Origin: Gracilinema caldarium
GTDB lineage: Bacteria; Spirochaetota; Spirochaetia; Treponematales; Breznakiellaceae
Length of the DNA: 64,000 nt
Direction of reading: 5' to 3'
Assembly: GCF_029265695.1 (NCBI RefSeq)
Contig: NZ_JAJUHW010000008.1
Location: 22,637-86,636, forward strand
The notes under the pieces are model-generated. The model did not search any database. It was not told the origin of the DNA and was given only the letters and a program-made list of their open reading frames with translations. The position numbers were made by a program, and so were the translations under genes. Numbering within the stretch: the stretch's first letter is position 1; each line of letters starts with the position of its first letter. Shown in pieces: positions 1-64,000 of this stretch.

Positions 1-1
1 T

Positions 2-124
2 GGCTTTAAGATGACCTTTCTTGCCCTGGGTGCCCTGGGCTTTGCAAGCATGTGGGAAGCGGTCATTGCAGATGTGGGTGTAGCATTGCTTGCGGTAGTG
101 AATGCGAGCCGGGCCCTGCGGTAA
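2..124 (+). CDS. Heavy-metal P-type ATPase, C-terminal end (partial)
   Basis: An open frame enters from the left edge and stops at TAA 122-124. The 40 visible residues read through MTFLALGALGFASMWEAV to a tail ending in NASRALR. This resembles the last membrane helix of Cd/Zn/Pb-type (CadA/ZntA) P1B ATPases, where an M-W-E-A-V-x-A-D-V-G-V-A-L-L pattern near the C-terminus is typical. Such pumps expel soft metal ions across the inner membrane using ATP. Catalytic domains and metal-binding motifs lie outside the window, so the ion cannot be named. It converges tail to tail with the nickel-transporter ATPase, one base apart. Recognition rests on a short stretch. Confidence 0.7.
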   Translation, partial: GFKMTFLALGALGFASMWEAVIADVGVALLAVVNASRALR

Positions 125-125
125 T

Positions 126-857
126 TTAACGCTGAAGCGACAGGGGAAGTTCGAGGCCCGCCGATTCAAGCAGCAGCCGGTCCTTAAGGATCTGCTGTGC
201 TGTTCCCCTGGCTGCAAGGGTCCCCTGATGGAGCAGGATGACTTCATCGCAGAGTTCCAGTGCCAGATCTAAGTCGTGGGTCGCAATCAGTTTTGTATGG
301 GGAAGACTCCTGAGCAGGTTGATGGTATTTCTTCTTGATCGTGGATCGAGGGCGTTTGTTGGCTCATCTAGTAAAAGGATTTCTGCATCGGTGGCGAGAA
401 TGGTGGCCAAGGACACTAAGCGCTTTTCGCCCCCCGAAAGACGGTAGGGGGGCCTCTCTGCAAGATGGAGACAGCCGGTTTTTTCCATGGCCTCTGTTGC
501 CCGTGTTTCGATCTCCTGCTCAGAATAGTGAAGGTTCCGGGGTCCAAATTCCACATCCTGCCGGACCGTAGCCATAAACAGCTGGTCCTCTGGATTCTGG
601 AACGCAAGGCCAATTTTTCTTTGTATCTGGCGGACCGTTCCTCGATTCAGCGGAATTTCATCAATATGGATGCTTCCCTGACTGGCTTCTAAAATACCTG
701 CAATGAGCCAGAGCAGGGTAGTTTTGCCGCTGCCGTTTGCCCCTGCCAAAGCAACCGTCGTTCCGGCCTGTATAGAAAAGGACAAATTGGAAAGCACTTG
801 CCAACCATCGGGATAGGTGTGGCTTAGTTTATCTACAACGATGCGTGGTTTATCCAT
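126..857 (-). CDS. nikO: Nickel/cobalt ECF-type transporter ATPase (NikO/CbiO)
   Basis: A 243-residue ATP-binding subunit that powers uptake of Ni2+ or Co2+ with the membrane subunits encoded just upstream. Walker A is GANGSGKTT (residues 39-47), the Q-loop lies in AFQNPEDQ (about 85-92), the ABC signature is LSGGEKR (140-146), Walker B is EILLLDEP (159-166), and the switch histidine is in ATHDLDLAL (about 194). Length is normal for CbiO/EcfA proteins. It overlaps the T-subunit gene by 8 bases and is last in the hypB-to-nikO operon. Nickel rather than cobalt is inferred from hypA and hypB in the same operon and from the absence of cobalamin genes. Confidence 0.9.
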   Translation of the reverse strand: MDKPRIVVDKLSHTYPDGWQVLSNLSFSIQAGTTVALAGANGSGKTTLLWLIAGILEASQGSIHIDEIPLNRGTVRQIQRKIGLAFQNPEDQLFMATVRQDVEFGPRNLHYSEQEIETRATEAMEKTGCLHLAERPPYRLSGGEKRLVSLATILATDAEILLLDEPTNALDPRSRRNTINLLRSLPHTKLIATHDLDLALELCDEVILLHQGTLAARGTAQQILKDRLLLESAGLELPLSLQR

Positions 858-1671
858 GTAGTGCCTTGAAACCAGTTATGAACATATCGCCTAACAGGAC
901 AGAGATTGGAAAGATTCGGAACATAACAAAGCTGCTTATACAGATGAGAATAAATGCAATATCCTTAAAGGATATCCTGGGCACCTGCCCAAAGGGCTGT
1001 GCCGGATCGTATCCTCGTAACTTCATGGCCTGTTCAATACGCAGCCCCTGTTCATAGGTCCGTATCAAGATGCTTGCAGGAACGGTCCCCCACTCCTGCA
1101 GCCGGAGCTTTGGGTTCCCGCCGCTTCGTATTTCATAGGCCCGCATCGCCCGGTATATATCTTCCAGTAAGAGCATAATGTAGCGGTATACCATGGTAAA
1201 AAGCAAATAAAAAAGAGGGGGGATCCCCAGGCTTTTCATTGCTTTTTGCAGTCCGCCGATGCCTAAAATACTGATAAGCAAGAAATTAGCCAGTATGGTT
1301 AAAAATGCTTTTACAAGAAGAGAGATGAAAATAATCCAGCCCCAGCTGAAGGAAAGGGAGCCAACCTTAAAAAAAACGGGATCTGTAAAAGGCTGCAGTA
1401 TTCCAATCATGATAATGAGGGGCATGACTTTCACTGTTGCTGTAATAAGAGGTTTGAGGGGGATGCGGGCAAACCGGGCCAGCAGTACGGGAAAGATGCA
1501 ATAGGGTATCAATACACTTACAGCCGTGTATGGATACGAAGAAATGGCAATGATGAATCCAACAATGGTAACCAGCAGTGCTGCCGGATGAAGCCGGTGT
1601 ACACTGCTGGAGAGGGATGCAAATTCCTCGAAGCCTCTGAATCGTTGTTCTTCTTTTGTATAGATTACCAC
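850..1671 (-). CDS. nikQ: Nickel/cobalt ECF transporter transmembrane subunit (NikQ/CbiQ)
   Basis: A 273-residue membrane protein of the CbiQ/EcfT family, which couples the ATPase to the substrate-binding CbiM-type component. Several hydrophobic segments are visible (about residues 30-75, 85-110, 125-160, 245-270). The conserved basic cytoplasmic stretch includes RAMRAYEIRSGG and later EQAMKLRGYD; alternating Ala-Arg-Gly coupling motifs like these contact the ATPase in this family. The start is GTG at 1671, overlapping the nikMN stop by 7 bases, which points to translational coupling. The 3' end overlaps nikO by 8 bases. Confidence 0.88.
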   Translation of the reverse strand: MVIYTKEEQRFRGFEEFASLSSSVHRLHPAALLVTIVGFIIAISSYPYTAVSVLIPYCIFPVLLARFARIPLKPLITATVKVMPLIIMIGILQPFTDPVFFKVGSLSFSWGWIIFISLLVKAFLTILANFLLISILGIGGLQKAMKSLGIPPLFYLLFTMVYRYIMLLLEDIYRAMRAYEIRSGGNPKLRLQEWGTVPASILIRTYEQGLRIEQAMKLRGYDPAQPFGQVPRISFKDIAFILICISSFVMFRIFPISVLLGDMFITGFKALHG

Positions 1672-2696
1672 TTTGCTTTCTGTACAGGCTCAGGTTTGTT
1701 TTTGGGTTTTAAGGCAAACCCGATGATGAAAACGAGCAGAAAGGTAAAAAACGCTCCTGCGATTCCTGAAACACTGGTCCCCGCGTCAGCTTTAGGCCAT
1801 GTTTCTGGTGCTTCGCCTGCAGTCCCGAAGGAATAATCGGGCAGTATGGCGGTCTTTTTTTGGAGATCCGAAAAAAGACCATGTACATTGCTTGCACTCT
1901 CTATATCAACCGAACCGGAGACTTTTTCAATTGACCATTCAAGGCCGTCTGGTTGAGTAGAGGCAAACCATGAGAGGATGCCGCCGGTAAAAAGTGCAGC
2001 AACAATAAAAACCGCCCCAAGTTTTTCTATAGCTGGCGCTGTTCTACTCTGAGTGCGAGAATGAGACAGAATCTGGGGGGCTGTTTTTTCTACAGAGGAA
2101 ATGATAGCGGCGGTAATGAAGCCTTCTACAAGGCCGATAGCCAAATGGATTGGCTGCATCAGCATGACAAAGGTAAAGAAAGGAAGTTCTGTTTTGTTGG
2201 AGAAGAGTGTTTCCAGAACCACCGAGAAGGCCCCCAATTGCAGACCTATAACACTGGCAAGTACTATTGAGCCCTTGCTGAAGATATATCTCTTGTCTAC
2301 TTTTTTACTGAGTTGACAAAAGAGCGGATAGGCTACAAAACAGGTGCAAAAAGCAAGGTTAAAAACATTGCATCCGTAGCTTAATAGCCCACCGTCGGCA
2401 AAAAAAAGCGCTTGAATGAACAATATGGCAGCCATGGTTAAAAAGGCGAGGTGGGGACCAAGGAGAATGGATAAAAGCAGTCCCCCTCCAATATGTCCAC
2501 TCGAACCGGTGCCTGGGATGGAAAAATTAATCATCTGGGCTGCAAAAACAAAGGCTCCCAGAATACCCGCCAGGGCAATATGGTCTTGTTCTTCCTTTTC
2601 CCGGGCCTTTTTTACCGAATAGGCCCCGACAGCCAGCGTCGCTGTCCACATTACTGCACCGACCTGCGGGGATATCAGGGCATCCGCCATGTGCAT
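1665..2696 (-). CDS. nikMN: Nickel/cobalt substrate-binding membrane protein, CbiM-NikN fusion
   Basis: A 343-residue fusion of the CbiM/NikM substrate-capture protein with the NikN/PDGLE component. The N-terminus MHMADALISP carries the His2 and Met that bind the metal through an N-terminal loop in this family, and GTGSSGHIGGG (63-72) is a conserved CbiM loop. After six or seven hydrophobic helices a second unit starts near residue 224, contains PDGLE at 249-253 and ends with a single helix (about 316-333). PDGLE is the hallmark of the accessory NikN/CbiN-like module. A strong Shine-Dalgarno (TAAGGAG) precedes the ATG. It lies 27 bases after hypA. Confidence 0.92.
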   Translation of the reverse strand: MHMADALISPQVGAVMWTATLAVGAYSVKKAREKEEQDHIALAGILGAFVFAAQMINFSIPGTGSSGHIGGGLLLSILLGPHLAFLTMAAILFIQALFFADGGLLSYGCNVFNLAFCTCFVAYPLFCQLSKKVDKRYIFSKGSIVLASVIGLQLGAFSVVLETLFSNKTELPFFTFVMLMQPIHLAIGLVEGFITAAIISSVEKTAPQILSHSRTQSRTAPAIEKLGAVFIVAALFTGGILSWFASTQPDGLEWSIEKVSGSVDIESASNVHGLFSDLQKKTAILPDYSFGTAGEAPETWPKADAGTSVSGIAGAFFTFLLVFIIGFALKPKNKPEPVQKAKW

Positions 2697-2723
2697 AGAA
2701 AAACTCCTTAAGCTCCTGCCCTT

Positions 2724-2966
2724 TTACAGGGCCACAATCTCTTTAATAAGAAAATCCCGGCCGGGAATTGTCTCAATCTCCAGTTCCGTATCCTGCAGTG
2801 TGGTTCCATCTACCGCTGCAGGATAACATACACGGAGGTATTGCGGAACGACCGGAGATTCCTCCCCCACTTGAAGCACCAGGGTTTTAATCTGATTCAC
2901 CCCCTGTTCCTTGGCAAAGGTTTCTACGGTCTCCACAATATGCATCATGATGCCTAGTTCGTGCAC
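2724..2966 (-). CDS. hypA: HypA-like nickel chaperone lacking the zinc-binding loop
   Basis: An 80-residue protein beginning MHELGIMMHIVETVE, as HypA proteins do, with the nickel-ligand His2 in place. HypA delivers nickel to Ni-enzymes together with the GTPase HypB. Family members are usually about 110-120 residues and carry a zinc site made of two CxxC motifs between a strand like ELEIE and the terminal strand. Here ELEIETIPGRDFLIKEIVAL runs straight from the first strand to the last, so all four zinc cysteines are absent. The only cysteine is in RVCYP. The reading frame is intact on both sides, so this is a clean deletion and not a frameshift. It overlaps the upstream Fe-S flavoprotein gene by 13 bases. 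Confidence 0.8.
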   Translation of the reverse strand: MHELGIMMHIVETVETFAKEQGVNQIKTLVLQVGEESPVVPQYLRVCYPAAVDGTTLQDTELEIETIPGRDFLIKEIVAL

Positions 2967-5677
2967 TGTTTTTCTCCAGACTTCTCTTTTTTGCCGAACA
3001 GGGCGCCAAGATTGGTGAGTACCGTCTTACCCGCAATTTTTACCTTGCGTTTGAGGATATATTTGATGACCGTCGGCTTAATTTTTTCATAGGGAAGCTG
3101 TTCTGCGTCATAGCGCCGCACCAGTTTTATTGCCTCAAACTTGCAGCGGGTCACGCACTGGCCGCAGCCGAGACACATGAATTCATCGATAACTGTTGCT
3201 CCGCAGCTCAGACAGCGTTCGGTTTCTTTCTTCACCTGTTCCTCGGTCAGTACACCCCGAATGTCATGGAACGAGAGTTTTTCTTCCTCCTTCGCATGAA
3301 CGATAGGCCGCTGCCGCGGGATGGCATCGTAGCCTTCCAGGTTCAGGTTTTCTTTATCAATAGGTTTGTAATCCCGTTTAAGTCTTCCCAGTACAAGGCT
3401 CTGTCCCTTATGAACAAAGCGGTGCAGAGAGATAGCCCCTTCCTTGCCTAATGCAATAGCATCGATTGCGAACTTCGGACCGGTTACAACATCGCCGCCG
3501 GCAAAGACATCCGGTTCGCTGGTCTGGAAGGTTGTCGGATTCACCTTAACGGTTTTATTTGGATTAAGTTCAATGCTGGTTCCTTCCAGAACCTTGCCCC
3601 AGTCAATCGCCTGTCCTACCGAAAGCAGGACCCGGTCAGCTTCCACCGTAATGGTAGTGTTTTCATCAAAAGCGGGATTGAATCGTCCGCTTTCATCAAA
3701 AACACGGACGCACTTTTTAAATTCCACACCGGCAACCTTGCCGTCTTTAACGATGATCCGTTTGGGGCCCCAGGAATTTTCGATACGAATGTCTTCTTCC
3801 AGCGCTTCATCGATCTCTTCAGGAAGGGCTGGCATTTCAGGCCTCGATTCGAGACAATACATACTTACCTGCTGTCCGCCAGAGCGGATTGCGGTACGGG
3901 CCACGTCTATGGCCACATTTCCGCCGCCGATTACGATGACCTTGCCCTGAATGTCCGGTTTCTGACCCAGGTTGACCATACGAAGGAAGTCAACACCGGT
4001 AAATACGCCCTGGGCGTCTTCGCCCTCAAGTCCGAGTTTCCGTCCTGCCTGAGCGCCGATTGCGAGGTAAAATCCTTCGTATCCCTGCTTGCGCAATTCA
4101 GGTATAGTTACATCTTTGCCAACTTCTATTCCAGTTTTAAATTCCACACCAAGCTCTCTCAGGATATCGATCTCCGCATCGATAACATCCTTTTCCAGCC
4201 GGTACGCAGGAATACCAAAGGTGAGCATACCACCCAGTTTTTGTTCCTTTTCAAAGACCGTGACGCGGTAGCCATCCAGGGCCAGGAAATAGGCACAGGA
4301 AAGTCCTGCAGGACCTGCGCCAATAACGGCAATTTTATTGCCATAGTTGTGCTGTTTTTTGGGAATATAGCGGGTATCCCCATGCAGATCCTTTTCGGCG
4401 ATGAACTTTTTAATTTCATCTACCGCAACCGGATTGTCCAAGTCTCCCCGGGTACACTGGGATTCGCACTTGCGGGGGCAGATACGGCCGCAGACTGCAG
4501 GGAAGGGATTTTCCTTTTTGATGAGCTCCAGCGCTTCCCGATAACGGCCCTGGGAAGCTAGTTTGATATATCCCTGAACGGCAATGTGGGCAGGACAGCC
4601 CGCTTTACAGGGACTGGAACCCGTGTCTTCTACCACCTTTTTATTGATCCGGTAGTCCGGGTTCCAATGTTCCGGTCCCCATTCGGTATCGTAGGGCAGG
4701 ACTCGGTTCACCTTTTTGCGTTCCGCTTCGGTGGTGCAGATTTTCTGGCCCAGCTTTGCCGCATTGCTGGGGCAGTTTTCCACGCATTCGCCGCAGGCTA
4801 CGCATTTATCCGGATCTACCTGGGCAACAAAGTTAGACCTGACCATGTCGGGGTTCCGGTACATATTGGCAATACGGTTGGAAAAACAGCCGCAGCCGCA
4901 GCAGTTGCAGATTGCATGGGTATGACCGGGGCCGTCCAGGTTGGGAATACTGTGCATAAGGCCGTTTTCTTCCGCCCGGTGCATAATTTCCAGGGCTTCT
5001 TCTTTACTGATTTGCCGGGCCCTTCCGGTACGGATATAGTATTCGGCCGCATGGTTTAACTGGATGCACATATCCTCCTTGAGGTGTCCGCAGCCTTCAC
5101 CCATAACTTCACGGGAGGTTCGGCAGGAGCAGTCTGAAACAGAGATAAGCTGTGCATCCTGGATGTATTTTTCTACTTCTTCAAAGGAGGCATGACGGGT
5201 TTCGCCATCAATCGCCTTTTGTATGGGAATAACCCGCATGGGGCCTGCTCCGACGGGGAAATTGCCCGCCGCAAGGGGGCCCTTTCGTTTTCCGTAGGCA
5301 TCAAAGGCCCGGGCTACCTCTGGATGTTTACGAACATTCTCTTTGTTGTTCACGATCATTTCCATATGGCCAGGAACCCACACTTCGTGCCAGAACTGGT
5401 CTACGCCATCGATCTTGTTGACAATAGTAACCCCTGCATAGGCCAGATCCCAGAGGAGCTTGGTGGTTTCTTCCACCGATTTGCCGCAGCGGGCGGCAAT
5501 CTGTTCAGCGGTCTGGGGTTTCCGAAATTCGACCTGCAATGCTACCAGAGCCATTTCATCGGTAACGATGGGATCCAATATCTGGTATTCTGGATATTCC
5601 GGTTTAATTTCGTCCTTGGCTCCCCGTTTTGTTTTACTGATTTTGTTTGCTAAATCGAGGATGAGTTCCCGTGCCAT
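2954..5677 (-). CDS. Multi-cluster Fe-S flavoprotein, GltD-like NAD(P)H oxidoreductase
   Basis: A 907-residue soluble redox protein. In order: a possible winged-helix-like start (about 1-110); a Cys-rich segment with DCSCRTSREVMGEGCGH and ICNCCGCGC; a 4Fe-4S ferredoxin motif CVACGECVENCP; a GltD-type N-terminal cluster domain (CKAGCPAH, then CGRICPRKCESQC); an FAD fold with GAGPAGLSCAYFLA; an NAD(P) fold with GGGNVAIDVARTA; and a C-terminal ferredoxin module RCLSCG...CLGCGQCVTRC. It resembles NADPH:acceptor oxidoreductases of the GltD/NfnB superfamily. The ATG at 5677 is chosen because AAAGGGGAAT lies just before it; an upstream ATG would extend the protein into hypB. It lies one base after hypB. 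Its partner is unknown; the operon suggests a role in delivering electrons during maturation or to a nickel enzyme. Confidence 0.75.
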   Translation of the reverse strand: MARELILDLANKISKTKRGAKDEIKPEYPEYQILDPIVTDEMALVALQVEFRKPQTAEQIAARCGKSVEETTKLLWDLAYAGVTIVNKIDGVDQFWHEVWVPGHMEMIVNNKENVRKHPEVARAFDAYGKRKGPLAAGNFPVGAGPMRVIPIQKAIDGETRHASFEEVEKYIQDAQLISVSDCSCRTSREVMGEGCGHLKEDMCIQLNHAAEYYIRTGRARQISKEEALEIMHRAEENGLMHSIPNLDGPGHTHAICNCCGCGCFSNRIANMYRNPDMVRSNFVAQVDPDKCVACGECVENCPSNAAKLGQKICTTEAERKKVNRVLPYDTEWGPEHWNPDYRINKKVVEDTGSSPCKAGCPAHIAVQGYIKLASQGRYREALELIKKENPFPAVCGRICPRKCESQCTRGDLDNPVAVDEIKKFIAEKDLHGDTRYIPKKQHNYGNKIAVIGAGPAGLSCAYFLALDGYRVTVFEKEQKLGGMLTFGIPAYRLEKDVIDAEIDILRELGVEFKTGIEVGKDVTIPELRKQGYEGFYLAIGAQAGRKLGLEGEDAQGVFTGVDFLRMVNLGQKPDIQGKVIVIGGGNVAIDVARTAIRSGGQQVSMYCLESRPEMPALPEEIDEALEEDIRIENSWGPKRIIVKDGKVAGVEFKKCVRVFDESGRFNPAFDENTTITVEADRVLLSVGQAIDWGKVLEGTSIELNPNKTVKVNPTTFQTSEPDVFAGGDVVTGPKFAIDAIALGKEGAISLHRFVHKGQSLVLGRLKRDYKPIDKENLNLEGYDAIPRQRPIVHAKEEEKLSFHDIRGVLTEEQVKKETERCLSCGATVIDEFMCLGCGQCVTRCKFEAIKLVRRYDAEQLPYEKIKPTVIKYILKRKVKIAGKTVLTNLGALFGKKEKSGEKQCTN

Positions 5678-5678
5678 A

Positions 5679-6371
5679 TTATTCCCCTTTTGTTGTGGTA
5701 TGTATTGTTTTCCAAGCATGGATTTCGTTAGTAAGCCAGGTTACCCAGGACTCCACACCTTCGCCGGTTTTTGCTGAAATCGGAAAAATCTGAGCCTTTG
5801 GATTTAATTCTGTAATATGTTTTCTGAAACGCTCAAGGTTAAAATCGAAGAGCGGGAGTGCATCAATCTTGTTGATGAGAATAGCATCGACCCGTTGAAA
5901 CATAACAGGATATTTAAGCGGCTTATCATCTCCTTCGGGGACACTTAAAATCATGACATTCAGGGCCGCGCCGGTGTCATATTCGGCGGTGCAGATAAGA
6001 TTTCCCACATTTTCGAGGAAGACTATATCGAGATCTTCTGTGGCAAGGTTCTCCAAGCCTTGCCGGGTCATTTCAGCATCGAGGTGGCACATGCCCCCGG
6101 TATGGAGCTGAATCACCTTGACACCGCTTGTGGCAATAGTGGAAGCATCCACATCTGAATCTATATCCGCTTCCATAACTCCTATGCGGAACCTGTCTTT
6201 CAGGGCCCCAATGGTTTTCATGAGGGTTGTTGTTTTACCCGAACCGGGGGAAGACATGAGGTTGAGCAGAAAAACTCCCCGTTGTTCCAGGTCGGCGCGG
6301 AGCTTTTGAGCCCGCTCGTCGTTGCCGCTAAAAACGGTCTTTTTGATTTCCAAAACTCTGTAGGTGTTCAT
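5679..6371 (-). CDS. hypB: HypB-type GTPase for nickel insertion
   Basis: A 230-residue SIMIBI-class GTPase that hydrolyses GTP to drive nickel transfer into hydrogenase or another Ni-enzyme, acting with HypA in the cytoplasm. The P-loop SPGSGKTT is at 41-48. The conserved metal site GGMCHLDAE places Cys95 and His96 at the inter-subunit nickel/zinc position. ENVGNLICTAEYD (about 120-132) and INKIDALP (G4-like) are also typical. The N-terminal CxxCGC nickel motif and the His-rich tract seen in some HypB proteins are absent. The start at MNTYRV is preferred because it lies about 16 bases after the predicted transcription start; the open frame extends 22 codons further upstream through that promoter. 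Confidence 0.9.
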   Translation of the reverse strand: MNTYRVLEIKKTVFSGNDERAQKLRADLEQRGVFLLNLMSSPGSGKTTTLMKTIGALKDRFRIGVMEADIDSDVDASTIATSGVKVIQLHTGGMCHLDAEMTRQGLENLATEDLDIVFLENVGNLICTAEYDTGAALNVMILSVPEGDDKPLKYPVMFQRVDAILINKIDALPLFDFNLERFRKHITELNPKAQIFPISAKTGEGVESWVTWLTNEIHAWKTIHTTTKGE

Positions 6372-6393
6372 GGGTAATCTCGCTATTGGACTG

Positions 6394-6422
6394 ATGATAT
6401 ACCAGTTTATAAAATAAGTCAA
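6394..6422 (-). promoter_or_regulatory. Predicted promoter of the hypB-nikO operon with half operator
   Basis: Reading the minus strand, TTGACT (6422-6417), a 17-base spacer and TATCAT (6399-6394) fit a sigma-70 promoter. The predicted start near 6387 gives a leader of about 16 bases before hypB. The spacer contains ACTGGT (plus-strand ACCAG at 6401-6405), a half-site like the palindrome at the divergent gntR promoter. This suggests shared control, though no full palindrome is present here. Confidence 0.55.
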
Positions 6423-6464
6423 TAAAAAATTATACAATAATATAAATGTAAATATATTATTGAT

Positions 6465-6493
6465 TTGCTATGCGTTATATGATATGTTATAAT
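6465..6493 (+). promoter_or_regulatory. Predicted promoter of the gntR-type regulator gene
   Basis: TTGCTA (6465-6470), a 17-base spacer and a consensus TATAAT (6488-6493) form a good sigma-70 promoter pointing at the regulator gene. Transcription would begin near 6500, directly on the palindrome at 6502-6512. Confidence 0.6.
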
Positions 6494-6513
6494 CTGGTAT
6501 CTGGTATAACCAG
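6494..6513. promoter_or_regulatory. Predicted FadR/GntR-family operator
   Basis: TGGTATAACCA at 6502-6512 matches the T-N-G-T-N3-A-C-N-A pattern bound by FCD-domain GntR regulators such as FadR and PdhR. It is preceded by a direct copy of CTGGTAT (6494-6500 and 6501-6507). It covers the predicted start point of the regulator gene, so autorepression is the simplest reading. Confidence 0.55.
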
Positions 6514-6604
6514 TGTCAGAGCAATGGTGCGTGTAATTATAGCACCAGATGAGCAGTCTGTTGATATGGTCTGCTCAAGGTCAAAAGGCGGAGGTTGATG
6601 TTAC

Positions 6605-7312
6605 ATGGAATTACCAAAACTGCAGGCCCCGAGCCTGAAAGAACTTTTTATCAAAGAAATGGAAGCTCAAATTCTTTCCGGTAAACTGCCCATTGGATCA
6701 AAACTTCCTTCCGAGCGGGAAATCGCCGAAGCCATGGGGGTGAGCCGGGCGGTGGTAAACGGGGGCCTTATGGAAATGGCCCGTAAAGGGTTTCTTGAAA
6801 TTAAGCCCCGGTCCGGCGCCTATGTGGCAGATTACCGACGAAGGGGAACCAGCGAGACCCTCCTGGCGATTATGAACTATAACGGCGGCATGCTGGGACG
6901 GGAAGAGATAAAGTCCATACTGGAGCTGCGCCTCGTGCTGGAGACCCTGGCGCTGGAACTTGCTATTCCGCGGATGACCGATGCGGACCTTGCGGTCATA
7001 AAGGGTCATCTTGATAAGCTCGAATCCGCATCGGACCCGCAAACCGCCGCAGAGGCTGCTTTTTGTTTTCATTACGAACTTGGCATGATGTCGGGAAACA
7101 GCCTATTACCCCTCATTTTTTATTCTTTTAAAGCCCCGGTTACCATGCTCTGGAAACGGTATATCCAGCTTCATGGCAAGGAAAAGCTCTTCGAAAACAA
7201 CCGGGCCCTCTATGAGCAGATTGCGGCACGGAATGTACACGAAGCGGTTCGCCTTTTCCGGGAATCCATTCATCAAACCATATCCGGCGGAGTCTCGATT
7301 TATTATGAGTAG
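6605..7312 (+). CDS. GntR-family transcriptional regulator, FadR/FCD subfamily
   Basis: A 235-residue DNA-binding regulator. The winged helix occupies about residues 8-75 (KLPSEREIAEAMGVSRAVVN is the recognition region, SGAYVADY the wing). An all-helical FCD ligand-binding domain follows (about 90-225), with ELRLVLETLALELA and a conserved His in FHYELG; these domains often bind a carboxylate through a metal held by Asp/His residues. The Shine-Dalgarno GGAGG is 10 bases from the ATG; nearer alternatives are out of frame. It is divergent from the hypB-nikO operon and probably regulates it. The ligand cannot be read from sequence. Confidence 0.88.
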   Translation: MELPKLQAPSLKELFIKEMEAQILSGKLPIGSKLPSEREIAEAMGVSRAVVNGGLMEMARKGFLEIKPRSGAYVADYRRRGTSETLLAIMNYNGGMLGREEIKSILELRLVLETLALELAIPRMTDADLAVIKGHLDKLESASDPQTAAEAAFCFHYELGMMSGNSLLPLIFYSFKAPVTMLWKRYIQLHGKEKLFENNRALYEQIAARNVHEAVRLFRESIHQTISGGVSIYYE

Positions 7313-7435
7313 GATGAATAAACGAATAGTTTGTGATAGACTGGACTAAACCGGTTTATATCCGGTGCCATTTTGCTTAACGGGTTGTTGCTATGGACAG
7401 AGCTGTACAACAACCTCTATGAGGAGTCCAGATTG

Positions 7436-9514
7436 ATGAAGCGTTTCCGTTCTGCGCTGCCAGCCTTTGCCTTTTTTTGTGCTGTCCTGTTTACTGCCGC
7501 AGGTTTTGTGTCCTGCAGCCCGGATCAGACAAGTCTTACCTATCCCTGGGATGCGGATCCCGCGATCGGGTTTTCCGAAATTCCTGCATCTACAACAACT
7601 GATCCCTATTTTGGCGCCCTGCGGACTGTAGCCCCTGATGGGTCAAACAGTCTTAATACTAATAATACCGAATGGTACAAGGATGCCATTTTTTATCATC
7701 TTTGGGTCCCTGCTTTTGCCGATTCAAACGGAGATGGCATTGGTGACCTCCAGGGGATTATTGACCATTTAGATTATCTACAAAACGATCTTGGTGTTAC
7801 GGCCATTTGGCTTTCCCCCATTTTTGAGTCTGCTAGTACACCGCCTAACCTGCACGGCTATGATGCCACTAACCTTTACCGGGTGGATCCCCGGCTGGGA
7901 AGCAACTACCGGCTCCAGCAGCTCATACGGGCCGTTCATAGTCGTGGTATGCGGATTATCTTTGACTATGTTCCTAACCATGTTTCGAACCAGCACCCCT
8001 GGTTTACCAAGTCCTCAAGTGGTACCGGAAGCCTATACCGGGACTGGTTTGTCTGGAAACCAAGCCGACCCGCTGGTTGGACTGGCTGGGATAGCTTAAG
8101 TGACTTCCATGGCCCGGTCAACGGTTATTACTATTACGGCCTCTTTTGGGATGGCATGCCGGACCTCAATTACGAAACGCAGGCGGTTCGGAAGGCCATG
8201 GCTAACATACTTCTGGGCTGGCTTAACTTTGGTTTTGATGGGATTCGGGTTGATGCGGTAAAGTACCTCTATGAAGACTGGTCCACAACTGGTTCGGGCT
8301 ATGTGGACCAAGCAAAAACCATTGAACACTGGCAGAAGGTACGGGATCTGATGGACCAATACACCGGTGCAGGTACCGCAAAATTCATGGTGGCAGAAAA
8401 CTGGACTGACAACCAGGCCAATCTGCTTGAATATATGACGAAAGACGGAAAGGCCGGCTTTAATATGACCTTGGACTTCCCCTTTGCCTATGCCGCCGCA
8501 GCGTTAAATACCGCTGACCTCAACAATCACTGGCAGTGGGTACAATCATCGGTGGTGCCCGCAGGAGGCTGGATGGGAACCTTTACCTCGAACCACGATA
8601 ACGTGGTAAGCCGGCCTATCACCAACTTTAGCGGTGATGCGGGCAAGGTTCGGCTCCAGGCTGCCCTCCAGTTAACAGGTCTCGGGACGCCCTTCATCTA
8701 CTACGGGAACGAGATTGGCATGACCGGTGCGGTGGGTAACGATATAAATCTCCGCCAGCCCTTATCTTGGAATGCGGTAAGGACCCAGAAAACAGACCCG
8801 GCGAGCCTCCTATCCTGGCACCGGGCCCTTATCGCCCTGCGCTCGGCTCGCTCGAGTCTCAGACAGGGCTCATACTTGCTTGTTGCTAATTCTGGCGGGG
8901 TCTTTGCCTATGAGCGCACCCTTGGCAGCGAGCGCACCCTGGTTGTGATGAATACCACCGCGGAGGCCGGCGATCTAACCGTAAACCTCACTAGCACTCC
9001 TAGCGCAGTGCATACCCTCTTTGGGAGCGACAATGTTTCTTGGACGAGCGGAAGCAGCGTCATAACCCTTAATAATGTGGCGGGTTTTGGGGTGCGGGTC
9101 CTGGCTCTGGAAGCAGGCGTTACAGGAGCAACCCTTATAAATGATATTCCCTATCAGACTCCACCAGTACCGTCATTTTACCTTATGGGAACCCTATCCG
9201 ATTGGTCTAGCGGCGCTGCCATGGCCCCTGTGTCTGGTGTCAGCGGCCTTCTTTCGGTAAGCCGGCCGCTCAATGCCAATATAGCTTACCTTTTCAAGTT
9301 CAAATCAGGCGGAGCTTGGTATGGCTGGAACGAACTGGGCAGTAATTATGATACAAGCCTTGCTGCTTCGGTAAGCGGTACCGCTGTGAACGCAAGCCTA
9401 TTCCAAGACGACGGCTCGGCAAACCACAACATTCAGTTTACCCCGGAAAGCGGAGGAGCCTATCGCTTCCTTTACCGTTACACAGATCAAAGGTGGTGTG
9501 TGGTGCAACCGTAA
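7436..9514 (+). CDS. Alpha-amylase family lipoprotein (GH13)
   Basis: A 692-residue secreted lipoprotein that should hydrolyse alpha-1,4-glucans at the cell surface or in the periplasm. The signal peptide ends at Cys27 in GFVSC, a relaxed spirochaetal-type lipobox. The GH13 barrel shows region I DYVPNH, region II GIRVDAVK (nucleophile Asp), region III VAENW (acid/base Glu) and region IV TSNHDN. A C-terminal segment after about residue 560 (FYLMGTLSDWSSG, then FKFKSGGAWYGWNELG) resembles a beta-sandwich carbohydrate-binding module, which is my inference. The ATG at 7436 is preferred over one 63 bases upstream because GAGGAG lies 9 bases before it and the signal peptide starts there. No sugar-transport genes adjoin it. 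Confidence 0.88.
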   Translation: MKRFRSALPAFAFFCAVLFTAAGFVSCSPDQTSLTYPWDADPAIGFSEIPASTTTDPYFGALRTVAPDGSNSLNTNNTEWYKDAIFYHLWVPAFADSNGDGIGDLQGIIDHLDYLQNDLGVTAIWLSPIFESASTPPNLHGYDATNLYRVDPRLGSNYRLQQLIRAVHSRGMRIIFDYVPNHVSNQHPWFTKSSSGTGSLYRDWFVWKPSRPAGWTGWDSLSDFHGPVNGYYYYGLFWDGMPDLNYETQAVRKAMANILLGWLNFGFDGIRVDAVKYLYEDWSTTGSGYVDQAKTIEHWQKVRDLMDQYTGAGTAKFMVAENWTDNQANLLEYMTKDGKAGFNMTLDFPFAYAAAALNTADLNNHWQWVQSSVVPAGGWMGTFTSNHDNVVSRPITNFSGDAGKVRLQAALQLTGLGTPFIYYGNEIGMTGAVGNDINLRQPLSWNAVRTQKTDPASLLSWHRALIALRSARSSLRQGSYLLVANSGGVFAYERTLGSERTLVVMNTTAEAGDLTVNLTSTPSAVHTLFGSDNVSWTSGSSVITLNNVAGFGVRVLALEAGVTGATLINDIPYQTPPVPSFYLMGTLSDWSSGAAMAPVSGVSGLLSVSRPLNANIAYLFKFKSGGAWYGWNELGSNYDTSLAASVSGTAVNASLFQDDGSANHNIQFTPESGGAYRFLYRYTDQRWCVVQP

Positions 9515-9519
9515 CCTGT

Positions 9520-10116
9520 TTAGGATGCTTCGCAGAGGTACCATGCGGCCTGCTTTCCAACCCGGATCTGGCGGACCGAGGAGAACACGCTTTGCATATC
9601 CTCTAGACCGGTCTTAATAAACCCAAAGTAGTCGCCCCCTTCGAGGTATTCGATGATGCTGATCAACAAGTGCCGGTCCGGCGTATAGTCGTGGAACAAA
9701 ACGAGACCACGGCTTAAACGCCGGGCTTCCCGAAAGAGGGCGAGCCGGTCATCCCGCCTGAGGCCATGGGCTACATAGGCGGCGCTGACCAGGTCAAAGG
9801 AATGATCTTCGTAGGGAAGCCCGTGCAATACATCGGCTACCGAACAATGAACACCCCGCTGCCGGGCCTGGTTAACCATACCCTGGGCTGCATCGATACC
9901 AGTTACCGACCAGCCCTCCTTTTTTAGCGCCGCTGTAAAGGCTCCTGTCCCGCAGCCTAAATCCAGGGCGGTTTTACCCCGAGGGTCCGGCAGGGCAGAA
10001 CGGCCAATATCAAAAACTGCTTCATAGGAGCGGGTCTGGTCGATGAAAAACCATCCGTAAGGTATAGCAATACGTTCAAACAATCGAGTATGCCGTTCGC
10101 TGTGGCTCAGTTTCAT
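9520..10116 (-). CDS. Class I SAM-dependent methyltransferase
   Basis: A 198-residue Rossmann-fold methyltransferase. Motif I is ALDLGCGTGAFTAAL (about 50-64); GIDAAQGMV gives the acidic residue that binds the SAM ribose; the post-II region LPYEDHSFDLVSAAY is typical of UbiE/Methyltransf_11 proteins. The substrate is unknown. ATG at 10116 follows GCGAGGTGTCC and is preferred to a GTG six bases upstream that would overlap the Shine-Dalgarno. It lies 50 bases downstream of a chemotaxis receptor gene on the same strand, but it is not a CheR-type receptor methylase. Confidence 0.82.
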   Translation of the reverse strand: MKLSHSERHTRLFERIAIPYGWFFIDQTRSYEAVFDIGRSALPDPRGKTALDLGCGTGAFTAALKKEGWSVTGIDAAQGMVNQARQRGVHCSVADVLHGLPYEDHSFDLVSAAYVAHGLRRDDRLALFREARRLSRGLVLFHDYTPDRHLLISIIEYLEGGDYFGFIKTGLEDMQSVFSSVRQIRVGKQAAWYLCEAS

Positions 10117-10166
10117 GGACACCTCGCTGATATAAACCAGTTATTACAAGCATCCCAGGAGCTGAT

Positions 10167-12158
10167 TTATGCATCAGCCCCTTTCTCCTTTTTCGGTTCC
10201 GGCAGTTGGGGGACCTGCGGCTTAGCACTATCAAGACCTTCGACTTTGAAAAAGGATACTGAATCGAGCAGTACCTGGGCCTGGCCTGAAAGTTCTTCTG
10301 CCATGGAAGCCAATTCTTCGCTGGATGAAGCGTTCTCCTGGATCACCTGGTCTAGCTGTAGCAGGGCCTGATTTACCTGTTCTACCCCAGTCGTTTGTTC
10401 CTGGCTGGCTGCGGATATTTCCTGCACAAGATCAGCGGTTTTTTGAATATCCGGAACGATTGTATTGATAAGAACCCCTGCCTTTTCAGCTCCCGCAGCT
10501 GTCGTTTGGGAAAGGGCGGTAATCTCCTGCGCTGCTTTTTGTGAACGTTCTGCAAGTTTTCGCACTTCGCTTGCCACGACGGCAAAACCCTTGCCCGATT
10601 CGCCCGCTCGAGCAGCTTCTATAGCCGCATTCAGGGCTAGTAGATTAGTTTGCCGGGCTATTTCTTCAATAATGTTAACCTTCTCCGCAATCTGCTTCAT
10701 AGCAAGAACACTTTCGGTAACCGCCCGGCCTCCTTCCTCGGCGGATTTTGCGGACTGACGGGCTATTTTTTCTGTTGCCTGGGCGTTTTCTGCGTTTTGT
10801 TTTACCGAAGAGCTCATCTCTTCCATAGACGCCGAAACCTCTTCTCCGCTGGCTGCCTGCTCTGAGGCCCCGGAAGAAAGGGTTTGAGCCGAAGCAGATG
10901 CCTGGTTGGCTCCGTCGGAAACTTCCCGCGCGGCAATTTGAATTTCCAGTACCCGCTCTCCGACCGCTTCGGCCAGATCTTGCATTGCCTGTACCATTTC
11001 GCCTATTTCGTCTTTCCTTTTGCTTAAGACTTCCAGTTTTTTGCCTTCCTGAGTATTGCGGCGGAAATCTCCTTGGGCAAAACGAACGGCTGCGTTTCTA
11101 ACCTCCAGGATTGGTCTTGAAAGGGAGAGGGATACGAATGCCAACATCGGAATACCCGCTGCAGCTACTGCGATACCAAGGAAGATAAGCAGCCAGAGTA
11201 AATTCTGTAAAGGCTTAAGCAGCACACTTACCGGCAGCACGATGGCGAGGCTCCAGGGCGTCTGATCTTGGCCCACTTGTATAGGTGCGTAAGATAAGTA
11301 AGAAATGGCTCCGGTTGCAAGTGCTTTTTTGGTAAGCGTAAAGGGCTTCCCCTGGGCTATGGCGGTGCGGAGCGCATCTTTTAATTCCGGTGTATCGTCT
11401 CCGACTGGCTGTCCTAGCAGTTCTTTTTTAGGATGATAAATGCGTTTTGCGCTGTTGTCGACTAAAATGCAATAAGTTCCATCCTTTCGAGCATAACCTG
11501 CTGCAATTTTCTGGATTTTATCAAGGGCCAGATCGATGCCTGCTACGCCAAGAATGCGGTTTCCCGCCTTGATGGGCACCGCTAAACTTGTCATAAGGAT
11601 TTCATCTTCCTTCTTACCGGTATATGAAAAAGAGTAGGGAGCCACCATCACCTCGTTACCTTCGGAGACAGGCCTTGCATAAAAAGCCCCTTCTACATCC
11701 GAATCATTTACCTGGGGCCGATAGAGGCTTCCATCTTTATTTCGTGCCCATGAAGCGGCAAAACGTCCCGATGCCGTTTTTAGCAATGATTCAGCTTTTG
11801 CAGGATCATCGCCAAATACATTCGGTTCCCAGATGGTCCATACTGAGGTAAAATCTGCGTTTTTTTCCAGGACAGACTTTAACACTTCGGCGTATGTACG
11901 GCGGTCTTTAAGATTAGATGCCCACAGGCCTTCGAACGTATGAGCCAAAGTCCGCGCCGTATCTATAGCCACTTCGAGCTGTGCATCAAGTTCACTGGCG
12001 TATTGTTTAGCTAATGCGTCTCCTTCCTGGTAAATCTGTTTTGTGACAATTGCGCCTGCTGAATTATATGCTACCGCGATAACTATAGTCAGGGCTGTTA
12101 CATAAATGGCGACAGCGGGTATGAGAATCTTTGCCATAACACCAAACCGAATTTTCAT
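10167..12158 (-). CDS. Methyl-accepting chemotaxis protein with dCache sensor
   Basis: A 663-residue chemoreceptor. One membrane helix (about 8-32), a periplasmic double-Cache-type domain (about 35-300, with [13 protein letters not shown] and [11 protein letters not shown]), a second helix (about 312-340), a HAMP-like region (about 340-400) and a cytoplasmic signalling hairpin. The conserved tip includes [20 protein letters not shown], which contacts CheA/CheW. Glu/Gln-rich methylation helices flank it ([17 protein letters not shown] and the mirrored region near [10 protein letters not shown]). No CheB/CheR pentapeptide tether is visible at the C-terminus. The Shine-Dalgarno AGAGGAGG is strong. 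The ligand is unknown; dCache domains often bind amino acids or other small molecules. Confidence 0.93.
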
Positions 12159-12212
12159 GGGGACCTCCTCTGACAGGTAAACGAAACGCCCTTGATAATA
12201 TGTCTGTTATAA

Positions 12213-12241
12213 ATGATAGAACCTCCATGGAGTAAATGCAA
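12213..12241 (-). promoter_or_regulatory. Predicted promoter of the chemoreceptor gene
   Basis: Minus-strand TTGCAT (12241-12236), a 17-base spacer and TATCAT (12218-12213) form a sigma-70-type promoter. The predicted start near 12206 gives a leader of about 48 bases before the ATG at 12158. Confidence 0.5.
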
Positions 12242-12267
12242 AAAATGCGGTTTGTGTTCCTCACCCC

Positions 12268-12296
12268 TTGACCCGATAAAAATTACTCGATAAAAT
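12268..12296 (+). promoter_or_regulatory. Predicted promoter of the hydrogenase maturation operon
   Basis: TTGACC (12268-12273), a 17-base spacer and TAAAAT (12291-12296). Transcription should begin near 12303, giving a leader of about 72 bases before the TM1266-type gene. The following genes are overlapping or closely spaced, so this promoter could serve all five. Confidence 0.6.
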
Positions 12297-12374
12297 AAAG
12301 ACGACTGAGAGGGAGGATTGTCCCGACCTCAAGGTGTACTTCAGGTGTCCAGTTCGGATCCAAAGGAGTTTCCA

Positions 12375-12653
12375 ATGGAGAAGAGAATCGGCATTGTAGC
12401 CATCCTTATTCAAGGCCGCGAATCGGTCGGCCAGGTTAATCAAATCCTCTCATCCCACAACCACATTATCCAGGGCCGTCTTGGTATGCCTTTCCGGGAC
12501 AAGGGCGTACAGGTCATTTCCCTGGTCGTCGAAGGATCGACAGACCAAATCGGGGCTTTAACAGGTCCCCTGGGGCGCCTTAAGGGCGTTCAGGTCAAGT
12601 CGGTTCTGACGGGATACCGGGAGGATTCCAATGAAAACACAGACCCATCTTGA
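12375..12653 (+). CDS. TM1266-family putative iron-only hydrogenase system regulator
   Basis: A 92-residue ACT/NikR-C-like protein (MEKRIGIVAILIQGRESVGQVN, a central HIIQGRLGMPFRDKGVQVIS, and SVLTGY near the end). Proteins of this family sit beside hydE, hydF and hydG in many anaerobes and are annotated as putative regulators of the [FeFe]-hydrogenase system; they lack a DNA-binding domain and the mechanism is not established. AAGGAG lies 8 bases before the ATG at 12375; an upstream in-frame extension has no such signal. The 3' end overlaps hydG by 23 bases, indicating co-translation. Confidence 0.85.
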   Translation: MEKRIGIVAILIQGRESVGQVNQILSSHNHIIQGRLGMPFRDKGVQVISLVVEGSTDQIGALTGPLGRLKGVQVKSVLTGYREDSNENTDPS

Positions 12654-14181
12654 TGAACCCGCGGTGGCGGCGGCACAAAGCCCCGGGGCTTTGGCACAGC
12701 GCGCCGGATATCCATCAACCTTTTTGGACTATCAAAAGCTTTCTGACCTTTCCCGCTGTCCGGCTCCTTCCGCAAGCCGGGTTGGTGAAATCCTGGAAAA
12801 GGCGCGGACCTTGCAGGGCCTTACGGCAGAGGAAGCGGCGGAGCTCGCAGCGATAGGTGACCCTGAACAGATGCGGCAGCTGTTGGCGACCGCAGGCTGG
12901 GTAAAGGAACAGATTTACGGCAAGCGGATGGTCCTCTTTGCGCCCCTGTACACGGGAAATTACTGTGTTAACAACTGTGTGTACTGCGGTTTCCGTGTAG
13001 ATAACCGGGACATGAGGCGGGTTGTCCTTTCTATGGATGAAATTGCCCGGCAGACGGAGATACTCCTTTCCCAGGGCCATAAGCGCATTCTTATTATTTC
13101 AGGAGAGTCGCCGAAACAGTCTTTGGACTATACCCTTAAGGCTATCGAAACCTGCTATGCGGTGCGGGTCGGCACTGCCCGGGTGCGGCGTATCAATGTG
13201 GAGCTTGCACCCCTCGATGTGGAGGGTTTCCGGGCTCTGAAAAAGGCTGGCATCGGCACCTATGTTTGTTTTCAGGAAACCTATGACCCGGATCTGTACC
13301 GCAGGGCCCATCCGTCGGGCCCCAAAGCGGATTATCTCTACAGGCTTTCTGTAATGGACCGGGCCATGGAAGGGGGGTGCGACGATATTGGACTCGGGGC
13401 CCTCTTTGGCCTCGGATCCTGGCGTTATGAACTGGTAGCCCTGCTGGAGCATGCCCGCCACCTGGAAGAAACATTCGGTTGGGGGCCCCACACGGTAAGC
13501 GTGCCCCGGATCGAATACGCCCCCGGGGCGCCCTGGGCGGAGGTGGTGCCCAATCCGGTCTCGGACGACGACTTTCGCAAAATTGTGGCTATTCTCCGCA
13601 TCGCCCGGCCCTCGGTGGGGATTATTCTTTCTACCCGGGAGCGGACCGAATTCCGCAAGGAACTCCTCGCCTACGGGGTAAGCCAAATTTCCGCCGGTTC
13701 CCGTACTGATCCGGGGGGCTACGAAGCAGACGGGCCGCAGGATAAGTCTGAGGCCGCTCCCGCTGCCAGCGCGACAACTCTGGCCGCTGCAGCAGCCCTG
13801 GGATGCCCAGCGTCTAAGCCCGGTGCGGCCCAGCATCCTGCTCAGTTTGCCATCGGCGATCACCGGGGGCTCGAAGAAACCATATCGGATCTCATAGATG
13901 ACGGGTATGTCCCCAGCTTTTGTACCGGCTGCTACCGCAGGGGCCGGACCGGCGCGGACTTTATGGATCTGGCCAAGCCGGGGCTAATCAAGGAATTCTG
14001 TCTTCCTAATGGACTTGTTTCTTTTGCGGAGTATCTCTATGACTATGCATCCCCTGCAACTCGGGAAAAGGGTCTTGCCTTGATCCGCCGTATGCAGGCA
14101 GAGGCTACACCAAAGGGCAGGGTATATTTGGAGAAAGCCCTCGCTGAAACCGAGGCCGGAGCACGGGATCTGTATTTATGA
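12631..14181 (+). CDS. hydG: [FeFe]-hydrogenase maturase HydG (radical SAM)
   Basis: A 516-residue radical SAM enzyme that cleaves tyrosine to p-cresol and dehydroglycine, producing CO and cyanide as an Fe-Cys synthon for the H-cluster. The radical-SAM motif CVNNCVYC gives Cys112, Cys116 and Cys119. The C-terminal CxxC-x22-C set (CTGC, then Cys in KEFC) binds the auxiliary 5Fe cluster and is complete. An unusual Ala/Pro-rich stretch of about 38 residues (roughly 366-404) sits between the conserved SAGSRTDPGGY and FAIGDHRGLEE, where HydG proteins normally have only a short link. That accounts for the extra length over the usual 470 or so. GGGAGG precedes the ATG; the stop overlaps hydE as ATGA. 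Confidence 0.95.
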   Translation: MKTQTHLDEPAVAAAQSPGALAQRAGYPSTFLDYQKLSDLSRCPAPSASRVGEILEKARTLQGLTAEEAAELAAIGDPEQMRQLLATAGWVKEQIYGKRMVLFAPLYTGNYCVNNCVYCGFRVDNRDMRRVVLSMDEIARQTEILLSQGHKRILIISGESPKQSLDYTLKAIETCYAVRVGTARVRRINVELAPLDVEGFRALKKAGIGTYVCFQETYDPDLYRRAHPSGPKADYLYRLSVMDRAMEGGCDDIGLGALFGLGSWRYELVALLEHARHLEETFGWGPHTVSVPRIEYAPGAPWAEVVPNPVSDDDFRKIVAILRIARPSVGIILSTRERTEFRKELLAYGVSQISAGSRTDPGGYEADGPQDKSEAAPAASATTLAAAAALGCPASKPGAAQHPAQFAIGDHRGLEETISDLIDDGYVPSFCTGCYRRGRTGADFMDLAKPGLIKEFCLPNGLVSFAEYLYDYASPATREKGLALIRRMQAEATPKGRVYLEKALAETEAGARDLYL

Positions 14182-15278
14182 ACAATCCGTTTAACACTGC
14201 GCCGTCTATCTCCGCGCCTGCCGATTTAACACTTGTCGGTTCTGCGCCAGGGCGGCTTCCTGTTCAAGGAGCCAGCGAAGCGGAAATCCGGGACTTAGCT
14301 ACACTCCCCTTGGATGAACTCAAAGCTCTGGCCCGCAAAACCGCCGATGCGGTCCATGGTAACAAGGTGCTGCTCAGAGGGCTTATTGAAGTAACTAACC
14401 ACTGTGCCATGAACTGCCTCTATTGCGGAATCAGGCGAAGCAACGGTAGCACGGTCCGGTATCGGCTGAGCCATGAGGAACTCGCTGAGACGATACGGGC
14501 GGGGCGGCGGGCCGGGTTTATGACCTTTGTGCTCCAGGGCGGGGAGGACCCAGCCCTTACAGGGGAGGGGCTCCTGCGGCTTACCGAGACAGCCCGGGCC
14601 GCCGCCGGGCCGGAGGCCGCCATCACCTTGAGTTTCGGCATCAGAAGCCGCAGGGAATACCAGGAACTAAAGGTGGCGGGGGCTGACCGCTACCTGATGC
14701 GCTTCGAGACCGCCGACGCGGATCTGCACCGGTACCTCCGGGCCGGTATCAGCTTGGAGCGGCGGCTCCGGGCCCTGGAGGATCTGCGGGCCGCGGGGCT
14801 GCAGCTTGGCTCGGGCTTTATGACGGGCCTTCCCGGCGAAACGGAGGAGACCCTTATCCAGAATATCCTCCTAGCCGCAAGCCTCGGGATGGAAATGGGC
14901 GGGGTTGGGCCCTTTATTCCCCATCCGGCAACCCCCCTTGCGGCTTCCCCGGGAGGAGACCTTGAACGGGCAGTTCGGGCCACGGCCCTCCTCAGGCTTG
15001 CCCTGCCGGCCTGCCATATTCCGGCCACCACTGCCGCGGGTTCTATCCATCCCGAGGGCCGGGAACAGATGCTCGAAGCGGGGGCCAATGTCCTTATGCC
15101 GAACATAACGCCGGTTTTGCAGAAAAAACATTACCTCCTGTATCCGGGTAAAATTTGTATTGATGAATCGGGCTTCCACTGTGTGGGTTGTCTTTCGGTT
15201 CGGGTGATGAGCCGGGGGCTCAGCTTAAGCTGGGACCGGGGAGACTCGCTGGGCTTTTATGAAAGGGTGCAACCATGA
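14178..15278 (+). CDS. hydE: [FeFe]-hydrogenase maturase HydE (radical SAM)
   Basis: A 366-residue radical SAM enzyme that processes the HydG-made Fe(CO)2(CN)-cysteine synthon on the way to the two-iron subcluster. The motif CAMNCLYC places the cluster ligands at Cys76, Cys80 and Cys83. A second, variable HydE cluster motif C-x7-C-x2-C is visible near the C-terminus (CIDESGFHCVGC). The first 30 residues are Pro/Ser/Ala-rich and probably disordered. The start codon overlaps the hydG stop by four bases (ATGA), so it is translationally coupled. The gene is notably GC-rich in its second half. Confidence 0.95.
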   Translation: MNNPFNTAPSISAPADLTLVGSAPGRLPVQGASEAEIRDLATLPLDELKALARKTADAVHGNKVLLRGLIEVTNHCAMNCLYCGIRRSNGSTVRYRLSHEELAETIRAGRRAGFMTFVLQGGEDPALTGEGLLRLTETARAAAGPEAAITLSFGIRSRREYQELKVAGADRYLMRFETADADLHRYLRAGISLERRLRALEDLRAAGLQLGSGFMTGLPGETEETLIQNILLAASLGMEMGGVGPFIPHPATPLAASPGGDLERAVRATALLRLALPACHIPATTAAGSIHPEGREQMLEAGANVLMPNITPVLQKKHYLLYPGKICIDESGFHCVGCLSVRVMSRGLSLSWDRGDSLGFYERVQP

Positions 15279-15288
15279 GGAGTCGAAT

Positions 15289-16725
15289 ATGAGCATGAAA
15301 CAGACCCAGGCGGCGGTCCGCAATTTCGGTCAGGGCCAGACCCCGCCAGAGTTTATTCAGGCCCTGGCGGAAGTAAAAGAAGCGGCTCTGCGGGCCCTGC
15401 AAGAAACTGAACAACCCTGGCCGGATAGGGTTTTTGAGGTAGTACTTCAGGTGCTGCAGGAGATTTGCTCTGGTGCTTTGGACAGTCGGTTCCCCCTGGA
15501 CTTAGCCCAGGGAGGGGCGGGGACAAGCCTCCATATGAATATCTGTGAAGTCCTGGCCGACGAAGTAGAAGGGCAGCTCGGGCAGTCCGGTTTGTTTCAT
15601 CCTTTAGACGACGGCGCCCGCTCCCAGTCTACTAACGATGTGGTCAGCACCGCCGCAGTTATAGTGGTTCTGCGTCGCCTTTTGCGCCTTGAAAAGGCAG
15701 TCATCGCCCTGCAGGAGGCATTGGTTGAACGGGAACAGGCTTGGCGGGGGATTCCAGTAATGGGCCGCACCGAGTGGCAGGACGCCCTCCCCATGGATCT
15801 TTCCCAGGTAGCCTCCGCCTGGGCAGGATCGGCTGAACGGGACCGGTGGCGCCTCGGAAAACTAAAAGAGCGCTGCAGAACCATTCCCCTGGGCGGCACC
15901 GCCACTGGTACGGGCACAGGGGCATCGGCAGCCTACCTGTTTGCGGCGGAACAGCAGCTCCGCAGGCTCACCGGTCTCCCGCTGCAGCGGAGCCAGAACC
16001 TGACCGATGCGGTGACCCAGCGGGATGACTTTGCCGAGGTGGCTAACGGGTTTGCGCTGATTGGGGCCAATATGGTAAAGCTGTGCCGGGATCTCATGTT
16101 TTATACATCAACAGTGGTTGGGGAACTGGAACATCCCGCATTGCAATGGGGCTCCACCGCCATGCCGGTAAAGACTAATCCGGTGCTTTTAGAGTTTGCC
16201 ATGGGCCTCAGTATCAGGGCCCAGCACCGGGCCGCGTCCATAGTTCACTATGCCCAGGAGGGTTTTCTCCAGCTTAATGCCTTTACCCCCTTTATGGTAG
16301 ACGCCTTTATCGATGCCGCTTCCGATCTGGAACGGGCCCTCATCACCCTGTCCCGGGACCTGCTTCCGGCCCTCCAAGTCAGGCCTGACCGCTGTGTCCG
16401 TAACATACTGCGATCCCGGGCCCTGCTTAACCTCTTTCGCAGCGATCTCCCCTACGAGGAGCTTAAGGAGCTTGTCGATTCGTGGGAGGCTGAGGGTAGC
16501 GACTTAGACGCGGGTGTTTCAGGCATGCTTGGGCGGTTTGTGGGCGAATTATCCCGCCGCACGGGGCTAGAAATTGGCCTTATACAGCAGCGGTGCGCTC
16601 CCCTGTTTTGGTGTGTAAACAGACATGGTACCCCCCTGTTTAGCTCAGCGGACTTACATACTTTTAGCCTGGCTATTGCTAAAGCTCAGTGCCCAGGGGA
16701 GACCGACTCCCAGAAGGAGCAGTGA
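15289..16725 (+). CDS. aspA: Aspartase/fumarase-superfamily lyase of the hydrogenase maturation operon
   Basis: A 478-residue lyase of the aspartate ammonia-lyase/fumarase superfamily. The signature loop GSTAMPVKTNP is present, as are QSTNDVV and GGTATGTGTGA. At the position occupied by GRTHLQDA in fumarases and GRTQLQDA in E. coli AspA, this protein has GRTEWQDA. Aspartase-like genes between hydE and hydF are a known arrangement; release of ammonia from aspartate might feed H-cluster bridge synthesis, but that link is inference. ATG at 15289 follows GAGGAGTCGAAT; an earlier in-frame ATG would overlap hydE. The next gene, hydF, starts two bases after this stop. Confidence 0.82.
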   Translation: MSMKQTQAAVRNFGQGQTPPEFIQALAEVKEAALRALQETEQPWPDRVFEVVLQVLQEICSGALDSRFPLDLAQGGAGTSLHMNICEVLADEVEGQLGQSGLFHPLDDGARSQSTNDVVSTAAVIVVLRRLLRLEKAVIALQEALVEREQAWRGIPVMGRTEWQDALPMDLSQVASAWAGSAERDRWRLGKLKERCRTIPLGGTATGTGTGASAAYLFAAEQQLRRLTGLPLQRSQNLTDAVTQRDDFAEVANGFALIGANMVKLCRDLMFYTSTVVGELEHPALQWGSTAMPVKTNPVLLEFAMGLSIRAQHRAASIVHYAQEGFLQLNAFTPFMVDAFIDAASDLERALITLSRDLLPALQVRPDRCVRNILRSRALLNLFRSDLPYEELKELVDSWEAEGSDLDAGVSGMLGRFVGELSRRTGLEIGLIQQRCAPLFWCVNRHGTPLFSSADLHTFSLAIAKAQCPGETDSQKEQ

Positions 16726-16727
16726 AC

Positions 16728-18026
16728 ATGATGATGACAGAAAAGATGCAGGAGGCAATGCCGGTCCTGCAGAGTCCCCTCTCAGAGTCTGCGGCTATTG
16801 TGGTGACCGGGCTTAGAAATGCGGGAAAGTCCAGTTTGATAAACACCCTTTTTGAGCGGGATGTTTCCATTGTGTCCCCAGTTCCGGGAACCACCACTGA
16901 CCCGGTGAGCCGTAAAATGGAGCTTCCCGGCTGGGGCCCTGTCGCCTTTGTGGATACCGCCGGTATCGATGATGAAGGTGAACTGGGCGAGAAGCGGCGG
17001 GAAAAGACCGAGGCGCGCCTAGCTTCTGCTGCAGCGTATATTTTCGTAACCCCGGGCCACCGGGGCGTAGCTGGGGAAGAAAAAAAGCTTCTTGAGCGGC
17101 TCATTGCAAGCGGGAAGCCCCTGGTCATAGCCGTAACCCACGGAGACCAGCCGAACCATGGGGAAAAACAGCAATGGCTCGACGGGCTTGTTGCAGGGGG
17201 CTGCAAAATGGTTCGGGTGGATAACACTTCCCGCTCTGGCGGGTCGGAACTTCGCCGGCTTCTTTCTGCCCTGGCGGATCGGGCTGAGTTCGAAAGCGGC
17301 CCCTTGGACGGGCTTGTCCGCGAAGGAGACCATCTTTTGCTTGTGGTTCCCATCGACCTGGCGGCTCCCCGGGGGAGACTCATACAACCCCAGGTGGAAA
17401 CCATCCGGGACGCCCTGGACCGGGACTGCCGGGTAACGGTGGTAAAGGAACGGGAACTCTACGAGGCCTACCGGAGTTTTCGCGAACCGCCCCGGCTTGT
17501 CATTACTGACAGTCAGGTCTTTTCCAAGGCGGCCGCCGACATCGACCCAGACCAGGCCCTGACGAGTTTCTCCATCCTGTTTGCCCGGAAAAAGGGAGAG
17601 CTTGCTTCTTTGGTGCGGGGGCTCCGGGCCCTGGAGCGTTTTAAGCGCGGCGGCCGCGTCTTTGTGATGGAAGCCTGTTCCCACCACCGGGGAGCCGATG
17701 ATATTGCATCGGTAAAAATCCCCCGTCTCTTTGCCCGCCTGGTTACTCCCGATGCCCGGTTCCAGACGGTCCGCCAGCTTCCAGAGGATCTGAGTCCTGA
17801 GGACCTGGTGATTCATTGCGCGGGCTGCATGATGACCGGCAACGCAATGAGACACCGTTTGCAAACCATTGAGGCTCGGGGCGTCCCGGTAACCAATTAT
17901 GGCCTCTTCCTTGCCTGGGCGAACGGGCTTTTGCCCCGGGCTATCAATATGCTTCCCGAATTTCCAATTCTCTATCCCGCTGGCGGATTGCCCGGTATTG
18001 GGAGTGGTAAAATTTTACCGCGTTGA
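16728..18026 (+). CDS. hydF: [FeFe]-hydrogenase maturation GTPase HydF, with extended C-terminus
   Basis: A 432-residue GTPase and Fe-S scaffold on which the two-iron subcluster is assembled before transfer to the hydrogenase. The P-loop is GLRNAGKSS (28-36), followed by the PGTTTDPV switch and DTAGIDD. The C-terminal cluster ligands form CSH ... HCAGC with about 43 residues between, close to the family pattern. HydF proteins usually end just after a segment like NGLLPRA; this one continues about 30 residues (NMLPEFPILYPAGG and on). That extension lies wholly opposite the 3' end of the convergent MATE gene. AAGGAG is 8 bases before ATG 16728. Confidence 0.93.
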   Translation: MMMTEKMQEAMPVLQSPLSESAAIVVTGLRNAGKSSLINTLFERDVSIVSPVPGTTTDPVSRKMELPGWGPVAFVDTAGIDDEGELGEKRREKTEARLASAAAYIFVTPGHRGVAGEEKKLLERLIASGKPLVIAVTHGDQPNHGEKQQWLDGLVAGGCKMVRVDNTSRSGGSELRRLLSALADRAEFESGPLDGLVREGDHLLLVVPIDLAAPRGRLIQPQVETIRDALDRDCRVTVVKERELYEAYRSFREPPRLVITDSQVFSKAAADIDPDQALTSFSILFARKKGELASLVRGLRALERFKRGGRVFVMEACSHHRGADDIASVKIPRLFARLVTPDARFQTVRQLPEDLSPEDLVIHCAGCMMTGNAMRHRLQTIEARGVPVTNYGLFLAWANGLLPRAINMLPEFPILYPAGGLPGIGSGKILPR

Positions 18027-19314
18027 TGCCGGATCGGATGCCTTCGTCGACAAATACGGCTAAAAGGAGCGCCATAAGCCTCATTTCAGTGGTAACCAAA
18101 AGGATCCAGCAGGTGGCTACTATGAGTATGGTGCCGCCTATTTGGGTGTAGAGCATCCAGACCGTATTGCCTGTGCCTCGTATAGAATTGCCGGCAATAA
18201 TGTTGAGTGCCTTGGTGAACATAGTGGTGCCGAAGAATACAAGGTATGGTGCGAGATGCACGGCGGTTGCCTGGCTGTGCCCAAAGAGCATGATAATCTG
18301 GCGGGGAAAAAGGGCGATTAACACCATGGTCAATGCGCTCGCCGCTTGGGAAAAGGCAATTGAATAATTAGCCGCAAGCAGAGCCTCCCGCGGATTTTTA
18401 GCCCCCGTGGCTTGGCCGACCAAAACCATACCAGCCACACCGATGCCGTTATAGAGGCTCATGGAAAGCATGATAAGGGTGTTAAACATACCGAAGAGTC
18501 CGCTCGATTCCTGGTCGTAGCTGTTAATCATACCGATCATAAGGACCTGGCCGATGGTCCAAAGTATATATTCCAATCCAACGGGAATGCCGAGCTTGAG
18601 TACCTTGCCAAAGAGGGCCGGAACCGGCCTTAGTACGGCCCTGCGGCGGATCGCAAGCACCTTGAACCGGAAAAGAAGGATAAAGAGAGCGAGATCTCCC
18701 AGAATAGCTGAAAGAGCTGTTGCCAGGGCCGCTCCGGCGATCCCGAGTTCCGGGAAACCGAGCTTTCCGAATATCATTACCCAGTCAAGGAAAATATTGA
18801 TGATACACTTGGAGATAGCCACCACCATGATCGGCCGGGTGTTCCCGACTCCCTGGAACACCGCATTAGCGGTCATTCCAAAACCGGTGGTTAAAAATTG
18901 CAGGGAAAGGTTTGTAACATAAGCTGTTCCTAGAGCAAGGACTACGCCTTTGGCTCCAACCAACGAAAGCACCAGAGCTCCAGAGCTGCGCCAGAAGAGC
19001 AGGTAGATCAGGGATATGACCACATTAAAAAAGAGCGCGGTCTCTACAAAGCGCCGGGTTGTAAGGTGCCGTTTTGCGCCGATGCTTTGGGATACGATAA
19101 TGGTGACACCCTGGGTTATGGCCATAAAAAAGGAAAAGAGCACAAAAAAGGGCTGGAGTACATTATTGACCGCAGAAAGGCCCCCTGAGGGATCGTACTG
19201 GCCGATAAAAGCCATGTCGGTGAGAATAAAGACATACTCTACCAGGGATTGCAGCGTAATTGGCAGGGCAATCGCAAAAATTGTTTTAGAGTAGGACGCT
19301 AATTTTTTCAACAT
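17944..19314 (-). CDS. MATE-family multidrug/sodium antiporter
   Basis: A 456-residue inner-membrane protein with about 12 hydrophobic segments arranged as two MatE halves (first about 10-220, second about 235-440). The start LPITLQSLVEYVFILTDMAFIG and the motif GVGNTRPIMVVAI are typical of MATE/NorM-like exporters, which expel organic cations or drugs in exchange for Na+ or H+. The substrate cannot be told from sequence. AAGGAA lies before the ATG. The gene is 21 bases after the YfcC-type transporter on the same strand, and its last 83 bases overlap hydF on the other strand. Confidence 0.88.
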   Translation of the reverse strand: MLKKLASYSKTIFAIALPITLQSLVEYVFILTDMAFIGQYDPSGGLSAVNNVLQPFFVLFSFFMAITQGVTIIVSQSIGAKRHLTTRRFVETALFFNVVISLIYLLFWRSSGALVLSLVGAKGVVLALGTAYVTNLSLQFLTTGFGMTANAVFQGVGNTRPIMVVAISKCIINIFLDWVMIFGKLGFPELGIAGAALATALSAILGDLALFILLFRFKVLAIRRRAVLRPVPALFGKVLKLGIPVGLEYILWTIGQVLMIGMINSYDQESSGLFGMFNTLIMLSMSLYNGIGVAGMVLVGQATGAKNPREALLAANYSIAFSQAASALTMVLIALFPRQIIMLFGHSQATAVHLAPYLVFFGTTMFTKALNIIAGNSIRGTGNTVWMLYTQIGGTILIVATCWILLVTTEMRLMALLLAVFVDEGIRSGINAVKFYHSQYRAIRQRDRELEIREAY

Positions 19315-19335
19315 TGTTTGTGTATTCCTTGGTTT

Positions 19336-20808
19336 CTAAAAGGGCCCGAAACGGATAGCAACCGCAAGCGCGAGGAAGGCTGATGTAATTGCCAGTATCA
19401 TGAGCTGGAGTTTCCAGGTCCAGGCTATCCATTTAGGGTAGCTCACCACAGTAAAGGAGAGGGCTATCAGGAGCAGCGCATTGGTGGGAAACAGCATATT
19501 GGAAAAACCGTCTCCAAAATCAAAAGCGAGTACCGCTGTCTGCCGTGTAATACCAACAAGGTCTGCCAGGGGGCTTAAGAGGGGCATCATAAGAAATGCC
19601 TTTGCACTGGCAGAACCGATAAAGAAGTTCATTATCAGCGTCGTGGCATAGACAAGGAAGGCCGCTGCCAGGGGTTTTGAACCCTGAATAAGATTCGCGG
19701 CACCATAAAGAATCGTGTCCATAATTTTGCCGCTCACGATAATGTGCTTAACACTGTAGGCCATCAATATAAGCAGTATCCCCGGTGCCAGGTTTGCCGC
19801 TCCCTGGAGAAAGCTGCGGATAATATCCTTGCCTATCATTTTGGCAATGAAACCGCCGCCGATGCCGCCAATAAGGAAGAGGAGAGCCATAACAGGAAAT
19901 GCCAGGTCCGAGAGGCCCGGTGAGCGGGCGGTGGCAAAGACTATCGCCATGGCGATGCCTACACAGAGGCCAAACCATGCGAGGGCTTTCTGTTTTGCCG
20001 AACTCCCGGCTGCTTCCGATTCGGAACCAGCTAAGCCCTGGGACGTAAGGCGCTGCCGTATCATTTCATCATCCTTATAGGACAGGGACCGTTCGGGATG
20101 CTTTTCTACCTTTTTTGCATGGTAAATGACAAACGCGGTAACCAAAGCGTAAACGGTAAAAAAGAAGATGATACGGAGCCAGGACCCAGAAAAGAGGGGC
20201 AGGTCTGCGATGCGCTGGGCTACCGCGATGGTAAAAGGGTTGGTTACGGCGCTGGCAAAGCCAAAGGCCAGGGGGAGGAGGCTGATACCGAGCCCGGTAA
20301 GGGAGTCCCAGCCAAGGGATATGGCTAAGGGAACGAGGAATATAATCATGGGGACCAGGCCTTCGTACACTCCAATAAAGCTCGAAACGGTCATAAAAAA
20401 GAGGATGAGCAGGGCAATAAGGAGGTATTTTCGGCGGGAGAAGCGGCGGACTAAAAGCTGGATTAGTTCTTCCATAACGCCGGCTCCTTCGAGGATTGCG
20501 ATGGAGCCACCGACAGAGATAATGAAGATAATTATAGTAATCAGTGCCAGGTTTCCCGGTGCAAAAAGGACTTCCACGGGAGCGGTAAGCCATCTCCAGA
20601 GGGGATACTCCGGTTTATCTATTACCTGATAGGTACCGGGTACTACCAGGGTTTTGCCCTTATCGGTAATCCGTTGGAACTCTCCCGAGGGCAGTACCAT
20701 GGTGAGGATTCCTGAAAAAATCATCAGAAGCAGTATGATAAAGGCTGAGAGTAAAAAAGCTTTGAGACCAATTTTTACCGCGCTCGATTTTGTGTTTGTG
20801 TCTGCCAT
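19336..20808 (-). CDS. YfcC-family (DcuC/ion-transporter superfamily) membrane transporter
   Basis: A 490-residue inner-membrane protein with about 12 hydrophobic segments. The start GILTMVLPSGEFQR and the mid-region SSFIGVYEGLVPMIIFLVPLA, followed by GFASAVTNPFTIAVAQ, are typical of the YfcC group, which belongs with C4-dicarboxylate and amino-acid exchangers of the IT superfamily. The substrate is unproven; a peptide or amino-acid derivative is plausible because an M20 peptidase gene lies 55 bases upstream on the same strand. ATG at 20808 is chosen because AAGGAAG precedes it; an ATG nine codons further upstream has no such signal. Confidence 0.83.
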   Translation of the reverse strand: MADTNTKSSAVKIGLKAFLLSAFIILLLMIFSGILTMVLPSGEFQRITDKGKTLVVPGTYQVIDKPEYPLWRWLTAPVEVLFAPGNLALITIIIFIISVGGSIAILEGAGVMEELIQLLVRRFSRRKYLLIALLILFFMTVSSFIGVYEGLVPMIIFLVPLAISLGWDSLTGLGISLLPLAFGFASAVTNPFTIAVAQRIADLPLFSGSWLRIIFFFTVYALVTAFVIYHAKKVEKHPERSLSYKDDEMIRQRLTSQGLAGSESEAAGSSAKQKALAWFGLCVGIAMAIVFATARSPGLSDLAFPVMALLFLIGGIGGGFIAKMIGKDIIRSFLQGAANLAPGILLILMAYSVKHIIVSGKIMDTILYGAANLIQGSKPLAAAFLVYATTLIMNFFIGSASAKAFLMMPLLSPLADLVGITRQTAVLAFDFGDGFSNMLFPTNALLLIALSFTVVSYPKWIAWTWKLQLMILAITSAFLALAVAIRFGPF

Positions 20809-20863
20809 ACTTTTTCTTCCTTTAGCTAATTTCAAAATTTTCTCAATCTTAAAGGGTGCTTTT

Positions 20864-22294
20864 TTATAACCCTTCTATGAGCCGCTGATAAAAAGCTATA
20901 CCTCGCTGTAGGTTTTCAAGGGAGATCCGCTCGTCATGACCGTGAATACGGTCCACCTCCGCCGGCGGGAGTTCCAGGGGCCCGAAGCGGTACACTGCCC
21001 TGCAGAGATCCGCATAATGGCGGGAATCGGTGGTGGCGGTTACTAAAAACGGAATGGGTTTAGCCTGGGGAAAGGTTACCGAGAGGGCCTCGACCAGTGC
21101 CTGCCATCCCGGGCCATGGTAGAGGCCGGCTGGACTTCCTTTGTCCGCCAGCACCGGATTGTTGGCACTTCGGTAGGGGCTGGGCCGGACTATCACCTCA
21201 TCCATCCCGATTGCGCGCCGTACATAGTCGAGGGCAGATTCTATGGTATCCCCCGGCAGGAGTCTTAAGTTCAAAATGGCCCGGGCCTCTGCGGGGAGTA
21301 TATTGTCGGCCTTGGCCCCAAAAAGCTGGGTCATGGCAAGGGTGGTTCTGAGGAGTGCCCTCGTAGCGGGACTCGTACCGGCAAGGGGATAAAAGAGGGG
21401 GCCTAACCTGCGAGAATTGCGTAATACCAGCGATTGGAGAACTCCTTTAGGAGTGCTTGTATCGACCAAGGGGGCGAGGCTTGTAAAAAAACTTTCCACC
21501 GAAGGAATGAGCTTATAGGGAAAGGGCCTTTTTGAAAGCCGAACCAGAGCCTCCGCCAGCACAGCCACGGCCTGCCGCTCTGGTGGCCGGGATGCATGGC
21601 CTGGAGCCTGCCGGACTAGGAGCTCAATATCGAGGAATCCCTTTTCTTCCACCCCAATGAGGGCTAGGGGAACCTGAACGCCGGGAATCTGGTTCAAGGC
21701 GACGATGCTCCCTTCATCGAGGAGCCAGGAAAAGGCCATATTCCGTTCCCGGAACCAGGAAGCGGCATTCTGTGCGCCGTGCGCACCGGACCGCTCTTCA
21801 TCACCCCCGAAGGCGAACCAGATGTCCCTTTGGGGTACAAAGCCTCGTTCAGCCAGGGCTTCCGCAGCTTCCATGGCACAGATGAGGGTGTTCTTTGTAT
21901 CTAAAGTTCCCCGGCCGTAAATATAGCCCTCTTTGATTTCCGCTCCAAAGGGATCGACAGTCCAGAGTTCCCGATCTACAGGAACGACGTCATAATGAGC
22001 AAGAAAAAGAACCGGGAGACTTTCATCTGCTGCATTTTGTATACCCGGCCACCGGTACAAAACACAAAAGGGATTTAAAACTATCCGTTCAGCGACCCTG
22101 TTGAATGCAGGATAGGCTTCCTGCAGAAAATTTTGAAATTGTTTCAGGGCCGAAAGGGCCTTCTGTTCTGCTGGGCTTAGGCTTGCATCCGTGCGCGACT
22201 CCTCGTGGGTCTCCGTAAGATTTTCGCTTGAGGGCCAAGATGTATCTATCTGAATGGCATTGCGGAATCGTTCAATCGATCGTTCTGTATTCAT
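20864..22294 (-). CDS. M20-family zinc metallopeptidase
   Basis: A 476-residue cytoplasmic dizinc amidohydrolase/carboxypeptidase of the M20 family (PM20D1/ArgE-like). Metal and catalytic motifs are LAHYDVVPV (His ligand, catalytic Asp), GRGTLDTKN (bridging Asp) and GGDEERSG (catalytic Glu and ligand). The dimerisation insert lies about 230-350 and the final His ligand is probably in RIHGHDERIS near the C-terminus. A Ser/Glu-rich stretch near residues 21-40 is unusual. The substrate may be a dipeptide or N-acyl amino acid. There is no Shine-Dalgarno; an extended -10 six bases before the ATG suggests a leaderless message. It probably heads an operon with the YfcC and MATE genes. Confidence 0.88.
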   Translation of the reverse strand: MNTERSIERFRNAIQIDTSWPSSENLTETHEESRTDASLSPAEQKALSALKQFQNFLQEAYPAFNRVAERIVLNPFCVLYRWPGIQNAADESLPVLFLAHYDVVPVDRELWTVDPFGAEIKEGYIYGRGTLDTKNTLICAMEAAEALAERGFVPQRDIWFAFGGDEERSGAHGAQNAASWFRERNMAFSWLLDEGSIVALNQIPGVQVPLALIGVEEKGFLDIELLVRQAPGHASRPPERQAVAVLAEALVRLSKRPFPYKLIPSVESFFTSLAPLVDTSTPKGVLQSLVLRNSRRLGPLFYPLAGTSPATRALLRTTLAMTQLFGAKADNILPAEARAILNLRLLPGDTIESALDYVRRAIGMDEVIVRPSPYRSANNPVLADKGSPAGLYHGPGWQALVEALSVTFPQAKPIPFLVTATTDSRHYADLCRAVYRFGPLELPPAEVDRIHGHDERISLENLQRGIAFYQRLIEGL

Positions 22295-22300
22295 GGGAGC

Positions 22301-22309
22301 AGTATAGCA
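22301..22309 (-). promoter_or_regulatory. Extended -10 element of the M20 peptidase gene
   Basis: The minus strand reads TGCTATACT, an extended -10 hexamer. Only six bases separate it from the ATG, so transcription should begin on or next to the A of the start codon. No good -35 box is visible, which is common with extended -10 promoters. Confidence 0.5.
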
Positions 22310-22369
22310 TAATTTAGTGACAAGATAAGAAGACTATAAAATAAAAAATATAGTAAAGTACCGTTTCCC

Positions 22370-22399
22370 TTGAATTCACCTATCTCTTTGTTGTATATT
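22370..22399 (+). promoter_or_regulatory. Predicted promoter of gltBD
   Basis: TTGAAT (22370-22375), an 18-base spacer and TATATT (22394-22399). The start near 22406 would place an intrinsic terminator and an inverted repeat inside the leader of about 180 bases before gltB. Confidence 0.5.
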
Positions 22400-22446
22400 A
22401 TAGTAGACGTAGGTTCATATGCAGGGCATCAAAAGTTGTTACGTTG

Positions 22447-22487
22447 CGCCGTTACCGGTTCCTCCTTACGGTAACGGCGTTTTTTTT
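22447..22487 (+). terminator. Intrinsic terminator in the gltB leader (possible attenuator or sRNA end)
   Basis: Perfect 11-base arms CGCCGTTACCG (22447-22457) and CGGTAACGGCG (22469-22479) are followed by eight T residues. It lies upstream of gltB on the same strand, about 40 bases after the predicted start point, so it would stop most transcripts unless regulated. The 11-base loop contains CCTCCTTA, the same as the 16S anti-Shine-Dalgarno end; this may be chance. Confidence 0.8.
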
Positions 22488-22509
22488 GTATAAAAATGTA
22501 TTGATATGA

Positions 22510-22538
22510 AAGTTTATGCAGTGGTATTGCATAAACTT
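22510..22538. promoter_or_regulatory. Perfect 11-bp inverted repeat before gltB
   Basis: AAGTTTATGCA (22510-22520) and TGCATAAACTT (22528-22538) are perfect complements around a 7-base spacer. It lies between the leader terminator and the gltB start at 22586. It could be an operator for a dimeric regulator or an RNA hairpin. No T-run follows, so it is not a terminator. Confidence 0.6.
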
Positions 22539-22585
22539 GCAAAATAATGTATAAGTCTGGTGATTTTATGTTGCAAGGAGCCACA

Positions 22586-25500
22586 ATGGGCGATCACCAG
22601 CAAACAAATACGGGCTTATACAGCCGGTCTTACGAACATGATGCGTGTGGTATCGGTTTTGTAGCCGATATTAAAGGACGGCCATCCCATGATATTCTCC
22701 AGCGGGGTTTGGAAGTCCTGGAACGGATGGAACACCGGGGGGCCGAAAGTGCCGACAATAAAACCGGTGACGGTGCAGGGGTTCTCCTGCAGATTCCCCA
22801 TGGCTTTTACAAATCGCTGGTACCCAATCTTCCCGAAAGGGGAATGTATGGTACTGGTTTGGCTTTTTTCCCTGGCCCCCTCCATGATAAAAAGGCAGAG
22901 AAACTCCGTGCAGCAATTACGGATGAATTGGAAAATCTGGCAGCAAAGTCAGGCCTTACCATTCTTGCCTGGCGTGATGTTCCTACCAATCCTGAAGTAA
23001 TCGGAACTATTGCAAAAAAAGCTGAACCGGTTATCAAACAGATCTTTATGGTCCCTGCTTCGGGTAAAAGTCCTGAAGATCTGGAGCTGCGTCTGTATCT
23101 CTTTAGAAAAAGACTCGAAAAAACCCTCCGTGAAAAACCTGAATTCGTAGCGGCAAAGGATTTCCATTTCCCATCTCTTTCTTCCAGAACCATTGTGTAC
23201 AAGGGCATGCTGATGTCCAGCCAGCTCAGGTCATACTTTACTGAGCTGTCTAACCCTGCCATGACCACTGCGGTTGCCATGGTACACTCCCGGTTCAGTA
23301 CCAATACCTTCCCGGCCTGGCCCCTTGCTCAGCCATTCCGCATTTTGGCACATAACGGAGAAATCAATACCGTAAAAGGAAACCGTTTCTGGATGGCGGC
23401 CCGGGAAGCTCTGCTTCAGCATCCTGTTCTTGGAGATGATCTCAAGGAAATACTGCCGGTGATAGAACCGGATAAAAGCGATTCCGCTAGTTTAGACAAT
23501 GTACTGGAACTTCTTGTTGTTGCAGGTCGGAGCCTGCCCCATGCGCTCATGATGCTCATCCCCGAGTCCTGGAATGACAAAAACCCCATTCCCCAGGAAC
23601 TTAAGGCATTTTATGAATACCATTCTTGTATGATGGAGCCTTGGGATGGTCCTGCTTCGGTGGTATTCTGTGACGGGCGCTATGTTGGGGGAACCCTGGA
23701 TCGGAACGGCTTGCGGCCTTCTCGCTATACGATTACCAAGGACGGCCTTATCGTTATGGCCAGCGAAACCGGTGTACAGGATTTTAGACCCGAAGACATA
23801 GCTCAAAAGGGCCGCTTAAAGCCCGGTAAGCTGCTCCTTGTGGATCTGGAAGAGGGACGCATTATCCCCGATGAAGAGGTCAAAGGCCAAATCGCAAGTC
23901 GCAAACCCTATGCCGAATGGGTACGCAAACAGGTGGTCACCCTGGAAAAGCTCCCCGAAATTGCCTTGGGTAAAACGGTTATTCAGCCCTCTGAAGAGAG
24001 CACAGTACTCTTTATGGAGCGCTCCTTTGGATATACCCGGGAAGATCGGGATAACCTGCTCCTCCCTATGGCAGAAAGCGGCCAGGAGCCGACCAGCTCT
24101 ATGGGTACCGATACGCCTATCGCAGTGTTCTCTGAAAAACCCCAGCGGCCCTATGCATACTTTAAACAGGTATTTGCCCAGGTGACGAATCCTCCCATCG
24201 ACTCGATCCGGGAAGAACTCGTTATGACCTTGACCAGTTTTGTGGGGCCCCAGCGCAATCTCCTTGAGGAAACTGAGCAGCATTGCCACCGGCTCAAAAT
24301 CCTAAATCCTGTGATGACCCTGGCCGACTTTGAGCGGATCAAGGCGTGGCACGATCCGGAATTTAAGTACAAGACCCTGGATGCCACATTCTATGTGCCA
24401 AGCATTGGTGCTGCACAGACCGCAGGAGAGAAGAGCCACCTGGAAAGCGCCTTAGACCGGATTGTGGATGAAGCGGTCAAGGCTGTACAGGCAGGATATT
24501 CCCTTATCATCCTTTCTGACCGTGCAGCCTTAGCTGCAGAGGCGAGCCGTTGTGCTATTCCTGCTCTCCTTGCTACTGGGGCGGTCCACCATGGCCTTAT
24601 TCAGGCTGGGCTGCGCATGAAAGCTTCCATTATTGTGGATTCTGCTGATCCAAGAGAGGTTATGCATTTTGCCCTGCTCTTTGGCTATGGGGCAGACCTC
24701 ATTGTTCCCTACGGAGCCCTGGCTTCCATTGCTGCCATTTGCCGCTCTACTGATGCAGAACGGGCAGGGGACTATGAACACGCGGAGAAGAATTACCTAA
24801 AGGGTATCCAAAAGGCCATTCTTAAAATAATGAGTAAAATGGGTACCAGTACCCTGAGGTCTTATCGGGGAGCCCAGATATTCGAGGCGATTGGTCTCGG
24901 TCCAGAGGTAATCGAAAAATGTTTCCGGGGCACCACGAGCCGAATCGGCGGCGTTGGATTCTCGGAACTCGAAGCTGAAGCGGTTGCCCGTTATCGTGAG
25001 GCCCGTTCCGCCTATGAAAACCAGCAGGGGGCTACCCCCACGGTATTCGAAAGTCTTTTGGATGGAGATGGCCAGTACCGGTGGCGGAAGTTCGGCGAAA
25101 AGCATGCCTGGAATCCGGAAACCATATATCTTCTCCAGTGGGCGACTCGATCGGGGGACTATAAAAAGTTTAAAGAGTTTACATCCAAGGTTGATGAACT
25201 GAATCGCAGTCCCCATGTGCTTCGGGGGCTCATGGACTTCGCCGAACCCGGTACCGTTAAAGGGGCTCCCACAGGGCCGGTGCCGCTGGAAGAAGTGGAA
25301 AGCGTCGAATCTATCATGAGGCGCTTTACCACCGGAGCCATGTCCTTTGGTTCTATTTCCAAGGAAGCCCACGAAACAATAGCCATCGCCATGAACTCGA
25401 TCCATGGCAGGTCCAACAGCGGCGAAGGCGGAGAGGATCCTGAGCGCTTTAAGGTTCGCCCCGACGGCACATGGGCCCGGAGTGCTATTAAGCAGGTTGC

Positions 25501-27259
25501 TTCCGCCCGTTTTGGGGTTACCAGTGAGTATCTGGCTAACGCAGAAGAAATCCAGATTAAGATCGCCCAGGGAGCCAAGCCCGGCGAGGGCGGCCAGCTG
25601 CCGGGCCACAAGGTTGATGCGATTATCGCCAAGACCAGGCACTCTACTCCGGGTGTAACCCTGATAAGCCCGCCGCCTCACCACGATATCTATTCAATCG
25701 AAGATCTGGCGGAATTGATTTTTGACCTTAAAAACGCAAATCCCACAGCCCGGATCAGCGTAAAGCTCGTATCCGAAAGCGGTGTTGGAACTATTGCGGC
25801 GGGCGTTGCCAAGGCCCATGCGGACAATATTCTTATTTCCGGTTACGACGGCGGTACCGGCGCAAGCCCCCAAAGCTCAATCCGCCATGCGGGGCTTCCT
25901 TGGGAGCTTGGGCTTTCCGAAACTCACCAGACCCTGGTTCTGAATGGACTGCGGGGCCGGGTCAAGCTGATGACCGACGGACAGCTGAAAAGCGGCCGGG
26001 ACATCGTGATTGCGGGACTCCTCGGCGCTGAAGAATTCGGTTTTGGAACCGCAACTCTCATTGTTATGGGTTGTGTCATGATGCGCAAATGCCATGAAAA
26101 TACCTGCCCCATGGGAGTGGCAACCCAGGATCCAGAACTACGCAAGAAATTTAACGGCAAGAGCGAATATCTCATCAATTTCTTCCGTTTCCTAGCTATG
26201 GAGACTCGAGAAGTCATGGCTTCCTTGGGTTTCAGAACCTTTGATGAACTGGTTGGTCGCACCGATCTCTTGGTTCAGCGGAAGGTGGACAAGTTTAAAG
26301 TAAATACGGTCAACCTTAAAGATCTTTTAACTAAGGTTGAGGGGCCTAAAGATATCGAAGGCGGAGAAGCGACCCACTGTATTCAGCATCAAATTCACAA
26401 AATTGATGACGTGCTGGATAAAAAACTCATCGATCGTTGTTTCGCCGCTCTGGATAAGAAGGTGCCTACGGCACTGGAATTCCCCATTCACAACACGGAC
26501 CGGGCTGTGGGTGCCATGCTTTCATATGAGGTCTCCAAGCGTTTTGGTTCCCAGGGGCTTCCTGAAAACTTCGTAACCGTTGACTTTGCTGGTTCCGCAG
26601 GCCAGAGCTTTGGGGCATTCTTGGCTCCGGGTATTACCTTTAGGCTTGCAGGAGATGCAAACGACTATCTGGGCAAGGGCCTTTCAGGCGGCCGTATCGT
26701 TGTGACTCCTCCGGCAGGATCCACCTTTAAGACCAACGAGAACATTATTGTTGGAAACACGGTCCTTTATGGTGCTACTTCAGGTGAGCTCTATGTGGCA
26801 GGTGTTGCGGGTGAACGATTCTGCGTCCGTAACTCCGGTGCACTGGCAGTGGTAGAAGGTACCGGCGACCATGGGGCTGAATATATGACCGGCGGCCGCT
26901 TAGTAGTTCTCGGCCGGGTTGGCCGAAACTTTGCAGCTGGTATGTCCGGTGGTATTGCCTATGTGCTGGACCGGGACGGAGATTTTGAGTATTTCCTTAA
27001 CAAGGGGATGGTAGAGCTTTCCCGGCTCGATAACGAAGAGGACGAAAACTTTGTCAAAGACATGATTCGCAAACATGTGTACTGGACCGGCAGCGAATAT
27101 GGCAGGAGCATCCTTGATGCATGGCAGGAATATAAAACCTACTTTATTAAGGTACTGCCACTGGAATACAAGCGGGCGCTCCAGCAGATGAAACTGGCGG
27201 AACTGGATCGGAGACTCTACGAAGTCCGGGAACAAGAAGATATTACGGTGAGGGCATAA
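22586..27259 (+). CDS. gltB: Glutamate synthase large subunit
   Basis: A 1557-residue enzyme that moves the amide of glutamine to 2-oxoglutarate, giving two glutamates. The N-terminal class II glutaminase has its nucleophile at Cys21 (ACGIGFVAD) after a 20-residue propeptide. The central and FMN-binding domains follow, with the ammonia channel; the 3Fe-4S cluster motif is CVMMRKCHENTCPMG (about 1170). The C-terminal beta-helix (GXGXG-type repeats) covers roughly the last 270 residues. Length is normal. ATG at 22586 follows CAAGGAG; an in-frame start 39 bases earlier lacks that signal. It is followed two bases later by gltD. The leader suggests regulation. Confidence 0.97.
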   Translation: MGDHQQTNTGLYSRSYEHDACGIGFVADIKGRPSHDILQRGLEVLERMEHRGAESADNKTGDGAGVLLQIPHGFYKSLVPNLPERGMYGTGLAFFPGPLHDKKAEKLRAAITDELENLAAKSGLTILAWRDVPTNPEVIGTIAKKAEPVIKQIFMVPASGKSPEDLELRLYLFRKRLEKTLREKPEFVAAKDFHFPSLSSRTIVYKGMLMSSQLRSYFTELSNPAMTTAVAMVHSRFSTNTFPAWPLAQPFRILAHNGEINTVKGNRFWMAAREALLQHPVLGDDLKEILPVIEPDKSDSASLDNVLELLVVAGRSLPHALMMLIPESWNDKNPIPQELKAFYEYHSCMMEPWDGPASVVFCDGRYVGGTLDRNGLRPSRYTITKDGLIVMASETGVQDFRPEDIAQKGRLKPGKLLLVDLEEGRIIPDEEVKGQIASRKPYAEWVRKQVVTLEKLPEIALGKTVIQPSEESTVLFMERSFGYTREDRDNLLLPMAESGQEPTSSMGTDTPIAVFSEKPQRPYAYFKQVFAQVTNPPIDSIREELVMTLTSFVGPQRNLLEETEQHCHRLKILNPVMTLADFERIKAWHDPEFKYKTLDATFYVPSIGAAQTAGEKSHLESALDRIVDEAVKAVQAGYSLIILSDRAALAAEASRCAIPALLATGAVHHGLIQAGLRMKASIIVDSADPREVMHFALLFGYGADLIVPYGALASIAAICRSTDAERAGDYEHAEKNYLKGIQKAILKIMSKMGTSTLRSYRGAQIFEAIGLGPEVIEKCFRGTTSRIGGVGFSELEAEAVARYREARSAYENQQGATPTVFESLLDGDGQYRWRKFGEKHAWNPETIYLLQWATRSGDYKKFKEFTSKVDELNRSPHVLRGLMDFAEPGTVKGAPTGPVPLEEVESVESIMRRFTTGAMSFGSISKEAHETIAIAMNSIHGRSNSGEGGEDPERFKVRPDGTWARSAIKQVASARFGVTSEYLANAEEIQIKIAQGAKPGEGGQLPGHKVDAIIAKTRHSTPGVTLISPPPHHDIYSIEDLAELIFDLKNANPTARISVKLVSESGVGTIAAGVAKAHADNILISGYDGGTGASPQSSIRHAGLPWELGLSETHQTLVLNGLRGRVKLMTDGQLKSGRDIVIAGLLGAEEFGFGTATLIVMGCVMMRKCHENTCPMGVATQDPELRKKFNGKSEYLINFFRFLAMETREVMASLGFRTFDELVGRTDLLVQRKVDKFKVNTVNLKDLLTKVEGPKDIEGGEATHCIQHQIHKIDDVLDKKLIDRCFAALDKKVPTALEFPIHNTDRAVGAMLSYEVSKRFGSQGLPENFVTVDFAGSAGQSFGAFLAPGITFRLAGDANDYLGKGLSGGRIVVTPPAGSTFKTNENIIVGNTVLYGATSGELYVAGVAGERFCVRNSGALAVVEGTGDHGAEYMTGGRLVVLGRVGRNFAAGMSGGIAYVLDRDGDFEYFLNKGMVELSRLDNEEDENFVKDMIRKHVYWTGSEYGRSILDAWQEYKTYFIKVLPLEYKRALQQMKLAELDRRLYEVREQEDITVRA

Positions 27260-27260
27260 C

Positions 27261-28718
27261 ATGGGTGATCCAAAGGGATTTCTTAAGATACAACGTAAAG
27301 TTGCCGGCTACAGGCCGGTAGAAGAGCGAATAAACGACTACAGCGAAGTGGAACTCCAGCTGCCCGATGAAGAACGGCGGCTCCAGGCTTCTCGCTGTAT
27401 GGATTGCGGTGTGCCCTTTTGTCATTGGGCGTGTCCGGTTTCAAATGTCATGCCTGAATGGCAGGATCGACTGTATCGGGGTGATTGGGCAGGAGCATGG
27501 GCAATACTGGAAAATACCAACCCCTTCCCGGAATTTACCGGCCGGGTTTGTCCTGCTCCCTGCGAAGCATCCTGTGTACTCGGTGCAAATGACGAACCGG
27601 TTACGATCAGGCAAAATGAACTTGCGGTTATCGAAAAGGCTTATGAACTGGGTCTGGTGGTTCCTCGGCCGCCAAAGAAACGAAATGGCAAAAAGGTTGC
27701 TATTGTTGGTGGCGGGCCTGCAGGACTTTCAGCCGCCTATTACCTGAATAGGGCTGGCTTTTCCGTTACGGTCTACGAAGCTGATAGAACCTTAGGTGGA
27801 TATCTCCGTTACGGTATTCCCGACTTTAAGCTGAACAAGGGTTTTATCGACCGGCGCATCGCTATTATGGAAGCCGAGGGCATAGTCTTTAAAACTAACC
27901 ATCGGGTTGGTTCTGCCCGGTATAGTTTCGGAACTGCCGGTACCGATGCGGTACTCGTGAATGCAAAGGATTTAGAGCGGGACTTTGATTTAGTGCTTCT
28001 GACAATTGGGGCTCGTGATCCCCGAGACCTTACCGCGCCAGGGCGGGAACTCAAGGGAATAGTCCAGGCTTTGGATTATCTAGCTCTGCAAAACCGCTCC
28101 TGCGCCCAAGAAGCCTGCGAAGATGGCATTGAGCCGATTACTGCCTTTGGAAAGCGGGTGGTTGTTATTGGAGGCGGTGATACCGGGGCTGACTGTGTTG
28201 GTACTGCGAACAGGCAAGGGGCTATCCGGGTGACTCAGATTGAAGTACTCCCCAAACCGCCGGAGCATAGGCCTGCCAATGAACCCTGGCCGCTCTGGCC
28301 CAAGGTGCTTAAAACATCCAGTTCCCACCTGGAAGGTTGTGAACGGCTCTGGTCAGTCAATACGAAGGCCTTTATTGGCCGAAATGGACAGGTCGAGGCT
28401 ATTCAGGCTTGCCGGGTTGAATGGACCGAAAATAACGGCCGCTGGACTATGGCTGAGGTTCCGGGTTCCGATTTTGAAATCGGTGCAGACCTGGTATTGC
28501 TTGCCATGGGCTTTACCCATGTGGTGCAGGATGGAATCGTAAAGGATCTGGGTCTTGAATTGGATGAGCGGGGTAATATCCGGACCCGGGGGACCTTCCA
28601 TACCTCCAATCCAAAGGTGTGGGCTGCAGGAGACTCCCGTAATGGTGCGAGCCTAGTTGTCCGTGCTATTGCTGACGGTCGTGCCGCTGCCGAAGCTATG
28701 ATAAAAAACCTGGGTTAA
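27261..28718 (+). CDS. gltD: Glutamate synthase small subunit
   Basis: A 485-residue FAD protein that passes electrons from NADPH through two 4Fe-4S clusters to GltB. N-terminal cluster ligands are in CMDCGVPFCHWACPV and GRVCPAPCEASC. The FAD-binding motif is VGGGPAGLSAAYYL, the NADPH-binding motif VIGGGDTGADCVG, and the C-terminal FAD motif AAGDSRNGASLVV. Length fits the family. GAGGG precedes the ATG, one base after the gltB stop. The paralogous domain in the 907-residue flavoprotein at 2954-5677 shares this architecture but has extra clusters. Confidence 0.96.
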   Translation: MGDPKGFLKIQRKVAGYRPVEERINDYSEVELQLPDEERRLQASRCMDCGVPFCHWACPVSNVMPEWQDRLYRGDWAGAWAILENTNPFPEFTGRVCPAPCEASCVLGANDEPVTIRQNELAVIEKAYELGLVVPRPPKKRNGKKVAIVGGGPAGLSAAYYLNRAGFSVTVYEADRTLGGYLRYGIPDFKLNKGFIDRRIAIMEAEGIVFKTNHRVGSARYSFGTAGTDAVLVNAKDLERDFDLVLLTIGARDPRDLTAPGRELKGIVQALDYLALQNRSCAQEACEDGIEPITAFGKRVVVIGGGDTGADCVGTANRQGAIRVTQIEVLPKPPEHRPANEPWPLWPKVLKTSSSHLEGCERLWSVNTKAFIGRNGQVEAIQACRVEWTENNGRWTMAEVPGSDFEIGADLVLLAMGFTHVVQDGIVKDLGLELDERGNIRTRGTFHTSNPKVWAAGDSRNGASLVVRAIADGRAAAEAMIKNLG

Positions 28719-28770
28719 TGAGGTTCTTAAAAACTCAGAGAGTTTTGAAATAGGCTCAGGTCGCTAAAAA

Positions 28771-28809
28771 AGGGGTTTCAGGCTTGATCCTGAAACCCCT
28801 TTATTTTTT
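28771..28809. terminator. Bidirectional intrinsic terminator between gltD and the barrel-type gene
   Basis: Perfect 12-base arms AGGGGTTTCAGG (28771-28782) and CCTGAAACCCCT (28789-28800) with a 6-base loop. TTATTTTTT follows on the plus strand; on the minus strand at least five T residues follow. It can end both gltBD and the convergent gene at 28819. Confidence 0.9.
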
Positions 28810-28818
28810 CGCATAATT

Positions 28819-29643
28819 TTAGAATGAAAGTTTTCCGCCGATAGTGAGCGCCAGGGTTGCAAGGTAATTGGCTGTATCCTTCTCGGTCGACTGGGTCCAG
28901 AATTCGCTTGGATACTGGGACACCCCTGCGGCAGATCCACCGATAAATCTAAGGTTTACAAAGCTTTCAAGTTCTGGGCGAAGCTGTACACCGGCCCGCA
29001 CCGACGCGTCCAGCAGGGAGCCTTCAAAATTAAAATCGGCTCCGTTAATAAATGCGCTGGAAGCGTAAATACCGGTCATGTCAAAGCCTGCATAAAGCCA
29101 ATCGGTGATAGGAAATTTACCGCTAAGAGCGAGGGCTGGCACGAGTCCCAGATTCTGCGATACCGCCCGCTTAGATCCATCAACAGAGGTAAACCTGATT
29201 GATGCGTTGCGGAACTGAAGCGCACCACCTAAGGATAGCTCTGCAGATCCGGGCAGGAGGTCATACAGATAGGTGAAGCGGTAGAAAGGGAAACTGTAGG
29301 TTATGTTGACCACATCGTTTGGATCGAAGGTAACCGTATCGATAGTAAAGGCACTCCTGGCGGTTATTTCAGTAGCCAGTTCAAGACTTTGATACAGGAA
29401 ACGGACCTGATGCCGGTCATACAATGAGAGCGAAGCCGTAATCCGTTCAAAGGGGAAGAGAATTTCCTGCCCCCCTTGGTTCACAAAATTAAAGTTAGTT
29501 CCGTTCGTACCAACCCGATAAGTATGATAAACCACCTTGAGGGCTCCCGATTCGGCTTCAAAGGTAACCTTGAGGGGCTTTTCTTGGGCAAAACTGAACA
29601 CAGACAGGACTAAAAAGAAAAGCGATAAACTAAAACGTTTCAT
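28819..29643 (-). CDS. Putative outer-membrane beta-barrel protein
   Basis: A 274-residue exported protein with signal peptide MKRFSLSLFFLVLSVFSFA and probable cleavage after Ala19. The mature part alternates polar and hydrophobic residues in short strands (LSLYDRHQVRFLYQSLEL, SAELSLGGALQFRNASIRF) and ends LALTIGGKLSF. A terminal Phe after a final amphipathic strand is the usual outer-membrane insertion signal. I do not recognise a specific family and give no function. GGAGG precedes the ATG. It stands alone between a terminator and a small membrane-protein gene. Confidence 0.7.
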   Translation of the reverse strand: MKRFSLSLFFLVLSVFSFAQEKPLKVTFEAESGALKVVYHTYRVGTNGTNFNFVNQGGQEILFPFERITASLSLYDRHQVRFLYQSLELATEITARSAFTIDTVTFDPNDVVNITYSFPFYRFTYLYDLLPGSAELSLGGALQFRNASIRFTSVDGSKRAVSQNLGLVPALALSGKFPITDWLYAGFDMTGIYASSAFINGADFNFEGSLLDASVRAGVQLRPELESFVNLRFIGGSAAGVSQYPSEFWTQSTEKDTANYLATLALTIGGKLSF

Positions 29644-29703
29644 AGATCCTCCATGGGTTTAATATACTCATAAAGGATCAAAAATGCGAATAGTTATGAC
29701 TTT

Positions 29704-29955
29704 TCAAGTCTCGGTTTTATCAGGGGCCGGGTTTTGTTGTTTTTCCAAGGCTGCAGCCGCTTCGTCCCGGGCAAGCTTTCGGTTATAGAGCAGAATTCCC
29801 AGAGCGCCAATGACGATAAAATCAAAGAAGGTTTTTTCCAATGCTGGGTCAACAGTGAATCCAATAAATTGCTTCGCTACTGCGTAAAGGATCATGGCGA
29901 CCCCGATGCTAGCGATAATCCATAATAATGAGGTACGATTCAATTTCATAGTCAT
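29704..29955 (-). CDS. Small two-helix membrane protein of unknown function
   Basis: About 83 residues with two hydrophobic segments (SLLWIIASIGVAMILYAVAK and FFDFIVIGALGILLYN) and a charged Ala/Glu/Lys-rich tail (RKLARDEAAAALEKQQ). The N-terminus is uncertain. The ATG at 29955 precedes the first helix directly, while an in-frame ATG at 29997 would add 14 polar residues; neither has a clear Shine-Dalgarno. It is not recognised. It is divergent from the HAD-phosphatase gene. Confidence 0.55.
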   Translation of the reverse strand: MTMKLNRTSLLWIIASIGVAMILYAVAKQFIGFTVDPALEKTFFDFIVIGALGILLYNRKLARDEAAAALEKQQNPAPDKTET

Positions 29956-29996
29956 AGGATAGCAGAATACATCTTTTTCGGTAAGCCTTTCCATCA

Positions 29997-30026
29997 TTGA
30001 CCGGTATGGGGTATACCGGGTAAAAG
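29997..30026 (+). promoter_or_regulatory. Predicted promoter of the HAD-phosphatase gene with internal inverted repeat
   Basis: TTGACC (29997-30002), an 18-base spacer and TAAAAG (30021-30026). The spacer contains CCGGTAT (30001-30007) and ATACCGG (30013-30019), a 7-base inverted repeat that could bind a repressor. The predicted start falls very near the ATG at 30032. Confidence 0.35.
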
Positions 30027-30031
30027 AGAGT

Positions 30032-30859
30032 ATGGATTATACATCAGACATACGGGCAGTCGCCATTGATTTGGACGGAACAACCTTGTGTTCCGACGGA
30101 ACCATGGGTGAGTTTACCCAGAATACTCTTAAACTGTGCCGCGATAAGGGGATACAGGTTATACTTTGCACCGGACGCAGCCCCGCTGCGGCGGAGCCTT
30201 TTCGGTACCTGCTTAATATTACGGGCCCCATGGTTTATTATAACGGAGCGGCGGTTATCGATATGCCCAATGGCACGCTACGGGCGGGAAGTCTTGTACC
30301 CCCGGATATCATTCAGGGCTGTGTGGATATAGCTTTACAGCGTGATATTCATTTTCATTCCTTTTTACCCGGCGATTGGCTTGTATATCAAAAGGAACGG
30401 GCAGAAACTGCGTTGTATGAGAGCCGGACCGGATTAAGGGGCCGTGTGGTCGATATGAAGGCCCTCTTTGGTTACGGGGATGGCAAGCAGACAGGTGCAA
30501 TTAAGGGCATGTTTATTGCTGATCCGGCTATTTTGGACGAGGTAGAAAAGGAACTGGACAATCGGTTCGATGGCCGCATTTATAGAGCTCGAAGCCATAA
30601 CAATTATTTAGAAGTGATGGCCGCTGGGGTTTCCAAAGGGCAGGGCCTTTCGGTAGCCCTGCAATTACGGGGAATACCCTCTGAAGCGGCAATAGCCTTT
30701 GGGGATGCGGAAAACGATCTTCCCATGGCGGAGGTGGTATCTCATTTTTATGCCCCCGCTAACGCGATTGAACCGGTGCGGATGCGGTCTTATGCGGTAG
30801 TAGAATCGAACGACGATGAAGGACCAGCCCGCTTTCTCTGGAAATTGCTGCAGGAATAG
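30032..30859 (+). CDS. HAD-superfamily (Cof-type) phosphatase
   Basis: A 275-residue cytoplasmic hydrolase of the Cof/IIB HAD group, which dephosphorylates sugar phosphates or cofactors such as FMN and PLP. Motif I is AIDLDGTTL (nucleophile Asp), motif II ILCTGRSP, motif III Lys near KGQGLSVAL, and motif IV FGDAENDLPM. The cap domain lies about 85-190. The specific substrate is unknown. A weak GAGAG signal precedes the ATG. The SpoIIE-type phosphatase gene starts 27 bases after it, so they are likely co-transcribed. Confidence 0.88.
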   Translation: MDYTSDIRAVAIDLDGTTLCSDGTMGEFTQNTLKLCRDKGIQVILCTGRSPAAAEPFRYLLNITGPMVYYNGAAVIDMPNGTLRAGSLVPPDIIQGCVDIALQRDIHFHSFLPGDWLVYQKERAETALYESRTGLRGRVVDMKALFGYGDGKQTGAIKGMFIADPAILDEVEKELDNRFDGRIYRARSHNNYLEVMAAGVSKGQGLSVALQLRGIPSEAAIAFGDAENDLPMAEVVSHFYAPANAIEPVRMRSYAVVESNDDEGPARFLWKLLQE

Positions 30860-30886
30860 CTTAATATTTAAAAACAAGGGTTAAAC

Positions 30887-32707
30887 ATGACTGGCTGGCT
30901 CATTGCAGTAATCTATGTTATCCGTGTTTCATTGGGGATTCTGTTTCAGATTGGTCCCTTTTGGTTAAGCATTGCGGCGGGGATACTCGCCGGATCTCAA
31001 TCATTGGTCACGGTAGTGTTATCACGGGGGGCTGCGAAAGCGAGGATTACAAAGGGGATGCAAAACCTGATTGACCTTGCATCCTGGGTACTGCTCTCAG
31101 CTTTTTTTGGGTTTGATGCCTTTTTTAGCAATTCTTCATTATTTTCACCTTGGGCCCTCCTCATTGTTGCACCCATTGTGTTGAACCCCTGCGAAGCCGG
31201 CTCTTTTTCGCTTTTTGCTGCCGTTCTTCCTTCTGCTTTGGGAATCGCTGATGCTGCAGGAGCCTTTTCCGGCGGCAGTCCCCGCTATGGAGTCATTATT
31301 TCAGTCTTAGCTGGTTTTGCCCTTGGTTCTGTTGCACGGACGAAGGGGCTCAAGCGGAAGGCCGAACTCGACCTTGCTTTGGCAAATCAACAGGATCGGG
31401 AACGAAAAATATTGCAGCTTAAAGATGCAGAGGTAGAGATTGCTGCCCGGATCCAACGGACTCTTTTAGTAGACCAGACTGAAGAAGGCCCCAAGGATGT
31501 GGTCCTGGATGCTATCACGGTGGCCTCCAATGCGGTGGACGGCGATTTTTATGGTCTAATCCCCTACAGTGCAAGCGAAATTGATGTGCTGGTCGGTGAT
31601 GTGATGGGAAAAGGTGTTCCCGCAGCTCTGGTTGGCGCAGCCCTTAAAGGGGCCTTTCTGCGTCAGGCCTTACGGCTTATCGTTGAACATCAAGGGCGTC
31701 TTCCTACTCCGGGAGAGCTTGTTACCGCTGTGCATGGATCTATAGTAGACCAACTCATGGACCTGGACCGGTTTGCAACCCTGCAGTATATTCGCTTTAA
31801 TACTAAAAAACTCACTATGACCTATGTGGATTGCGGACATACCCCCTTTATTCACTATGATGCAAGTCTTGGGGTCTGTTGGGTGCTTAAGGGTACCAAC
31901 CTTCCGATTGGTTTTACCGATGAACAGGTGTACCATTCCTATGAAATACCCCTTTCGCCGGCGGACCGTCTGCTTTTTTATTCCGACGGAATTAGCGAGG
32001 CAAGCAATGAAAAGAAAGAGCTTTTCGGTGAATGGCGGCTTGCGGACATTTTGCGGCAGAACGCCTACTTAGAACCACGGGAACTCCTACGACGCATATT
32101 GAATACGGCTATGTTTTTTGCCTCCGCCGAAGGATTTAGGGATGATGTCACCTGTATTGCGGTAGCAATGGATCCCAAAGCTCGGTCAGAAATTAAAAAA
32201 TCACGGGAATTTTCCTGCGAGATGCAGAGCCTCGCTGGGGTCAGTTCATTCATCGATCTGGTACTTCCTGAGAATCTTGAAACTGCCAGAAAGACCGCAA
32301 TTACTGAATCGGTACTGGAAGCGACGGAGCGGGTGTTGCAGCACCTCAAAGCGATCCAAACTGATAAACCCAAGCCTGTCATGGTTGAGTGGGAAGAAGC
32401 AGGAGAACTATGCGCTGGCGCAGTGTACGAGAAGGGCGCACAAGAAACTACCGATAAGCTCCCCGCTGAGGCCGATGAACTGGAAGAACTGCCGGGAAAT
32501 GATTCCCTGCCCACACTTATGGCTTATCGATTGGAATACCGCAGTACCGACTCATGGATCAGCATCCGTATCCTGTATCATGGAGCGGCCTTACCCCAAC
32601 AGCGAGGAAAAGCATTAGATATCTGCAAAGCACATAAACCCGATTCAGTCTATGTAGCCCAAGGGCAGGATAACCTGGCTATGGTAGGTTTGGTGTTCTA
32701 TATGTAG
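30887..32707 (+). CDS. Membrane-bound SpoIIE/RsbU-type protein phosphatase
   Basis: A 606-residue signalling protein. The N-terminal 150 residues hold about five hydrophobic segments. A short coiled linker (about 155-190: LDLALANQQDRERKILQLKD) leads into a PP2C/SpoIIE phosphatase domain with metal-ligand motifs AVDGDFYGL, GDVMGKGVPAAL, YSDGISEA and DDVTCIAV. Enzymes of this type dephosphorylate anti-anti-sigma (STAS) proteins in partner-switching pathways. The last 170 residues (after about 435) match no family I can name; they resemble a degenerate anti-sigma-kinase-like or sensor region. No STAS or anti-sigma gene is nearby. purB starts 21 bases downstream. Confidence 0.85.
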   Translation: MTGWLIAVIYVIRVSLGILFQIGPFWLSIAAGILAGSQSLVTVVLSRGAAKARITKGMQNLIDLASWVLLSAFFGFDAFFSNSSLFSPWALLIVAPIVLNPCEAGSFSLFAAVLPSALGIADAAGAFSGGSPRYGVIISVLAGFALGSVARTKGLKRKAELDLALANQQDRERKILQLKDAEVEIAARIQRTLLVDQTEEGPKDVVLDAITVASNAVDGDFYGLIPYSASEIDVLVGDVMGKGVPAALVGAALKGAFLRQALRLIVEHQGRLPTPGELVTAVHGSIVDQLMDLDRFATLQYIRFNTKKLTMTYVDCGHTPFIHYDASLGVCWVLKGTNLPIGFTDEQVYHSYEIPLSPADRLLFYSDGISEASNEKKELFGEWRLADILRQNAYLEPRELLRRILNTAMFFASAEGFRDDVTCIAVAMDPKARSEIKKSREFSCEMQSLAGVSSFIDLVLPENLETARKTAITESVLEATERVLQHLKAIQTDKPKPVMVEWEEAGELCAGAVYEKGAQETTDKLPAEADELEELPGNDSLPTLMAYRLEYRSTDSWISIRILYHGAALPQQRGKALDICKAHKPDSVYVAQGQDNLAMVGLVFYM

Positions 32708-32728
32708 GTTTGACAAAAACCACAAAAT

Positions 32729-34237
32729 ATGCCATGGTTCCGTATGCAAGCCCGCAGTATTTTTCAGAATATATCCCCTATAGATCATCGATATTCTCTT
32801 TCGGAAAAAAATCTTTTTGACGCCCTTGTTCCCTGGATTTCGGAGGAAGCGGCGGTTTCTTCCTGTGTCAAGGCGGAGATTGCCCTGGTTAAGGCCCACC
32901 TGACCCTTCGAGGACAGGATACCCAGGAAATGTTAACAGCTTTGAAAAAGGCTGAAGCCTCCATTGACCCAGAAATAGTATATGCAGAGGAAGAAAAGAC
33001 CCGCCATAACATTCGAGCCTTGGTGAACGTGCTCAAAAAAGCGGTTCCCGAAGCGGTGGCCCCTTTGGTACACCTGGGAGCCACCAGTGTGGACATCCTG
33101 GATACAGCCCTGGCCTACCGGATGAAAGGGGTGACGCGCTCTGTGGTGCTGCCTCTTCTTAAAAAACTGGAGCTTGCCCTCTGTGATTTGGTAGAACGGG
33201 AGGCTGAAACTCCCCAGGTTGGCCGGACCCATGGTCAGCATGCGGTTCCCATAACTGTAGGTTTTGCCCTTTCTGAATACGTTTCCCGTCTCGGAAAGTC
33301 AATTTTAGAAATTGATGAAAGATCCAAACAACTCAAAGGAAAGTTAGCCGGTGCGGTAGGCGCTTATAACGCCACGAGCGTCCTCGTTAAGGACCCTGAA
33401 GCTCTTGAACGGCTTTATCTTTCAGAGCTGGGCCTTGAGCCCTCAGAGCATTCTACCCAGCTCGTAGAACCCGAATACCTCTTGAGGCTCCTTTTAGAAT
33501 TTAATGTGGCCTTCGGTATTATTGCAAACCTGGCGGACGACCTGCGGAATTTGCAGCGAACTGAAATCGGAGAACTGCGGGAAAACTTTGGTGCTGATCA
33601 GGTGGGTTCATCTACTATGCCCCAGAAACGAAACCCCTGGAATTCGGAACATGTGAAAAGCCTCTGGAAGGCCTTTAGCCCCCGGGTTATGACCTTCTTT
33701 ATGGACCAAATCAGCGAACATCAGCGGGATCTTACCAATTCGGCAAGCCAGCGTTTTGTGGCCGACTATGTGGCTGGCTTCTGCCAGGCCATAGAGCGGA
33801 TGACTTCCGTAGTTCAGGGCCTTGGTGTGGACCGGGATCGGCTCATGTACAACCTGCGAGGCGGCCCCGGCAGCGAAGCCGGAAAACCCGGCCAAGCAGG
33901 GCAAGCGATCCGGGCCGGCCAAGGTTCCGGTATTGTTGGCGGCGTCCTTGCAGAACCGGCTTATATACTCCTCGCAGAAACCGGCGTTTCCGATGCCCAT
34001 GAAGTTATCCGCCGAATTACCCTTAAAGCCGAACAGCAGGCTCTTACTTTTGCTGAAGCTCTGGAACAGGAGCCAGAGATTCTTGCCCGCATCGGAGGCA
34101 AGATGGCCGAACTCGGCCTTGTGCCGTCTGCCGCAGATGCCCTGTCCTTTTTCCGCCAGCCCGAGCGGTACTGCGGCCTGGCAGTTAAAAAAGCCCGGAC
34201 GCTTGCGGCCAAATACCGCCGGCTCATGTCCGAATAA
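32729..34237 (+). CDS. purB: Adenylosuccinate lyase
   Basis: A 502-residue fumarase-superfamily enzyme that releases fumarate from SAICAR and from adenylosuccinate, serving both IMP and AMP synthesis. The catalytic loop is GSSTMPQKRNPW; GRTHGQHAVP carries the general-acid His and HLGATSVDILDT is the substrate loop. Between DRLMYNL and LAEPAYILLAE lies a Gly/Ala-rich stretch of about 28 residues (nt 33856-33945, with GKPGQAGQAIRAGQGSGIVG) not expected in the family. The start is uncertain: no clear Shine-Dalgarno precedes 32729, and a second ATG follows five codons later. An intrinsic terminator lies just after the stop. Confidence 0.92.
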   Translation: MPWFRMQARSIFQNISPIDHRYSLSEKNLFDALVPWISEEAAVSSCVKAEIALVKAHLTLRGQDTQEMLTALKKAEASIDPEIVYAEEEKTRHNIRALVNVLKKAVPEAVAPLVHLGATSVDILDTALAYRMKGVTRSVVLPLLKKLELALCDLVEREAETPQVGRTHGQHAVPITVGFALSEYVSRLGKSILEIDERSKQLKGKLAGAVGAYNATSVLVKDPEALERLYLSELGLEPSEHSTQLVEPEYLLRLLLEFNVAFGIIANLADDLRNLQRTEIGELRENFGADQVGSSTMPQKRNPWNSEHVKSLWKAFSPRVMTFFMDQISEHQRDLTNSASQRFVADYVAGFCQAIERMTSVVQGLGVDRDRLMYNLRGGPGSEAGKPGQAGQAIRAGQGSGIVGGVLAEPAYILLAETGVSDAHEVIRRITLKAEQQALTFAEALEQEPEILARIGGKMAELGLVPSAADALSFFRQPERYCGLAVKKARTLAAKYRRLMSE

Positions 34238-34249
34238 CTATGGAATTAT

Positions 34250-34273
34250 GGCGCCCCTGTGGGCGCCTTTTTT
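34250..34273 (+). terminator. Intrinsic terminator between purB and guaB
   Basis: GGCGCCC (34250-34256), loop CTGT and GGGCGCC (34261-34267) are followed by six T residues. No strong promoter is visible in the 56 bases before guaB, so readthrough or a weak promoter must supply guaB-purA-guaA. Confidence 0.8.
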
Positions 34274-34329
34274 GTATACCGGGCCCTGAGGGGCTCCGTA
34301 CCTGTGTTTACCGAAAGGAGAATGAAACC

Positions 34330-35766
34330 ATGTTTAGGGAAGCCTATTCCTACGATGATGTGTTGTTGGTCCCCGCATATTCGGAGGTCCTGCCGAAAGA
34401 ATGCGATGTCAGGACCACACTCTGCGCTGATATCAAATTGAATGTCCCGATTATTTCCGCTGCCATGGACACGGTCACCGAAGAGCGTCTTGCCATCGCC
34501 ATTGCACTGGAAGGAGGGGCCGGGGTAATTCACCGGAACCTTAAACCTGAAGTGCAAGCTCAGCAGGTGGCCAATGTAAAGCGGTATCTCAACTGGGTTA
34601 TCGATGCGCCGGTGACCGTTACCTCCGATGCCACCATCCGGGACGTTAAGGCTCTGATGGATAAATACCGTGTTTCGGGTATGCCGGTTCTCGATGCAGA
34701 CCAGCGTCTTGTGGGTATTATCACCGGACGGGATTTGCGGTTCTGCCGGGATGATTCTCTCTCTGTTAAGGATGTAATGACCAAGGAACCTGTGGTGGAA
34801 CAGGGGGACCCATCCCCCGCCAGCGCCCGGGAAAAATTCGACAGGCACCGGATCGAAAAACTCCCCGTGGTAGACGCCCAGGGGCGTCTTACAGGTCTTA
34901 TCACCGTAAAGGATATGGAAAAACATGAACGCTTTCCCCGGGCAGCCCTGGACAAGTCGGGACGGCTCATCGTCGGTGCTGCCGTGTCCCCCCAGGACTA
35001 TGATATCCGCTGTCCCCTCTTAAAACAGTCACGGGTGGACTTTGTGGTCCTTGATACAGCCCATGGGGACACGAAAAGTGTCCAGGACGCGGTCCGGGGC
35101 ATTAAGGCTAAGTACGGTATTCCCGTCATCGGCGGGAATGTGGCTACCAAAGAGGGAACCCGGCGCCTCATCGATGCAGGGGCCGATGCGGTCAAGGTCG
35201 GTATCGGGCCCGGTTCCATCTGCACCACCCGGATTGTGGCCGGCGTCGGGGTTCCCCAGTTCACCGCCGTGTATGACTGCGCCGAGGAAGCTGCCAAGTC
35301 CGGCATCCCTGTCATCGCCGATGGGGGCATCAAGTTTTCCGGGGATATTACCAAGGCTATCGCCGCGGGCGCCTCGGTGGTTATGATTGGAAATCTTTTT
35401 GCCGGCCTTAAAGAAGCCCCCGGCCGGGAAATTATTTTTGACGGCCGGATCTACAAGGAATACCGCGGTATGGGAAGCCTTGGGGCTATCGCAGAAGGTT
35501 CCGGTGACCGGTACCAGATTGGCAAGGATGAGACCCCAGTCCCCGAGGGTATCGAAGGCCGGGTGCCCTACAAGGGAGAACTGCGACATTTCCTGCACCA
35601 GCTGGTGGCGGGCCTAAAAAAAGGCATGGGTTACTGCGGCACAAAATCTATAGAAGAGTTGAAGACTTACCGTAATTTCGTTAAGATAACCGCCGCAGGC
35701 CTCCGGGAAAGTCATGCCCACGATGTAACCATAACCCAGGAAGCGCCGAATTATTCCCGTTCCTAG
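34330..35766 (+). CDS. guaB: Inosine-5'-monophosphate dehydrogenase
   Basis: A 478-residue enzyme that oxidises IMP to XMP with NAD+, the first committed step to GMP. The (beta/alpha)8 barrel carries the catalytic Cys in [21 protein letters not shown] and [11 protein letters not shown] bind substrate. Two CBS domains (about 95-205, e.g. [14 protein letters not shown] and [13 protein letters not shown]) form the regulatory Bateman module. The flap motif RGMGSLGAI is present. ATG at 34330 follows AAAGGAG and begins the conserved [14 protein letters not shown]; an in-frame extension upstream spans the terminator and is rejected. purA starts 9 bases later. Confidence 0.97.
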
Positions 35767-35775
35767 GAGAAACCC

Positions 35776-37002
35776 ATGAATGTAGTCGTTATCGGAGCCC
35801 AATGGGGCGACGAAGGCAAGGGTAAAATTGTTGATTACCTTGCCAGGGAAGCCCAGATTATTGTCCGCTATTCTGGCGGAGCCAATGCGGGCCACACCAT
35901 CGTGATCGGTGCGGAGCAGTACGCGCTGCATCTTATTCCCTCAGGAATCCTGTATCCAGACAAGATAGTCGTCCTTGGAGCGGGTATGGTCATCGATCCT
36001 AAGGCCCTCTTTGCAGAATTGGAAATGCTCAAGAGCCGGGGCATCGATACCACTGGCCGGGTCTTTATTTCCGACCGGGCACACCTGGTACTCCCCCGGT
36101 ATATCGAAATTGATAAAGAACGGGATAGGGCCCGCAAAAAGCCCATCGGAACCACCGGCCGGGGCATCGGTATAACCTATGCCATGAAGGCAGAGCGGGA
36201 CAGCATCCGCATTGCTGACCTTGACTGGAAAGATAAGATTGATGAACTTGAACCGGCAGACCGGGACTTTCTGGCCGAGTACCATGACCGCCTGAAAGCC
36301 ATGGCTATCGATCTTACCTCATTCCTTGCGGGCCATAAAAACGCCCAGATCCTCTTTGAAGGCGCCCAAGGGACCCTTTTAGACCTGGATCTCGGAACCT
36401 ATCCCTACGTCTCAAGCGGCATGTCCTGCGCCGCAGGGGCTGCAATCGGCGGCTGCATCGGACCGCGGAACCTGGATAAGATTCTCGGTGTCTTTAAGGC
36501 CTATTCCACCCGGGTTGGTAACGGCCCCTTCCCCAGCGAGTTTGATCCCGAAGGGGAGGGGGAACTGGAACACTATGTCCGAGAAACGGGCCGTGAATAT
36601 GGGGTAACCACCGGCCGGCCCCGCCGCTGCGGATACCTTGACCTGGTAGCCCTCCGCTATGCCTGCAGGACTAACTCCATCGATTCTCTTGTTATGACCC
36701 ACCTGGACGTGTACGATACCATGGAAGAAATAAAAGCCTGTGTAGCCTACCGTATCGGGGAGCGGGTTGTGGAAGATTTCCCTGCATCCATCGAAGACCT
36801 TAACAAAGCGGAACCCATACTCCGCAGTTTCCCCGGCTGGAAACAGTCTCTTAAGAATGCCCGTACCTACGAAGATCTGCCTGAAAATGCCCGCCATTAT
36901 ATAGAATTTATCGAGCGGTACTGTGAAACCGAGGTGGGCATTGTGTCGGTTGGTTATGACCGCTCTGAAACCATCATCAGGAAAAGCCCGTGGACAAAAT
37001 AG
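35776..37002 (+). CDS. purA: Adenylosuccinate synthetase
   Basis: A 408-residue GTP-dependent enzyme that joins IMP and aspartate to make adenylosuccinate, which PurB then converts to AMP. The N-terminal P-loop is GAQWGDEGKGK, the catalytic Asp and His lie in GDEGKGK and GGANAGHT, IGTTGRGIG binds IMP, and GAQGTLLDLDLGTYPYVSS is conserved. It is slightly shorter than the common 430 residues, but both ends look intact (final IIRKSPWTK). TAGGAG precedes the ATG. The last 13 bases overlap guaA, indicating translational coupling. Confidence 0.96.
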   Translation: MNVVVIGAQWGDEGKGKIVDYLAREAQIIVRYSGGANAGHTIVIGAEQYALHLIPSGILYPDKIVVLGAGMVIDPKALFAELEMLKSRGIDTTGRVFISDRAHLVLPRYIEIDKERDRARKKPIGTTGRGIGITYAMKAERDSIRIADLDWKDKIDELEPADRDFLAEYHDRLKAMAIDLTSFLAGHKNAQILFEGAQGTLLDLDLGTYPYVSSGMSCAAGAAIGGCIGPRNLDKILGVFKAYSTRVGNGPFPSEFDPEGEGELEHYVRETGREYGVTTGRPRRCGYLDLVALRYACRTNSIDSLVMTHLDVYDTMEEIKACVAYRIGERVVEDFPASIEDLNKAEPILRSFPGWKQSLKNARTYEDLPENARHYIEFIERYCETEVGIVSVGYDRSETIIRKSPWTK

Positions 37003-38600
37003 TTATCCTCGATTTCGGCAGCCAGACCACCCAGCTCATCGGCCGCCGTATCCGGGAGTTTGGGGTCTATACCGACATTGTGCCGGGGGATGCCCCCCTT
37101 ACTTGTACGGTTCTGGACGGCGCCAAGGGCATCATTCTGTCCGGCTCCCCCTCGTCAGTGTACGATGAAGGGGCCCCCGTGCCTGATCCGGCGGTGTATA
37201 CAACGGGTCTCCCCATCTTAGGAATTTGCTACGGACTGCAGCGAATGACCGCTGACCACGGGGGCCGTGTGGAGCCCCTGCCTGAACGGGAGTACGGCGG
37301 TGTCAAGGTAACCCTGGATATGGCCGCTGTAAGCTCCTCAACCGCAGGCAGCCCTGCCGCGGCCTTTCTCGCGGGCTTCCCCGGCGGCGGCGCCTCCGGC
37401 CAGGAGCGGAGCTTTACCGCCTGGATGAGCCACGGTGACTCCCTCGCCAAGCTTGCCCCCGGCTTTATCCAGGTCGGTACCAGCGCCCATGGCTTTCCTG
37501 CGGTTCTCATCCATGAAACTAAACCATGGTTCGGCCTCCAGTTCCACCCGGAAGTAACCCACTGCGAAGGCGGCCGGGAAATACTCCGAGCCTTCGCACT
37601 GGATGTCTGCGGAGCTGCACCGGAATGGACCATGGAGCGTTATATCGAAGAAGTTCGTGAAAACCTGGCCCAGAGGGTCGGTAAAAATCCGGTTCTCCTC
37701 CTCATTTCCGGAGGTGTCGATTCTACCGTGGCGGGGGCGCTGCTCCTTAAAACCCTGGATCCAGACCAGGTCCACCTCATGTATATGGATACGGGACTCA
37801 TGCGGAAAAACGAGACCGAAATCGTATCGGCCAACCTAAGCCGCATCGGAGCCCGGCACCTCCACATCATACATTGCGAAAAGGAATTTCTCTCCGCCCT
37901 CAAAGGTCTCACAGACCCGGAAGAAAAGCGCCGCGCCATCGGCGATCTGTTCATCAGCATACAGGAACGAGAAGTGGCCCGACTCGGCCTCCCCGAAAGC
38001 TACTTCCTAGCCCAGGGCACCCTGTACACGGACCTTATTGAAAGCGGCAAGGGGGTCGGCAAAAAAGCCCACGTCATAAAGAGCCACCACAATGTCCGCA
38101 GCCCCCTGGTAGAAGCCAAGCGCAATGCGGGCCGTATCATCGAACCCCTGGACCGGCTGTATAAGGACGAAGTCCGCTCCCTGGGCCGGCTCCTCGGCAT
38201 CGATGAAGACATCGTGATGCGCCATCCCTTCCCCGGTCCGGGCCTCGCGGTCCGCATACTCGGCGAGGTAACCAGAGAAAAATGCGATATACTGCGGGAT
38301 GCGGACGACATCTATATCCGTGAACTCAAGCGCCGGGGTCTCTACGACCAGATTTGGCAGGCCTTCGCGGTCCTCCTACCCATACGGTCCGTCGGTGTCG
38401 CCGGAGATGTCCGTAAGTACGGCTGGGTCCTCGCCCTCAGGGCCATCGTGAGCGAAGACGGTATGACCGCCGATGTATACCCCTTCCCCATGAAGGACCT
38501 CTTGGAAATCTCCACCCTGATTACCAACACGGTCAAGGACATCGGCCGGGTAACCTACGATATATCATCAAAACCGCCGGCTACCATCGAGTGGGAGTAG
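36990..38600 (+). CDS. guaA: GMP synthase (glutamine-hydrolysing)
   Basis: A 536-residue enzyme that aminates XMP to GMP using glutamine and ATP. The class I glutaminase has Cys80 (GICYGLQ) and the His/Glu pair in FHPEVTHCEGG. The ATP-pyrophosphatase P-loop is LLISGGVDSTVAG, and the C-terminal dimerisation domain ends TYDISSKPPATIEWE. Between KVTLDM and WMSHGD there is an insertion of roughly 30 residues rich in Ala, Ser and Gly (nt about 37318-37425), where the family normally has a short acidic loop. The start is GTG at 36990, preceded by CAGGAAAA and overlapping purA. Confidence 0.96.
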   Translation: MDKIVILDFGSQTTQLIGRRIREFGVYTDIVPGDAPLTCTVLDGAKGIILSGSPSSVYDEGAPVPDPAVYTTGLPILGICYGLQRMTADHGGRVEPLPEREYGGVKVTLDMAAVSSSTAGSPAAAFLAGFPGGGASGQERSFTAWMSHGDSLAKLAPGFIQVGTSAHGFPAVLIHETKPWFGLQFHPEVTHCEGGREILRAFALDVCGAAPEWTMERYIEEVRENLAQRVGKNPVLLLISGGVDSTVAGALLLKTLDPDQVHLMYMDTGLMRKNETEIVSANLSRIGARHLHIIHCEKEFLSALKGLTDPEEKRRAIGDLFISIQEREVARLGLPESYFLAQGTLYTDLIESGKGVGKKAHVIKSHHNVRSPLVEAKRNAGRIIEPLDRLYKDEVRSLGRLLGIDEDIVMRHPFPGPGLAVRILGEVTREKCDILRDADDIYIRELKRRGLYDQIWQAFAVLLPIRSVGVAGDVRKYGWVLALRAIVSEDGMTADVYPFPMKDLLEISTLITNTVKDIGRVTYDISSKPPATIEWE

Positions 38601-38608
38601 AGCATACA

Positions 38609-38628
38609 GAGGGGGAAGTCTCCCCCTC
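38609..38628. other. GC-rich hairpin after guaA
   Basis: GAGGGGGA (38609-38616), loop AGTC and TCCCCCTC (38621-38628) form a perfect 8-bp stem nine bases after the guaA stop. No T-run follows, so it is a possible pause or mRNA-stabilising 3' hairpin and not a standard intrinsic terminator. Confidence 0.5.
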
Positions 38629-38657
38629 GCTCGCCCCACGGTGGCTCGCTACCCCCT

Positions 38658-38713
38658 CTATCGCCCTGCCAGTACGGTAATGATGACAGTAACTTTCCGT
38701 TCCAGGGCGATAG
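38658..38713. repeat. Perfect 11-bp inverted repeat between guaA and the sensor kinase
   Basis: CTATCGCCCTG (38658-38668) and CAGGGCGATAG (38703-38713) are perfect complements flanking 34 bases. It lies in the 118-base gap between two convergent genes. It could form a cruciform or a terminating structure; no T-run follows. Confidence 0.6.
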
Positions 38714-38718
38714 GGCTT

Positions 38719-40317
38719 CTATATTCCTATAGGTACATGGATGCGAGCCTGGGTACCGCCACTTTCAATCCTTTCAATAGAGAACGTTCCGCCAATTTGG
38801 TCAGTGAGGATTTTTATAAGCTCAAACCCAAGTCCTTCTTGGCGCTTTTCGTATTCTGGAATACCGATACCGTCATCGATTACAAAAATGATTATCTCAC
38901 CTTGGTTCTCAGCTATTTCTATCTGTATGAGGATGCTGCCATTCTGCCTGCCTGCAAAAGCATGGGCATAACTGTTGGAAAGCAATTCACTCATCACAAG
39001 AGCAAGGGGAATGGTTCTTTCCAGGGACAAGTAGAAGGGTCTTTCCTCAAGAGTAGATAAGTCCGTCTCCAGCCGGATTGGAATAGCAGGGGCTTCCTCG
39101 GGTTCAAAGCCGGCAATAATGGCATTAAGGCAATCGGCGAGGTTTATTCTTGTAATGTCTTCCTGTTCGTAGAGCAGCCGCTGGATGTGGGCCATGGCAA
39201 GAATCCGGCGCCGGCTCTGAAGTGCCGCGTTTACCGCATCCTCGTTCTGGGATCTATATGCCTGAAGCTGCAGTATACTCGCCATAATTTGCAGGTTGTT
39301 GTAGACCCGGTGATATATCTCGTGGAGCAAATTCTCCCGTTCCTTCAATTTTGCATCAAGCTGTTCCGTCACACTGTTAAAGGCCTGTATGAGTTCATCA
39401 ATCTCATCATGTTTTATGCCCTTAATGATAAGCGGCTTATCCGGCTGTTCGCGACGAGCCGCAAGGGCTGCAGTTAATTCTTGGAGGGGCTTAAAGATCT
39501 GTTTCCTGATAAGGAGGTAAAGACTTAAGGTGAGCAGCAGCATAACGATAAGCATGGTCCACATGAAGAGTGAAAACATCGCTGTGCTGTATTGATGCAT
39601 GCGCCGTTCTTGTTCAAGAGTAAAGCTTATAAGCTCCGTTTTTTCCATATTAGAGAGGGTTAGATTCATTAAAATCTTGTTTTGGTGATATGCAAAGCTA
39701 TGATCCTGTCCGGTCTCCGATGGTTTATTCAAACGTACCGAGAGACCGAGGAGTCTGCTGTAACGGCTGAGCCTGCGTTCGTTCAGGGGCCAGAACATCC
39801 AAAGACTGCCCATGGGACGCCCGTATCCATCATTGTGCAGGATGGCCCGGCCGGCGGCAAGAAAATATCTGGTCCCGTCCCGTACTATACCTTTGCGGCC
39901 TTCCTGCAAAAGCTCCGCGGGCTCAATGTTTCCAAGCTTTTCCAGAGTCTCTGCAGGTTTACCATCAATAGTATATCGATACTGAATAGTTCCTTTAATT
40001 GTAAAGCAATAAAGTGCGGCGAGACCTAAATTTTGCAGTGCCTGGACAGAAAAATTGGAAGCCTCAAACTCCTTGTTTGTGCCAGCCAAATAGGTCCATG
40101 TTTCGTCCCAATAAGCCCAATCGGTGGTTAATCTATCAAGCTGCTCCAAATCATCAGCTATCAGGTTAGTAAGCCGTTCTCCGATAGCCGCTAATTGACT
40201 TTGCTCGGTTGTAGTAATGCTTTTTGTAAAGAAGATCCAGGAAATAGTCAGGGTGGTGCAGAAAAAAAGAAAAACGGTGATTCCGAACAAAAGCAGCACC
40301 TTGTTACGCTGGCTCAT
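38719..40317 (-). CDS. Membrane sensor histidine kinase with CHASE4-type sensor
   Basis: A 532-residue sensor kinase. Helix one is near 5-30; a periplasmic domain of about 210 residues with DWAYWDETWTY resembles CHASE4. Helix two is near 240-265, then HAMP (about 265-320). The phospho-acceptor region HEIYHRVYNNLQIM is of the HisKA_2/HWE-like type, and the ATPase has an N-box-like SELLSNSYAHAF and G-box DDGIGIP. Such kinases often pair with a response regulator encoded elsewhere; none is adjacent. The start at 40317 (MSQRNKV) is chosen for topology; an ATG at 40359 is possible, and neither has a Shine-Dalgarno. The ligand is unknown. Confidence 0.85.
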   Translation of the reverse strand: MSQRNKVLLLFGITVFLFFCTTLTISWIFFTKSITTTEQSQLAAIGERLTNLIADDLEQLDRLTTDWAYWDETWTYLAGTNKEFEASNFSVQALQNLGLAALYCFTIKGTIQYRYTIDGKPAETLEKLGNIEPAELLQEGRKGIVRDGTRYFLAAGRAILHNDGYGRPMGSLWMFWPLNERRLSRYSRLLGLSVRLNKPSETGQDHSFAYHQNKILMNLTLSNMEKTELISFTLEQERRMHQYSTAMFSLFMWTMLIVMLLLTLSLYLLIRKQIFKPLQELTAALAARREQPDKPLIIKGIKHDEIDELIQAFNSVTEQLDAKLKERENLLHEIYHRVYNNLQIMASILQLQAYRSQNEDAVNAALQSRRRILAMAHIQRLLYEQEDITRINLADCLNAIIAGFEPEEAPAIPIRLETDLSTLEERPFYLSLERTIPLALVMSELLSNSYAHAFAGRQNGSILIQIEIAENQGEIIIFVIDDGIGIPEYEKRQEGLGFELIKILTDQIGGTFSIERIESGGTQARIHVPIGI

Positions 40318-40359
40318 GGTATATGCAGTATACAATCGCTGATTGTGAAAAACAAGCAT

Positions 40360-40398
40360 GGGTGCTTCTTATTTTTATAAAGCACCCTTTTAATTTTT
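40360..40398 (+). terminator. Intrinsic terminator upstream of the 40483 lipoprotein gene
   Basis: GGGTGCTT (40360-40367), an 11-base AT-rich loop and AAGCACCC (40379-40386) are followed by TTTTAATTTTTT. No plus-strand gene lies just upstream, since the neighbour is the start of the minus-strand kinase. It may be an attenuator in the next gene's leader, or end an unannotated transcript. Confidence 0.75.
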
Positions 40399-40482
40399 TA
40401 TGTACTAGGAGAGAATGCAGTGTTTAGGACCTTAAAGATGACCAACTTTAGGAATTGGCGTATCAATCAAAAGGAGTGTATT

Positions 40483-41433
40483 ATGAAGAAAGTAACAAAA
40501 CTGCGGTTAGGCAGCCTTGTGTGGTCAAGCCTGATTATTCTGTTTGCCTGGCAGGTTTCGTCCTGCGCAACTACTTCGGGATCTGCCGGAGCGTCGAATG
40601 AAAATCCCTACGATTTTATTGATTCGGTACAGCTCGAAAAGGGCCAGGTGTTTTATAAGGATATGATCAGCGCCGATGCGGGAACATATTCGACGAATGC
40701 CTTTGAAGCAGCCAACAATTTCCTTGCCATGGATAATTATCTTGAGTTTTCATCCAATTTATCTGAACAGCAGCAACTGGACTTACTTCATGCCCTCTTT
40801 ACTAATTTGCCCGCTCGTAAAGATAAGGGGGATGTGCGGATTGTTATGGTAGGAGATTATTTCCGTAAGGGATCTCATCTTATTATTTTAATTGACCAAG
40901 TTGGATTAATTAAAGGAAAGGTCCCCGGTAAAGATTTTGCCCTGAGATATTTTACGAACGCTATCAATTTTAAGGTAACTGACAAGGAAACAAAAAAAGA
41001 GCGTCTTGTAGATACGGGAAAAAATATGTCTACCAATGTTAATTATTACCGGCTTGCGGTGCCCTATGATGGAGGACGTCTGGTGCTGGCTAACAACCTT
41101 ACCATCACGCCGGTTACCCTTGAATCTGCCAAAGACGACAGCGATCTTGGAAACATGATGGATACGGTAATCAAGGATGAATTCCCCGAAAATGACGGAC
41201 TTGCGGAAACTATTTACAGCAAGCTCGTTCAAAAAGAGAATCTGGACTCCCTGATTCGCCTTCTAGCGGAGATGAACTATTTTCTATACCAAATGCGGAT
41301 AAACAAACTCAGCGAAGCTGAACAGACCCTTTCCCGCTTAGAGCCCCTTATTCCTCAGGGCGCGGATCCTTCGGTTGTCCAGGCTGTCCGTGTGGAAGCC
41401 CCCCTGCTCCTGCGATTGATGAAGGCCTATTAG
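40483..41433 (+). CDS. Hypothetical lipoprotein
   Basis: A 316-residue lipoprotein. The signal peptide ends in the lipobox VSSC with Cys28, followed by ATTSGSAGASN. The mature part is mixed helical and charged, with YRLAVPYDGGRLVLANNLTI and a helical C-terminus (LIRLLAEMNYFLYQMRINKLSEAEQTL). I recognise no family. AAAAGGAG lies before the ATG at 40483; an upstream in-frame ATG lacks both this signal and the signal peptide. A terminator follows at 41469, so it is transcribed apart from the RND operon. Confidence 0.7.
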   Translation: MKKVTKLRLGSLVWSSLIILFAWQVSSCATTSGSAGASNENPYDFIDSVQLEKGQVFYKDMISADAGTYSTNAFEAANNFLAMDNYLEFSSNLSEQQQLDLLHALFTNLPARKDKGDVRIVMVGDYFRKGSHLIILIDQVGLIKGKVPGKDFALRYFTNAINFKVTDKETKKERLVDTGKNMSTNVNYYRLAVPYDGGRLVLANNLTITPVTLESAKDDSDLGNMMDTVIKDEFPENDGLAETIYSKLVQKENLDSLIRLLAEMNYFLYQMRINKLSEAEQTLSRLEPLIPQGADPSVVQAVRVEAPLLLRLMKAY

Positions 41434-41468
41434 GGTAAGCATTTCGGTCCCTTAGCCTTATTTTTCAG

Positions 41469-41519
41469 CCCGGTCTCTGCGGACAGTCGAGTTCCGCGGG
41501 GACTGGGTTTTTTATTTTT
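41469..41519 (+). terminator. Intrinsic terminator after the 40483 lipoprotein gene
   Basis: A 15-bp stem with three G-U pairs joins 41469-41483 (CCCGGTCTCTGCGGA) and 41493-41507 (TCCGCGGGGACTGGG). TTTTTTATTTTT follows at once. It separates this gene from the RND operon. Confidence 0.85.
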
Positions 41520-41584
41520 CATCCCTCTGATTTATTGCGGGCCCTATACCAGAGTTAAAGCATTCAATCATTTTTCCCCGTACA

Positions 41585-41616
41585 ACCTCCTGAATAAACA
41601 TATATGTCCGGGAGGT
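41585..41616 (+). promoter_or_regulatory. Possible Shine-Dalgarno-sequestering hairpin
   Basis: ACCTCC (41585-41590) is complementary to GGAGGT (41611-41616), the ribosome-binding site of the first gene of the RND operon. Between them lies the 10-base palindrome ACATATATGT (41598-41607), which could extend the fold. Pairing would hide the ribosome-binding site; translation control of the operon's first gene is inferred. Confidence 0.45.
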
Positions 41617-41621
41617 ATGGC

Positions 41622-42728
41622 ATGGGCTTGCATATTGGCAAAAAAGCATCTGGTATTCTGATTATTTCGATTGTGCTTGTGGGGATAGTCCTGGCGGTAT
41701 TGATTCTTTTTGTCCGGGCTTCCCGAGCCAAGGCTGGGGATACTTCTGTACTTGAAGGAACACAAACAGACTCAGTGGCAAAAAATACTGCCCTGCCTGT
41801 AAATTATACGGAAACGAAAATATTTAGTGCTGCCATTTCGGGCCAGCCTATGGACCCAAATGTGACCGCCGCTTTGGGCCAGCTTGCCGAAGCAGAACGG
41901 AGCCAGGGTTTTTCCCCCGGGCTTGGGCTTGCGGAATCTACCCTGTACGAAAAGGCGGGAAACCTGGGGGCGGCGGTCCTCGCGGCCTTTAAGGAAGTAT
42001 TCTACGCCTATAGCTATGGTTATCTGGAAAAGAAGGCAGTAGAGGAGCGGCTTTCCATGGTAGCCCGCACCTATCCGGGCAACAAGGCCGTAGAGGCAGC
42101 GGTAGAAGCTTCCCGGGCTTTGCTTCGCCTGGACGGAGGCATGGGGCTTAAATCCCTTTCCTCTTTGCAGATCGCTTCCTATGAAATTGACTCCTTTCCC
42201 CGCTGGATGGAACGGGTGTTTATCCTTGAGTCTTCTGATGCGTCTCAAAAACCAAACAGGGCAACAGTACTTGAAGAGTACCGGGCCACCCGATCCCGCT
42301 ATGCGAATCAACCGCTTTATTGGCTTATGATTGCCCGCCATTCGGAGGGTCAATACATCTCTGATGCGGCGGAGCGGGTCATTTCACTGGCACCCCGGGG
42401 CCCCTTTGCAGCGCAGGGACGGGAATTGCTCGCGGTCTCCATCGGTTTGCCTAAGAGTGATGCATCATCGCTCATGAGCAGAATGGAAATAGAAAACATC
42501 ATTCAGGAGACGGCATCTTCGGGAAAAGTTGAACAGCTTGCCCAGCTTTTCCCATTGCTGTCCCTTCGTGACAACCCCTATACCCTGTATGCCCTGGGTG
42601 CCTGCCGGGGGCTTTCAGAGTCCCCCGCGGTCAAATCCTTTTTCTTAAAAGCAGCTAAGGAACATACTGGTCCCTTCTCTTCCCGTCTGAGCGAACGGCT
42701 CCGGTACATCGCGGGGGGCAAAATATGA
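41622..42728 (+). CDS. Membrane-anchored helical-repeat protein, first gene of the RND operon
   Basis: A 368-residue protein with one N-terminal membrane helix (about 8-30: GILIISIVLVGIVLAVLILF) and no lipobox, so it is probably an inner-membrane anchor facing the periplasm. The rest is Ala/Leu-rich helical sequence resembling degenerate TPR-type repeats (LGAAVLAAFKEVFYAYSYGY, AVEAAVEASRALLRL). No enzyme motif is visible. GGGAGG is 5-6 bases before ATG 41622; the ATG at 41604 lies upstream of that signal. The stop overlaps the next gene as ATGA. A role as a scaffold of the export assembly is inferred from position only. Confidence 0.65.
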   Translation: MGLHIGKKASGILIISIVLVGIVLAVLILFVRASRAKAGDTSVLEGTQTDSVAKNTALPVNYTETKIFSAAISGQPMDPNVTAALGQLAEAERSQGFSPGLGLAESTLYEKAGNLGAAVLAAFKEVFYAYSYGYLEKKAVEERLSMVARTYPGNKAVEAAVEASRALLRLDGGMGLKSLSSLQIASYEIDSFPRWMERVFILESSDASQKPNRATVLEEYRATRSRYANQPLYWLMIARHSEGQYISDAAERVISLAPRGPFAAQGRELLAVSIGLPKSDASSLMSRMEIENIIQETASSGKVEQLAQLFPLLSLRDNPYTLYALGACRGLSESPAVKSFFLKAAKEHTGPFSSRLSERLRYIAGGKI

Positions 42729-43480
42729 TTTCAAAAAGCGATGCTATCTATCCTCTTAAAGAGGAAGCGGCCCGATGGGAGCTTGATGCTTCAGGAGGGC
42801 TTCTCACAGTCCTTTTGCAGATTCTTATAGGCTTCCTGCTTGTTTTTCTGTTCCCCGCCTGCCAGTTCGGGACTGGCAAGACCACCATGTCTCCGCAAGA
42901 ACTTTCCGCATATACCAGGGCCCTGGAATTGTATAACCAGGGCCGCTATTCGAAAGCTGCAGACTCATCTCTCTCCCTTTCTGCTTTTTATCCAGCCCAG
43001 CTTCTGCGGGGGAAGGCCCTCTTTTTTGCCTCCCGTTACGCCGAGGCAGAGCTAGTCCTTGCGAAGGTCCAGAAACTAAAGCCCTCTTCTGCGGAGGCAA
43101 AACTGTACCGGGCTTATTGTGCACGGTCCCTTGGGAAGGATGCTGAAGCCCGTATGCTTGCTGAGGAACTTCTTGCGGATGACAGCGCAAACCTCAGGGC
43201 TTATCGGCTCCTTCTGGACTTAACCGAACCGGGCAGAGAGCGTTCCAAAATGCTGGACCAGGCATTAGAGGCAGCAGGAGAGGCAGCGCTTCTTTTTACC
43301 GAGCGGGCCCGCAGCCGCTGGATACTGGGAGACGCACCGGGGGCTCTCTCTGATCTTAATGCGGCTCAGGCCCTCCTCAATCCCGAGTCCTTCCTTTATG
43401 GACCCCTCGCAACCCTTGAAAAGACCATACTTTCCCAGACTGGTTCATCTAGTGTCCTTACGGCGGGAGGCAGAAAATGA
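42725..43480 (+). CDS. TPR-type lipoprotein of the RND operon
   Basis: A 251-residue protein with a 30-residue polar lead, a hydrophobic segment (about 27-44) and a lipobox-like FPAC with Cys46. Tetratricopeptide-like helices follow (ELSAYTRALELYNQGRYSKAA, PAQLLRGKALFFASRYAEAELVLAKVQKLKP). TPRs bind partner proteins, so it may hold complex members together. The long N-terminus before the lipobox is unusual; a later start is possible but no other signal is clear. It is coupled on both sides by ATGA overlaps. Confidence 0.7.
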   Translation: MISKSDAIYPLKEEAARWELDASGGLLTVLLQILIGFLLVFLFPACQFGTGKTTMSPQELSAYTRALELYNQGRYSKAADSSLSLSAFYPAQLLRGKALFFASRYAEAELVLAKVQKLKPSSAEAKLYRAYCARSLGKDAEARMLAEELLADDSANLRAYRLLLDLTEPGRERSKMLDQALEAAGEAALLFTERARSRWILGDAPGALSDLNAAQALLNPESFLYGPLATLEKTILSQTGSSSVLTAGGRK

Positions 43481-44001
43481 AGCATACCTTTGCCGTTGGT
43501 CTTCTCTGTGTGCTGACCCTGGCCTTAAGTTCCTGCGTGATCTTACCCCAACGGAGCAATGCAAGCTGGGGGCTTTATCCTGAGACAGGGGAAAAGCAAG
43601 ATTTAGTTAAGCGGAGTCTCATCCGTATCTATGTTGGAGAAGCCAGAATAGATAAAGCCTTGGGCGCCCGCTCCATACAGGAAGAGCTGCATCGTGCTGC
43701 GAGTCTGGATGTACTGCGCCGGGGCTATCAGCTTGCCCTATCTGAAGGCGAAGCGGATTACGGACTAGAGTTTTATGCGGTTGAGCGGGACTTTACCCAG
43801 GGCTGGCAGAACCGCAGGTCCGTCTCCCTCGAGGTCTCCCTGTGGCGTTATACAGACGATCAGGGCTCGGCAGAAAAAGTTCTTGTGGCTATGGGCCGCT
43901 CTGCCATGGTGGGGCAGGGGAGCCTCTCTTCTTCGCTGGACATGGAAGCGCTCCTTCGCAAAGCCCTGGATATGGCCTTGAATAGGGCTTTGCAAAAATG
44001 A
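43477..44001 (+). CDS. Small lipoprotein of the RND operon
   Basis: A 174-residue lipoprotein with a signal ending LALSSC (Cys20). The mature part alternates strands and helices (RSLIRIYVGEARID, YGLEFYAVERDF, SVSLEVSLWRY) and ends with a helix. The fold is reminiscent of small outer-membrane assembly lipoproteins such as LptE, but I cannot support homology. It overlaps the genes on both sides by four bases (ATGA), so it belongs to the export operon, directly before the TolC gene. Confidence 0.65.
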   Translation: MKHTFAVGLLCVLTLALSSCVILPQRSNASWGLYPETGEKQDLVKRSLIRIYVGEARIDKALGARSIQEELHRAASLDVLRRGYQLALSEGEADYGLEFYAVERDFTQGWQNRRSVSLEVSLWRYTDDQGSAEKVLVAMGRSAMVGQGSLSSSLDMEALLRKALDMALNRALQK

Positions 44002-45437
44002 TGCGCCCTGGCCGTGCCGTCCGCTTCTTTGTCTTTATATTGATGAGCCTCTCTGCCCATACAGTCCAAGGAACTGATGTTCTCAGGCCTCTTTCTATGA
44101 AAGAGGCCGCCGAAATGGCTGTAGCAGCATCGGCCGAACTTCGCGGTATGGAAACCCAACAGGTCCTAAAAGAAGGGGCCTGGATAGCGGGCTTGAGAGC
44201 CTTTCTTCCCAAATTGAGCTTTTCTGCCTCTGAGGATGACCGGCTTTCCCAGAATTCGGCTGATTCTTTTTCCAAAACCTATACCGTAAGTCTTACCCAG
44301 CTTCTCTGGGACGGAGGACGGCTCTCCGCAAGCCGCATGCTGGAAAAAACTGAACTGGATCTGGGAAGAAGCGACCTCCTGCGAAGCGCCGCCGAAACCG
44401 GCGAGGGGGCCATCAATCTGTATAGGACGGTCATGTATAAACGGGCTATCTATGACATACGGAAAAGAAACTTCGAGGCACTGGAACTCCAAAGGGCAAT
44501 TCTTGCCGAAGAGGTTCGCCGAGGCCTGGCGCTGCAAACAGATCTGGCAGAATCGGATCTCAGTTTGGAGCAGAACCAGCTTGATATGGCTATGATCCGT
44601 CTGGAATTGGATGAGGCGGAACAGGAACTTGCCTTTCGCCTTGGCTTAGACCAATTGCCTCCCCTATCGGACTGTATAGATCCCGAGCGGCCGTCGAGTA
44701 TTCCAGCAGAAAACATAGATGCCCTCATTGCTGCGGTGCAGCAAAGCGCCGCTGAACTGTACCCCGATATGGTTAAGGCCCGCTACGGGATACGGAAACT
44801 TTTAGCACAACTGGAAAACGCCCAGAAAGCCTGGTGGCCTACCATCAAACTAAATGGAGATGTCTCCCTTTCGGGAAACAGCTATCCGCTGACCCGTTAC
44901 AGCTATTCGGTTGCCCTAGTTGTTGAGTTTTCTCATCCCCTCTTGTCGGGCAGTCTTACTGGCCTCTCTGGTGCAAGTATGGCCGGCTGGGAAGGTCCCG
45001 CTGATAAGAATGCCCGGCTCCAGGGTACCGCCGAACCGCTCGGGGACCCCGCCTCCCTGTTCTCTGTCCGGTCCCTGGAAGCAAGCCTCGAATTGGAGCA
45101 AAGCAGGCTCACGCTCTTAAAAGTCCAGTTGGAACAACAAGCCAGGCGGCTTGTAAAGTCTTGTGTTGCGGCGGATCAAAAACGACGCATTGCCCTGGGA
45201 AAGTTTGCCCTTTCAAAAAAACAACTGGAGCTTGCAAACCTAAAACATTCGTTGGGACAGATGACAAGCCTAGAAATGATGAAGGCCCAAATTGGGCTTT
45301 CCCAGGAGGAAATAGGCCTTGTGGAAGCCGCTGTCGGTGTTTTGGAAGCAGAACGAAATCTGGAAAAACTCCTCGATCTTGGGCCCGGCGGTTTGGCTGC
45401 CTATATCGCTGATTTCAAAGCTGCTTTGTCAAAGTAA
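43998..45437 (+). CDS. TolC-family outer-membrane efflux protein
   Basis: A 479-residue protein with signal peptide (cleavage probably after HTVQG) and the TolC pattern of long coiled helices and strands in two repeats. Visible signatures are LSMKEAAEMAVAASAELR at the start of the first helix, SVSLTQLLWDGGR-like sequence (the beta-barrel strand followed by W-D-G-G), LEQNQLDMAMIRLELDEAEQEL, and a closing LEMMKAQIGLSQEEIGLVEAA. TolC trimers form the outer-membrane channel for RND pumps and type I secretion. A Gly/Ser-rich stretch near 310-350 interrupts the second repeat. It overlaps the preceding gene (ATGA); the adaptor follows 23 bases later. Confidence 0.88.
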   Translation: MMRPGRAVRFFVFILMSLSAHTVQGTDVLRPLSMKEAAEMAVAASAELRGMETQQVLKEGAWIAGLRAFLPKLSFSASEDDRLSQNSADSFSKTYTVSLTQLLWDGGRLSASRMLEKTELDLGRSDLLRSAAETGEGAINLYRTVMYKRAIYDIRKRNFEALELQRAILAEEVRRGLALQTDLAESDLSLEQNQLDMAMIRLELDEAEQELAFRLGLDQLPPLSDCIDPERPSSIPAENIDALIAAVQQSAAELYPDMVKARYGIRKLLAQLENAQKAWWPTIKLNGDVSLSGNSYPLTRYSYSVALVVEFSHPLLSGSLTGLSGASMAGWEGPADKNARLQGTAEPLGDPASLFSVRSLEASLELEQSRLTLLKVQLEQQARRLVKSCVAADQKRRIALGKFALSKKQLELANLKHSLGQMTSLEMMKAQIGLSQEEIGLVEAAVGVLEAERNLEKLLDLGPGGLAAYIADFKAALSK

Positions 45438-45460
45438 GAACCTCATATGAAGGAATAGAT

Positions 45461-46855
45461 ATGCATAAAAAGAATGTACGGGACCGCTTAATTTTAAGCT
45501 TAGTTTTAAGCAGCGCAATAAGCTCTGCCTTAATTGTCTCCTGCACTCCAGCAAAGGGAGAATCGGCGGAACGAGTATCCACTGCTCCTTTAGGGGTAAA
45601 AACCTGCATCGCCGAATACCGGACCATACCGGAAGAGGTATCCGGATTTGGTTCCCTTTCGTTTCTTAAAAAGGTGGATATTACCAGTTCCCAGGAAGGA
45701 ACCATTAAAAGCATTGAACGCCGGGAGGGCAGCCCGGTAAGGAGCGGTATGATCCTTGCGGTACTGGAAAACCCCCAGATAGAGCTTGCGGTGGGCCGGG
45801 CTCGGAATGCCTATGATCAGGCGGTGGCTGCTCTGGAACTGGCCAGGGCCCGGCTTTTAGAAGGGGAATTCCAGAGCGAAGCAAAAATCTTGGATCTAGA
45901 AAAGACCGAAGCCGAGCTTGCCCAGGCCCGCCGGGAGTATCAGGAGCAGGAACGGAAACTGCGGGATCAGGAAGCCCTCTTTGCCGCCGGCGGGGTAACG
46001 GAAGAAAGCATTCGGAGTGCCCGTTTCGCCCTGGATGCGAGCCGGGAACGGCTGCGGCTCCAGGAACAGGACCTCGCTATCCGCTGGGTAGGATTGCGGG
46101 TTCAGGATTTGGAAAACTCAGGAATTGCTGTACCCAAAACTCCGGAAGCCCTCCTCAAGGCCAGAATTGCCCTGGCCACCACAACGCTCAGGGCAGAGCT
46201 CCGGGCCGCGGAAGCCCGGCTCGACGCAGCTCAGAAGGAACTGGAATCGGCTCTTCTCGCTCAGAAAGAACTCACCATACTGAGTCCCATGGCGGGCCAG
46301 ATAGCGGCCCGGTACATGGAAATAGGGGAGCGGGTAAAGCGGGATGATAAGCTTCTTACCCTTATGGATACCCAGTCCCTCTATGCGACCATTCCGGTCC
46401 GGGAACGGGATGCCCAGCGGATACTTCCCGGTATGGTAGCCCGCCTTGATGTGGATGGGGCAGCGGGCTCCTGTACCGCCCAGGTGGACCTGGTAGCTCC
46501 CACGGCGGACAACCAGTCCTTTACCTTCCTGGTGAGGCTCCTCGTGGACCCCCAGGGCGTACAAAAATTACGCTTAAAACCGGGCATGTTTGCCCGTGCA
46601 ACCATCAAGCTTGGTTCGGAACGGAAAATACTCCTTATCGACGAGATCGCCTTGGCGGACAAACAGGGGGACCGGGGCAGGGTTTTCCTGATACAGCGGA
46701 ATCAGGCAGCGGAAAGGACCGTGAAGCTGGGGGATCTCTATGGTTCAAGCCGGGAAATCCTTGAAGGGCTTGAAGCCGGTCAGGTGCTGGTCCAGAAACC
46801 CGACATCGGGCCTGGGGGACTTAAGGACGGAGCCTATGTGGAAATTGTCCAGTAA
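45461..46855 (+). CDS. RND periplasmic adaptor lipoprotein (HlyD/AcrA type)
   Basis: A 464-residue membrane-fusion protein that links the inner-membrane RND pump to TolC. The lipobox IVSC gives Cys28. The lipoyl half-motif is SQEGTIKSIERREGSPVRSG (about 75-95), then a long coiled-coil hairpin (about 105-265, Glu/Ala/Arg-rich: AELAQARREYQEQERKLRDQ), the second lipoyl half LSPMAGQIAARYMEIGERV, a beta-barrel domain, and a membrane-proximal domain ending GGLKDGAYVEIVQ. TGAAGGAA precedes the ATG. Its last 20 bases overlap the next gene in another frame. Confidence 0.9.
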   Translation: MHKKNVRDRLILSLVLSSAISSALIVSCTPAKGESAERVSTAPLGVKTCIAEYRTIPEEVSGFGSLSFLKKVDITSSQEGTIKSIERREGSPVRSGMILAVLENPQIELAVGRARNAYDQAVAALELARARLLEGEFQSEAKILDLEKTEAELAQARREYQEQERKLRDQEALFAAGGVTEESIRSARFALDASRERLRLQEQDLAIRWVGLRVQDLENSGIAVPKTPEALLKARIALATTTLRAELRAAEARLDAAQKELESALLAQKELTILSPMAGQIAARYMEIGERVKRDDKLLTLMDTQSLYATIPVRERDAQRILPGMVARLDVDGAAGSCTAQVDLVAPTADNQSFTFLVRLLVDPQGVQKLRLKPGMFARATIKLGSERKILLIDEIALADKQGDRGRVFLIQRNQAAERTVKLGDLYGSSREILEGLEAGQVLVQKPDIGPGGLKDGAYVEIVQ

Positions 46856-48371
46856 GGGCCGCTGCGCTTTGTTTGGGCCGCAGTGCTTTATGCTTCGATG
46901 TGCCCTGCTCCGGTTTGCCGAGCTATTCTGTATTGGGATCGCGGTTTCTTCCTGCGGCTTTATAGACCTGCGGCCCATAGAATATTCAGTTTATCCCGAT
47001 CGGCCCGATGCGGTGGTGGCCGACCCTTTTGGCAGTCTGTCGGTCACTTTTTCTACCGAAATGGAGCGGGAAGAAGCAGAGCGGGCCCTTGTAGTCAGTT
47101 CCGCAAGGGGCTCTGTGGAGGGAGACCGGATATGGCAGGGGAACTGCCTTTACTTTATACCCCTTGCACCCTGGCAGGCTGGAGTCCGCTATGACCTGGG
47201 CTTAAGCGGAACGGTCCGCAGCAGAGACGGACGGGAACTCAAAGTTAACCAGCATATTCCTTTTTACGGCATCCTTCGGGGGGAAGTTCCGCGGCTCCTG
47301 GGGTCAACGCCCTCCGATGGGGGCAGTGTACCAGTGCTGGATCCAAGCGCGGCCGCTCTCCGGGGACCGGGAATAAGCTTTCAATTTTCGCTCCCCATGA
47401 AACGGCAAAGCCTCATAGATACCCTCAGGATCGAGGGCATTTCCGACCTGGACTGGGTATGGTCCGATGGAGACAGGATTGTAACGATATATCCTAAAAG
47501 CCCCCTTTCTCCCTGGACCCTCTACCGCTGGTCCGTAAAACGGGATGCCCAAAGCAGCCAGGGGGTCCCCCTTGCGGGGGATGTGTCGGGGACCTTTGTG
47601 ACGAACCTCGATACGGAACCTCCCCGGCTTGAAAGGACCTTTTCTTTGTACCGTTCCGGTCCGGTCTGGACGGAAACAAGCCGGTCTTTAAATGAATTGA
47701 ACCTGGGTGAGGCTATCGGGGTTCGGTTCTCTGAAGCCATGAACCGGGAAAGCCTTCTTGGCTCGCTCCGTTTCGAGCCATCCCTTCCCGGTTATACCCA
47801 GCAGTTAGATGAACGGACGGTAATCTATGTGCCTGACCGGCCTCCCGAACCGGAAACCTGCTATGTGCTGATCGTATCTGTGGATACTAAAGACACTTCC
47901 GGTCTCAGTTTGGGAAAGGAATACCGAGAAGCCTTTACGGTGGCTATTCCGTATCTCGCGCTTGTTTCGCTTGCAGCCGATGGCGTTCCGCCCTATACCG
48001 GTCCCTTCGCGGCATCTGGGGCAGCGCCCTATGCGGTACAGGTACTCCCCCCCGAAGGCCTTCTAGCCATCAATATACATTTCTCTCTTCCCTTTGCCGT
48101 CTCCGCCCAGAGTTCAGTCTTAAAATATATACAACTTTCGCCCTATTTCCCCGGAACCCTTGCCCCTGTGGCTTTACGGCAGGCTTCATGGATTTCTGAC
48201 AGGGTGCTGCGCCTCGTGTGGGAGGGCCTTGAAGCCGGAAGCGGCGGCATTGCACATTTTTACCGGCTTTCCTTGAGCGGCGGCAGGTCAGGCCTCACTA
48301 CGGAAGGCGAAGGAAATCTGGGCTGCTGGCTTAAAGAGTCCCTCGTTCTCTATCTGGAGGCCCAGCCATGA
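46836..48371 (+). CDS. Ig-like (Big_5/SbsA-type) lipoprotein A of the RND operon
   Basis: A 511-residue lipoprotein with lipobox VSSC (Cys40) and repeated Ig-like units of the Big_5 type: LSVTFSTEMEREEAERALVV (first), ISFQFSLPMKRQSLIDTLRI (second) and IGVRFSEAMNRESLLGSLRF (third). The phrase strand-F-S-x-x-M followed by a helix and a second strand recurs about every 120 residues. The start at 46836 has AAGGACGGAG before it; a second ATG at 46890 would shorten the lead to a normal signal peptide and is a real alternative. The 3' end overlaps lipoprotein B by ATGA. Function unknown; a surface or periplasmic spacer in the export system is inferred. Confidence 0.75.
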   Translation: MWKLSSKGRCALFGPQCFMLRCALLRFAELFCIGIAVSSCGFIDLRPIEYSVYPDRPDAVVADPFGSLSVTFSTEMEREEAERALVVSSARGSVEGDRIWQGNCLYFIPLAPWQAGVRYDLGLSGTVRSRDGRELKVNQHIPFYGILRGEVPRLLGSTPSDGGSVPVLDPSAAALRGPGISFQFSLPMKRQSLIDTLRIEGISDLDWVWSDGDRIVTIYPKSPLSPWTLYRWSVKRDAQSSQGVPLAGDVSGTFVTNLDTEPPRLERTFSLYRSGPVWTETSRSLNELNLGEAIGVRFSEAMNRESLLGSLRFEPSLPGYTQQLDERTVIYVPDRPPEPETCYVLIVSVDTKDTSGLSLGKEYREAFTVAIPYLALVSLAADGVPPYTGPFAASGAAPYAVQVLPPEGLLAINIHFSLPFAVSAQSSVLKYIQLSPYFPGTLAPVALRQASWISDRVLRLVWEGLEAGSGGIAHFYRLSLSGGRSGLTTEGEGNLGCWLKESLVLYLEAQP

Positions 48372-49927
48372 AGCTTTTCTGGAATATGGGCCTTCTTATA
48401 ATTTCCCTTTTCATGGTCTCCTGCGACATACTCCGTTCCTCCCCCTTCGAGGTGGTCTCCTGGACTCCGGGACCGGGGCCGCGGCAGTTCAATGCGGGGC
48501 TTTCCCTTTCGCTCACCTTTTCCCATGAGGCGAACCGGTACAGTGTAGAACGGGCCCTTTCGGTAACAGAGGACGGCCTTCCCCTATCCCTTTCATTTTC
48601 TTGGGATGGCAAGACGCTCAGGATTATTCCCGCAACTGCTCTGCGGGAAAACCGGGAGTACCGCATCAGCCTTGCTGCGGATGCCCAGGACTTGGAGGGC
48701 CTTAACCTAGACAGCCCCTTCGAAGGCCGTTTTAGCACCCGCCCACAGGCGGATCGTCTCAGACTCCTTTCGAGTGTCCCCGCCGACGGCGGCTTAATAA
48801 GCGCTGGTGGAGGGGAATCGGGCCCTCTCTTTGTGCCCCTTTTCCTCCATTTTTCCCATGGGGTAAGCCTTCCTTCGCTTTTGCAGCAGGCGTCTTTTAA
48901 TCCATCTATTCGGGGACTTTGGAGTCTTGAAAATGGGGGAAGCTCAGCCCGCTTTACCCCCCAGGAGGCCTGGCAAAAGGGTAAATCCTATGTCCTTACC
49001 CTGTCCAAGGACCTTTGCGACCAGTATGACCGGCCCATGGGCTATGCTTCGGTTATACACTTTTCTGTTGGTGAGGATATTATTCCGCCCCGCCTTAGGG
49101 GCATACAAATCCAGGATAAGCAGGGGAACCTTATAGGGCACCTTGATTGTACAGAGTGGGAGGGGCTTACGGGGCCGCCTGAGATACCGCCCCTTACTGA
49201 ATATTTTGAAAGGACCTCTCAGCTGGTGCTTGAATTTTCAAAGCCCGTCGATCCTCTTTCGGTTAAAAACAGGCTTTCCTTTCAGCCCTCCCTGTCTTAC
49301 AGTGTGGAACCTACCTATCCAGCCGCATCCATCATTACTATTCGTTTTACCGAGAGTCCCCGCTATGGTTCGGTTTATACCCTGCTTTTAGGCAAGGATA
49401 TAAAAGACGAAGAGGGAACCAGCAGTGTCCTCCAGGCTGCCTGCCGCTTCCTCATAAACGGTCCCGGTTCAAAGCCTCCGCGGCTTAGGGCGATCCGTTT
49501 TCCCCTAGCGCCGGGAGCGGCGGGGGACCATGAACCTGCACTGTACACCATGGATCAGGTGTTTGCGGATTTTCCCCTCGAGGCCGGCAGTGAGCGTTAT
49601 CCCTTTGATATTCCGACAAACACCTGGATAGAGCTCTATTTTGAAACCGCCCAGGCCGGAACAGTGGATCTCTTCTCCCTCATGAATACCTTCAGTTTAA
49701 GCGTTACCAATTCGTGTCTGAGCTTTTCCCCCCGCAGCGTTTTAAGAACCGGCTTTACCTGGGCCGATCCTGAGGCAGGATATGAACAGTTTGAACGGAT
49801 AGAAATTCGGGGACTCCTTACCAACAGCACCAATGCGGGGCTCGTGACCTGGACTATCGCTGCGGGGCTTTTAGACAGCCTTGGAAACTCATCTGGGGAA
49901 GCGCAGCTGCTTCCGCTTCGGAAGTAG
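48368..49927 (+). CDS. Ig-like (Big_5/SbsA-type) lipoprotein B of the RND operon
   Basis: A 519-residue lipoprotein (signal to FMVSC, Cys19) related in architecture to its neighbour. The Ig-like repeats include LSLTFSHEANRYSVERALSV, VPLFLHFSHGVSLPSLLQQA and LVLEFSKPVDPLSVKNRLSF. The repeat pattern FSTR.. (RFSTRPQADRLRLLSSVPADG) closes each unit. The two genes look like an ancient tandem duplication, though the sequences have diverged. ATG overlaps the previous stop. The RND gene begins 10 bases after this stop. The role is unknown, but linkage to the pump is tight. Confidence 0.75.
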   Translation: MKLFWNMGLLIISLFMVSCDILRSSPFEVVSWTPGPGPRQFNAGLSLSLTFSHEANRYSVERALSVTEDGLPLSLSFSWDGKTLRIIPATALRENREYRISLAADAQDLEGLNLDSPFEGRFSTRPQADRLRLLSSVPADGGLISAGGGESGPLFVPLFLHFSHGVSLPSLLQQASFNPSIRGLWSLENGGSSARFTPQEAWQKGKSYVLTLSKDLCDQYDRPMGYASVIHFSVGEDIIPPRLRGIQIQDKQGNLIGHLDCTEWEGLTGPPEIPPLTEYFERTSQLVLEFSKPVDPLSVKNRLSFQPSLSYSVEPTYPAASIITIRFTESPRYGSVYTLLLGKDIKDEEGTSSVLQAACRFLINGPGSKPPRLRAIRFPLAPGAAGDHEPALYTMDQVFADFPLEAGSERYPFDIPTNTWIELYFETAQAGTVDLFSLMNTFSLSVTNSCLSFSPRSVLRTGFTWADPEAGYEQFERIEIRGLLTNSTNAGLVTWTIAAGLLDSLGNSSGEAQLLPLRK

Positions 49928-49937
49928 GGGAAAGCTT

Positions 49938-52900
49938 ATGCGGAGTATTATCAGGCTTTGTACTGAGAGACCCGTAGGAGTCAGCATGGTGCTCCTGGCG
50001 GTATTGCTCGCCGGAGGCATCGGCTCATCCATGTTACCGGTAGACATACTGCCCAGCCTTGAAATTCCCCGGGTACAGGTTGATGCACCCTATCCCGGTA
50101 TGGCAGCCCGGGAAGTCCGTTCCCTGCTCACTATTCCGCTGGAAGATGCCTTTGCATCGGTGCGATCCCTGCAGCGCATCCGGAGTGTTTCCCGGGACGG
50201 GGAAGCGGTCCTTGTCCTTGACTTTGCCTGGGGGACCGACCCCTCTGCGGCGGCGGTTCTGGTCCGTGAAGCCATCGATGCGGTATATCCCCAACTGCCC
50301 GAAGGCACGGGGCGGCCCCTGGTAATCAGCGGAGACCCCGAGACGGAACCGATTGCCATTGTGGGTGTCCGGTCCAGGACTCAGGATATTCAATTTGCCC
50401 GGCACCTGGCGGAGTATGAGCTGCGGTCCCGGTTTAGACGGATTGATGAAATTGGCCGGGTTGTGCTTGTAGGGGGCCAGGAAGAGGAAGTCCGCCTCCG
50501 GATAGATCCTGAACGTTCCTTTGCCCGGGGACTCGGGGCATCGAGCCTGGCACAGCTTATCGGTTCCGAATGGGTAGACGTCAGCGCTGGAACCGGACGG
50601 GAAGGAACGCAGGAACTGGTGATTGTCTGTGCCGGAAAGCCCGAATCGGTCCAAACATTACCGAATCTTGCCTTGCCCACCAGGGGCGGCCCCCTGTATA
50701 CGAAGGATGTTGGAGAAATCAGGGTAGAAAAGCAGGATCGAAAAAGTATTTTTATCGCCGACGGCAAAGAGGCGGTAGCCCTTGAACTGTACCGGCGGAG
50801 TGGTACCAATCCGATCCAGGCTGCAAAAAAGGTGCGGGAAGTTTTGGCGGAGGCTCAAAAGGATTTTGCCAAAGACGCAGAGGTCTTTCTTGTCTTTGAT
50901 GGCTCCGCTGCAACCCGTCGGGGCCTTGCGGATCTCGGAAGGAGCGCCCTTCTGGGGGCTTTAGCGGTAATCCTGGCGATTTTCTTTTTTATTCCCTCCG
51001 GGCGGGGCAGCTTCCTTACTCTGCTCTCTCTCCCCTTTTCTGCAGCAGCGGCCCTGGCAGCCCTGGCGCTTTCAGGCAGATCCCTTAACAGCATGAGCCT
51101 CGGCGGTCTTGCCCTGGGGATAGGCCTCGTGTCGGACACCTCAGTGGTCATTCTGGAACTGCTGGATCGCAGCTTTGGTACCCCTTCAGGTCCCCAAAGC
51201 CAATCCAGCCCAGACCGCCCCAGGTCCGAAAGACCCAGGGCTGAAAAGCCCCGGGCTGAAAGACCCAGGGCCGCCGCGGTGGCAGATACTGTTGCCACGG
51301 TGGCATCCTCATCCCTGGGCAGTACCATTACCACGGCCATTGTCTTTGTGCCGGTTCTGTTTTTGCCTGGTCCCCTGGGAAGCCTCTTCGGTGATATGGC
51401 GGTGTGCCTCGTGGCCATGGTCGCCGCAGGCTGGGTCTACGCCCAGTTTATCCTGCCCTCACTGTACCGATTCCTTTGGAAAGGCCGCCCTCGAACTGCC
51501 AAAGGGGCCCTCCTGTGTTGGATTGACAATTTATACGGAAAACTGCTGCGCTTATCCTTCCGCCGCCCCCGCCTGCTCTGGGGTATAGCGGTCCTGGCGG
51601 TTGTCGGAGGTACCCTGCTTTTAATAAGCCGGCCGGTCCGCTTTACCCCCTCTGGCGGCTATGACGAACTCAGGCTCGAGCTTGCCTTCCCGCCGGGCAC
51701 AGCCCTGGATGTAGTCGCCCTGCAAAGCGAAGCCGTGGGAAATTTGCTTTCAGGGCTTCCTTCCTTTGCGTTGGTCTTTGGCAGGGCAGGCTCGGAAACG
51801 GAAGATAGCCTGCGGCGATCCTCCACGGAATACCGGAAGGAGTTGGTTCAATTCCGTTGTTTCTTGAAACAGTCCGCCGATATTTCATCAATCTATTCTA
51901 TGCTTCGAAAATACCTGGTCCGGGAAGGCCTTTTTGATGCCAGCCTGCGCATTGAGCCTCCCCAGGACAAGATAGAGAGCATCCTTGGCCTCTCTTCCGC
52001 TTACACCGTGGCCCTTAAGGCGGAGAATCCCGACACACTACAGGCGGAACGGAAGCTTATTATGGATGAACTTGCGTCCCGTCTACCTGGAGCGAGCCTG
52101 TCCTGGAGGCCCGCCCTGCTCAGGCCGGAAATACGGCTCACCCTCAAGCCGGATATGGCCGCCTCGGCCCAGCTTTCCACCCTCACTGTCGGCAGGTCCC
52201 TCATGGCTTATACCGATGGCCTTGTGGCGGCCCGGATGGAGCGGGATGGCCGGCCTATCGATATACGGGTGTTGGGCAAAAAGTTCGGCGGCGAAGCTCT
52301 TGGCAGTTTAGAAATGCTCCCTGCAAACGAGGGCGGGAAAAGCCCCGTCTTATTGGGAAGCATTGCCCTGATTGAACAAAGGGAAAGCGAAGCCGCTTTA
52401 GCCCGGCTTGACCGTTCCGATGTGGTTTATATTGATGTGCTCCCCCGCGGCGGTGGCGTTGGGGGCGGCGGGATTGCTGCCGGCAGCGGCGGAAAAAACA
52501 GGAGCCGACAATCCTTAAGTAGTAGCTTGGAACGGGCGGTCAAGGACCTCAAGGGCCTTTCCTATGCGGACCAATCAGCCTTTGTCCGGTACCAAAAAAC
52601 GCTTCTTTTTACCGTTTTACTCGTTATTCTTCTATTATATATCTCTCTTGCAGCCCAGTTTGAATCCTTTAGCCTTCCGCTGCTTCTCCTAGTAAGTATT
52701 CCCTTTTCTCTTGCAGGGGCAGGGCCTGCTCTCTTCCTTGTTGGTGCGGGGCTGGATTCTGGATCCGTCCTTGGCCTTGTGGTGCTCTTTGGACTTGCGG
52801 TCAATAACGTCATCATTCTGTACGAAGTGGGAAGAGACAAGATAGGAGAGGGACTGCAGCCGGTATTGGCGGTATACCGCGGTGCCCGTGAACGGCTCCG

Positions 52901-53096
52901 GCCTGTTCTGGCTACCACCGCAACAACCCTGCTGGCCCTGCTGCCGGTCATCGTTTCTCCCCTGGGACCTTCCCAAAGGTCCATGGCGGCCGCCATGTTC
53001 GGCGGCGTTGCGGCCAGTACCCTGATTTCTCTCCTTGCCTTTCCGCCCCTGCTTGTTCCTTATTTGTCCCGCCGGGAGGCTTCCCATGTTGCTTGA
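49938..53096 (+). CDS. RND-family efflux permease, first copy (AcrB-like)
   Basis: A 1052-residue inner-membrane pump of the RND superfamily (hydrophobe/amphiphile type), driven by proton flow. TM1 is near 10-35; PSLEIPRVQVDAPYPGMA and AREVRSLLTIPLEDAF open the first periplasmic porter region. The TM4 motif GLALGIGLVSDTSVVI keeps the first of the two relay Asp residues of AcrB (Asp407) and has Thr at the second. In TM10 the AcrB Lys is Asn (GLAVNNVIILYE), as in many RND proteins. A linker in the TM4-TM5 cytoplasmic loop (residues about 414-451) contains an Arg/Pro/Glu tandem repeat. AGGGG precedes ATG 49938. The 3' end overlaps the second permease by 11 bases. Confidence 0.93.
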   Translation: MRSIIRLCTERPVGVSMVLLAVLLAGGIGSSMLPVDILPSLEIPRVQVDAPYPGMAAREVRSLLTIPLEDAFASVRSLQRIRSVSRDGEAVLVLDFAWGTDPSAAAVLVREAIDAVYPQLPEGTGRPLVISGDPETEPIAIVGVRSRTQDIQFARHLAEYELRSRFRRIDEIGRVVLVGGQEEEVRLRIDPERSFARGLGASSLAQLIGSEWVDVSAGTGREGTQELVIVCAGKPESVQTLPNLALPTRGGPLYTKDVGEIRVEKQDRKSIFIADGKEAVALELYRRSGTNPIQAAKKVREVLAEAQKDFAKDAEVFLVFDGSAATRRGLADLGRSALLGALAVILAIFFFIPSGRGSFLTLLSLPFSAAAALAALALSGRSLNSMSLGGLALGIGLVSDTSVVILELLDRSFGTPSGPQSQSSPDRPRSERPRAEKPRAERPRAAAVADTVATVASSSLGSTITTAIVFVPVLFLPGPLGSLFGDMAVCLVAMVAAGWVYAQFILPSLYRFLWKGRPRTAKGALLCWIDNLYGKLLRLSFRRPRLLWGIAVLAVVGGTLLLISRPVRFTPSGGYDELRLELAFPPGTALDVVALQSEAVGNLLSGLPSFALVFGRAGSETEDSLRRSSTEYRKELVQFRCFLKQSADISSIYSMLRKYLVREGLFDASLRIEPPQDKIESILGLSSAYTVALKAENPDTLQAERKLIMDELASRLPGASLSWRPALLRPEIRLTLKPDMAASAQLSTLTVGRSLMAYTDGLVAARMERDGRPIDIRVLGKKFGGEALGSLEMLPANEGGKSPVLLGSIALIEQRESEAALARLDRSDVVYIDVLPRGGGVGGGGIAAGSGGKNRSRQSLSSSLERAVKDLKGLSYADQSAFVRYQKTLLFTVLLVILLLYISLAAQFESFSLPLLLLVSIPFSLAGAGPALFLVGAGLDSGSVLGLVVLFGLAVNNVIILYEVGRDKIGEGLQPVLAVYRGARERLRPVLATTATTLLALLPVIVSPLGPSQRSMAAAMFGGVAASTLISLLAFPPLLVPYLSRREASHVA
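51216..51275 (+). repeat. 15-bp tandem repeat coding RP[R/K]-type pentapeptides
   Basis: About four imperfect copies of a 15-base unit (CGCCCCAGGTCCGAA, AGACCCAGGGCTGAA, AAGCCCCGGGCTGAA, AGACCCAGGGCCGCC) encode RPRSE-RPRAE-KPRAE-RPRAA in the first RND permease. It lies in the predicted cytoplasmic TM4-TM5 loop. Array length could vary between strains. Confidence 0.85.
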
Positions 53097-56000
53097 TAAG
53101 CCCCTGAGAACCCTGGCCTTGCTTTGCTTCGCTGTACTCCTTGCTCTTTCGCTGCTCCTTATGGATGAAGGCACCGCTGGGAGAGACTCCGCTGATGCTT
53201 CCTATGCGATCACGATACGGCACTATGGCATTAACGGAGAGGAAATGGAACGGACCGTCGCCATCCCCCTGGAGGATGCCCTCTCTGCCATTCCAGGTTT
53301 AAAGCGGCTTGTCAGCACCAGTGAACAGGGTAAGGTCAGGGTGCTGGCCCAGTTCTCAGGATCAAACAAGGGCATCTACGAAGCAGTCAGGGATGCGGCC
53401 CAGGCTGTCTATGAGGGCCTCCCGCCCTCCGCACAACGGCCAGAAATCGCGAGCTCCCGGGACAGCCGGATTCCCCTTTGGTCCGCGGCGGTGCTCTATA
53501 AAGAAGGCTTTTCCCCTTCGGTCACTACGGGTAAGGACTTGTCCCTTGGAACCATGCTGGAACGGAGGGTAAAACCTGCCCTGGAGCGGCTTGAAAACGC
53601 GGGGGAAGTGGAACTGGCCGGTACGGGGCTTCCGGAGCTCTGTATCAAGCTGGATGAAGCAGCCTGCGCTGCCCGGGGCATAGAACCCTGGATGCTCGCC
53701 CGAGAGTTGGCAGAAGGGGATCTTTTAGTCCCCGCTGGAACCTTTCGGAGCGGGGATCGGGAAATTATGATGAGCCTGGACGGAAAATCCCGATCTGTCC
53801 AGGATTTACTGAACCGGCTGGTAAATCTCCCTTCAGGAGGGGTGGTTCCCCTTTCTCAGTTAGGCACCATTCAGGAGAGGGACCGGTATCCAGAAATTCT
53901 TGCCCGCTTGGACGGGAAAACCGCAGCGGTTATTTCAGTCATGGGATCTTCCCAGGCCCAGCAGGGCAGCATTGCCATGGGTAAGCTTTCCCGGGATATC
54001 AAACGCACCATACAAGAACTTTCTGATCTCCCGCTGGAATTCCGGGTCCTTTCGGATCGGGGGGAAGAGGAAGAACGGGCCCTCAGGTCCGTATTCTCCG
54101 CAGCCCTCCAGGGAACGGGGGCGGTTGCCCTGGCGGTGCTTCTCTTTATCGGCGCCGATCCCCTTATGGGGCTCCTTTCGGTTCCCCTCATTATGCTGTT
54201 TTCGGCGGCCCTGCTGCGCCTTTTTGGATTTCCCCTGGACCGTTTAAGCCTTGCGGGCCTTTCCTGCGGGGTAGGGGCTGCGGTGGACGGTACTATTTTA
54301 GTCTTTGAACGAGTCGGAGGCGCTGGAAATACTGTAAGCAAACAAAAAGCCCTCGCTTCCCTGGCCCCGTCCCTATTTGCAAGCACCCTCACCACCATTG
54401 CGGCCCTGCTTCCCCTGGCCCTGCTCGGTTCCGATTCTGCCATGATCAGTGCGGTCGCCTGGGGAATCGGTGTTAGTTCCGCCCTTTCTCTCCTCGTATC
54501 TTTAGTGTTTTTGCCTCCCCTTATCGGTTTTTCTCTTCCGATTCCCTGGATACAGGCTCTGAAAGGCCGGGCACGGCGTATTTTGCGGCGTATCTTGCGG
54601 CGCTTCCTGCAGCACCAGGCTACTGCACCGCGCCGTCTCACTGTGTTGCAACGGTCCATCGCACCGCACCGCTCCTCATTGCAGCGCTTATCCGCCGCAC
54701 CGCGCCGATCTGCATCGCGTCTTATGCTCCTTTCCTACCGGAAGCCCCGGCTTACGGTGCTGGTCTTTGCCGCCCTATCAATTGTGGGATTTACTGCCAT
54801 GATAGCCGCCGGGGCCGATACGGCCCCCCTCCCATCGGAAGACTCTGTTTATGCCCAGATAGAATGTGAGGGCGGACTGCTGGCCGAAAAGGTAAACGAA
54901 GAACTTGCTGATTATGTCTCATCCCTGCGTAGCAAGGATGGCATCAAGGCCGTGCAGACCAGCGCACGGACCGGTTCCGCTTCGCTCCTCGTATCCTTTG
55001 ATCCCCGTAAGCAAACGGTAGAGCAAGTTCGAGACCTTGTCCGTTCCATTCCAGTATACGGCGGCTTTGTCTATATTCCCGAAGCCTCTTCCCGGGACCG
55101 TATTTGGAAGATTACCGTGGCTGGGGATGATGCAGAAATTTGTAAGGACATAGCCCGAAGGCTCGCATCTCGCTGCCAGGGAGACAGAGAGGTCCGGGAA
55201 GCGGTGCTCAATTTTAAGGAAGGGAGCCTCCGTAGCCGCCTTATCCCGGATCGGGAAAAAATGGCAGCCCTCGGTCTCAGCACCGCTTCCCTGGCAGATA
55301 CACTGAAAAGGTCGGTCTACGGACCGGTCATTTACAAACGGGTTGCCGAAGGGGGCGAAATGGATGTACGGCTCCAATACGGTACGGAAGACCGGATAAA
55401 CCGGAGCAGCCTCCTAGCCATACCCCTGAAGGCTCCTCTCAGGGTCTTCCAAGTCCTCACGGAGACCGGTGACCGGGAACCCTCATCTATCCGGCGGGAA
55501 AACCGGCGCCGGGTGGCTTCCCTTTCTGTTCGCACCCGTCCTATGGATCCCCGCAGGATCCGGGACCGTCTGCGCCCCCTGTTCGCCAAGGAAACGCTTC
55601 CGCCAGGTTATTCGGTCGAATTTGATCGGGAGGCGACAGAGGCGGCCGAATCCCTTTCCCGCATTACGGTCTATTTCATGCTGGCCCTCCTGTTCTGTTT
55701 TATGGTCATCGCCGTCGCCACCGAATCCTTTGCAGCCCCTTTGCCGGTTCTCGCAGTTGTTCCCCCTTCTTTAGCCATACCTGCCCTGGCGACGGTCCTC
55801 TCCGGTTCGGCAATCGATCTGGCCCTTGCCTGCGCCTTTGTGGCCGTGAGCGGTATTGCGGTTAACGCGGCGGTTTTAGCGGTGGAAGCCCTTCGGGAAG
55901 GGGGGCCGGTCCGCCGGGAAGGCTATCTATACCGGGCCCTGCGCCGGCGTTTTTCAGCCCTGGCCGCCACAAGCCTTACTACCGTCATCGGTTCGGTGCC

Positions 56001-56196
56001 CTTTTTATTTCTCCCCGGAGCGGCAAACCAGGTAGTCCGTTCCCTTGCCCTGGTGAGTACCCTGGGGGTGAGTGCCTCGGCTCTGTCTTCTATCAGTCTC
56101 ATTCCTGCCCTAGCTAGCCTTTGGCCGGACTTTACCATACCAAGCATCCCGCAGCAGGCGGGATCATCATCCTTACCAGAAGGAGCCCAGTCATGA
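53086..56196 (+). CDS. RND-family efflux permease, second copy
   Basis: A 1036-residue RND permease, distinct from but paired with the first. The opening MLLDKPLRTLALLCFAVLLAL is TM1; VAIPLEDALSAIPGLKRLVST starts the porter domain. In TM4, GLSCGVGAAVDGTILVFE keeps one relay Asp and has Gly at the second AcrB position; the TM10 region GIAVNAAVLAVEAL also lacks the AcrB Lys. The TM6-TM7 cytoplasmic loop (residues about 493-550) carries two kinds of Arg-rich repeat. GGGAGG is 6 bases before ATG 53086. Two adjacent, dissimilar permeases suggest a heteromeric pump in the manner of MdtBC (inference). The coiled-coil gene overlaps the stop by ATGA. Confidence 0.92.
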   Translation: MLLDKPLRTLALLCFAVLLALSLLLMDEGTAGRDSADASYAITIRHYGINGEEMERTVAIPLEDALSAIPGLKRLVSTSEQGKVRVLAQFSGSNKGIYEAVRDAAQAVYEGLPPSAQRPEIASSRDSRIPLWSAAVLYKEGFSPSVTTGKDLSLGTMLERRVKPALERLENAGEVELAGTGLPELCIKLDEAACAARGIEPWMLARELAEGDLLVPAGTFRSGDREIMMSLDGKSRSVQDLLNRLVNLPSGGVVPLSQLGTIQERDRYPEILARLDGKTAAVISVMGSSQAQQGSIAMGKLSRDIKRTIQELSDLPLEFRVLSDRGEEEERALRSVFSAALQGTGAVALAVLLFIGADPLMGLLSVPLIMLFSAALLRLFGFPLDRLSLAGLSCGVGAAVDGTILVFERVGGAGNTVSKQKALASLAPSLFASTLTTIAALLPLALLGSDSAMISAVAWGIGVSSALSLLVSLVFLPPLIGFSLPIPWIQALKGRARRILRRILRRFLQHQATAPRRLTVLQRSIAPHRSSLQRLSAAPRRSASRLMLLSYRKPRLTVLVFAALSIVGFTAMIAAGADTAPLPSEDSVYAQIECEGGLLAEKVNEELADYVSSLRSKDGIKAVQTSARTGSASLLVSFDPRKQTVEQVRDLVRSIPVYGGFVYIPEASSRDRIWKITVAGDDAEICKDIARRLASRCQGDREVREAVLNFKEGSLRSRLIPDREKMAALGLSTASLADTLKRSVYGPVIYKRVAEGGEMDVRLQYGTEDRINRSSLLAIPLKAPLRVFQVLTETGDREPSSIRRENRRRVASLSVRTRPMDPRRIRDRLRPLFAKETLPPGYSVEFDREATEAAESLSRITVYFMLALLFCFMVIAVATESFAAPLPVLAVVPPSLAIPALATVLSGSAIDLALACAFVAVSGIAVNAAVLAVEALREGGPVRREGYLYRALRRRFSALAATSLTTVIGSVPFLFLPGAANQVVRSLALVSTLGVSASALSSISLIPALASLWPDFTIPSIPQQAGSSSLPEGAQS
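54574..54609 (+). repeat. 12-bp tandem repeat in the second RND permease
   Basis: Three copies of a 12-base unit: CGGCGTATTTTG (54574-54585), CGGCGTATCTTG (54586-54597), CGGCGCTTCCTG (54598-54609). They encode RRIL-RRIL-RRFL-like basic-hydrophobic tetrads in the predicted cytoplasmic TM6-TM7 loop. Confidence 0.85.
54625..54725 (+). repeat. 36-bp degenerate tandem repeat in the second RND permease
   Basis: Units begin GCACCGC at 54625, 54661 and 54697, exactly 36 bases apart, and decay towards the third. They encode 12-residue units starting APRR, APHR and APRR, with Arg, Leu, Gln and Ser. This extends the basic linker before TM7. Confidence 0.75.
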
Positions 56197-59100
56197 AATC
56201 GAATTTCCAAAAAGTATCCTTACTGTTGATGAACCTTTTGGTTCTGGCCCATCTGCATCTCAAGGCGGATACAAAGCCCGATGTAAAGGGTTTTGATACG
56301 GGAACCGTAGATTATTCTTTTTCCCGGGCGGATGTGGCACTGGATCCTGGTACATGGATGAGAACCGCCGACAACGGTATTACTCTGGCCCGGCAATCCT
56401 GGGAGCGGCTTGTCCTGACACTCTATGAGGATGAGACTGAACGGGCTGCGGCAGCCAAACGGCTCGATGTCTGGTCCCGGGAAGAGATAGAACGCCGCTT
56501 TAGCCAGTGGCTCGAGCGGCGCTTTTTCCCTGAACGGGCAGCAGGCCTTTCAGCCGCGGAAAATGCTGCGGTGCGGAAGGCAAATCTTGCCTACCTTTAT
56601 AAAACCGATGTTGCGGGAAACATTCTCTATGACAGTGCCACCGGGGATCCCCTGGTGATTCGGCCCGAAGATGGAGGGCTGGACCGGCTCGCCGCGGACA
56701 GGGTTGCATGGCAGAACCAGGTTGCCCAGGGGCGGGAACAGGCATTGGAACAATTCAGAACCCTCATGGCTTCCTATACCCCTGAACTTTTAGGTTCCGT
56801 GGCGCCAGAAGGGAGGTCTAGCTTTGCGTCACAGCTTGAAGCCCTCGGGGAGCGGCTTGTAAACCGGAAGCGAAAAGAACTGGAAGCTCTGGCCTCCCAG
56901 GAAGAACGGCTCTTTGTGGCCCGCCGTACCGGCGATGTATACAGCTTAAGGAAAAAAAGCGAAAGCGAGGCTGCCTCGGCCATTGTTGCCCAGCTTATCA
57001 GGGAGACCCAGTCCAGCCTGGATCAGAGTCTTACCTCCCTGCAGACCCAAATAGAAGCCGCATCGGCCGGCACCGGAGACCTGGCCCTGGCGGGGGCCGA
57101 CTGGCTTGCGGCCTATAAGGAACAGTTCCAGCGGGGACTCGATGCCTGGCAGAAGGCGGAAGAACGGTTCATGCTCCGCCGAATCGAATGGGAGCAGGAA
57201 GCGGGAAAACGGTACCGCGAAGGGGAAGAAGCCTGGACCAAGGCCTTTGAAAGCCTTGCCAAGGAACAGCAGATCTGGGAATCCAAGGCAAAAAGCCTCT
57301 TCCAGGCCGGTGAAGAAACCTTTAAGCGGGCTAGCGATGCTTTAGAACGGGCAATTGCGGAAGCCAAAGCGGAGTTTCAGAGGGACGCGGATCTGCGCAG
57401 CCAGGCTGGGGCTGACCGGGCCAGGGCATGGGTGGATACCTACGTTACAAGCGGCACCATGGTCGTAAGCGCCCGGGAAAGCAGCCAGTATTGGATTAAA
57501 AAACTGGCTGACAAAAACAGCCAAAAAACAGCCCCCGATATGGGGGATAGCGCTCTCCGCACCTGGACCGACAGCAGCCTGAAAACCATCTGGACCGAGG
57601 CACGGGACCGGTACAAACAGCTTGAAAGCTATAGGACTGACCTCCAAAAACTCAACGAAAAAGAAGCCCTCCGGAACCGGACCAAAAACGAGGCAAAAAT
57701 AAATTACGAAAATGCCAAACAAAAAGAAGAAGAACTTCAGAATGAGATTGATGAATATACCGATGATGATTCCAGTTATATTTCGCAAGCTGACTTGGAT
57801 AAACTTAAAGACCAGCTCAACCAGGCCCGGTCGCAGCGGCTGTACTGGGAAGACTGGTATATTAACTATGACAGAAAACATGCCGAAGCGGAGGCCGACT
57901 ATGTGGCTGCAAAAAACAGCTTTGATGTCACCCATGCCCTCTACTACAGGCTCGAAACGGCCATTTCCAGCATACCGGAAAACGACGCCGCGCTGAACCT
58001 CGCCCGGGATGCCCGGGCAGCCCTTGGCGCTAATTTTGATCCAGACCTGATTCAGGCCGGTGTGGAGCTTAAACGATGGATGGCTATTTACTCTGAATAT
58101 TCTAACCGGGCCCGGGAAGCCCTGAACACCCTGACCAAGGACTTTGGTCTTGCAATCGGAAGCGGCGCCGGAGCCCTGGTGGACATTCTCGATCCCTCTA
58201 AAACGAGCGAAGATTTTCATCTTGATGAATACCAGATCGAATTGATTCGAAGCCAGGCGGTGGCAGCCTACTGGCAAAAACGGGTAGACATAGCCCAGGC
58301 TGTTTCACAGTATGCGGAGGACCTCACCGCCGGACGAACCACCGATGCGGAAAGCGTCGCCGCATGGAAGGCCGCGAAGACTGCCTATGACAATGCCCTC
58401 GCAGCATATACGGAAGCCCAGGCAGCCCTCTCGAGCGCGGGAACTACGGTTCAGCAGGTCCGTGAACAGGTCGCCCAGGCAGCAGCGGAACTAGCCAAGG
58501 CGGACCGGGACCTGGAGGAACTGAATCAGACCTATGCCCTTAAAATGTCCGTTTATATGGTGGGGAGTGCTTCCTACCTTCAAACGGAACTGCGGAGCCG
58601 GTACCAGGACCTTTTGGAACAGTATGGGCTCCTTGAAAAATCGGGGGACGATGCCCCCTATGTGGAGTATCTGGAAAAGGCAAAACGGTATGGTATAGCC
58701 GGAACGGTAGAAGCGGCGGGGCTCGCCCTAAAAAGCCTTGTCCGGGGCGACTACGGCGAAGAGGCCCTGTCGGTGTTACAGGACCGCTATACAGCCATCA
58801 CCGTGCCAGAGGACAATACACATATTTCTTCCCGTATCGAGGATTTTGGACTCGAAAGCAGCCACCCGCTCTACGGGAGCCTTAAAGCAGCCTATGAACG
58901 GTGGCAGAAAGCCCAGGGGGCCGAAAAAGAACAGCTAGGCTCGCTTATGGTGGACCTTGCCCGAGAAGCAAAAGGAAGCGCCAAGTCAGAGTTGGAAGGC
59001 CGGCTCGATGCGATAAGCCTCCTCGCTGCTACAGATTGGAGCCTTTGGTACACAAACCGAGGGGGTACCCAGGAGAATACCGCAATCCAGAACAAGGGAA

Positions 59101-62100
59101 TCGGTGCCGTACTTGCCGAAGACGCAGAACAGGCGGAACGCCGATACCTCTTTGAACGGGTAGAGCTCGAAGAAGCAGTTTATACCTGTTTGGTTGATGA
59201 ACAGGCCCCCGTATCACTTACGGCGCAGAAAGTACTGCTGCAGAGCGGTCTCAAGGGCCGCGTGGGCGCTGAAGCTGCAAATCGAATCAAAGCAAGCCTT
59301 GCATCTCTCAAGACCCTCCTTGCGCAGCTTGCAGGGGTAGATAAGGAGACCTACCGAAAAGCCCTGGAAGATCGGGCCGCCCAGGATGAAACAAGTCGTC
59401 GCATCATCCGGGGAGAAAGCCTCTGCACCACAGCAGAGGGCATAGACCTTTCCGCCGCAGCCCTGAGCATAAGTTTTGAGAGGCTTGCGCGGAGCCGGGG
59501 GCGGCTCGCAGCTTATGAACGCTATGGAAGTGCCAGCGCTGCGGAGGGGACGACCCAGAAGGAACAGTTCTGGCGTTCCTTGCAGGAAAGCTTTACTGCG
59601 GCGGGACTCAGTCAAAGTCAAACCTATGGGGACCTGCCGAATCCCGCGGCCCTGGCTGCCAAACTCCTATCTGACCCGGAGGGAACGGAAGCAGCCTTGG
59701 CACGCTTTTTAGTTTCCTTTGATAAAGCGGCCGGCCTTGCTCCGATCTGGCTTGCCCAGGACCTCTCCCGCTGGAAAGAGGGGCTCATTCAGTATGTGGC
59801 TGCTAAGGCCCGCTACAGCGGAAAAGCCGGAGCCCCATCGAGCCAGGATACACTCCAGGCCTCCTTACAGGAAGAGCTATCCGCAACCAAGAATCTGCAA
59901 GCGGTGCAGCAAGAACTCTATGGCAGCGCCGAAGGCGATATGCGAGCCCTGTGTCTCCTTTTGGATACCGGTGCATCCCAGTACGGAGCGCTACCACAGA
60001 GCATTCTTGAAGCCGAAGTGATGAGACTCATAAGTTCCTCCATCCTCGCTCATCTCGGCGATGCTTCTGCCCTTTCCGTTGAGGCGCGGCGGAATGCCCT
60101 GACATCTGATGCGGATGCGAGCTTTAGCTATGCAAGCAAAACTCTCCGTGAGCAGGCGGTATGCCAAGCCCTGGCCACCCTGGCCATGCAGGATGCACTC
60201 CGGGACCGGCCTGACCCGGCCTCCCTCAGCGAAGGAGCCCGCACCGCCCGGTTCTACCAGATTTTTTCTGAACTTGATACGGAAGGCCTCGCATATTTTG
60301 TATCGACTACCCTTAAAGAAGCCCATATTGATGAACTAAAGCCGGAAGAAATAACAAAAGATACCCTGTCCAGCCTGGCCGATGCGGTACGCCAGATGCG
60401 GGATACAAACGGCGCTGGGAGCATCTACGAAGAACGGGCCCTGGCACTCACCCTCGCAGCGGCTCTTAAGGGCAAGGAAAAACACCTCGAGGCGGTGCTG
60501 CAAATCCTGGATCTTTCAAGCCAAGGAGGGGCGAAGGAGCTCATCAATCTGGTAAAGAATAATGATTTTTCCCTAAACCGGGAACTATTTGCGGGACAAA
60601 ATCCTGCTAGTTCCTTCTATAATACAGGAGCTATTTATTACCTTAAAGGAATTATACTGCAAGAAACAGGGGGCCTATATTCAGCCGAGCGGGACCAGCT
60701 TATAAGCCGCCTTAAAGAGGCAGGCTACACGAGCCTTGCCCAAAGTATAAGCGCAGAAACAGACCGATTTAATCGGATTGTGGAACGGAGCCGCGCCTAC
60801 GGAGGTACCGCGGTGAGCGGCGACAGGCTCTCATGGGCTTTGTCCCAAAGCGCCCTATCCATCCAGGACCGAATTGAGCTTGCCACATTCCTAGAAACTA
60901 GATCGATGAATGATCCCTACCTCACGGCCCTCGATGCGGTAAAAGAGGCTGCCAGCGGTTATAACCCTGCTGGGGGCAGCGGGTCTCAAGATCAGGCCAA
61001 TACCCTGTTCAGGCAGTGGATGGGAAGCTACCTGCAGGATGCCCTTGCAATTCGTTCTGCCGGCATATCAAAACTCCTTGCCCGGCTTGCCTATGCGGAG
61101 GCTTTGGCTTCACAAAAAGCTGCGGAAGAGGCGGCGAAAGAGGAGGGGCGGGATCATTGGCGCATGTACCTGGCGGATGGAATCTTTTTCGATCCCTGCC
61201 GGACTGACAATGATAAAAACATAGTCTGGGATGCGGCAGGGAATCCCGAAGGGGAAAGCGGCATGGTCCGCAGCGCCGCAGGCTGGAAGGAAGGAAGCCT
61301 GGCAGACACCTGGGACGAAATGGAACTCCTTCACCGAAACCTGGGAGCGAGTCTTGCTGCATGGGAAGAGCAAATTACAGACACACTCCAGGATCAAAAC
61401 TACCGCACAAAGATAAAAGCCTACCTTGCAGAGCCTACCAAGGCTTGGGACGAGGCAAGCATCGACTACGCTCCCACGGAACGGCAAGACCAATACGGCG
61501 AGGCCTTGAACCGCTACCAATATACGATCCAGCGGAAAAAGTCTATCCAGGATACCATTGCAAATTATGGGAAAGAGATCCTGGCCGCAAAAAAACCTGA
61601 TGCCCTCAGGGCTGAACTGGATAGGCTCTCGAGCGCAATTACCGAAAGCCGCACCGCCTACCAGGAAAAAGCCACAGCTTACCGTGCAGATGCCCAAAAC
61701 TTTGCCGAAACTGGATCGATGTACGAAGCTGCCTATGCTGCCGCTCAGGACCGTTATGCAAAGCTAGAAGCGGCCCGCCAGGTCTACGAGAAGGAAGACG
61801 CCATCCGACGCTGGGCCAGCACAAGCTATCTCGGAACCGAAGACAGCCTCGGCGGCACATACCGGGGCCCTGCGGCGGAACTCGCCTACAGCCAGGAACG
61901 CAAACGGCGGGCCGATATAGCCCTGGCAGCCCTGAAAAACTTATACAGCCCCACTACGGAAAAGCGACCCTACCAGGACGAGAACTACAATGCCCTGTAT
62001 AAGGACTACCATGAAAGCTTTTCCCGCATGATGCTCACCTTAAAGGTCAAAGACCAGGTCGGCCAGGCACTCGCTCGGGAGTATGAAAAGAACCGTGAAC

Positions 62101-64000
62101 TGAATCAGACGTATTATAAGTCTGTATTTGAAGGAACAGGAACAAACCCTGCATTCACCGCTTCTCCAGTTCAATACGACGCAGACTATAAACCAGCGGA
62201 TGATAAGAGTAAACGAGAATGGAAAGATGTTATTACTATTGTTAATGGTCAGGTTCGTCTTGCTTATACACAAGACTTTACCTTGAAATTTGTAACAACC
62301 GAAAATGTCGCAAATTTAAAAGACTATTTTGAGAAGAGCGATAAGTTTGGAACAGATCTCTATGAATGTACAGCCTATGAGAGAGCAATGCAGGATTTTG
62401 CTAAGCGCCTATCAAGCTATCATTTTACTCAGGATAAACTAATTACCTGGGGGCTTGCTCGGGATTATCTCATGAAACAACTTATCCAAAAGAATAAAGA
62501 CATGTTTCCCCGTATAAAAGACGCTTATAAGATGGCAGATACTTTGCGTCAAAATGAAGGAGATTTTGATGTTCATTACCAAAAATTAAAAGACCGTATG
62601 GACTACTACCGAGCAGGAGTTCAGCCCATATATGGCTGGGAGTACGATGAAGCTTCGCAAACCGATGTCTATGTTATAATTGGATACACCGATCCAGGCT
62701 TACCAGAAGCCCAGGAAGAGGCCTGGAATAAACTATCTGCCCGTGAACGTGAGGATATGGAAACACTCATGACACTGGTATTGCTTGGAGGAGGAGGTTC
62801 ATTAACTAAAATATTTAACAGCATGACAGATTATGTTGAATATAAACATATGGATTCTATTGTAACCTATTGGAAGAACTGGGAAAGTGGACGAAGAAGC
62901 AACTGGTTTTATGGCTGGTGGGCAAAAATGGAGTATGAAAAATTAGAAAAGTGCCAGAACCATTATGCTGGAGCATGGAATCAAAGAAAAACTAATATGA
63001 ATGCAAGTATCCAGTATATTAATGAACAACCACAGCGAATTGTATCAACCCTCGCGGCCTACAAGGCAAGTAATGACCGGATAGCAGCCCTGGAAGGAAA
63101 GACCGAAGGCACGGTCTTTACCTGGTCGATCCTGGAAATCGCCTTAAAGGCAAGCGGGAAACTGAGCGGCACCGAGCTTACCCAAATGAAAGGCTACTGG
63201 GAAAGCTCAGGCCTTGCTGCTGATAAAAGTATTACCAACGTGTCAGATGCTCTGGTACGGCTTTCAAGCTGGAGCCGGAGCAAACGGGATGATGAGAAAC
63301 GGAAACTGGAAACCGCCTGGACCGATGACGAAGGAGATCGGCAAAAAGCTCAAATGACCTACCGGGAGACCCTGGCTCAGTATCTTGAGGGGAAGGCGAG
63401 CGAGGCAGAACTCTCTCGCGCAGCGGAAGCTGCCTACGGGAAGGAAGCGGCAAGCCGGAAGGAACACCTTGCACGGCTAGCATCGGCCTATGAAGCGGGA
63501 CTTGAGACCCTGACTGAAAGCTCAAGCCGCTACCAGGGCGAATATGCCCAGATGGGACAGGAATATGCAAGTCTTGTGGGACGGGTCTACAAGGCCCGGC
63601 TCGAAGCAGAGCAGCTTGGCCGGGAGGCCGAGTGGGAGATGGAGGGGCAGGACCTGGCGGATAAACGGGCAGCCTGGCGGGAAGCGGCGGGACTCATCCT
63701 AGAACGGGGCCGGGCAGACTGGAAGGTGGGGCTTGAAAGCCTCCGTGAACGGTATACAAGCTGGCAGAAATGGTTTGGAGAGGCCTATGAAGCAGGGAGC
63801 CTCGCCTGGGACAGTGCATATTCAGAGGGCCTTAAGGAGAAAGAACAGTGGGCATCCTCTACAACGAAGGCTGCCCAGGAAGCTGCCACTGGGGCGGTGC
63901 TTGCCCTGGTAGGCCTCGACGCAGAAGCCGGGGGCCGCGCCTGGGATACCCAAAATCCTGCGATGAGCCTTGCAAATGGAGCGGAGGAAGCGAAGGCCGC
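56193..64000 (+). CDS. Giant exported coiled-coil protein (partial, runs off the window)
   Basis: The frame opens at ATG 56193 (ATGA overlap with the second permease) and stays open to the window edge, at least 2602 residues. The signal peptide is MKSNFQKVSLLLMNLLVLAH followed by LHLKA, with no lipobox. The mature part is almost wholly charged helix, with regularly spaced Trp/Tyr/Phe (GLDAWQKAEERFMLRRIEWE; SLRERYTSWQKWFGEAYEAG), implying very long coiled coils in the periplasm or outside. A central strand-rich patch lies about 62120-62300 and includes TDVYVIIGYTDPG near 62670. I recognise no family; long helical proteins of this sort occur in other spirochaetes. Position suggests it is a partner or cargo of the TolC-RND assembly. 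Confidence 0.8.
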   Translation, partial: MKSNFQKVSLLLMNLLVLAHLHLKADTKPDVKGFDTGTVDYSFSRADVALDPGTWMRTADNGITLARQSWERLVLTLYEDETERAAAAKRLDVWSREEIERRFSQWLERRFFPERAAGLSAAENAAVRKANLAYLYKTDVAGNILYDSATGDPLVIRPEDGGLDRLAADRVAWQNQVAQGREQALEQFRTLMASYTPELLGSVAPEGRSSFASQLEALGERLVNRKRKELEALASQEERLFVARRTGDVYSLRKKSESEAASAIVAQLIRETQSSLDQSLTSLQTQIEAASAGTGDLALAGADWLAAYKEQFQRGLDAWQKAEERFMLRRIEWEQEAGKRYREGEEAWTKAFESLAKEQQIWESKAKSLFQAGEETFKRASDALERAIAEAKAEFQRDADLRSQAGADRARAWVDTYVTSGTMVVSARESSQYWIKKLADKNSQKTAPDMGDSALRTWTDSSLKTIWTEARDRYKQLESYRTDLQKLNEKEALRNRTKNEAKINYENAKQKEEELQNEIDEYTDDDSSYISQADLDKLKDQLNQARSQRLYWEDWYINYDRKHAEAEADYVAAKNSFDVTHALYYRLETAISSIPENDAALNLARDARAALGANFDPDLIQAGVELKRWMAIYSEYSNRAREALNTLTKDFGLAIGSGAGALVDILDPSKTSEDFHLDEYQIELIRSQAVAAYWQKRVDIAQAVSQYAEDLTAGRTTDAESVAAWKAAKTAYDNALAAYTEAQAALSSAGTTVQQVREQVAQAAAELAKADRDLEELNQTYALKMSVYMVGSASYLQTELRSRYQDLLEQYGLLEKSGDDAPYVEYLEKAKRYGIAGTVEAAGLALKSLVRGDYGEEALSVLQDRYTAITVPEDNTHISSRIEDFGLESSHPLYGSLKAAYERWQKAQGAEKEQLGSLMVDLAREAKGSAKSELEGRLDAISLLAATDWSLWYTNRGGTQENTAIQNKGIGAVLAEDAEQAERRYLFERVELEEAVYTCLVDEQAPVSLTAQKVLLQSGLKGRVGAEAANRIKASLASLKTLLAQLAGVDKETYRKALEDRAAQDETSRRIIRGESLCTTAEGIDLSAAALSISFERLARSRGRLAAYERYGSASAAEGTTQKEQFWRSLQESFTAAGLSQSQTYGDLPNPAALAAKLLSDPEGTEAALARFLVSFDKAAGLAPIWLAQDLSRWKEGLIQYVAAKARYSGKAGAPSSQDTLQASLQEELSATKNLQAVQQELYGSAEGDMRALCLLLDTGASQYGALPQSILEAEVMRLISSSILAHLGDASALSVEARRNALTSDADASFSYASKTLREQAVCQALATLAMQDALRDRPDPASLSEGARTARFYQIFSELDTEGLAYFVSTTLKEAHIDELKPEEITKDTLSSLADAVRQMRDTNGAGSIYEERALALTLAAALKGKEKHLEAVLQILDLSSQGGAKELINLVKNNDFSLNRELFAGQNPASSFYNTGAIYYLKGIILQETGGLYSAERDQLISRLKEAGYTSLAQSISAETDRFNRIVERSRAYGGTAVSGDRLSWALSQSALSIQDRIELATFLETRSMNDPYLTALDAVKEAASGYNPAGGSGSQDQANTLFRQWMGSYLQDALAIRSAGISKLLARLAYAEALASQKAAEEAAKEEGRDHWRMYLADGIFFDPCRTDNDKNIVWDAAGNPEGESGMVRSAAGWKEGSLADTWDEMELLHRNLGASLAAWEEQITDTLQDQNYRTKIKAYLAEPTKAWDEASIDYAPTERQDQYGEALNRYQYTIQRKKSIQDTIANYGKEILAAKKPDALRAELDRLSSAITESRTAYQEKATAYRADAQNFAETGSMYEAAYAAAQDRYAKLEAARQVYEKEDAIRRWASTSYLGTEDSLGGTYRGPAAELAYSQERKRRADIALAALKNLYSPTTEKRPYQDENYNALYKDYHESFSRMMLTLKVKDQVGQALAREYEKNRELNQTYYKSVFEGTGTNPAFTASPVQYDADYKPADDKSKREWKDVITIVNGQVRLAYTQDFTLKFVTTENVANLKDYFEKSDKFGTDLYECTAYERAMQDFAKRLSSYHFTQDKLITWGLARDYLMKQLIQKNKDMFPRIKDAYKMADTLRQNEGDFDVHYQKLKDRMDYYRAGVQPIYGWEYDEASQTDVYVIIGYTDPGLPEAQEEAWNKLSAREREDMETLMTLVLLGGGGSLTKIFNSMTDYVEYKHMDSIVTYWKNWESGRRSNWFYGWWAKMEYEKLEKCQNHYAGAWNQRKTNMNASIQYINEQPQRIVSTLAAYKASNDRIAALEGKTEGTVFTWSILEIALKASGKLSGTELTQMKGYWESSGLAADKSITNVSDALVRLSSWSRSKRDDEKRKLETAWTDDEGDRQKAQMTYRETLAQYLEGKASEAELSRAAEAAYGKEAASRKEHLARLASAYEAGLETLTESSSRYQGEYAQMGQEYASLVGRVYKARLEAEQLGREAEWEMEGQDLADKRAAWREAAGLILERGRADWKVGLESLRERYTSWQKWFGEAYEAGSLAWDSAYSEGLKEKEQWASSTTKAAQEAATGAVLALVGLDAEAGGRAWDTQNPAMSLANGAEEAKA

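Follow-up and report, generated by a model that had tools for sequence, protein, structure and literature searches.

The window, by which we mean the whole stretch of 64,000 nucleotides analysed here, ends in a cluster of ten genes. On sequence comparison, we somewhat favour reading this cluster as a unit dedicated to toxin export: its RND-adaptor-TolC machine would secrete a giant protein for which the anatomy of its relatives predicts the role of a polymorphic antibacterial toxin.

Composition and boundaries of the gene cluster

The cluster consists of ten plus-strand genes (g1 to g10; Table 1), which are packed head to tail from position 41622 to the window end (64000). With the starts chosen here, the successive gaps from g1 to g10 are -4, -4, -4, +23, +34, -4, +10, -11, and -4 bp. 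The start of g6 was picked among several, an earlier alternative being 46836, and the signal peptides and lipoboxes of the cluster proteins were assigned by eye. The cluster probably begins downstream of the terminator-like hairpin listed in Table 1, to which the scan lends weak support, with 29 terminator-like sites observed and 23.6 expected by shuffling. The packing and this upstream hairpin suggest a single transcript for the ten genes. The initial annotation had described a polycistron of nine genes; the packing and the gene set hold, and the count does not, since its own list contains ten. The gene identities that it proposed (TolC, adaptor, two Big_5 proteins, two RND permeases, and, below cut-off, the TPR protein) agree with the Pfam and NCBIfam matches.

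Table 1. Features of the gene cluster in window coordinates
Feature	Position	Strand	Evidence or remark
Terminator-like hairpin with T run, interval between the upstream gene and g1	41490..41504	+	Consensus scan
g1, helical protein with a single N-terminal membrane anchor	41622..42728	+	Without Pfam family
g2, TPR protein, N-terminal hydrophobic segment, doubtful lipobox	42725..43480	+	TPR_16 2e-5, below cut-off
g3, small lipoprotein (lipobox by eye)	43477..44001	+	Without Pfam family
g4, TolC-family outer-membrane channel	43998..45437	+	OEP 3.1e-27
g5, RND-type periplasmic adaptor, lipoprotein by eye	45461..46855	+	TIGR01730 162 bits, cut-off 94.9; families HlyD/RND_mfp
g6, Big_5 Ig-like lipoprotein	46890..48371	+	Big_5 2.1e-15
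g7, Big_5 Ig-like lipoprotein, co-occurrence marker	48368..49927	+	Big_5 1.6e-25
g8, RND permease 1	49938..53096	+	ACR_tran 1.4e-144
g9, RND permease 2	53086..56196	+	ACR_tran 3.1e-81
g10, giant exported protein, truncated by the contig end	56193..64000	+	Likely ATG 56193
N-terminal part of g10 (470 residues), conserved, with long helices predominating	56193..57602	+	Alignment and predicted model

The genome contains two further full-length RND permeases on other contigs, and its g7-like matches are confined to this cluster. A CHASE4 histidine kinase gene (38719-40359, minus strand), two genes ahead of g1, might encode a sensor for the cluster. Ordinary genes elsewhere in the window include a glutamate synthase pair (22547-28718) and a run of purine genes (32729-38600), among them an adenylosuccinate lyase-like gene and those for IMP dehydrogenase and GMP synthase.

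The contig (86636 bases) ends where the window ends and cuts g10. G001, a complete relative of the same genus (taken as Gracilinema caldarium; a single contig of 3,239,340 bases), has a homologue of 3,676 residues. The 2,602 residues encoded up to the contig end align to its residues 1-2558 (51% identity), and roughly 1,100 residues would lie beyond. In each of the three draft assemblies from the genus (the window at 64000, G002:C182, and G003:C146), the contig breaks inside the 3' part of the giant gene, as repeated cassettes would cause.

Constant N-termini and variable C-termini of the giant proteins

Among 98 giants in the database, the 42 with a D-Y/F-W marker near the end were compared, and the 56 lacking the marker were left out. 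The first 470 residues were alike in all 861 pairs and the 300 residues ahead of the marker in 851 of them; the last 180 residues were alike in just 182 of the 861 pairs and formed nine groups. The 42 giants have a constant N-terminal part and a variable C-terminal domain, as do polymorphic toxins. The initial annotation saw a giant coiled coil of more than 2,600 residues. Its size holds, and long helices are predicted for its N-terminal part; a purely structural role is rejected in view of the variable C-termini of the relatives, which were invisible from the window because it ends before the giant does.

Standalone cassettes with other C-termini were found in three genomes (G001, G229, and G194). 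In G001, six frames spread over about 25 kb downstream of the giant gene each combine pre-toxin parts with a different end, and these partial copies carry C-termini and partner genes other than those of the main giant. A cassette of 1,344 residues shares 83% identity with the giant as far as giant residue 3366, and one of 1,010 residues shares 79% as far as residue 3316; past these points, no similarity to the end of the giant was found. The G001 copies are joined by DNA repeats of about 80-97% identity, which stop about 1 kb short of the end of the main frame. A transposase-like frame (L191, 1222987-1224198) comes after the final G001 cassette, and between the cassettes lies a frame on the reverse strand (L040, 1210391-1211521), the end of which is found again in G002 and G003; both families were assigned by eye. 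In G229, a segment of 1,701 bp comprising the end of the giant, its partner, and the next gene is repeated with 98% identity past three other cassettes. An orphan frame of G194 matches the end of the G160 giant with 97% identity along 359 residues, and their partners are 91% identical; the giants of G194 and G160 differ at that end, being 84% identical before it and 93% at the N-terminus. In the database, the orphan cassettes seen go under the names 'M23 family metallopeptidase' or 'hypothetical protein'. The pre-toxin profile matches nothing in the window genome (G000), whose contig stops before that region of g10.

The model predicted for the N-terminal 470 residues of g10 (mean pLDDT 74) consists of long helices, one of them of 97 residues; it gave no PDB match at E<=0.001, and a docking role cannot be read from it. 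A model of the C-terminal 330 residues of the G001 giant, made without alignment, was unusable (mean pLDDT 31). Several candidate identities for the giant were discarded. Sec8_N is the sole Pfam match of g10 and lies below the cut-off. TIGR04388, a family of long Leptospira proteins, had no NCBIfam match in the G001 giant, and its name is absent from the open-licence literature searched. The toxin name 'TreTu' led to literature that is not spirochaetal by title.

Peptidase families were recognised in 28 of the 98 giants and in nine of 20 tails that were scanned, some of the latter below cut-off. The precomputed Pfam domains of the 28 giants are, by our own count, 24 M23, three NlpC/P60, and one M15; the other 70 have none. 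The Pfam scan of the tails found M23 in five (above cut-off in G022 and G047), C39_2 in two (both above cut-off), and CHAP and NlpC/P60 in one each (both below cut-off); the other 11, including the tail of the main G001 giant, had no credible Pfam match. By eye, an S-x-G-C motif was noted in the ends of G160, G365, G010, and G041 (the last outside the tail scan), which resembles that of L,D-transpeptidases. The recognised ends are predicted peptidases of kinds that act on peptidoglycan, the C39-like ends less certainly, and ends acting on peptidoglycan would need to cross the outer membrane only. Zhang et al. (2012; PMC3482391) include NlpC/P60 and L,D-peptidase ends in their account of polymorphic toxins.

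Partner genes beside the C-termini

A partner was defined as a same-strand gene that starts between -60 and +150 bp of the end of the giant or cassette frame and has an N-terminus hydrophobic enough to pass a simple test. Such a gene directly follows 31 of 36 ends from 30 genomes; the stop of the G002 cassette was placed three bases off, which leaves the outcome unchanged. For the control, 93 further genes were taken from eight loci, and 40 of them passed the hydrophobicity test; the start picker favours signal-bearing starts for the partners and not for the control, so that this contrast is inflated. The five misses comprise G022, the larger cassette of G003, and G240, with no partner in range, and G005 and G010, with signal-less frames. 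The list of 36 includes neither one of the G001 orphans, nor those of G194 and G229, nor the giant ends found in G241, G137, and G189. Ten partners examined with Pfam yielded three SH3_3, four NADase_transloc (F5/8 C type), one set of leucine-rich repeats, and two without a match.

The ends and the partners covary. In the 465 pairs formed by 31 end-partner sets, the ends are alike in 18; the partners are alike in 10 of these 18 pairs and in 31 of the 447 others (p about 2.5e-7, the pairs not being independent). This covariation fits cognate toxin and immunity genes, with the qualification that partner modules are also common to different end types. The partners resemble immunity genes by position and covariation only.

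The giant family very probably has polymorphic-toxin anatomy with putative immunity genes, and the g10 protein of the window would have it by inheritance. In the part of PMC3482391 considered here, polymorphic toxins are described as having a large delivery region, an exchangeable C-terminal domain, standalone cassettes, and a likely immunity gene directly after; the giants likewise possess a large delivery region, exchangeable ends, cassettes, and an adjoining partner gene. TolC, RND, M23, T1SS, and 'type I secretion' are unmentioned in that part of the paper. Neither Pfam nor NCBIfam revealed a delivery domain of a known pathway in the giant, and its delivery pathway would be new. CdiA/CdiB contact-dependent inhibition and the Rhs systems combine a giant stick, an exchangeable toxin end, an immunity gene, and downstream orphan modules. 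The giants and their orphan cassettes are like them in the giant stick, the exchangeable end, the partner gene, and the downstream orphan modules. They are unlike them in the repeats and the transporter: Pfam and NCBIfam detected neither hemagglutinin nor Rhs repeats in the ten cluster proteins, nor a transporter of the CdiB type.

The peptidase families found at the ends also remodel a cell's own wall, and together with the very long predicted helices this could suit a self-acting envelope protein whose ends remodel the producer's wall, for example around the periplasmic flagella, the pump being a scaffold across the envelope. We consider this improbable, as interchangeable ends, partial cassettes, and covarying partners are unlike housekeeping enzymes, and as the unit is missing from most spirochaetes sampled: the profile of the giant N-terminus has matches in 61 of 344 genomes of the phylum sample.

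Recurrence of the gene set and co-occurrence of the giant and the pump

Ten matched counterparts in unchanged order were found in G001, G030, G013, and G022; the giant gene of G030 (L042, 292-9072) is in two reading frames of 735 and 2161 residues. The g1 counterpart heads the unit in these four genomes and in G052, where two small unmatched frames are in place and an extra 498-residue frame lies ahead of the giant. G224 has no g3 match, and G277 has no matches to g1 and g3, with frames in place; in the neighbourhoods read, a g3 counterpart was not detected in several relatives. G160, G274, and G194, more distant genomes of the same taxonomic order, share the gene order g1, g2, g6, g7, g4, g5, g8, g9, g10. 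The pump and the giant are divergent in G171, G225, and G265 and, by reading, in G063, and the permeases of G217 are inverted relative to the remaining genes.

In all, 33 neighbourhoods were read (the window genome, 12 relatives, and 20 others), each reaching some 18 kb upstream of the giant gene unless the contig ended sooner. In 23 of them, the giant has one or more RND genes of this family in its vicinity, a single one being seen in G003, G225, and, as a weaker case, G240. In G041, other pump genes are near the giant and the RND pair is on another contig. No pump RND gene was present in the stretch read in nine neighbourhoods (G005, G047, G365, G357, G129, G354, G337, G189, and G241); all nine genomes have a g7-like match elsewhere, the weakest at 5.1e-27.

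Among 58 near relatives, the window genome included, the giant occurs in 20 and g7 in 20; 19 have both, one has the giant only, and one the marker only. Across the 344 genomes, a strict Big_5 threshold (1e-25) gave 57 with both, 4 with the giant only, 18 with Big_5 only, and 265 with neither, and a loose one (1e-3) gave 59, 2, 100, and 183, respectively; the sampled genomes are related and few candidates were scored per genome, so that p-values from these counts are overstated and absences are not firm. In addition, the contigs of 25 of the 98 database giants are identical in base count to the contig of one of the g9 homologues listed (120 out of 466), and a control with shifted values gave a mean of 0.245 versus 25. 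The recurrence of the gene set in other genera is an association that exceeds chance.

These observations led us to reject an accidental neighbourhood, in which an ordinary drug pump happens to stand ahead of an unrelated giant gene. The nine neighbourhoods without an RND gene and the NCBI and JGI names, which label the permeases efflux subunits, speak in its favour, and it is contradicted by the recurrence in changed orders, the co-occurrence, and the matching contigs of database giants and g9 homologues, which make it extremely improbable. The initial annotation had itself regarded the unit as accidental if RND-TolC genes were found without, or far from, the lipoproteins and the giant. Its proposal largely withstands this comparison, as the Big_5 proteins, the RND pair, and the giant associate across the phylum; the exceptions are the nine neighbourhoods just mentioned and the marker-only genomes, where a giant-like frame was seen in G219 alone among the nine annotated.

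Of these 18 genomes, nine were annotated; in three more the contig was shorter than 6 kb, and the remaining six are G059, G079, G081, G245, G253, and G262. No giant was detected in eight of the nine. G197, G310, and G355 encode TolC, the adaptor, two Big_5 proteins, and two RND permeases without a giant; G069, G071, and G247 have pumps with no giant in the stretch read, and G099 and G376 have pump parts only. G219 has two pump copies (L203 and L205; C2 and C13), one of them divergent from a frame of 2,823 residues or more, which neither the giant profile nor Pfam matches. A 773-residue protein after the G310 pump, considered as a small cargo, proved to be methionyl-tRNA synthetase. On a giant-less contig of 14.8 kb in G071, the pump operon (L201, G071:C33, 634-14649) has a clostripain-family (Peptidase_C11) gene between the adaptor and Big_5 genes, the product of which is perhaps another cargo or a processing protease. 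As the giant-less pumps of G197, G310, G355, and others indicate, the pump can occur in the absence of this cargo, or together with an unrecognised one.

The pumps without a detected giant, and the nine neighbourhoods in which the giant is far from the pump, are what would be seen if the giant were a polymorphic toxin that leaves the cell otherwise, and the pump exported a lipid or small molecule for the surface, the two being held together by a shared life style. Known RND pumps do move small molecules (PMC8277102). We judge this separation of pump and giant unlikely: the linkage persists in changed orders, the two co-occur even when the loci are apart, and by Pfam and NCBIfam the cluster offers no other exporter for the giant. 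Export of the giant by the linked pump, predicted from the linkage, appears fairly probable, and the pump-only genomes argue against an exclusive role.

Comparison of the pump with known efflux and secretion systems

An RND permease, an adaptor, and an outer-membrane channel are encoded together by Pfam and NCBIfam matches, as in tripartite pumps. Like HAE-type RND-adaptor-TolC pumps, the cluster has ACR_tran permeases, an RND_mfp adaptor, and an OEP channel, and it has two permeases, as does MdtBC, the two-permease example in the part of PMC8277102 considered. Unlike HAE-type pumps, it adds two Big_5 proteins, TPR and small accessory proteins, and the giant, and its permeases are far under the drug-pump cut-offs and altered at TM4 and TM10 residues. 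The best scores against the HAE-1 drug-efflux models were 377.7 bits for g8 and 201.1 bits for g9 (cut-off 1250), and g4 scored 74.4 bits against the TolC model TIGR01844, below its cut-off of 225.15. The importance of the Asp pair in TM4 and the Lys in TM10 is known from AcrB. The aligned solved efflux permeases have two Asp in TM4 and Lys in TM10; g8 and g9 have one Asp in TM4 and Asn in TM10 (six of six sequences of each permease), and neither carries the HAE-1 residues. Their names in NCBI and JGI are efflux RND transporter and 'multidrug efflux pump subunit AcrB'. An ABC domain, the energiser of type I secretion, was absent from all ten proteins in the Pfam search, and Pfam and NCBIfam showed no alternative exporter for the giant within the cluster.

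According to the part of PMC8277102 considered here, MacAB-TolC exports enterotoxin II, which is brought to the periplasm by Sec and then passes the tripartite pump through TolC, and its cargo reaches up to about 10 kDa. A similar two-step route, Sec followed by a tripartite TolC pump, is proposed for the cluster. Unlike MacAB-TolC, which is an ABC pump with a cargo of about 10 kDa in that source, the cluster encodes an RND pair with a predicted cargo of 300-400 kDa. The titles and abstract starts of the open-licence literature searched, with preprints and most subscription papers outside, contained no RND precedent for a cargo this large and no description of this gene unit. To our knowledge, no RND pump exports a protein of 300-400 kDa.

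Proposed export route and its implications

In the proposed mechanism, Sec would bring the giant to the periplasm, where the adaptor and the RND pair would take it over, guided by the Big_5 and TPR proteins. The RND pair, coupled by the adaptor to TolC, would then drive the giant outward. The long helical rod, displayed or released, would carry the C-terminal domain to a neighbouring cell, where this domain would cut the peptidoglycan, and the partner protein would shield the wall of the producer. The initial annotation had suggested an envelope-spanning machine other than simple efflux; that view and its option of secretion fit the evidence, and the relatives of the giant speak for polymorphic-toxin anatomy instead of a purely structural coiled coil.

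Whether the unit represents a new class of protein secretion in spirochaetes is, in our estimate, evenly balanced: after Sec, a proton-driven RND dyad with adaptor, Ig-like, TPR, and TolC proteins would export giant modular toxins with exchangeable wall-cutting heads. If this is true, an RND pump would drive the export of proteins of 300-400 kDa, and spirochaete genes named multidrug efflux would be a misnamed weapon launcher that is spread over the phylum. There would be many toxin-partner pairs, apparently aimed at the cell wall, and spirochaetes would have a testable route of competition with their neighbours.
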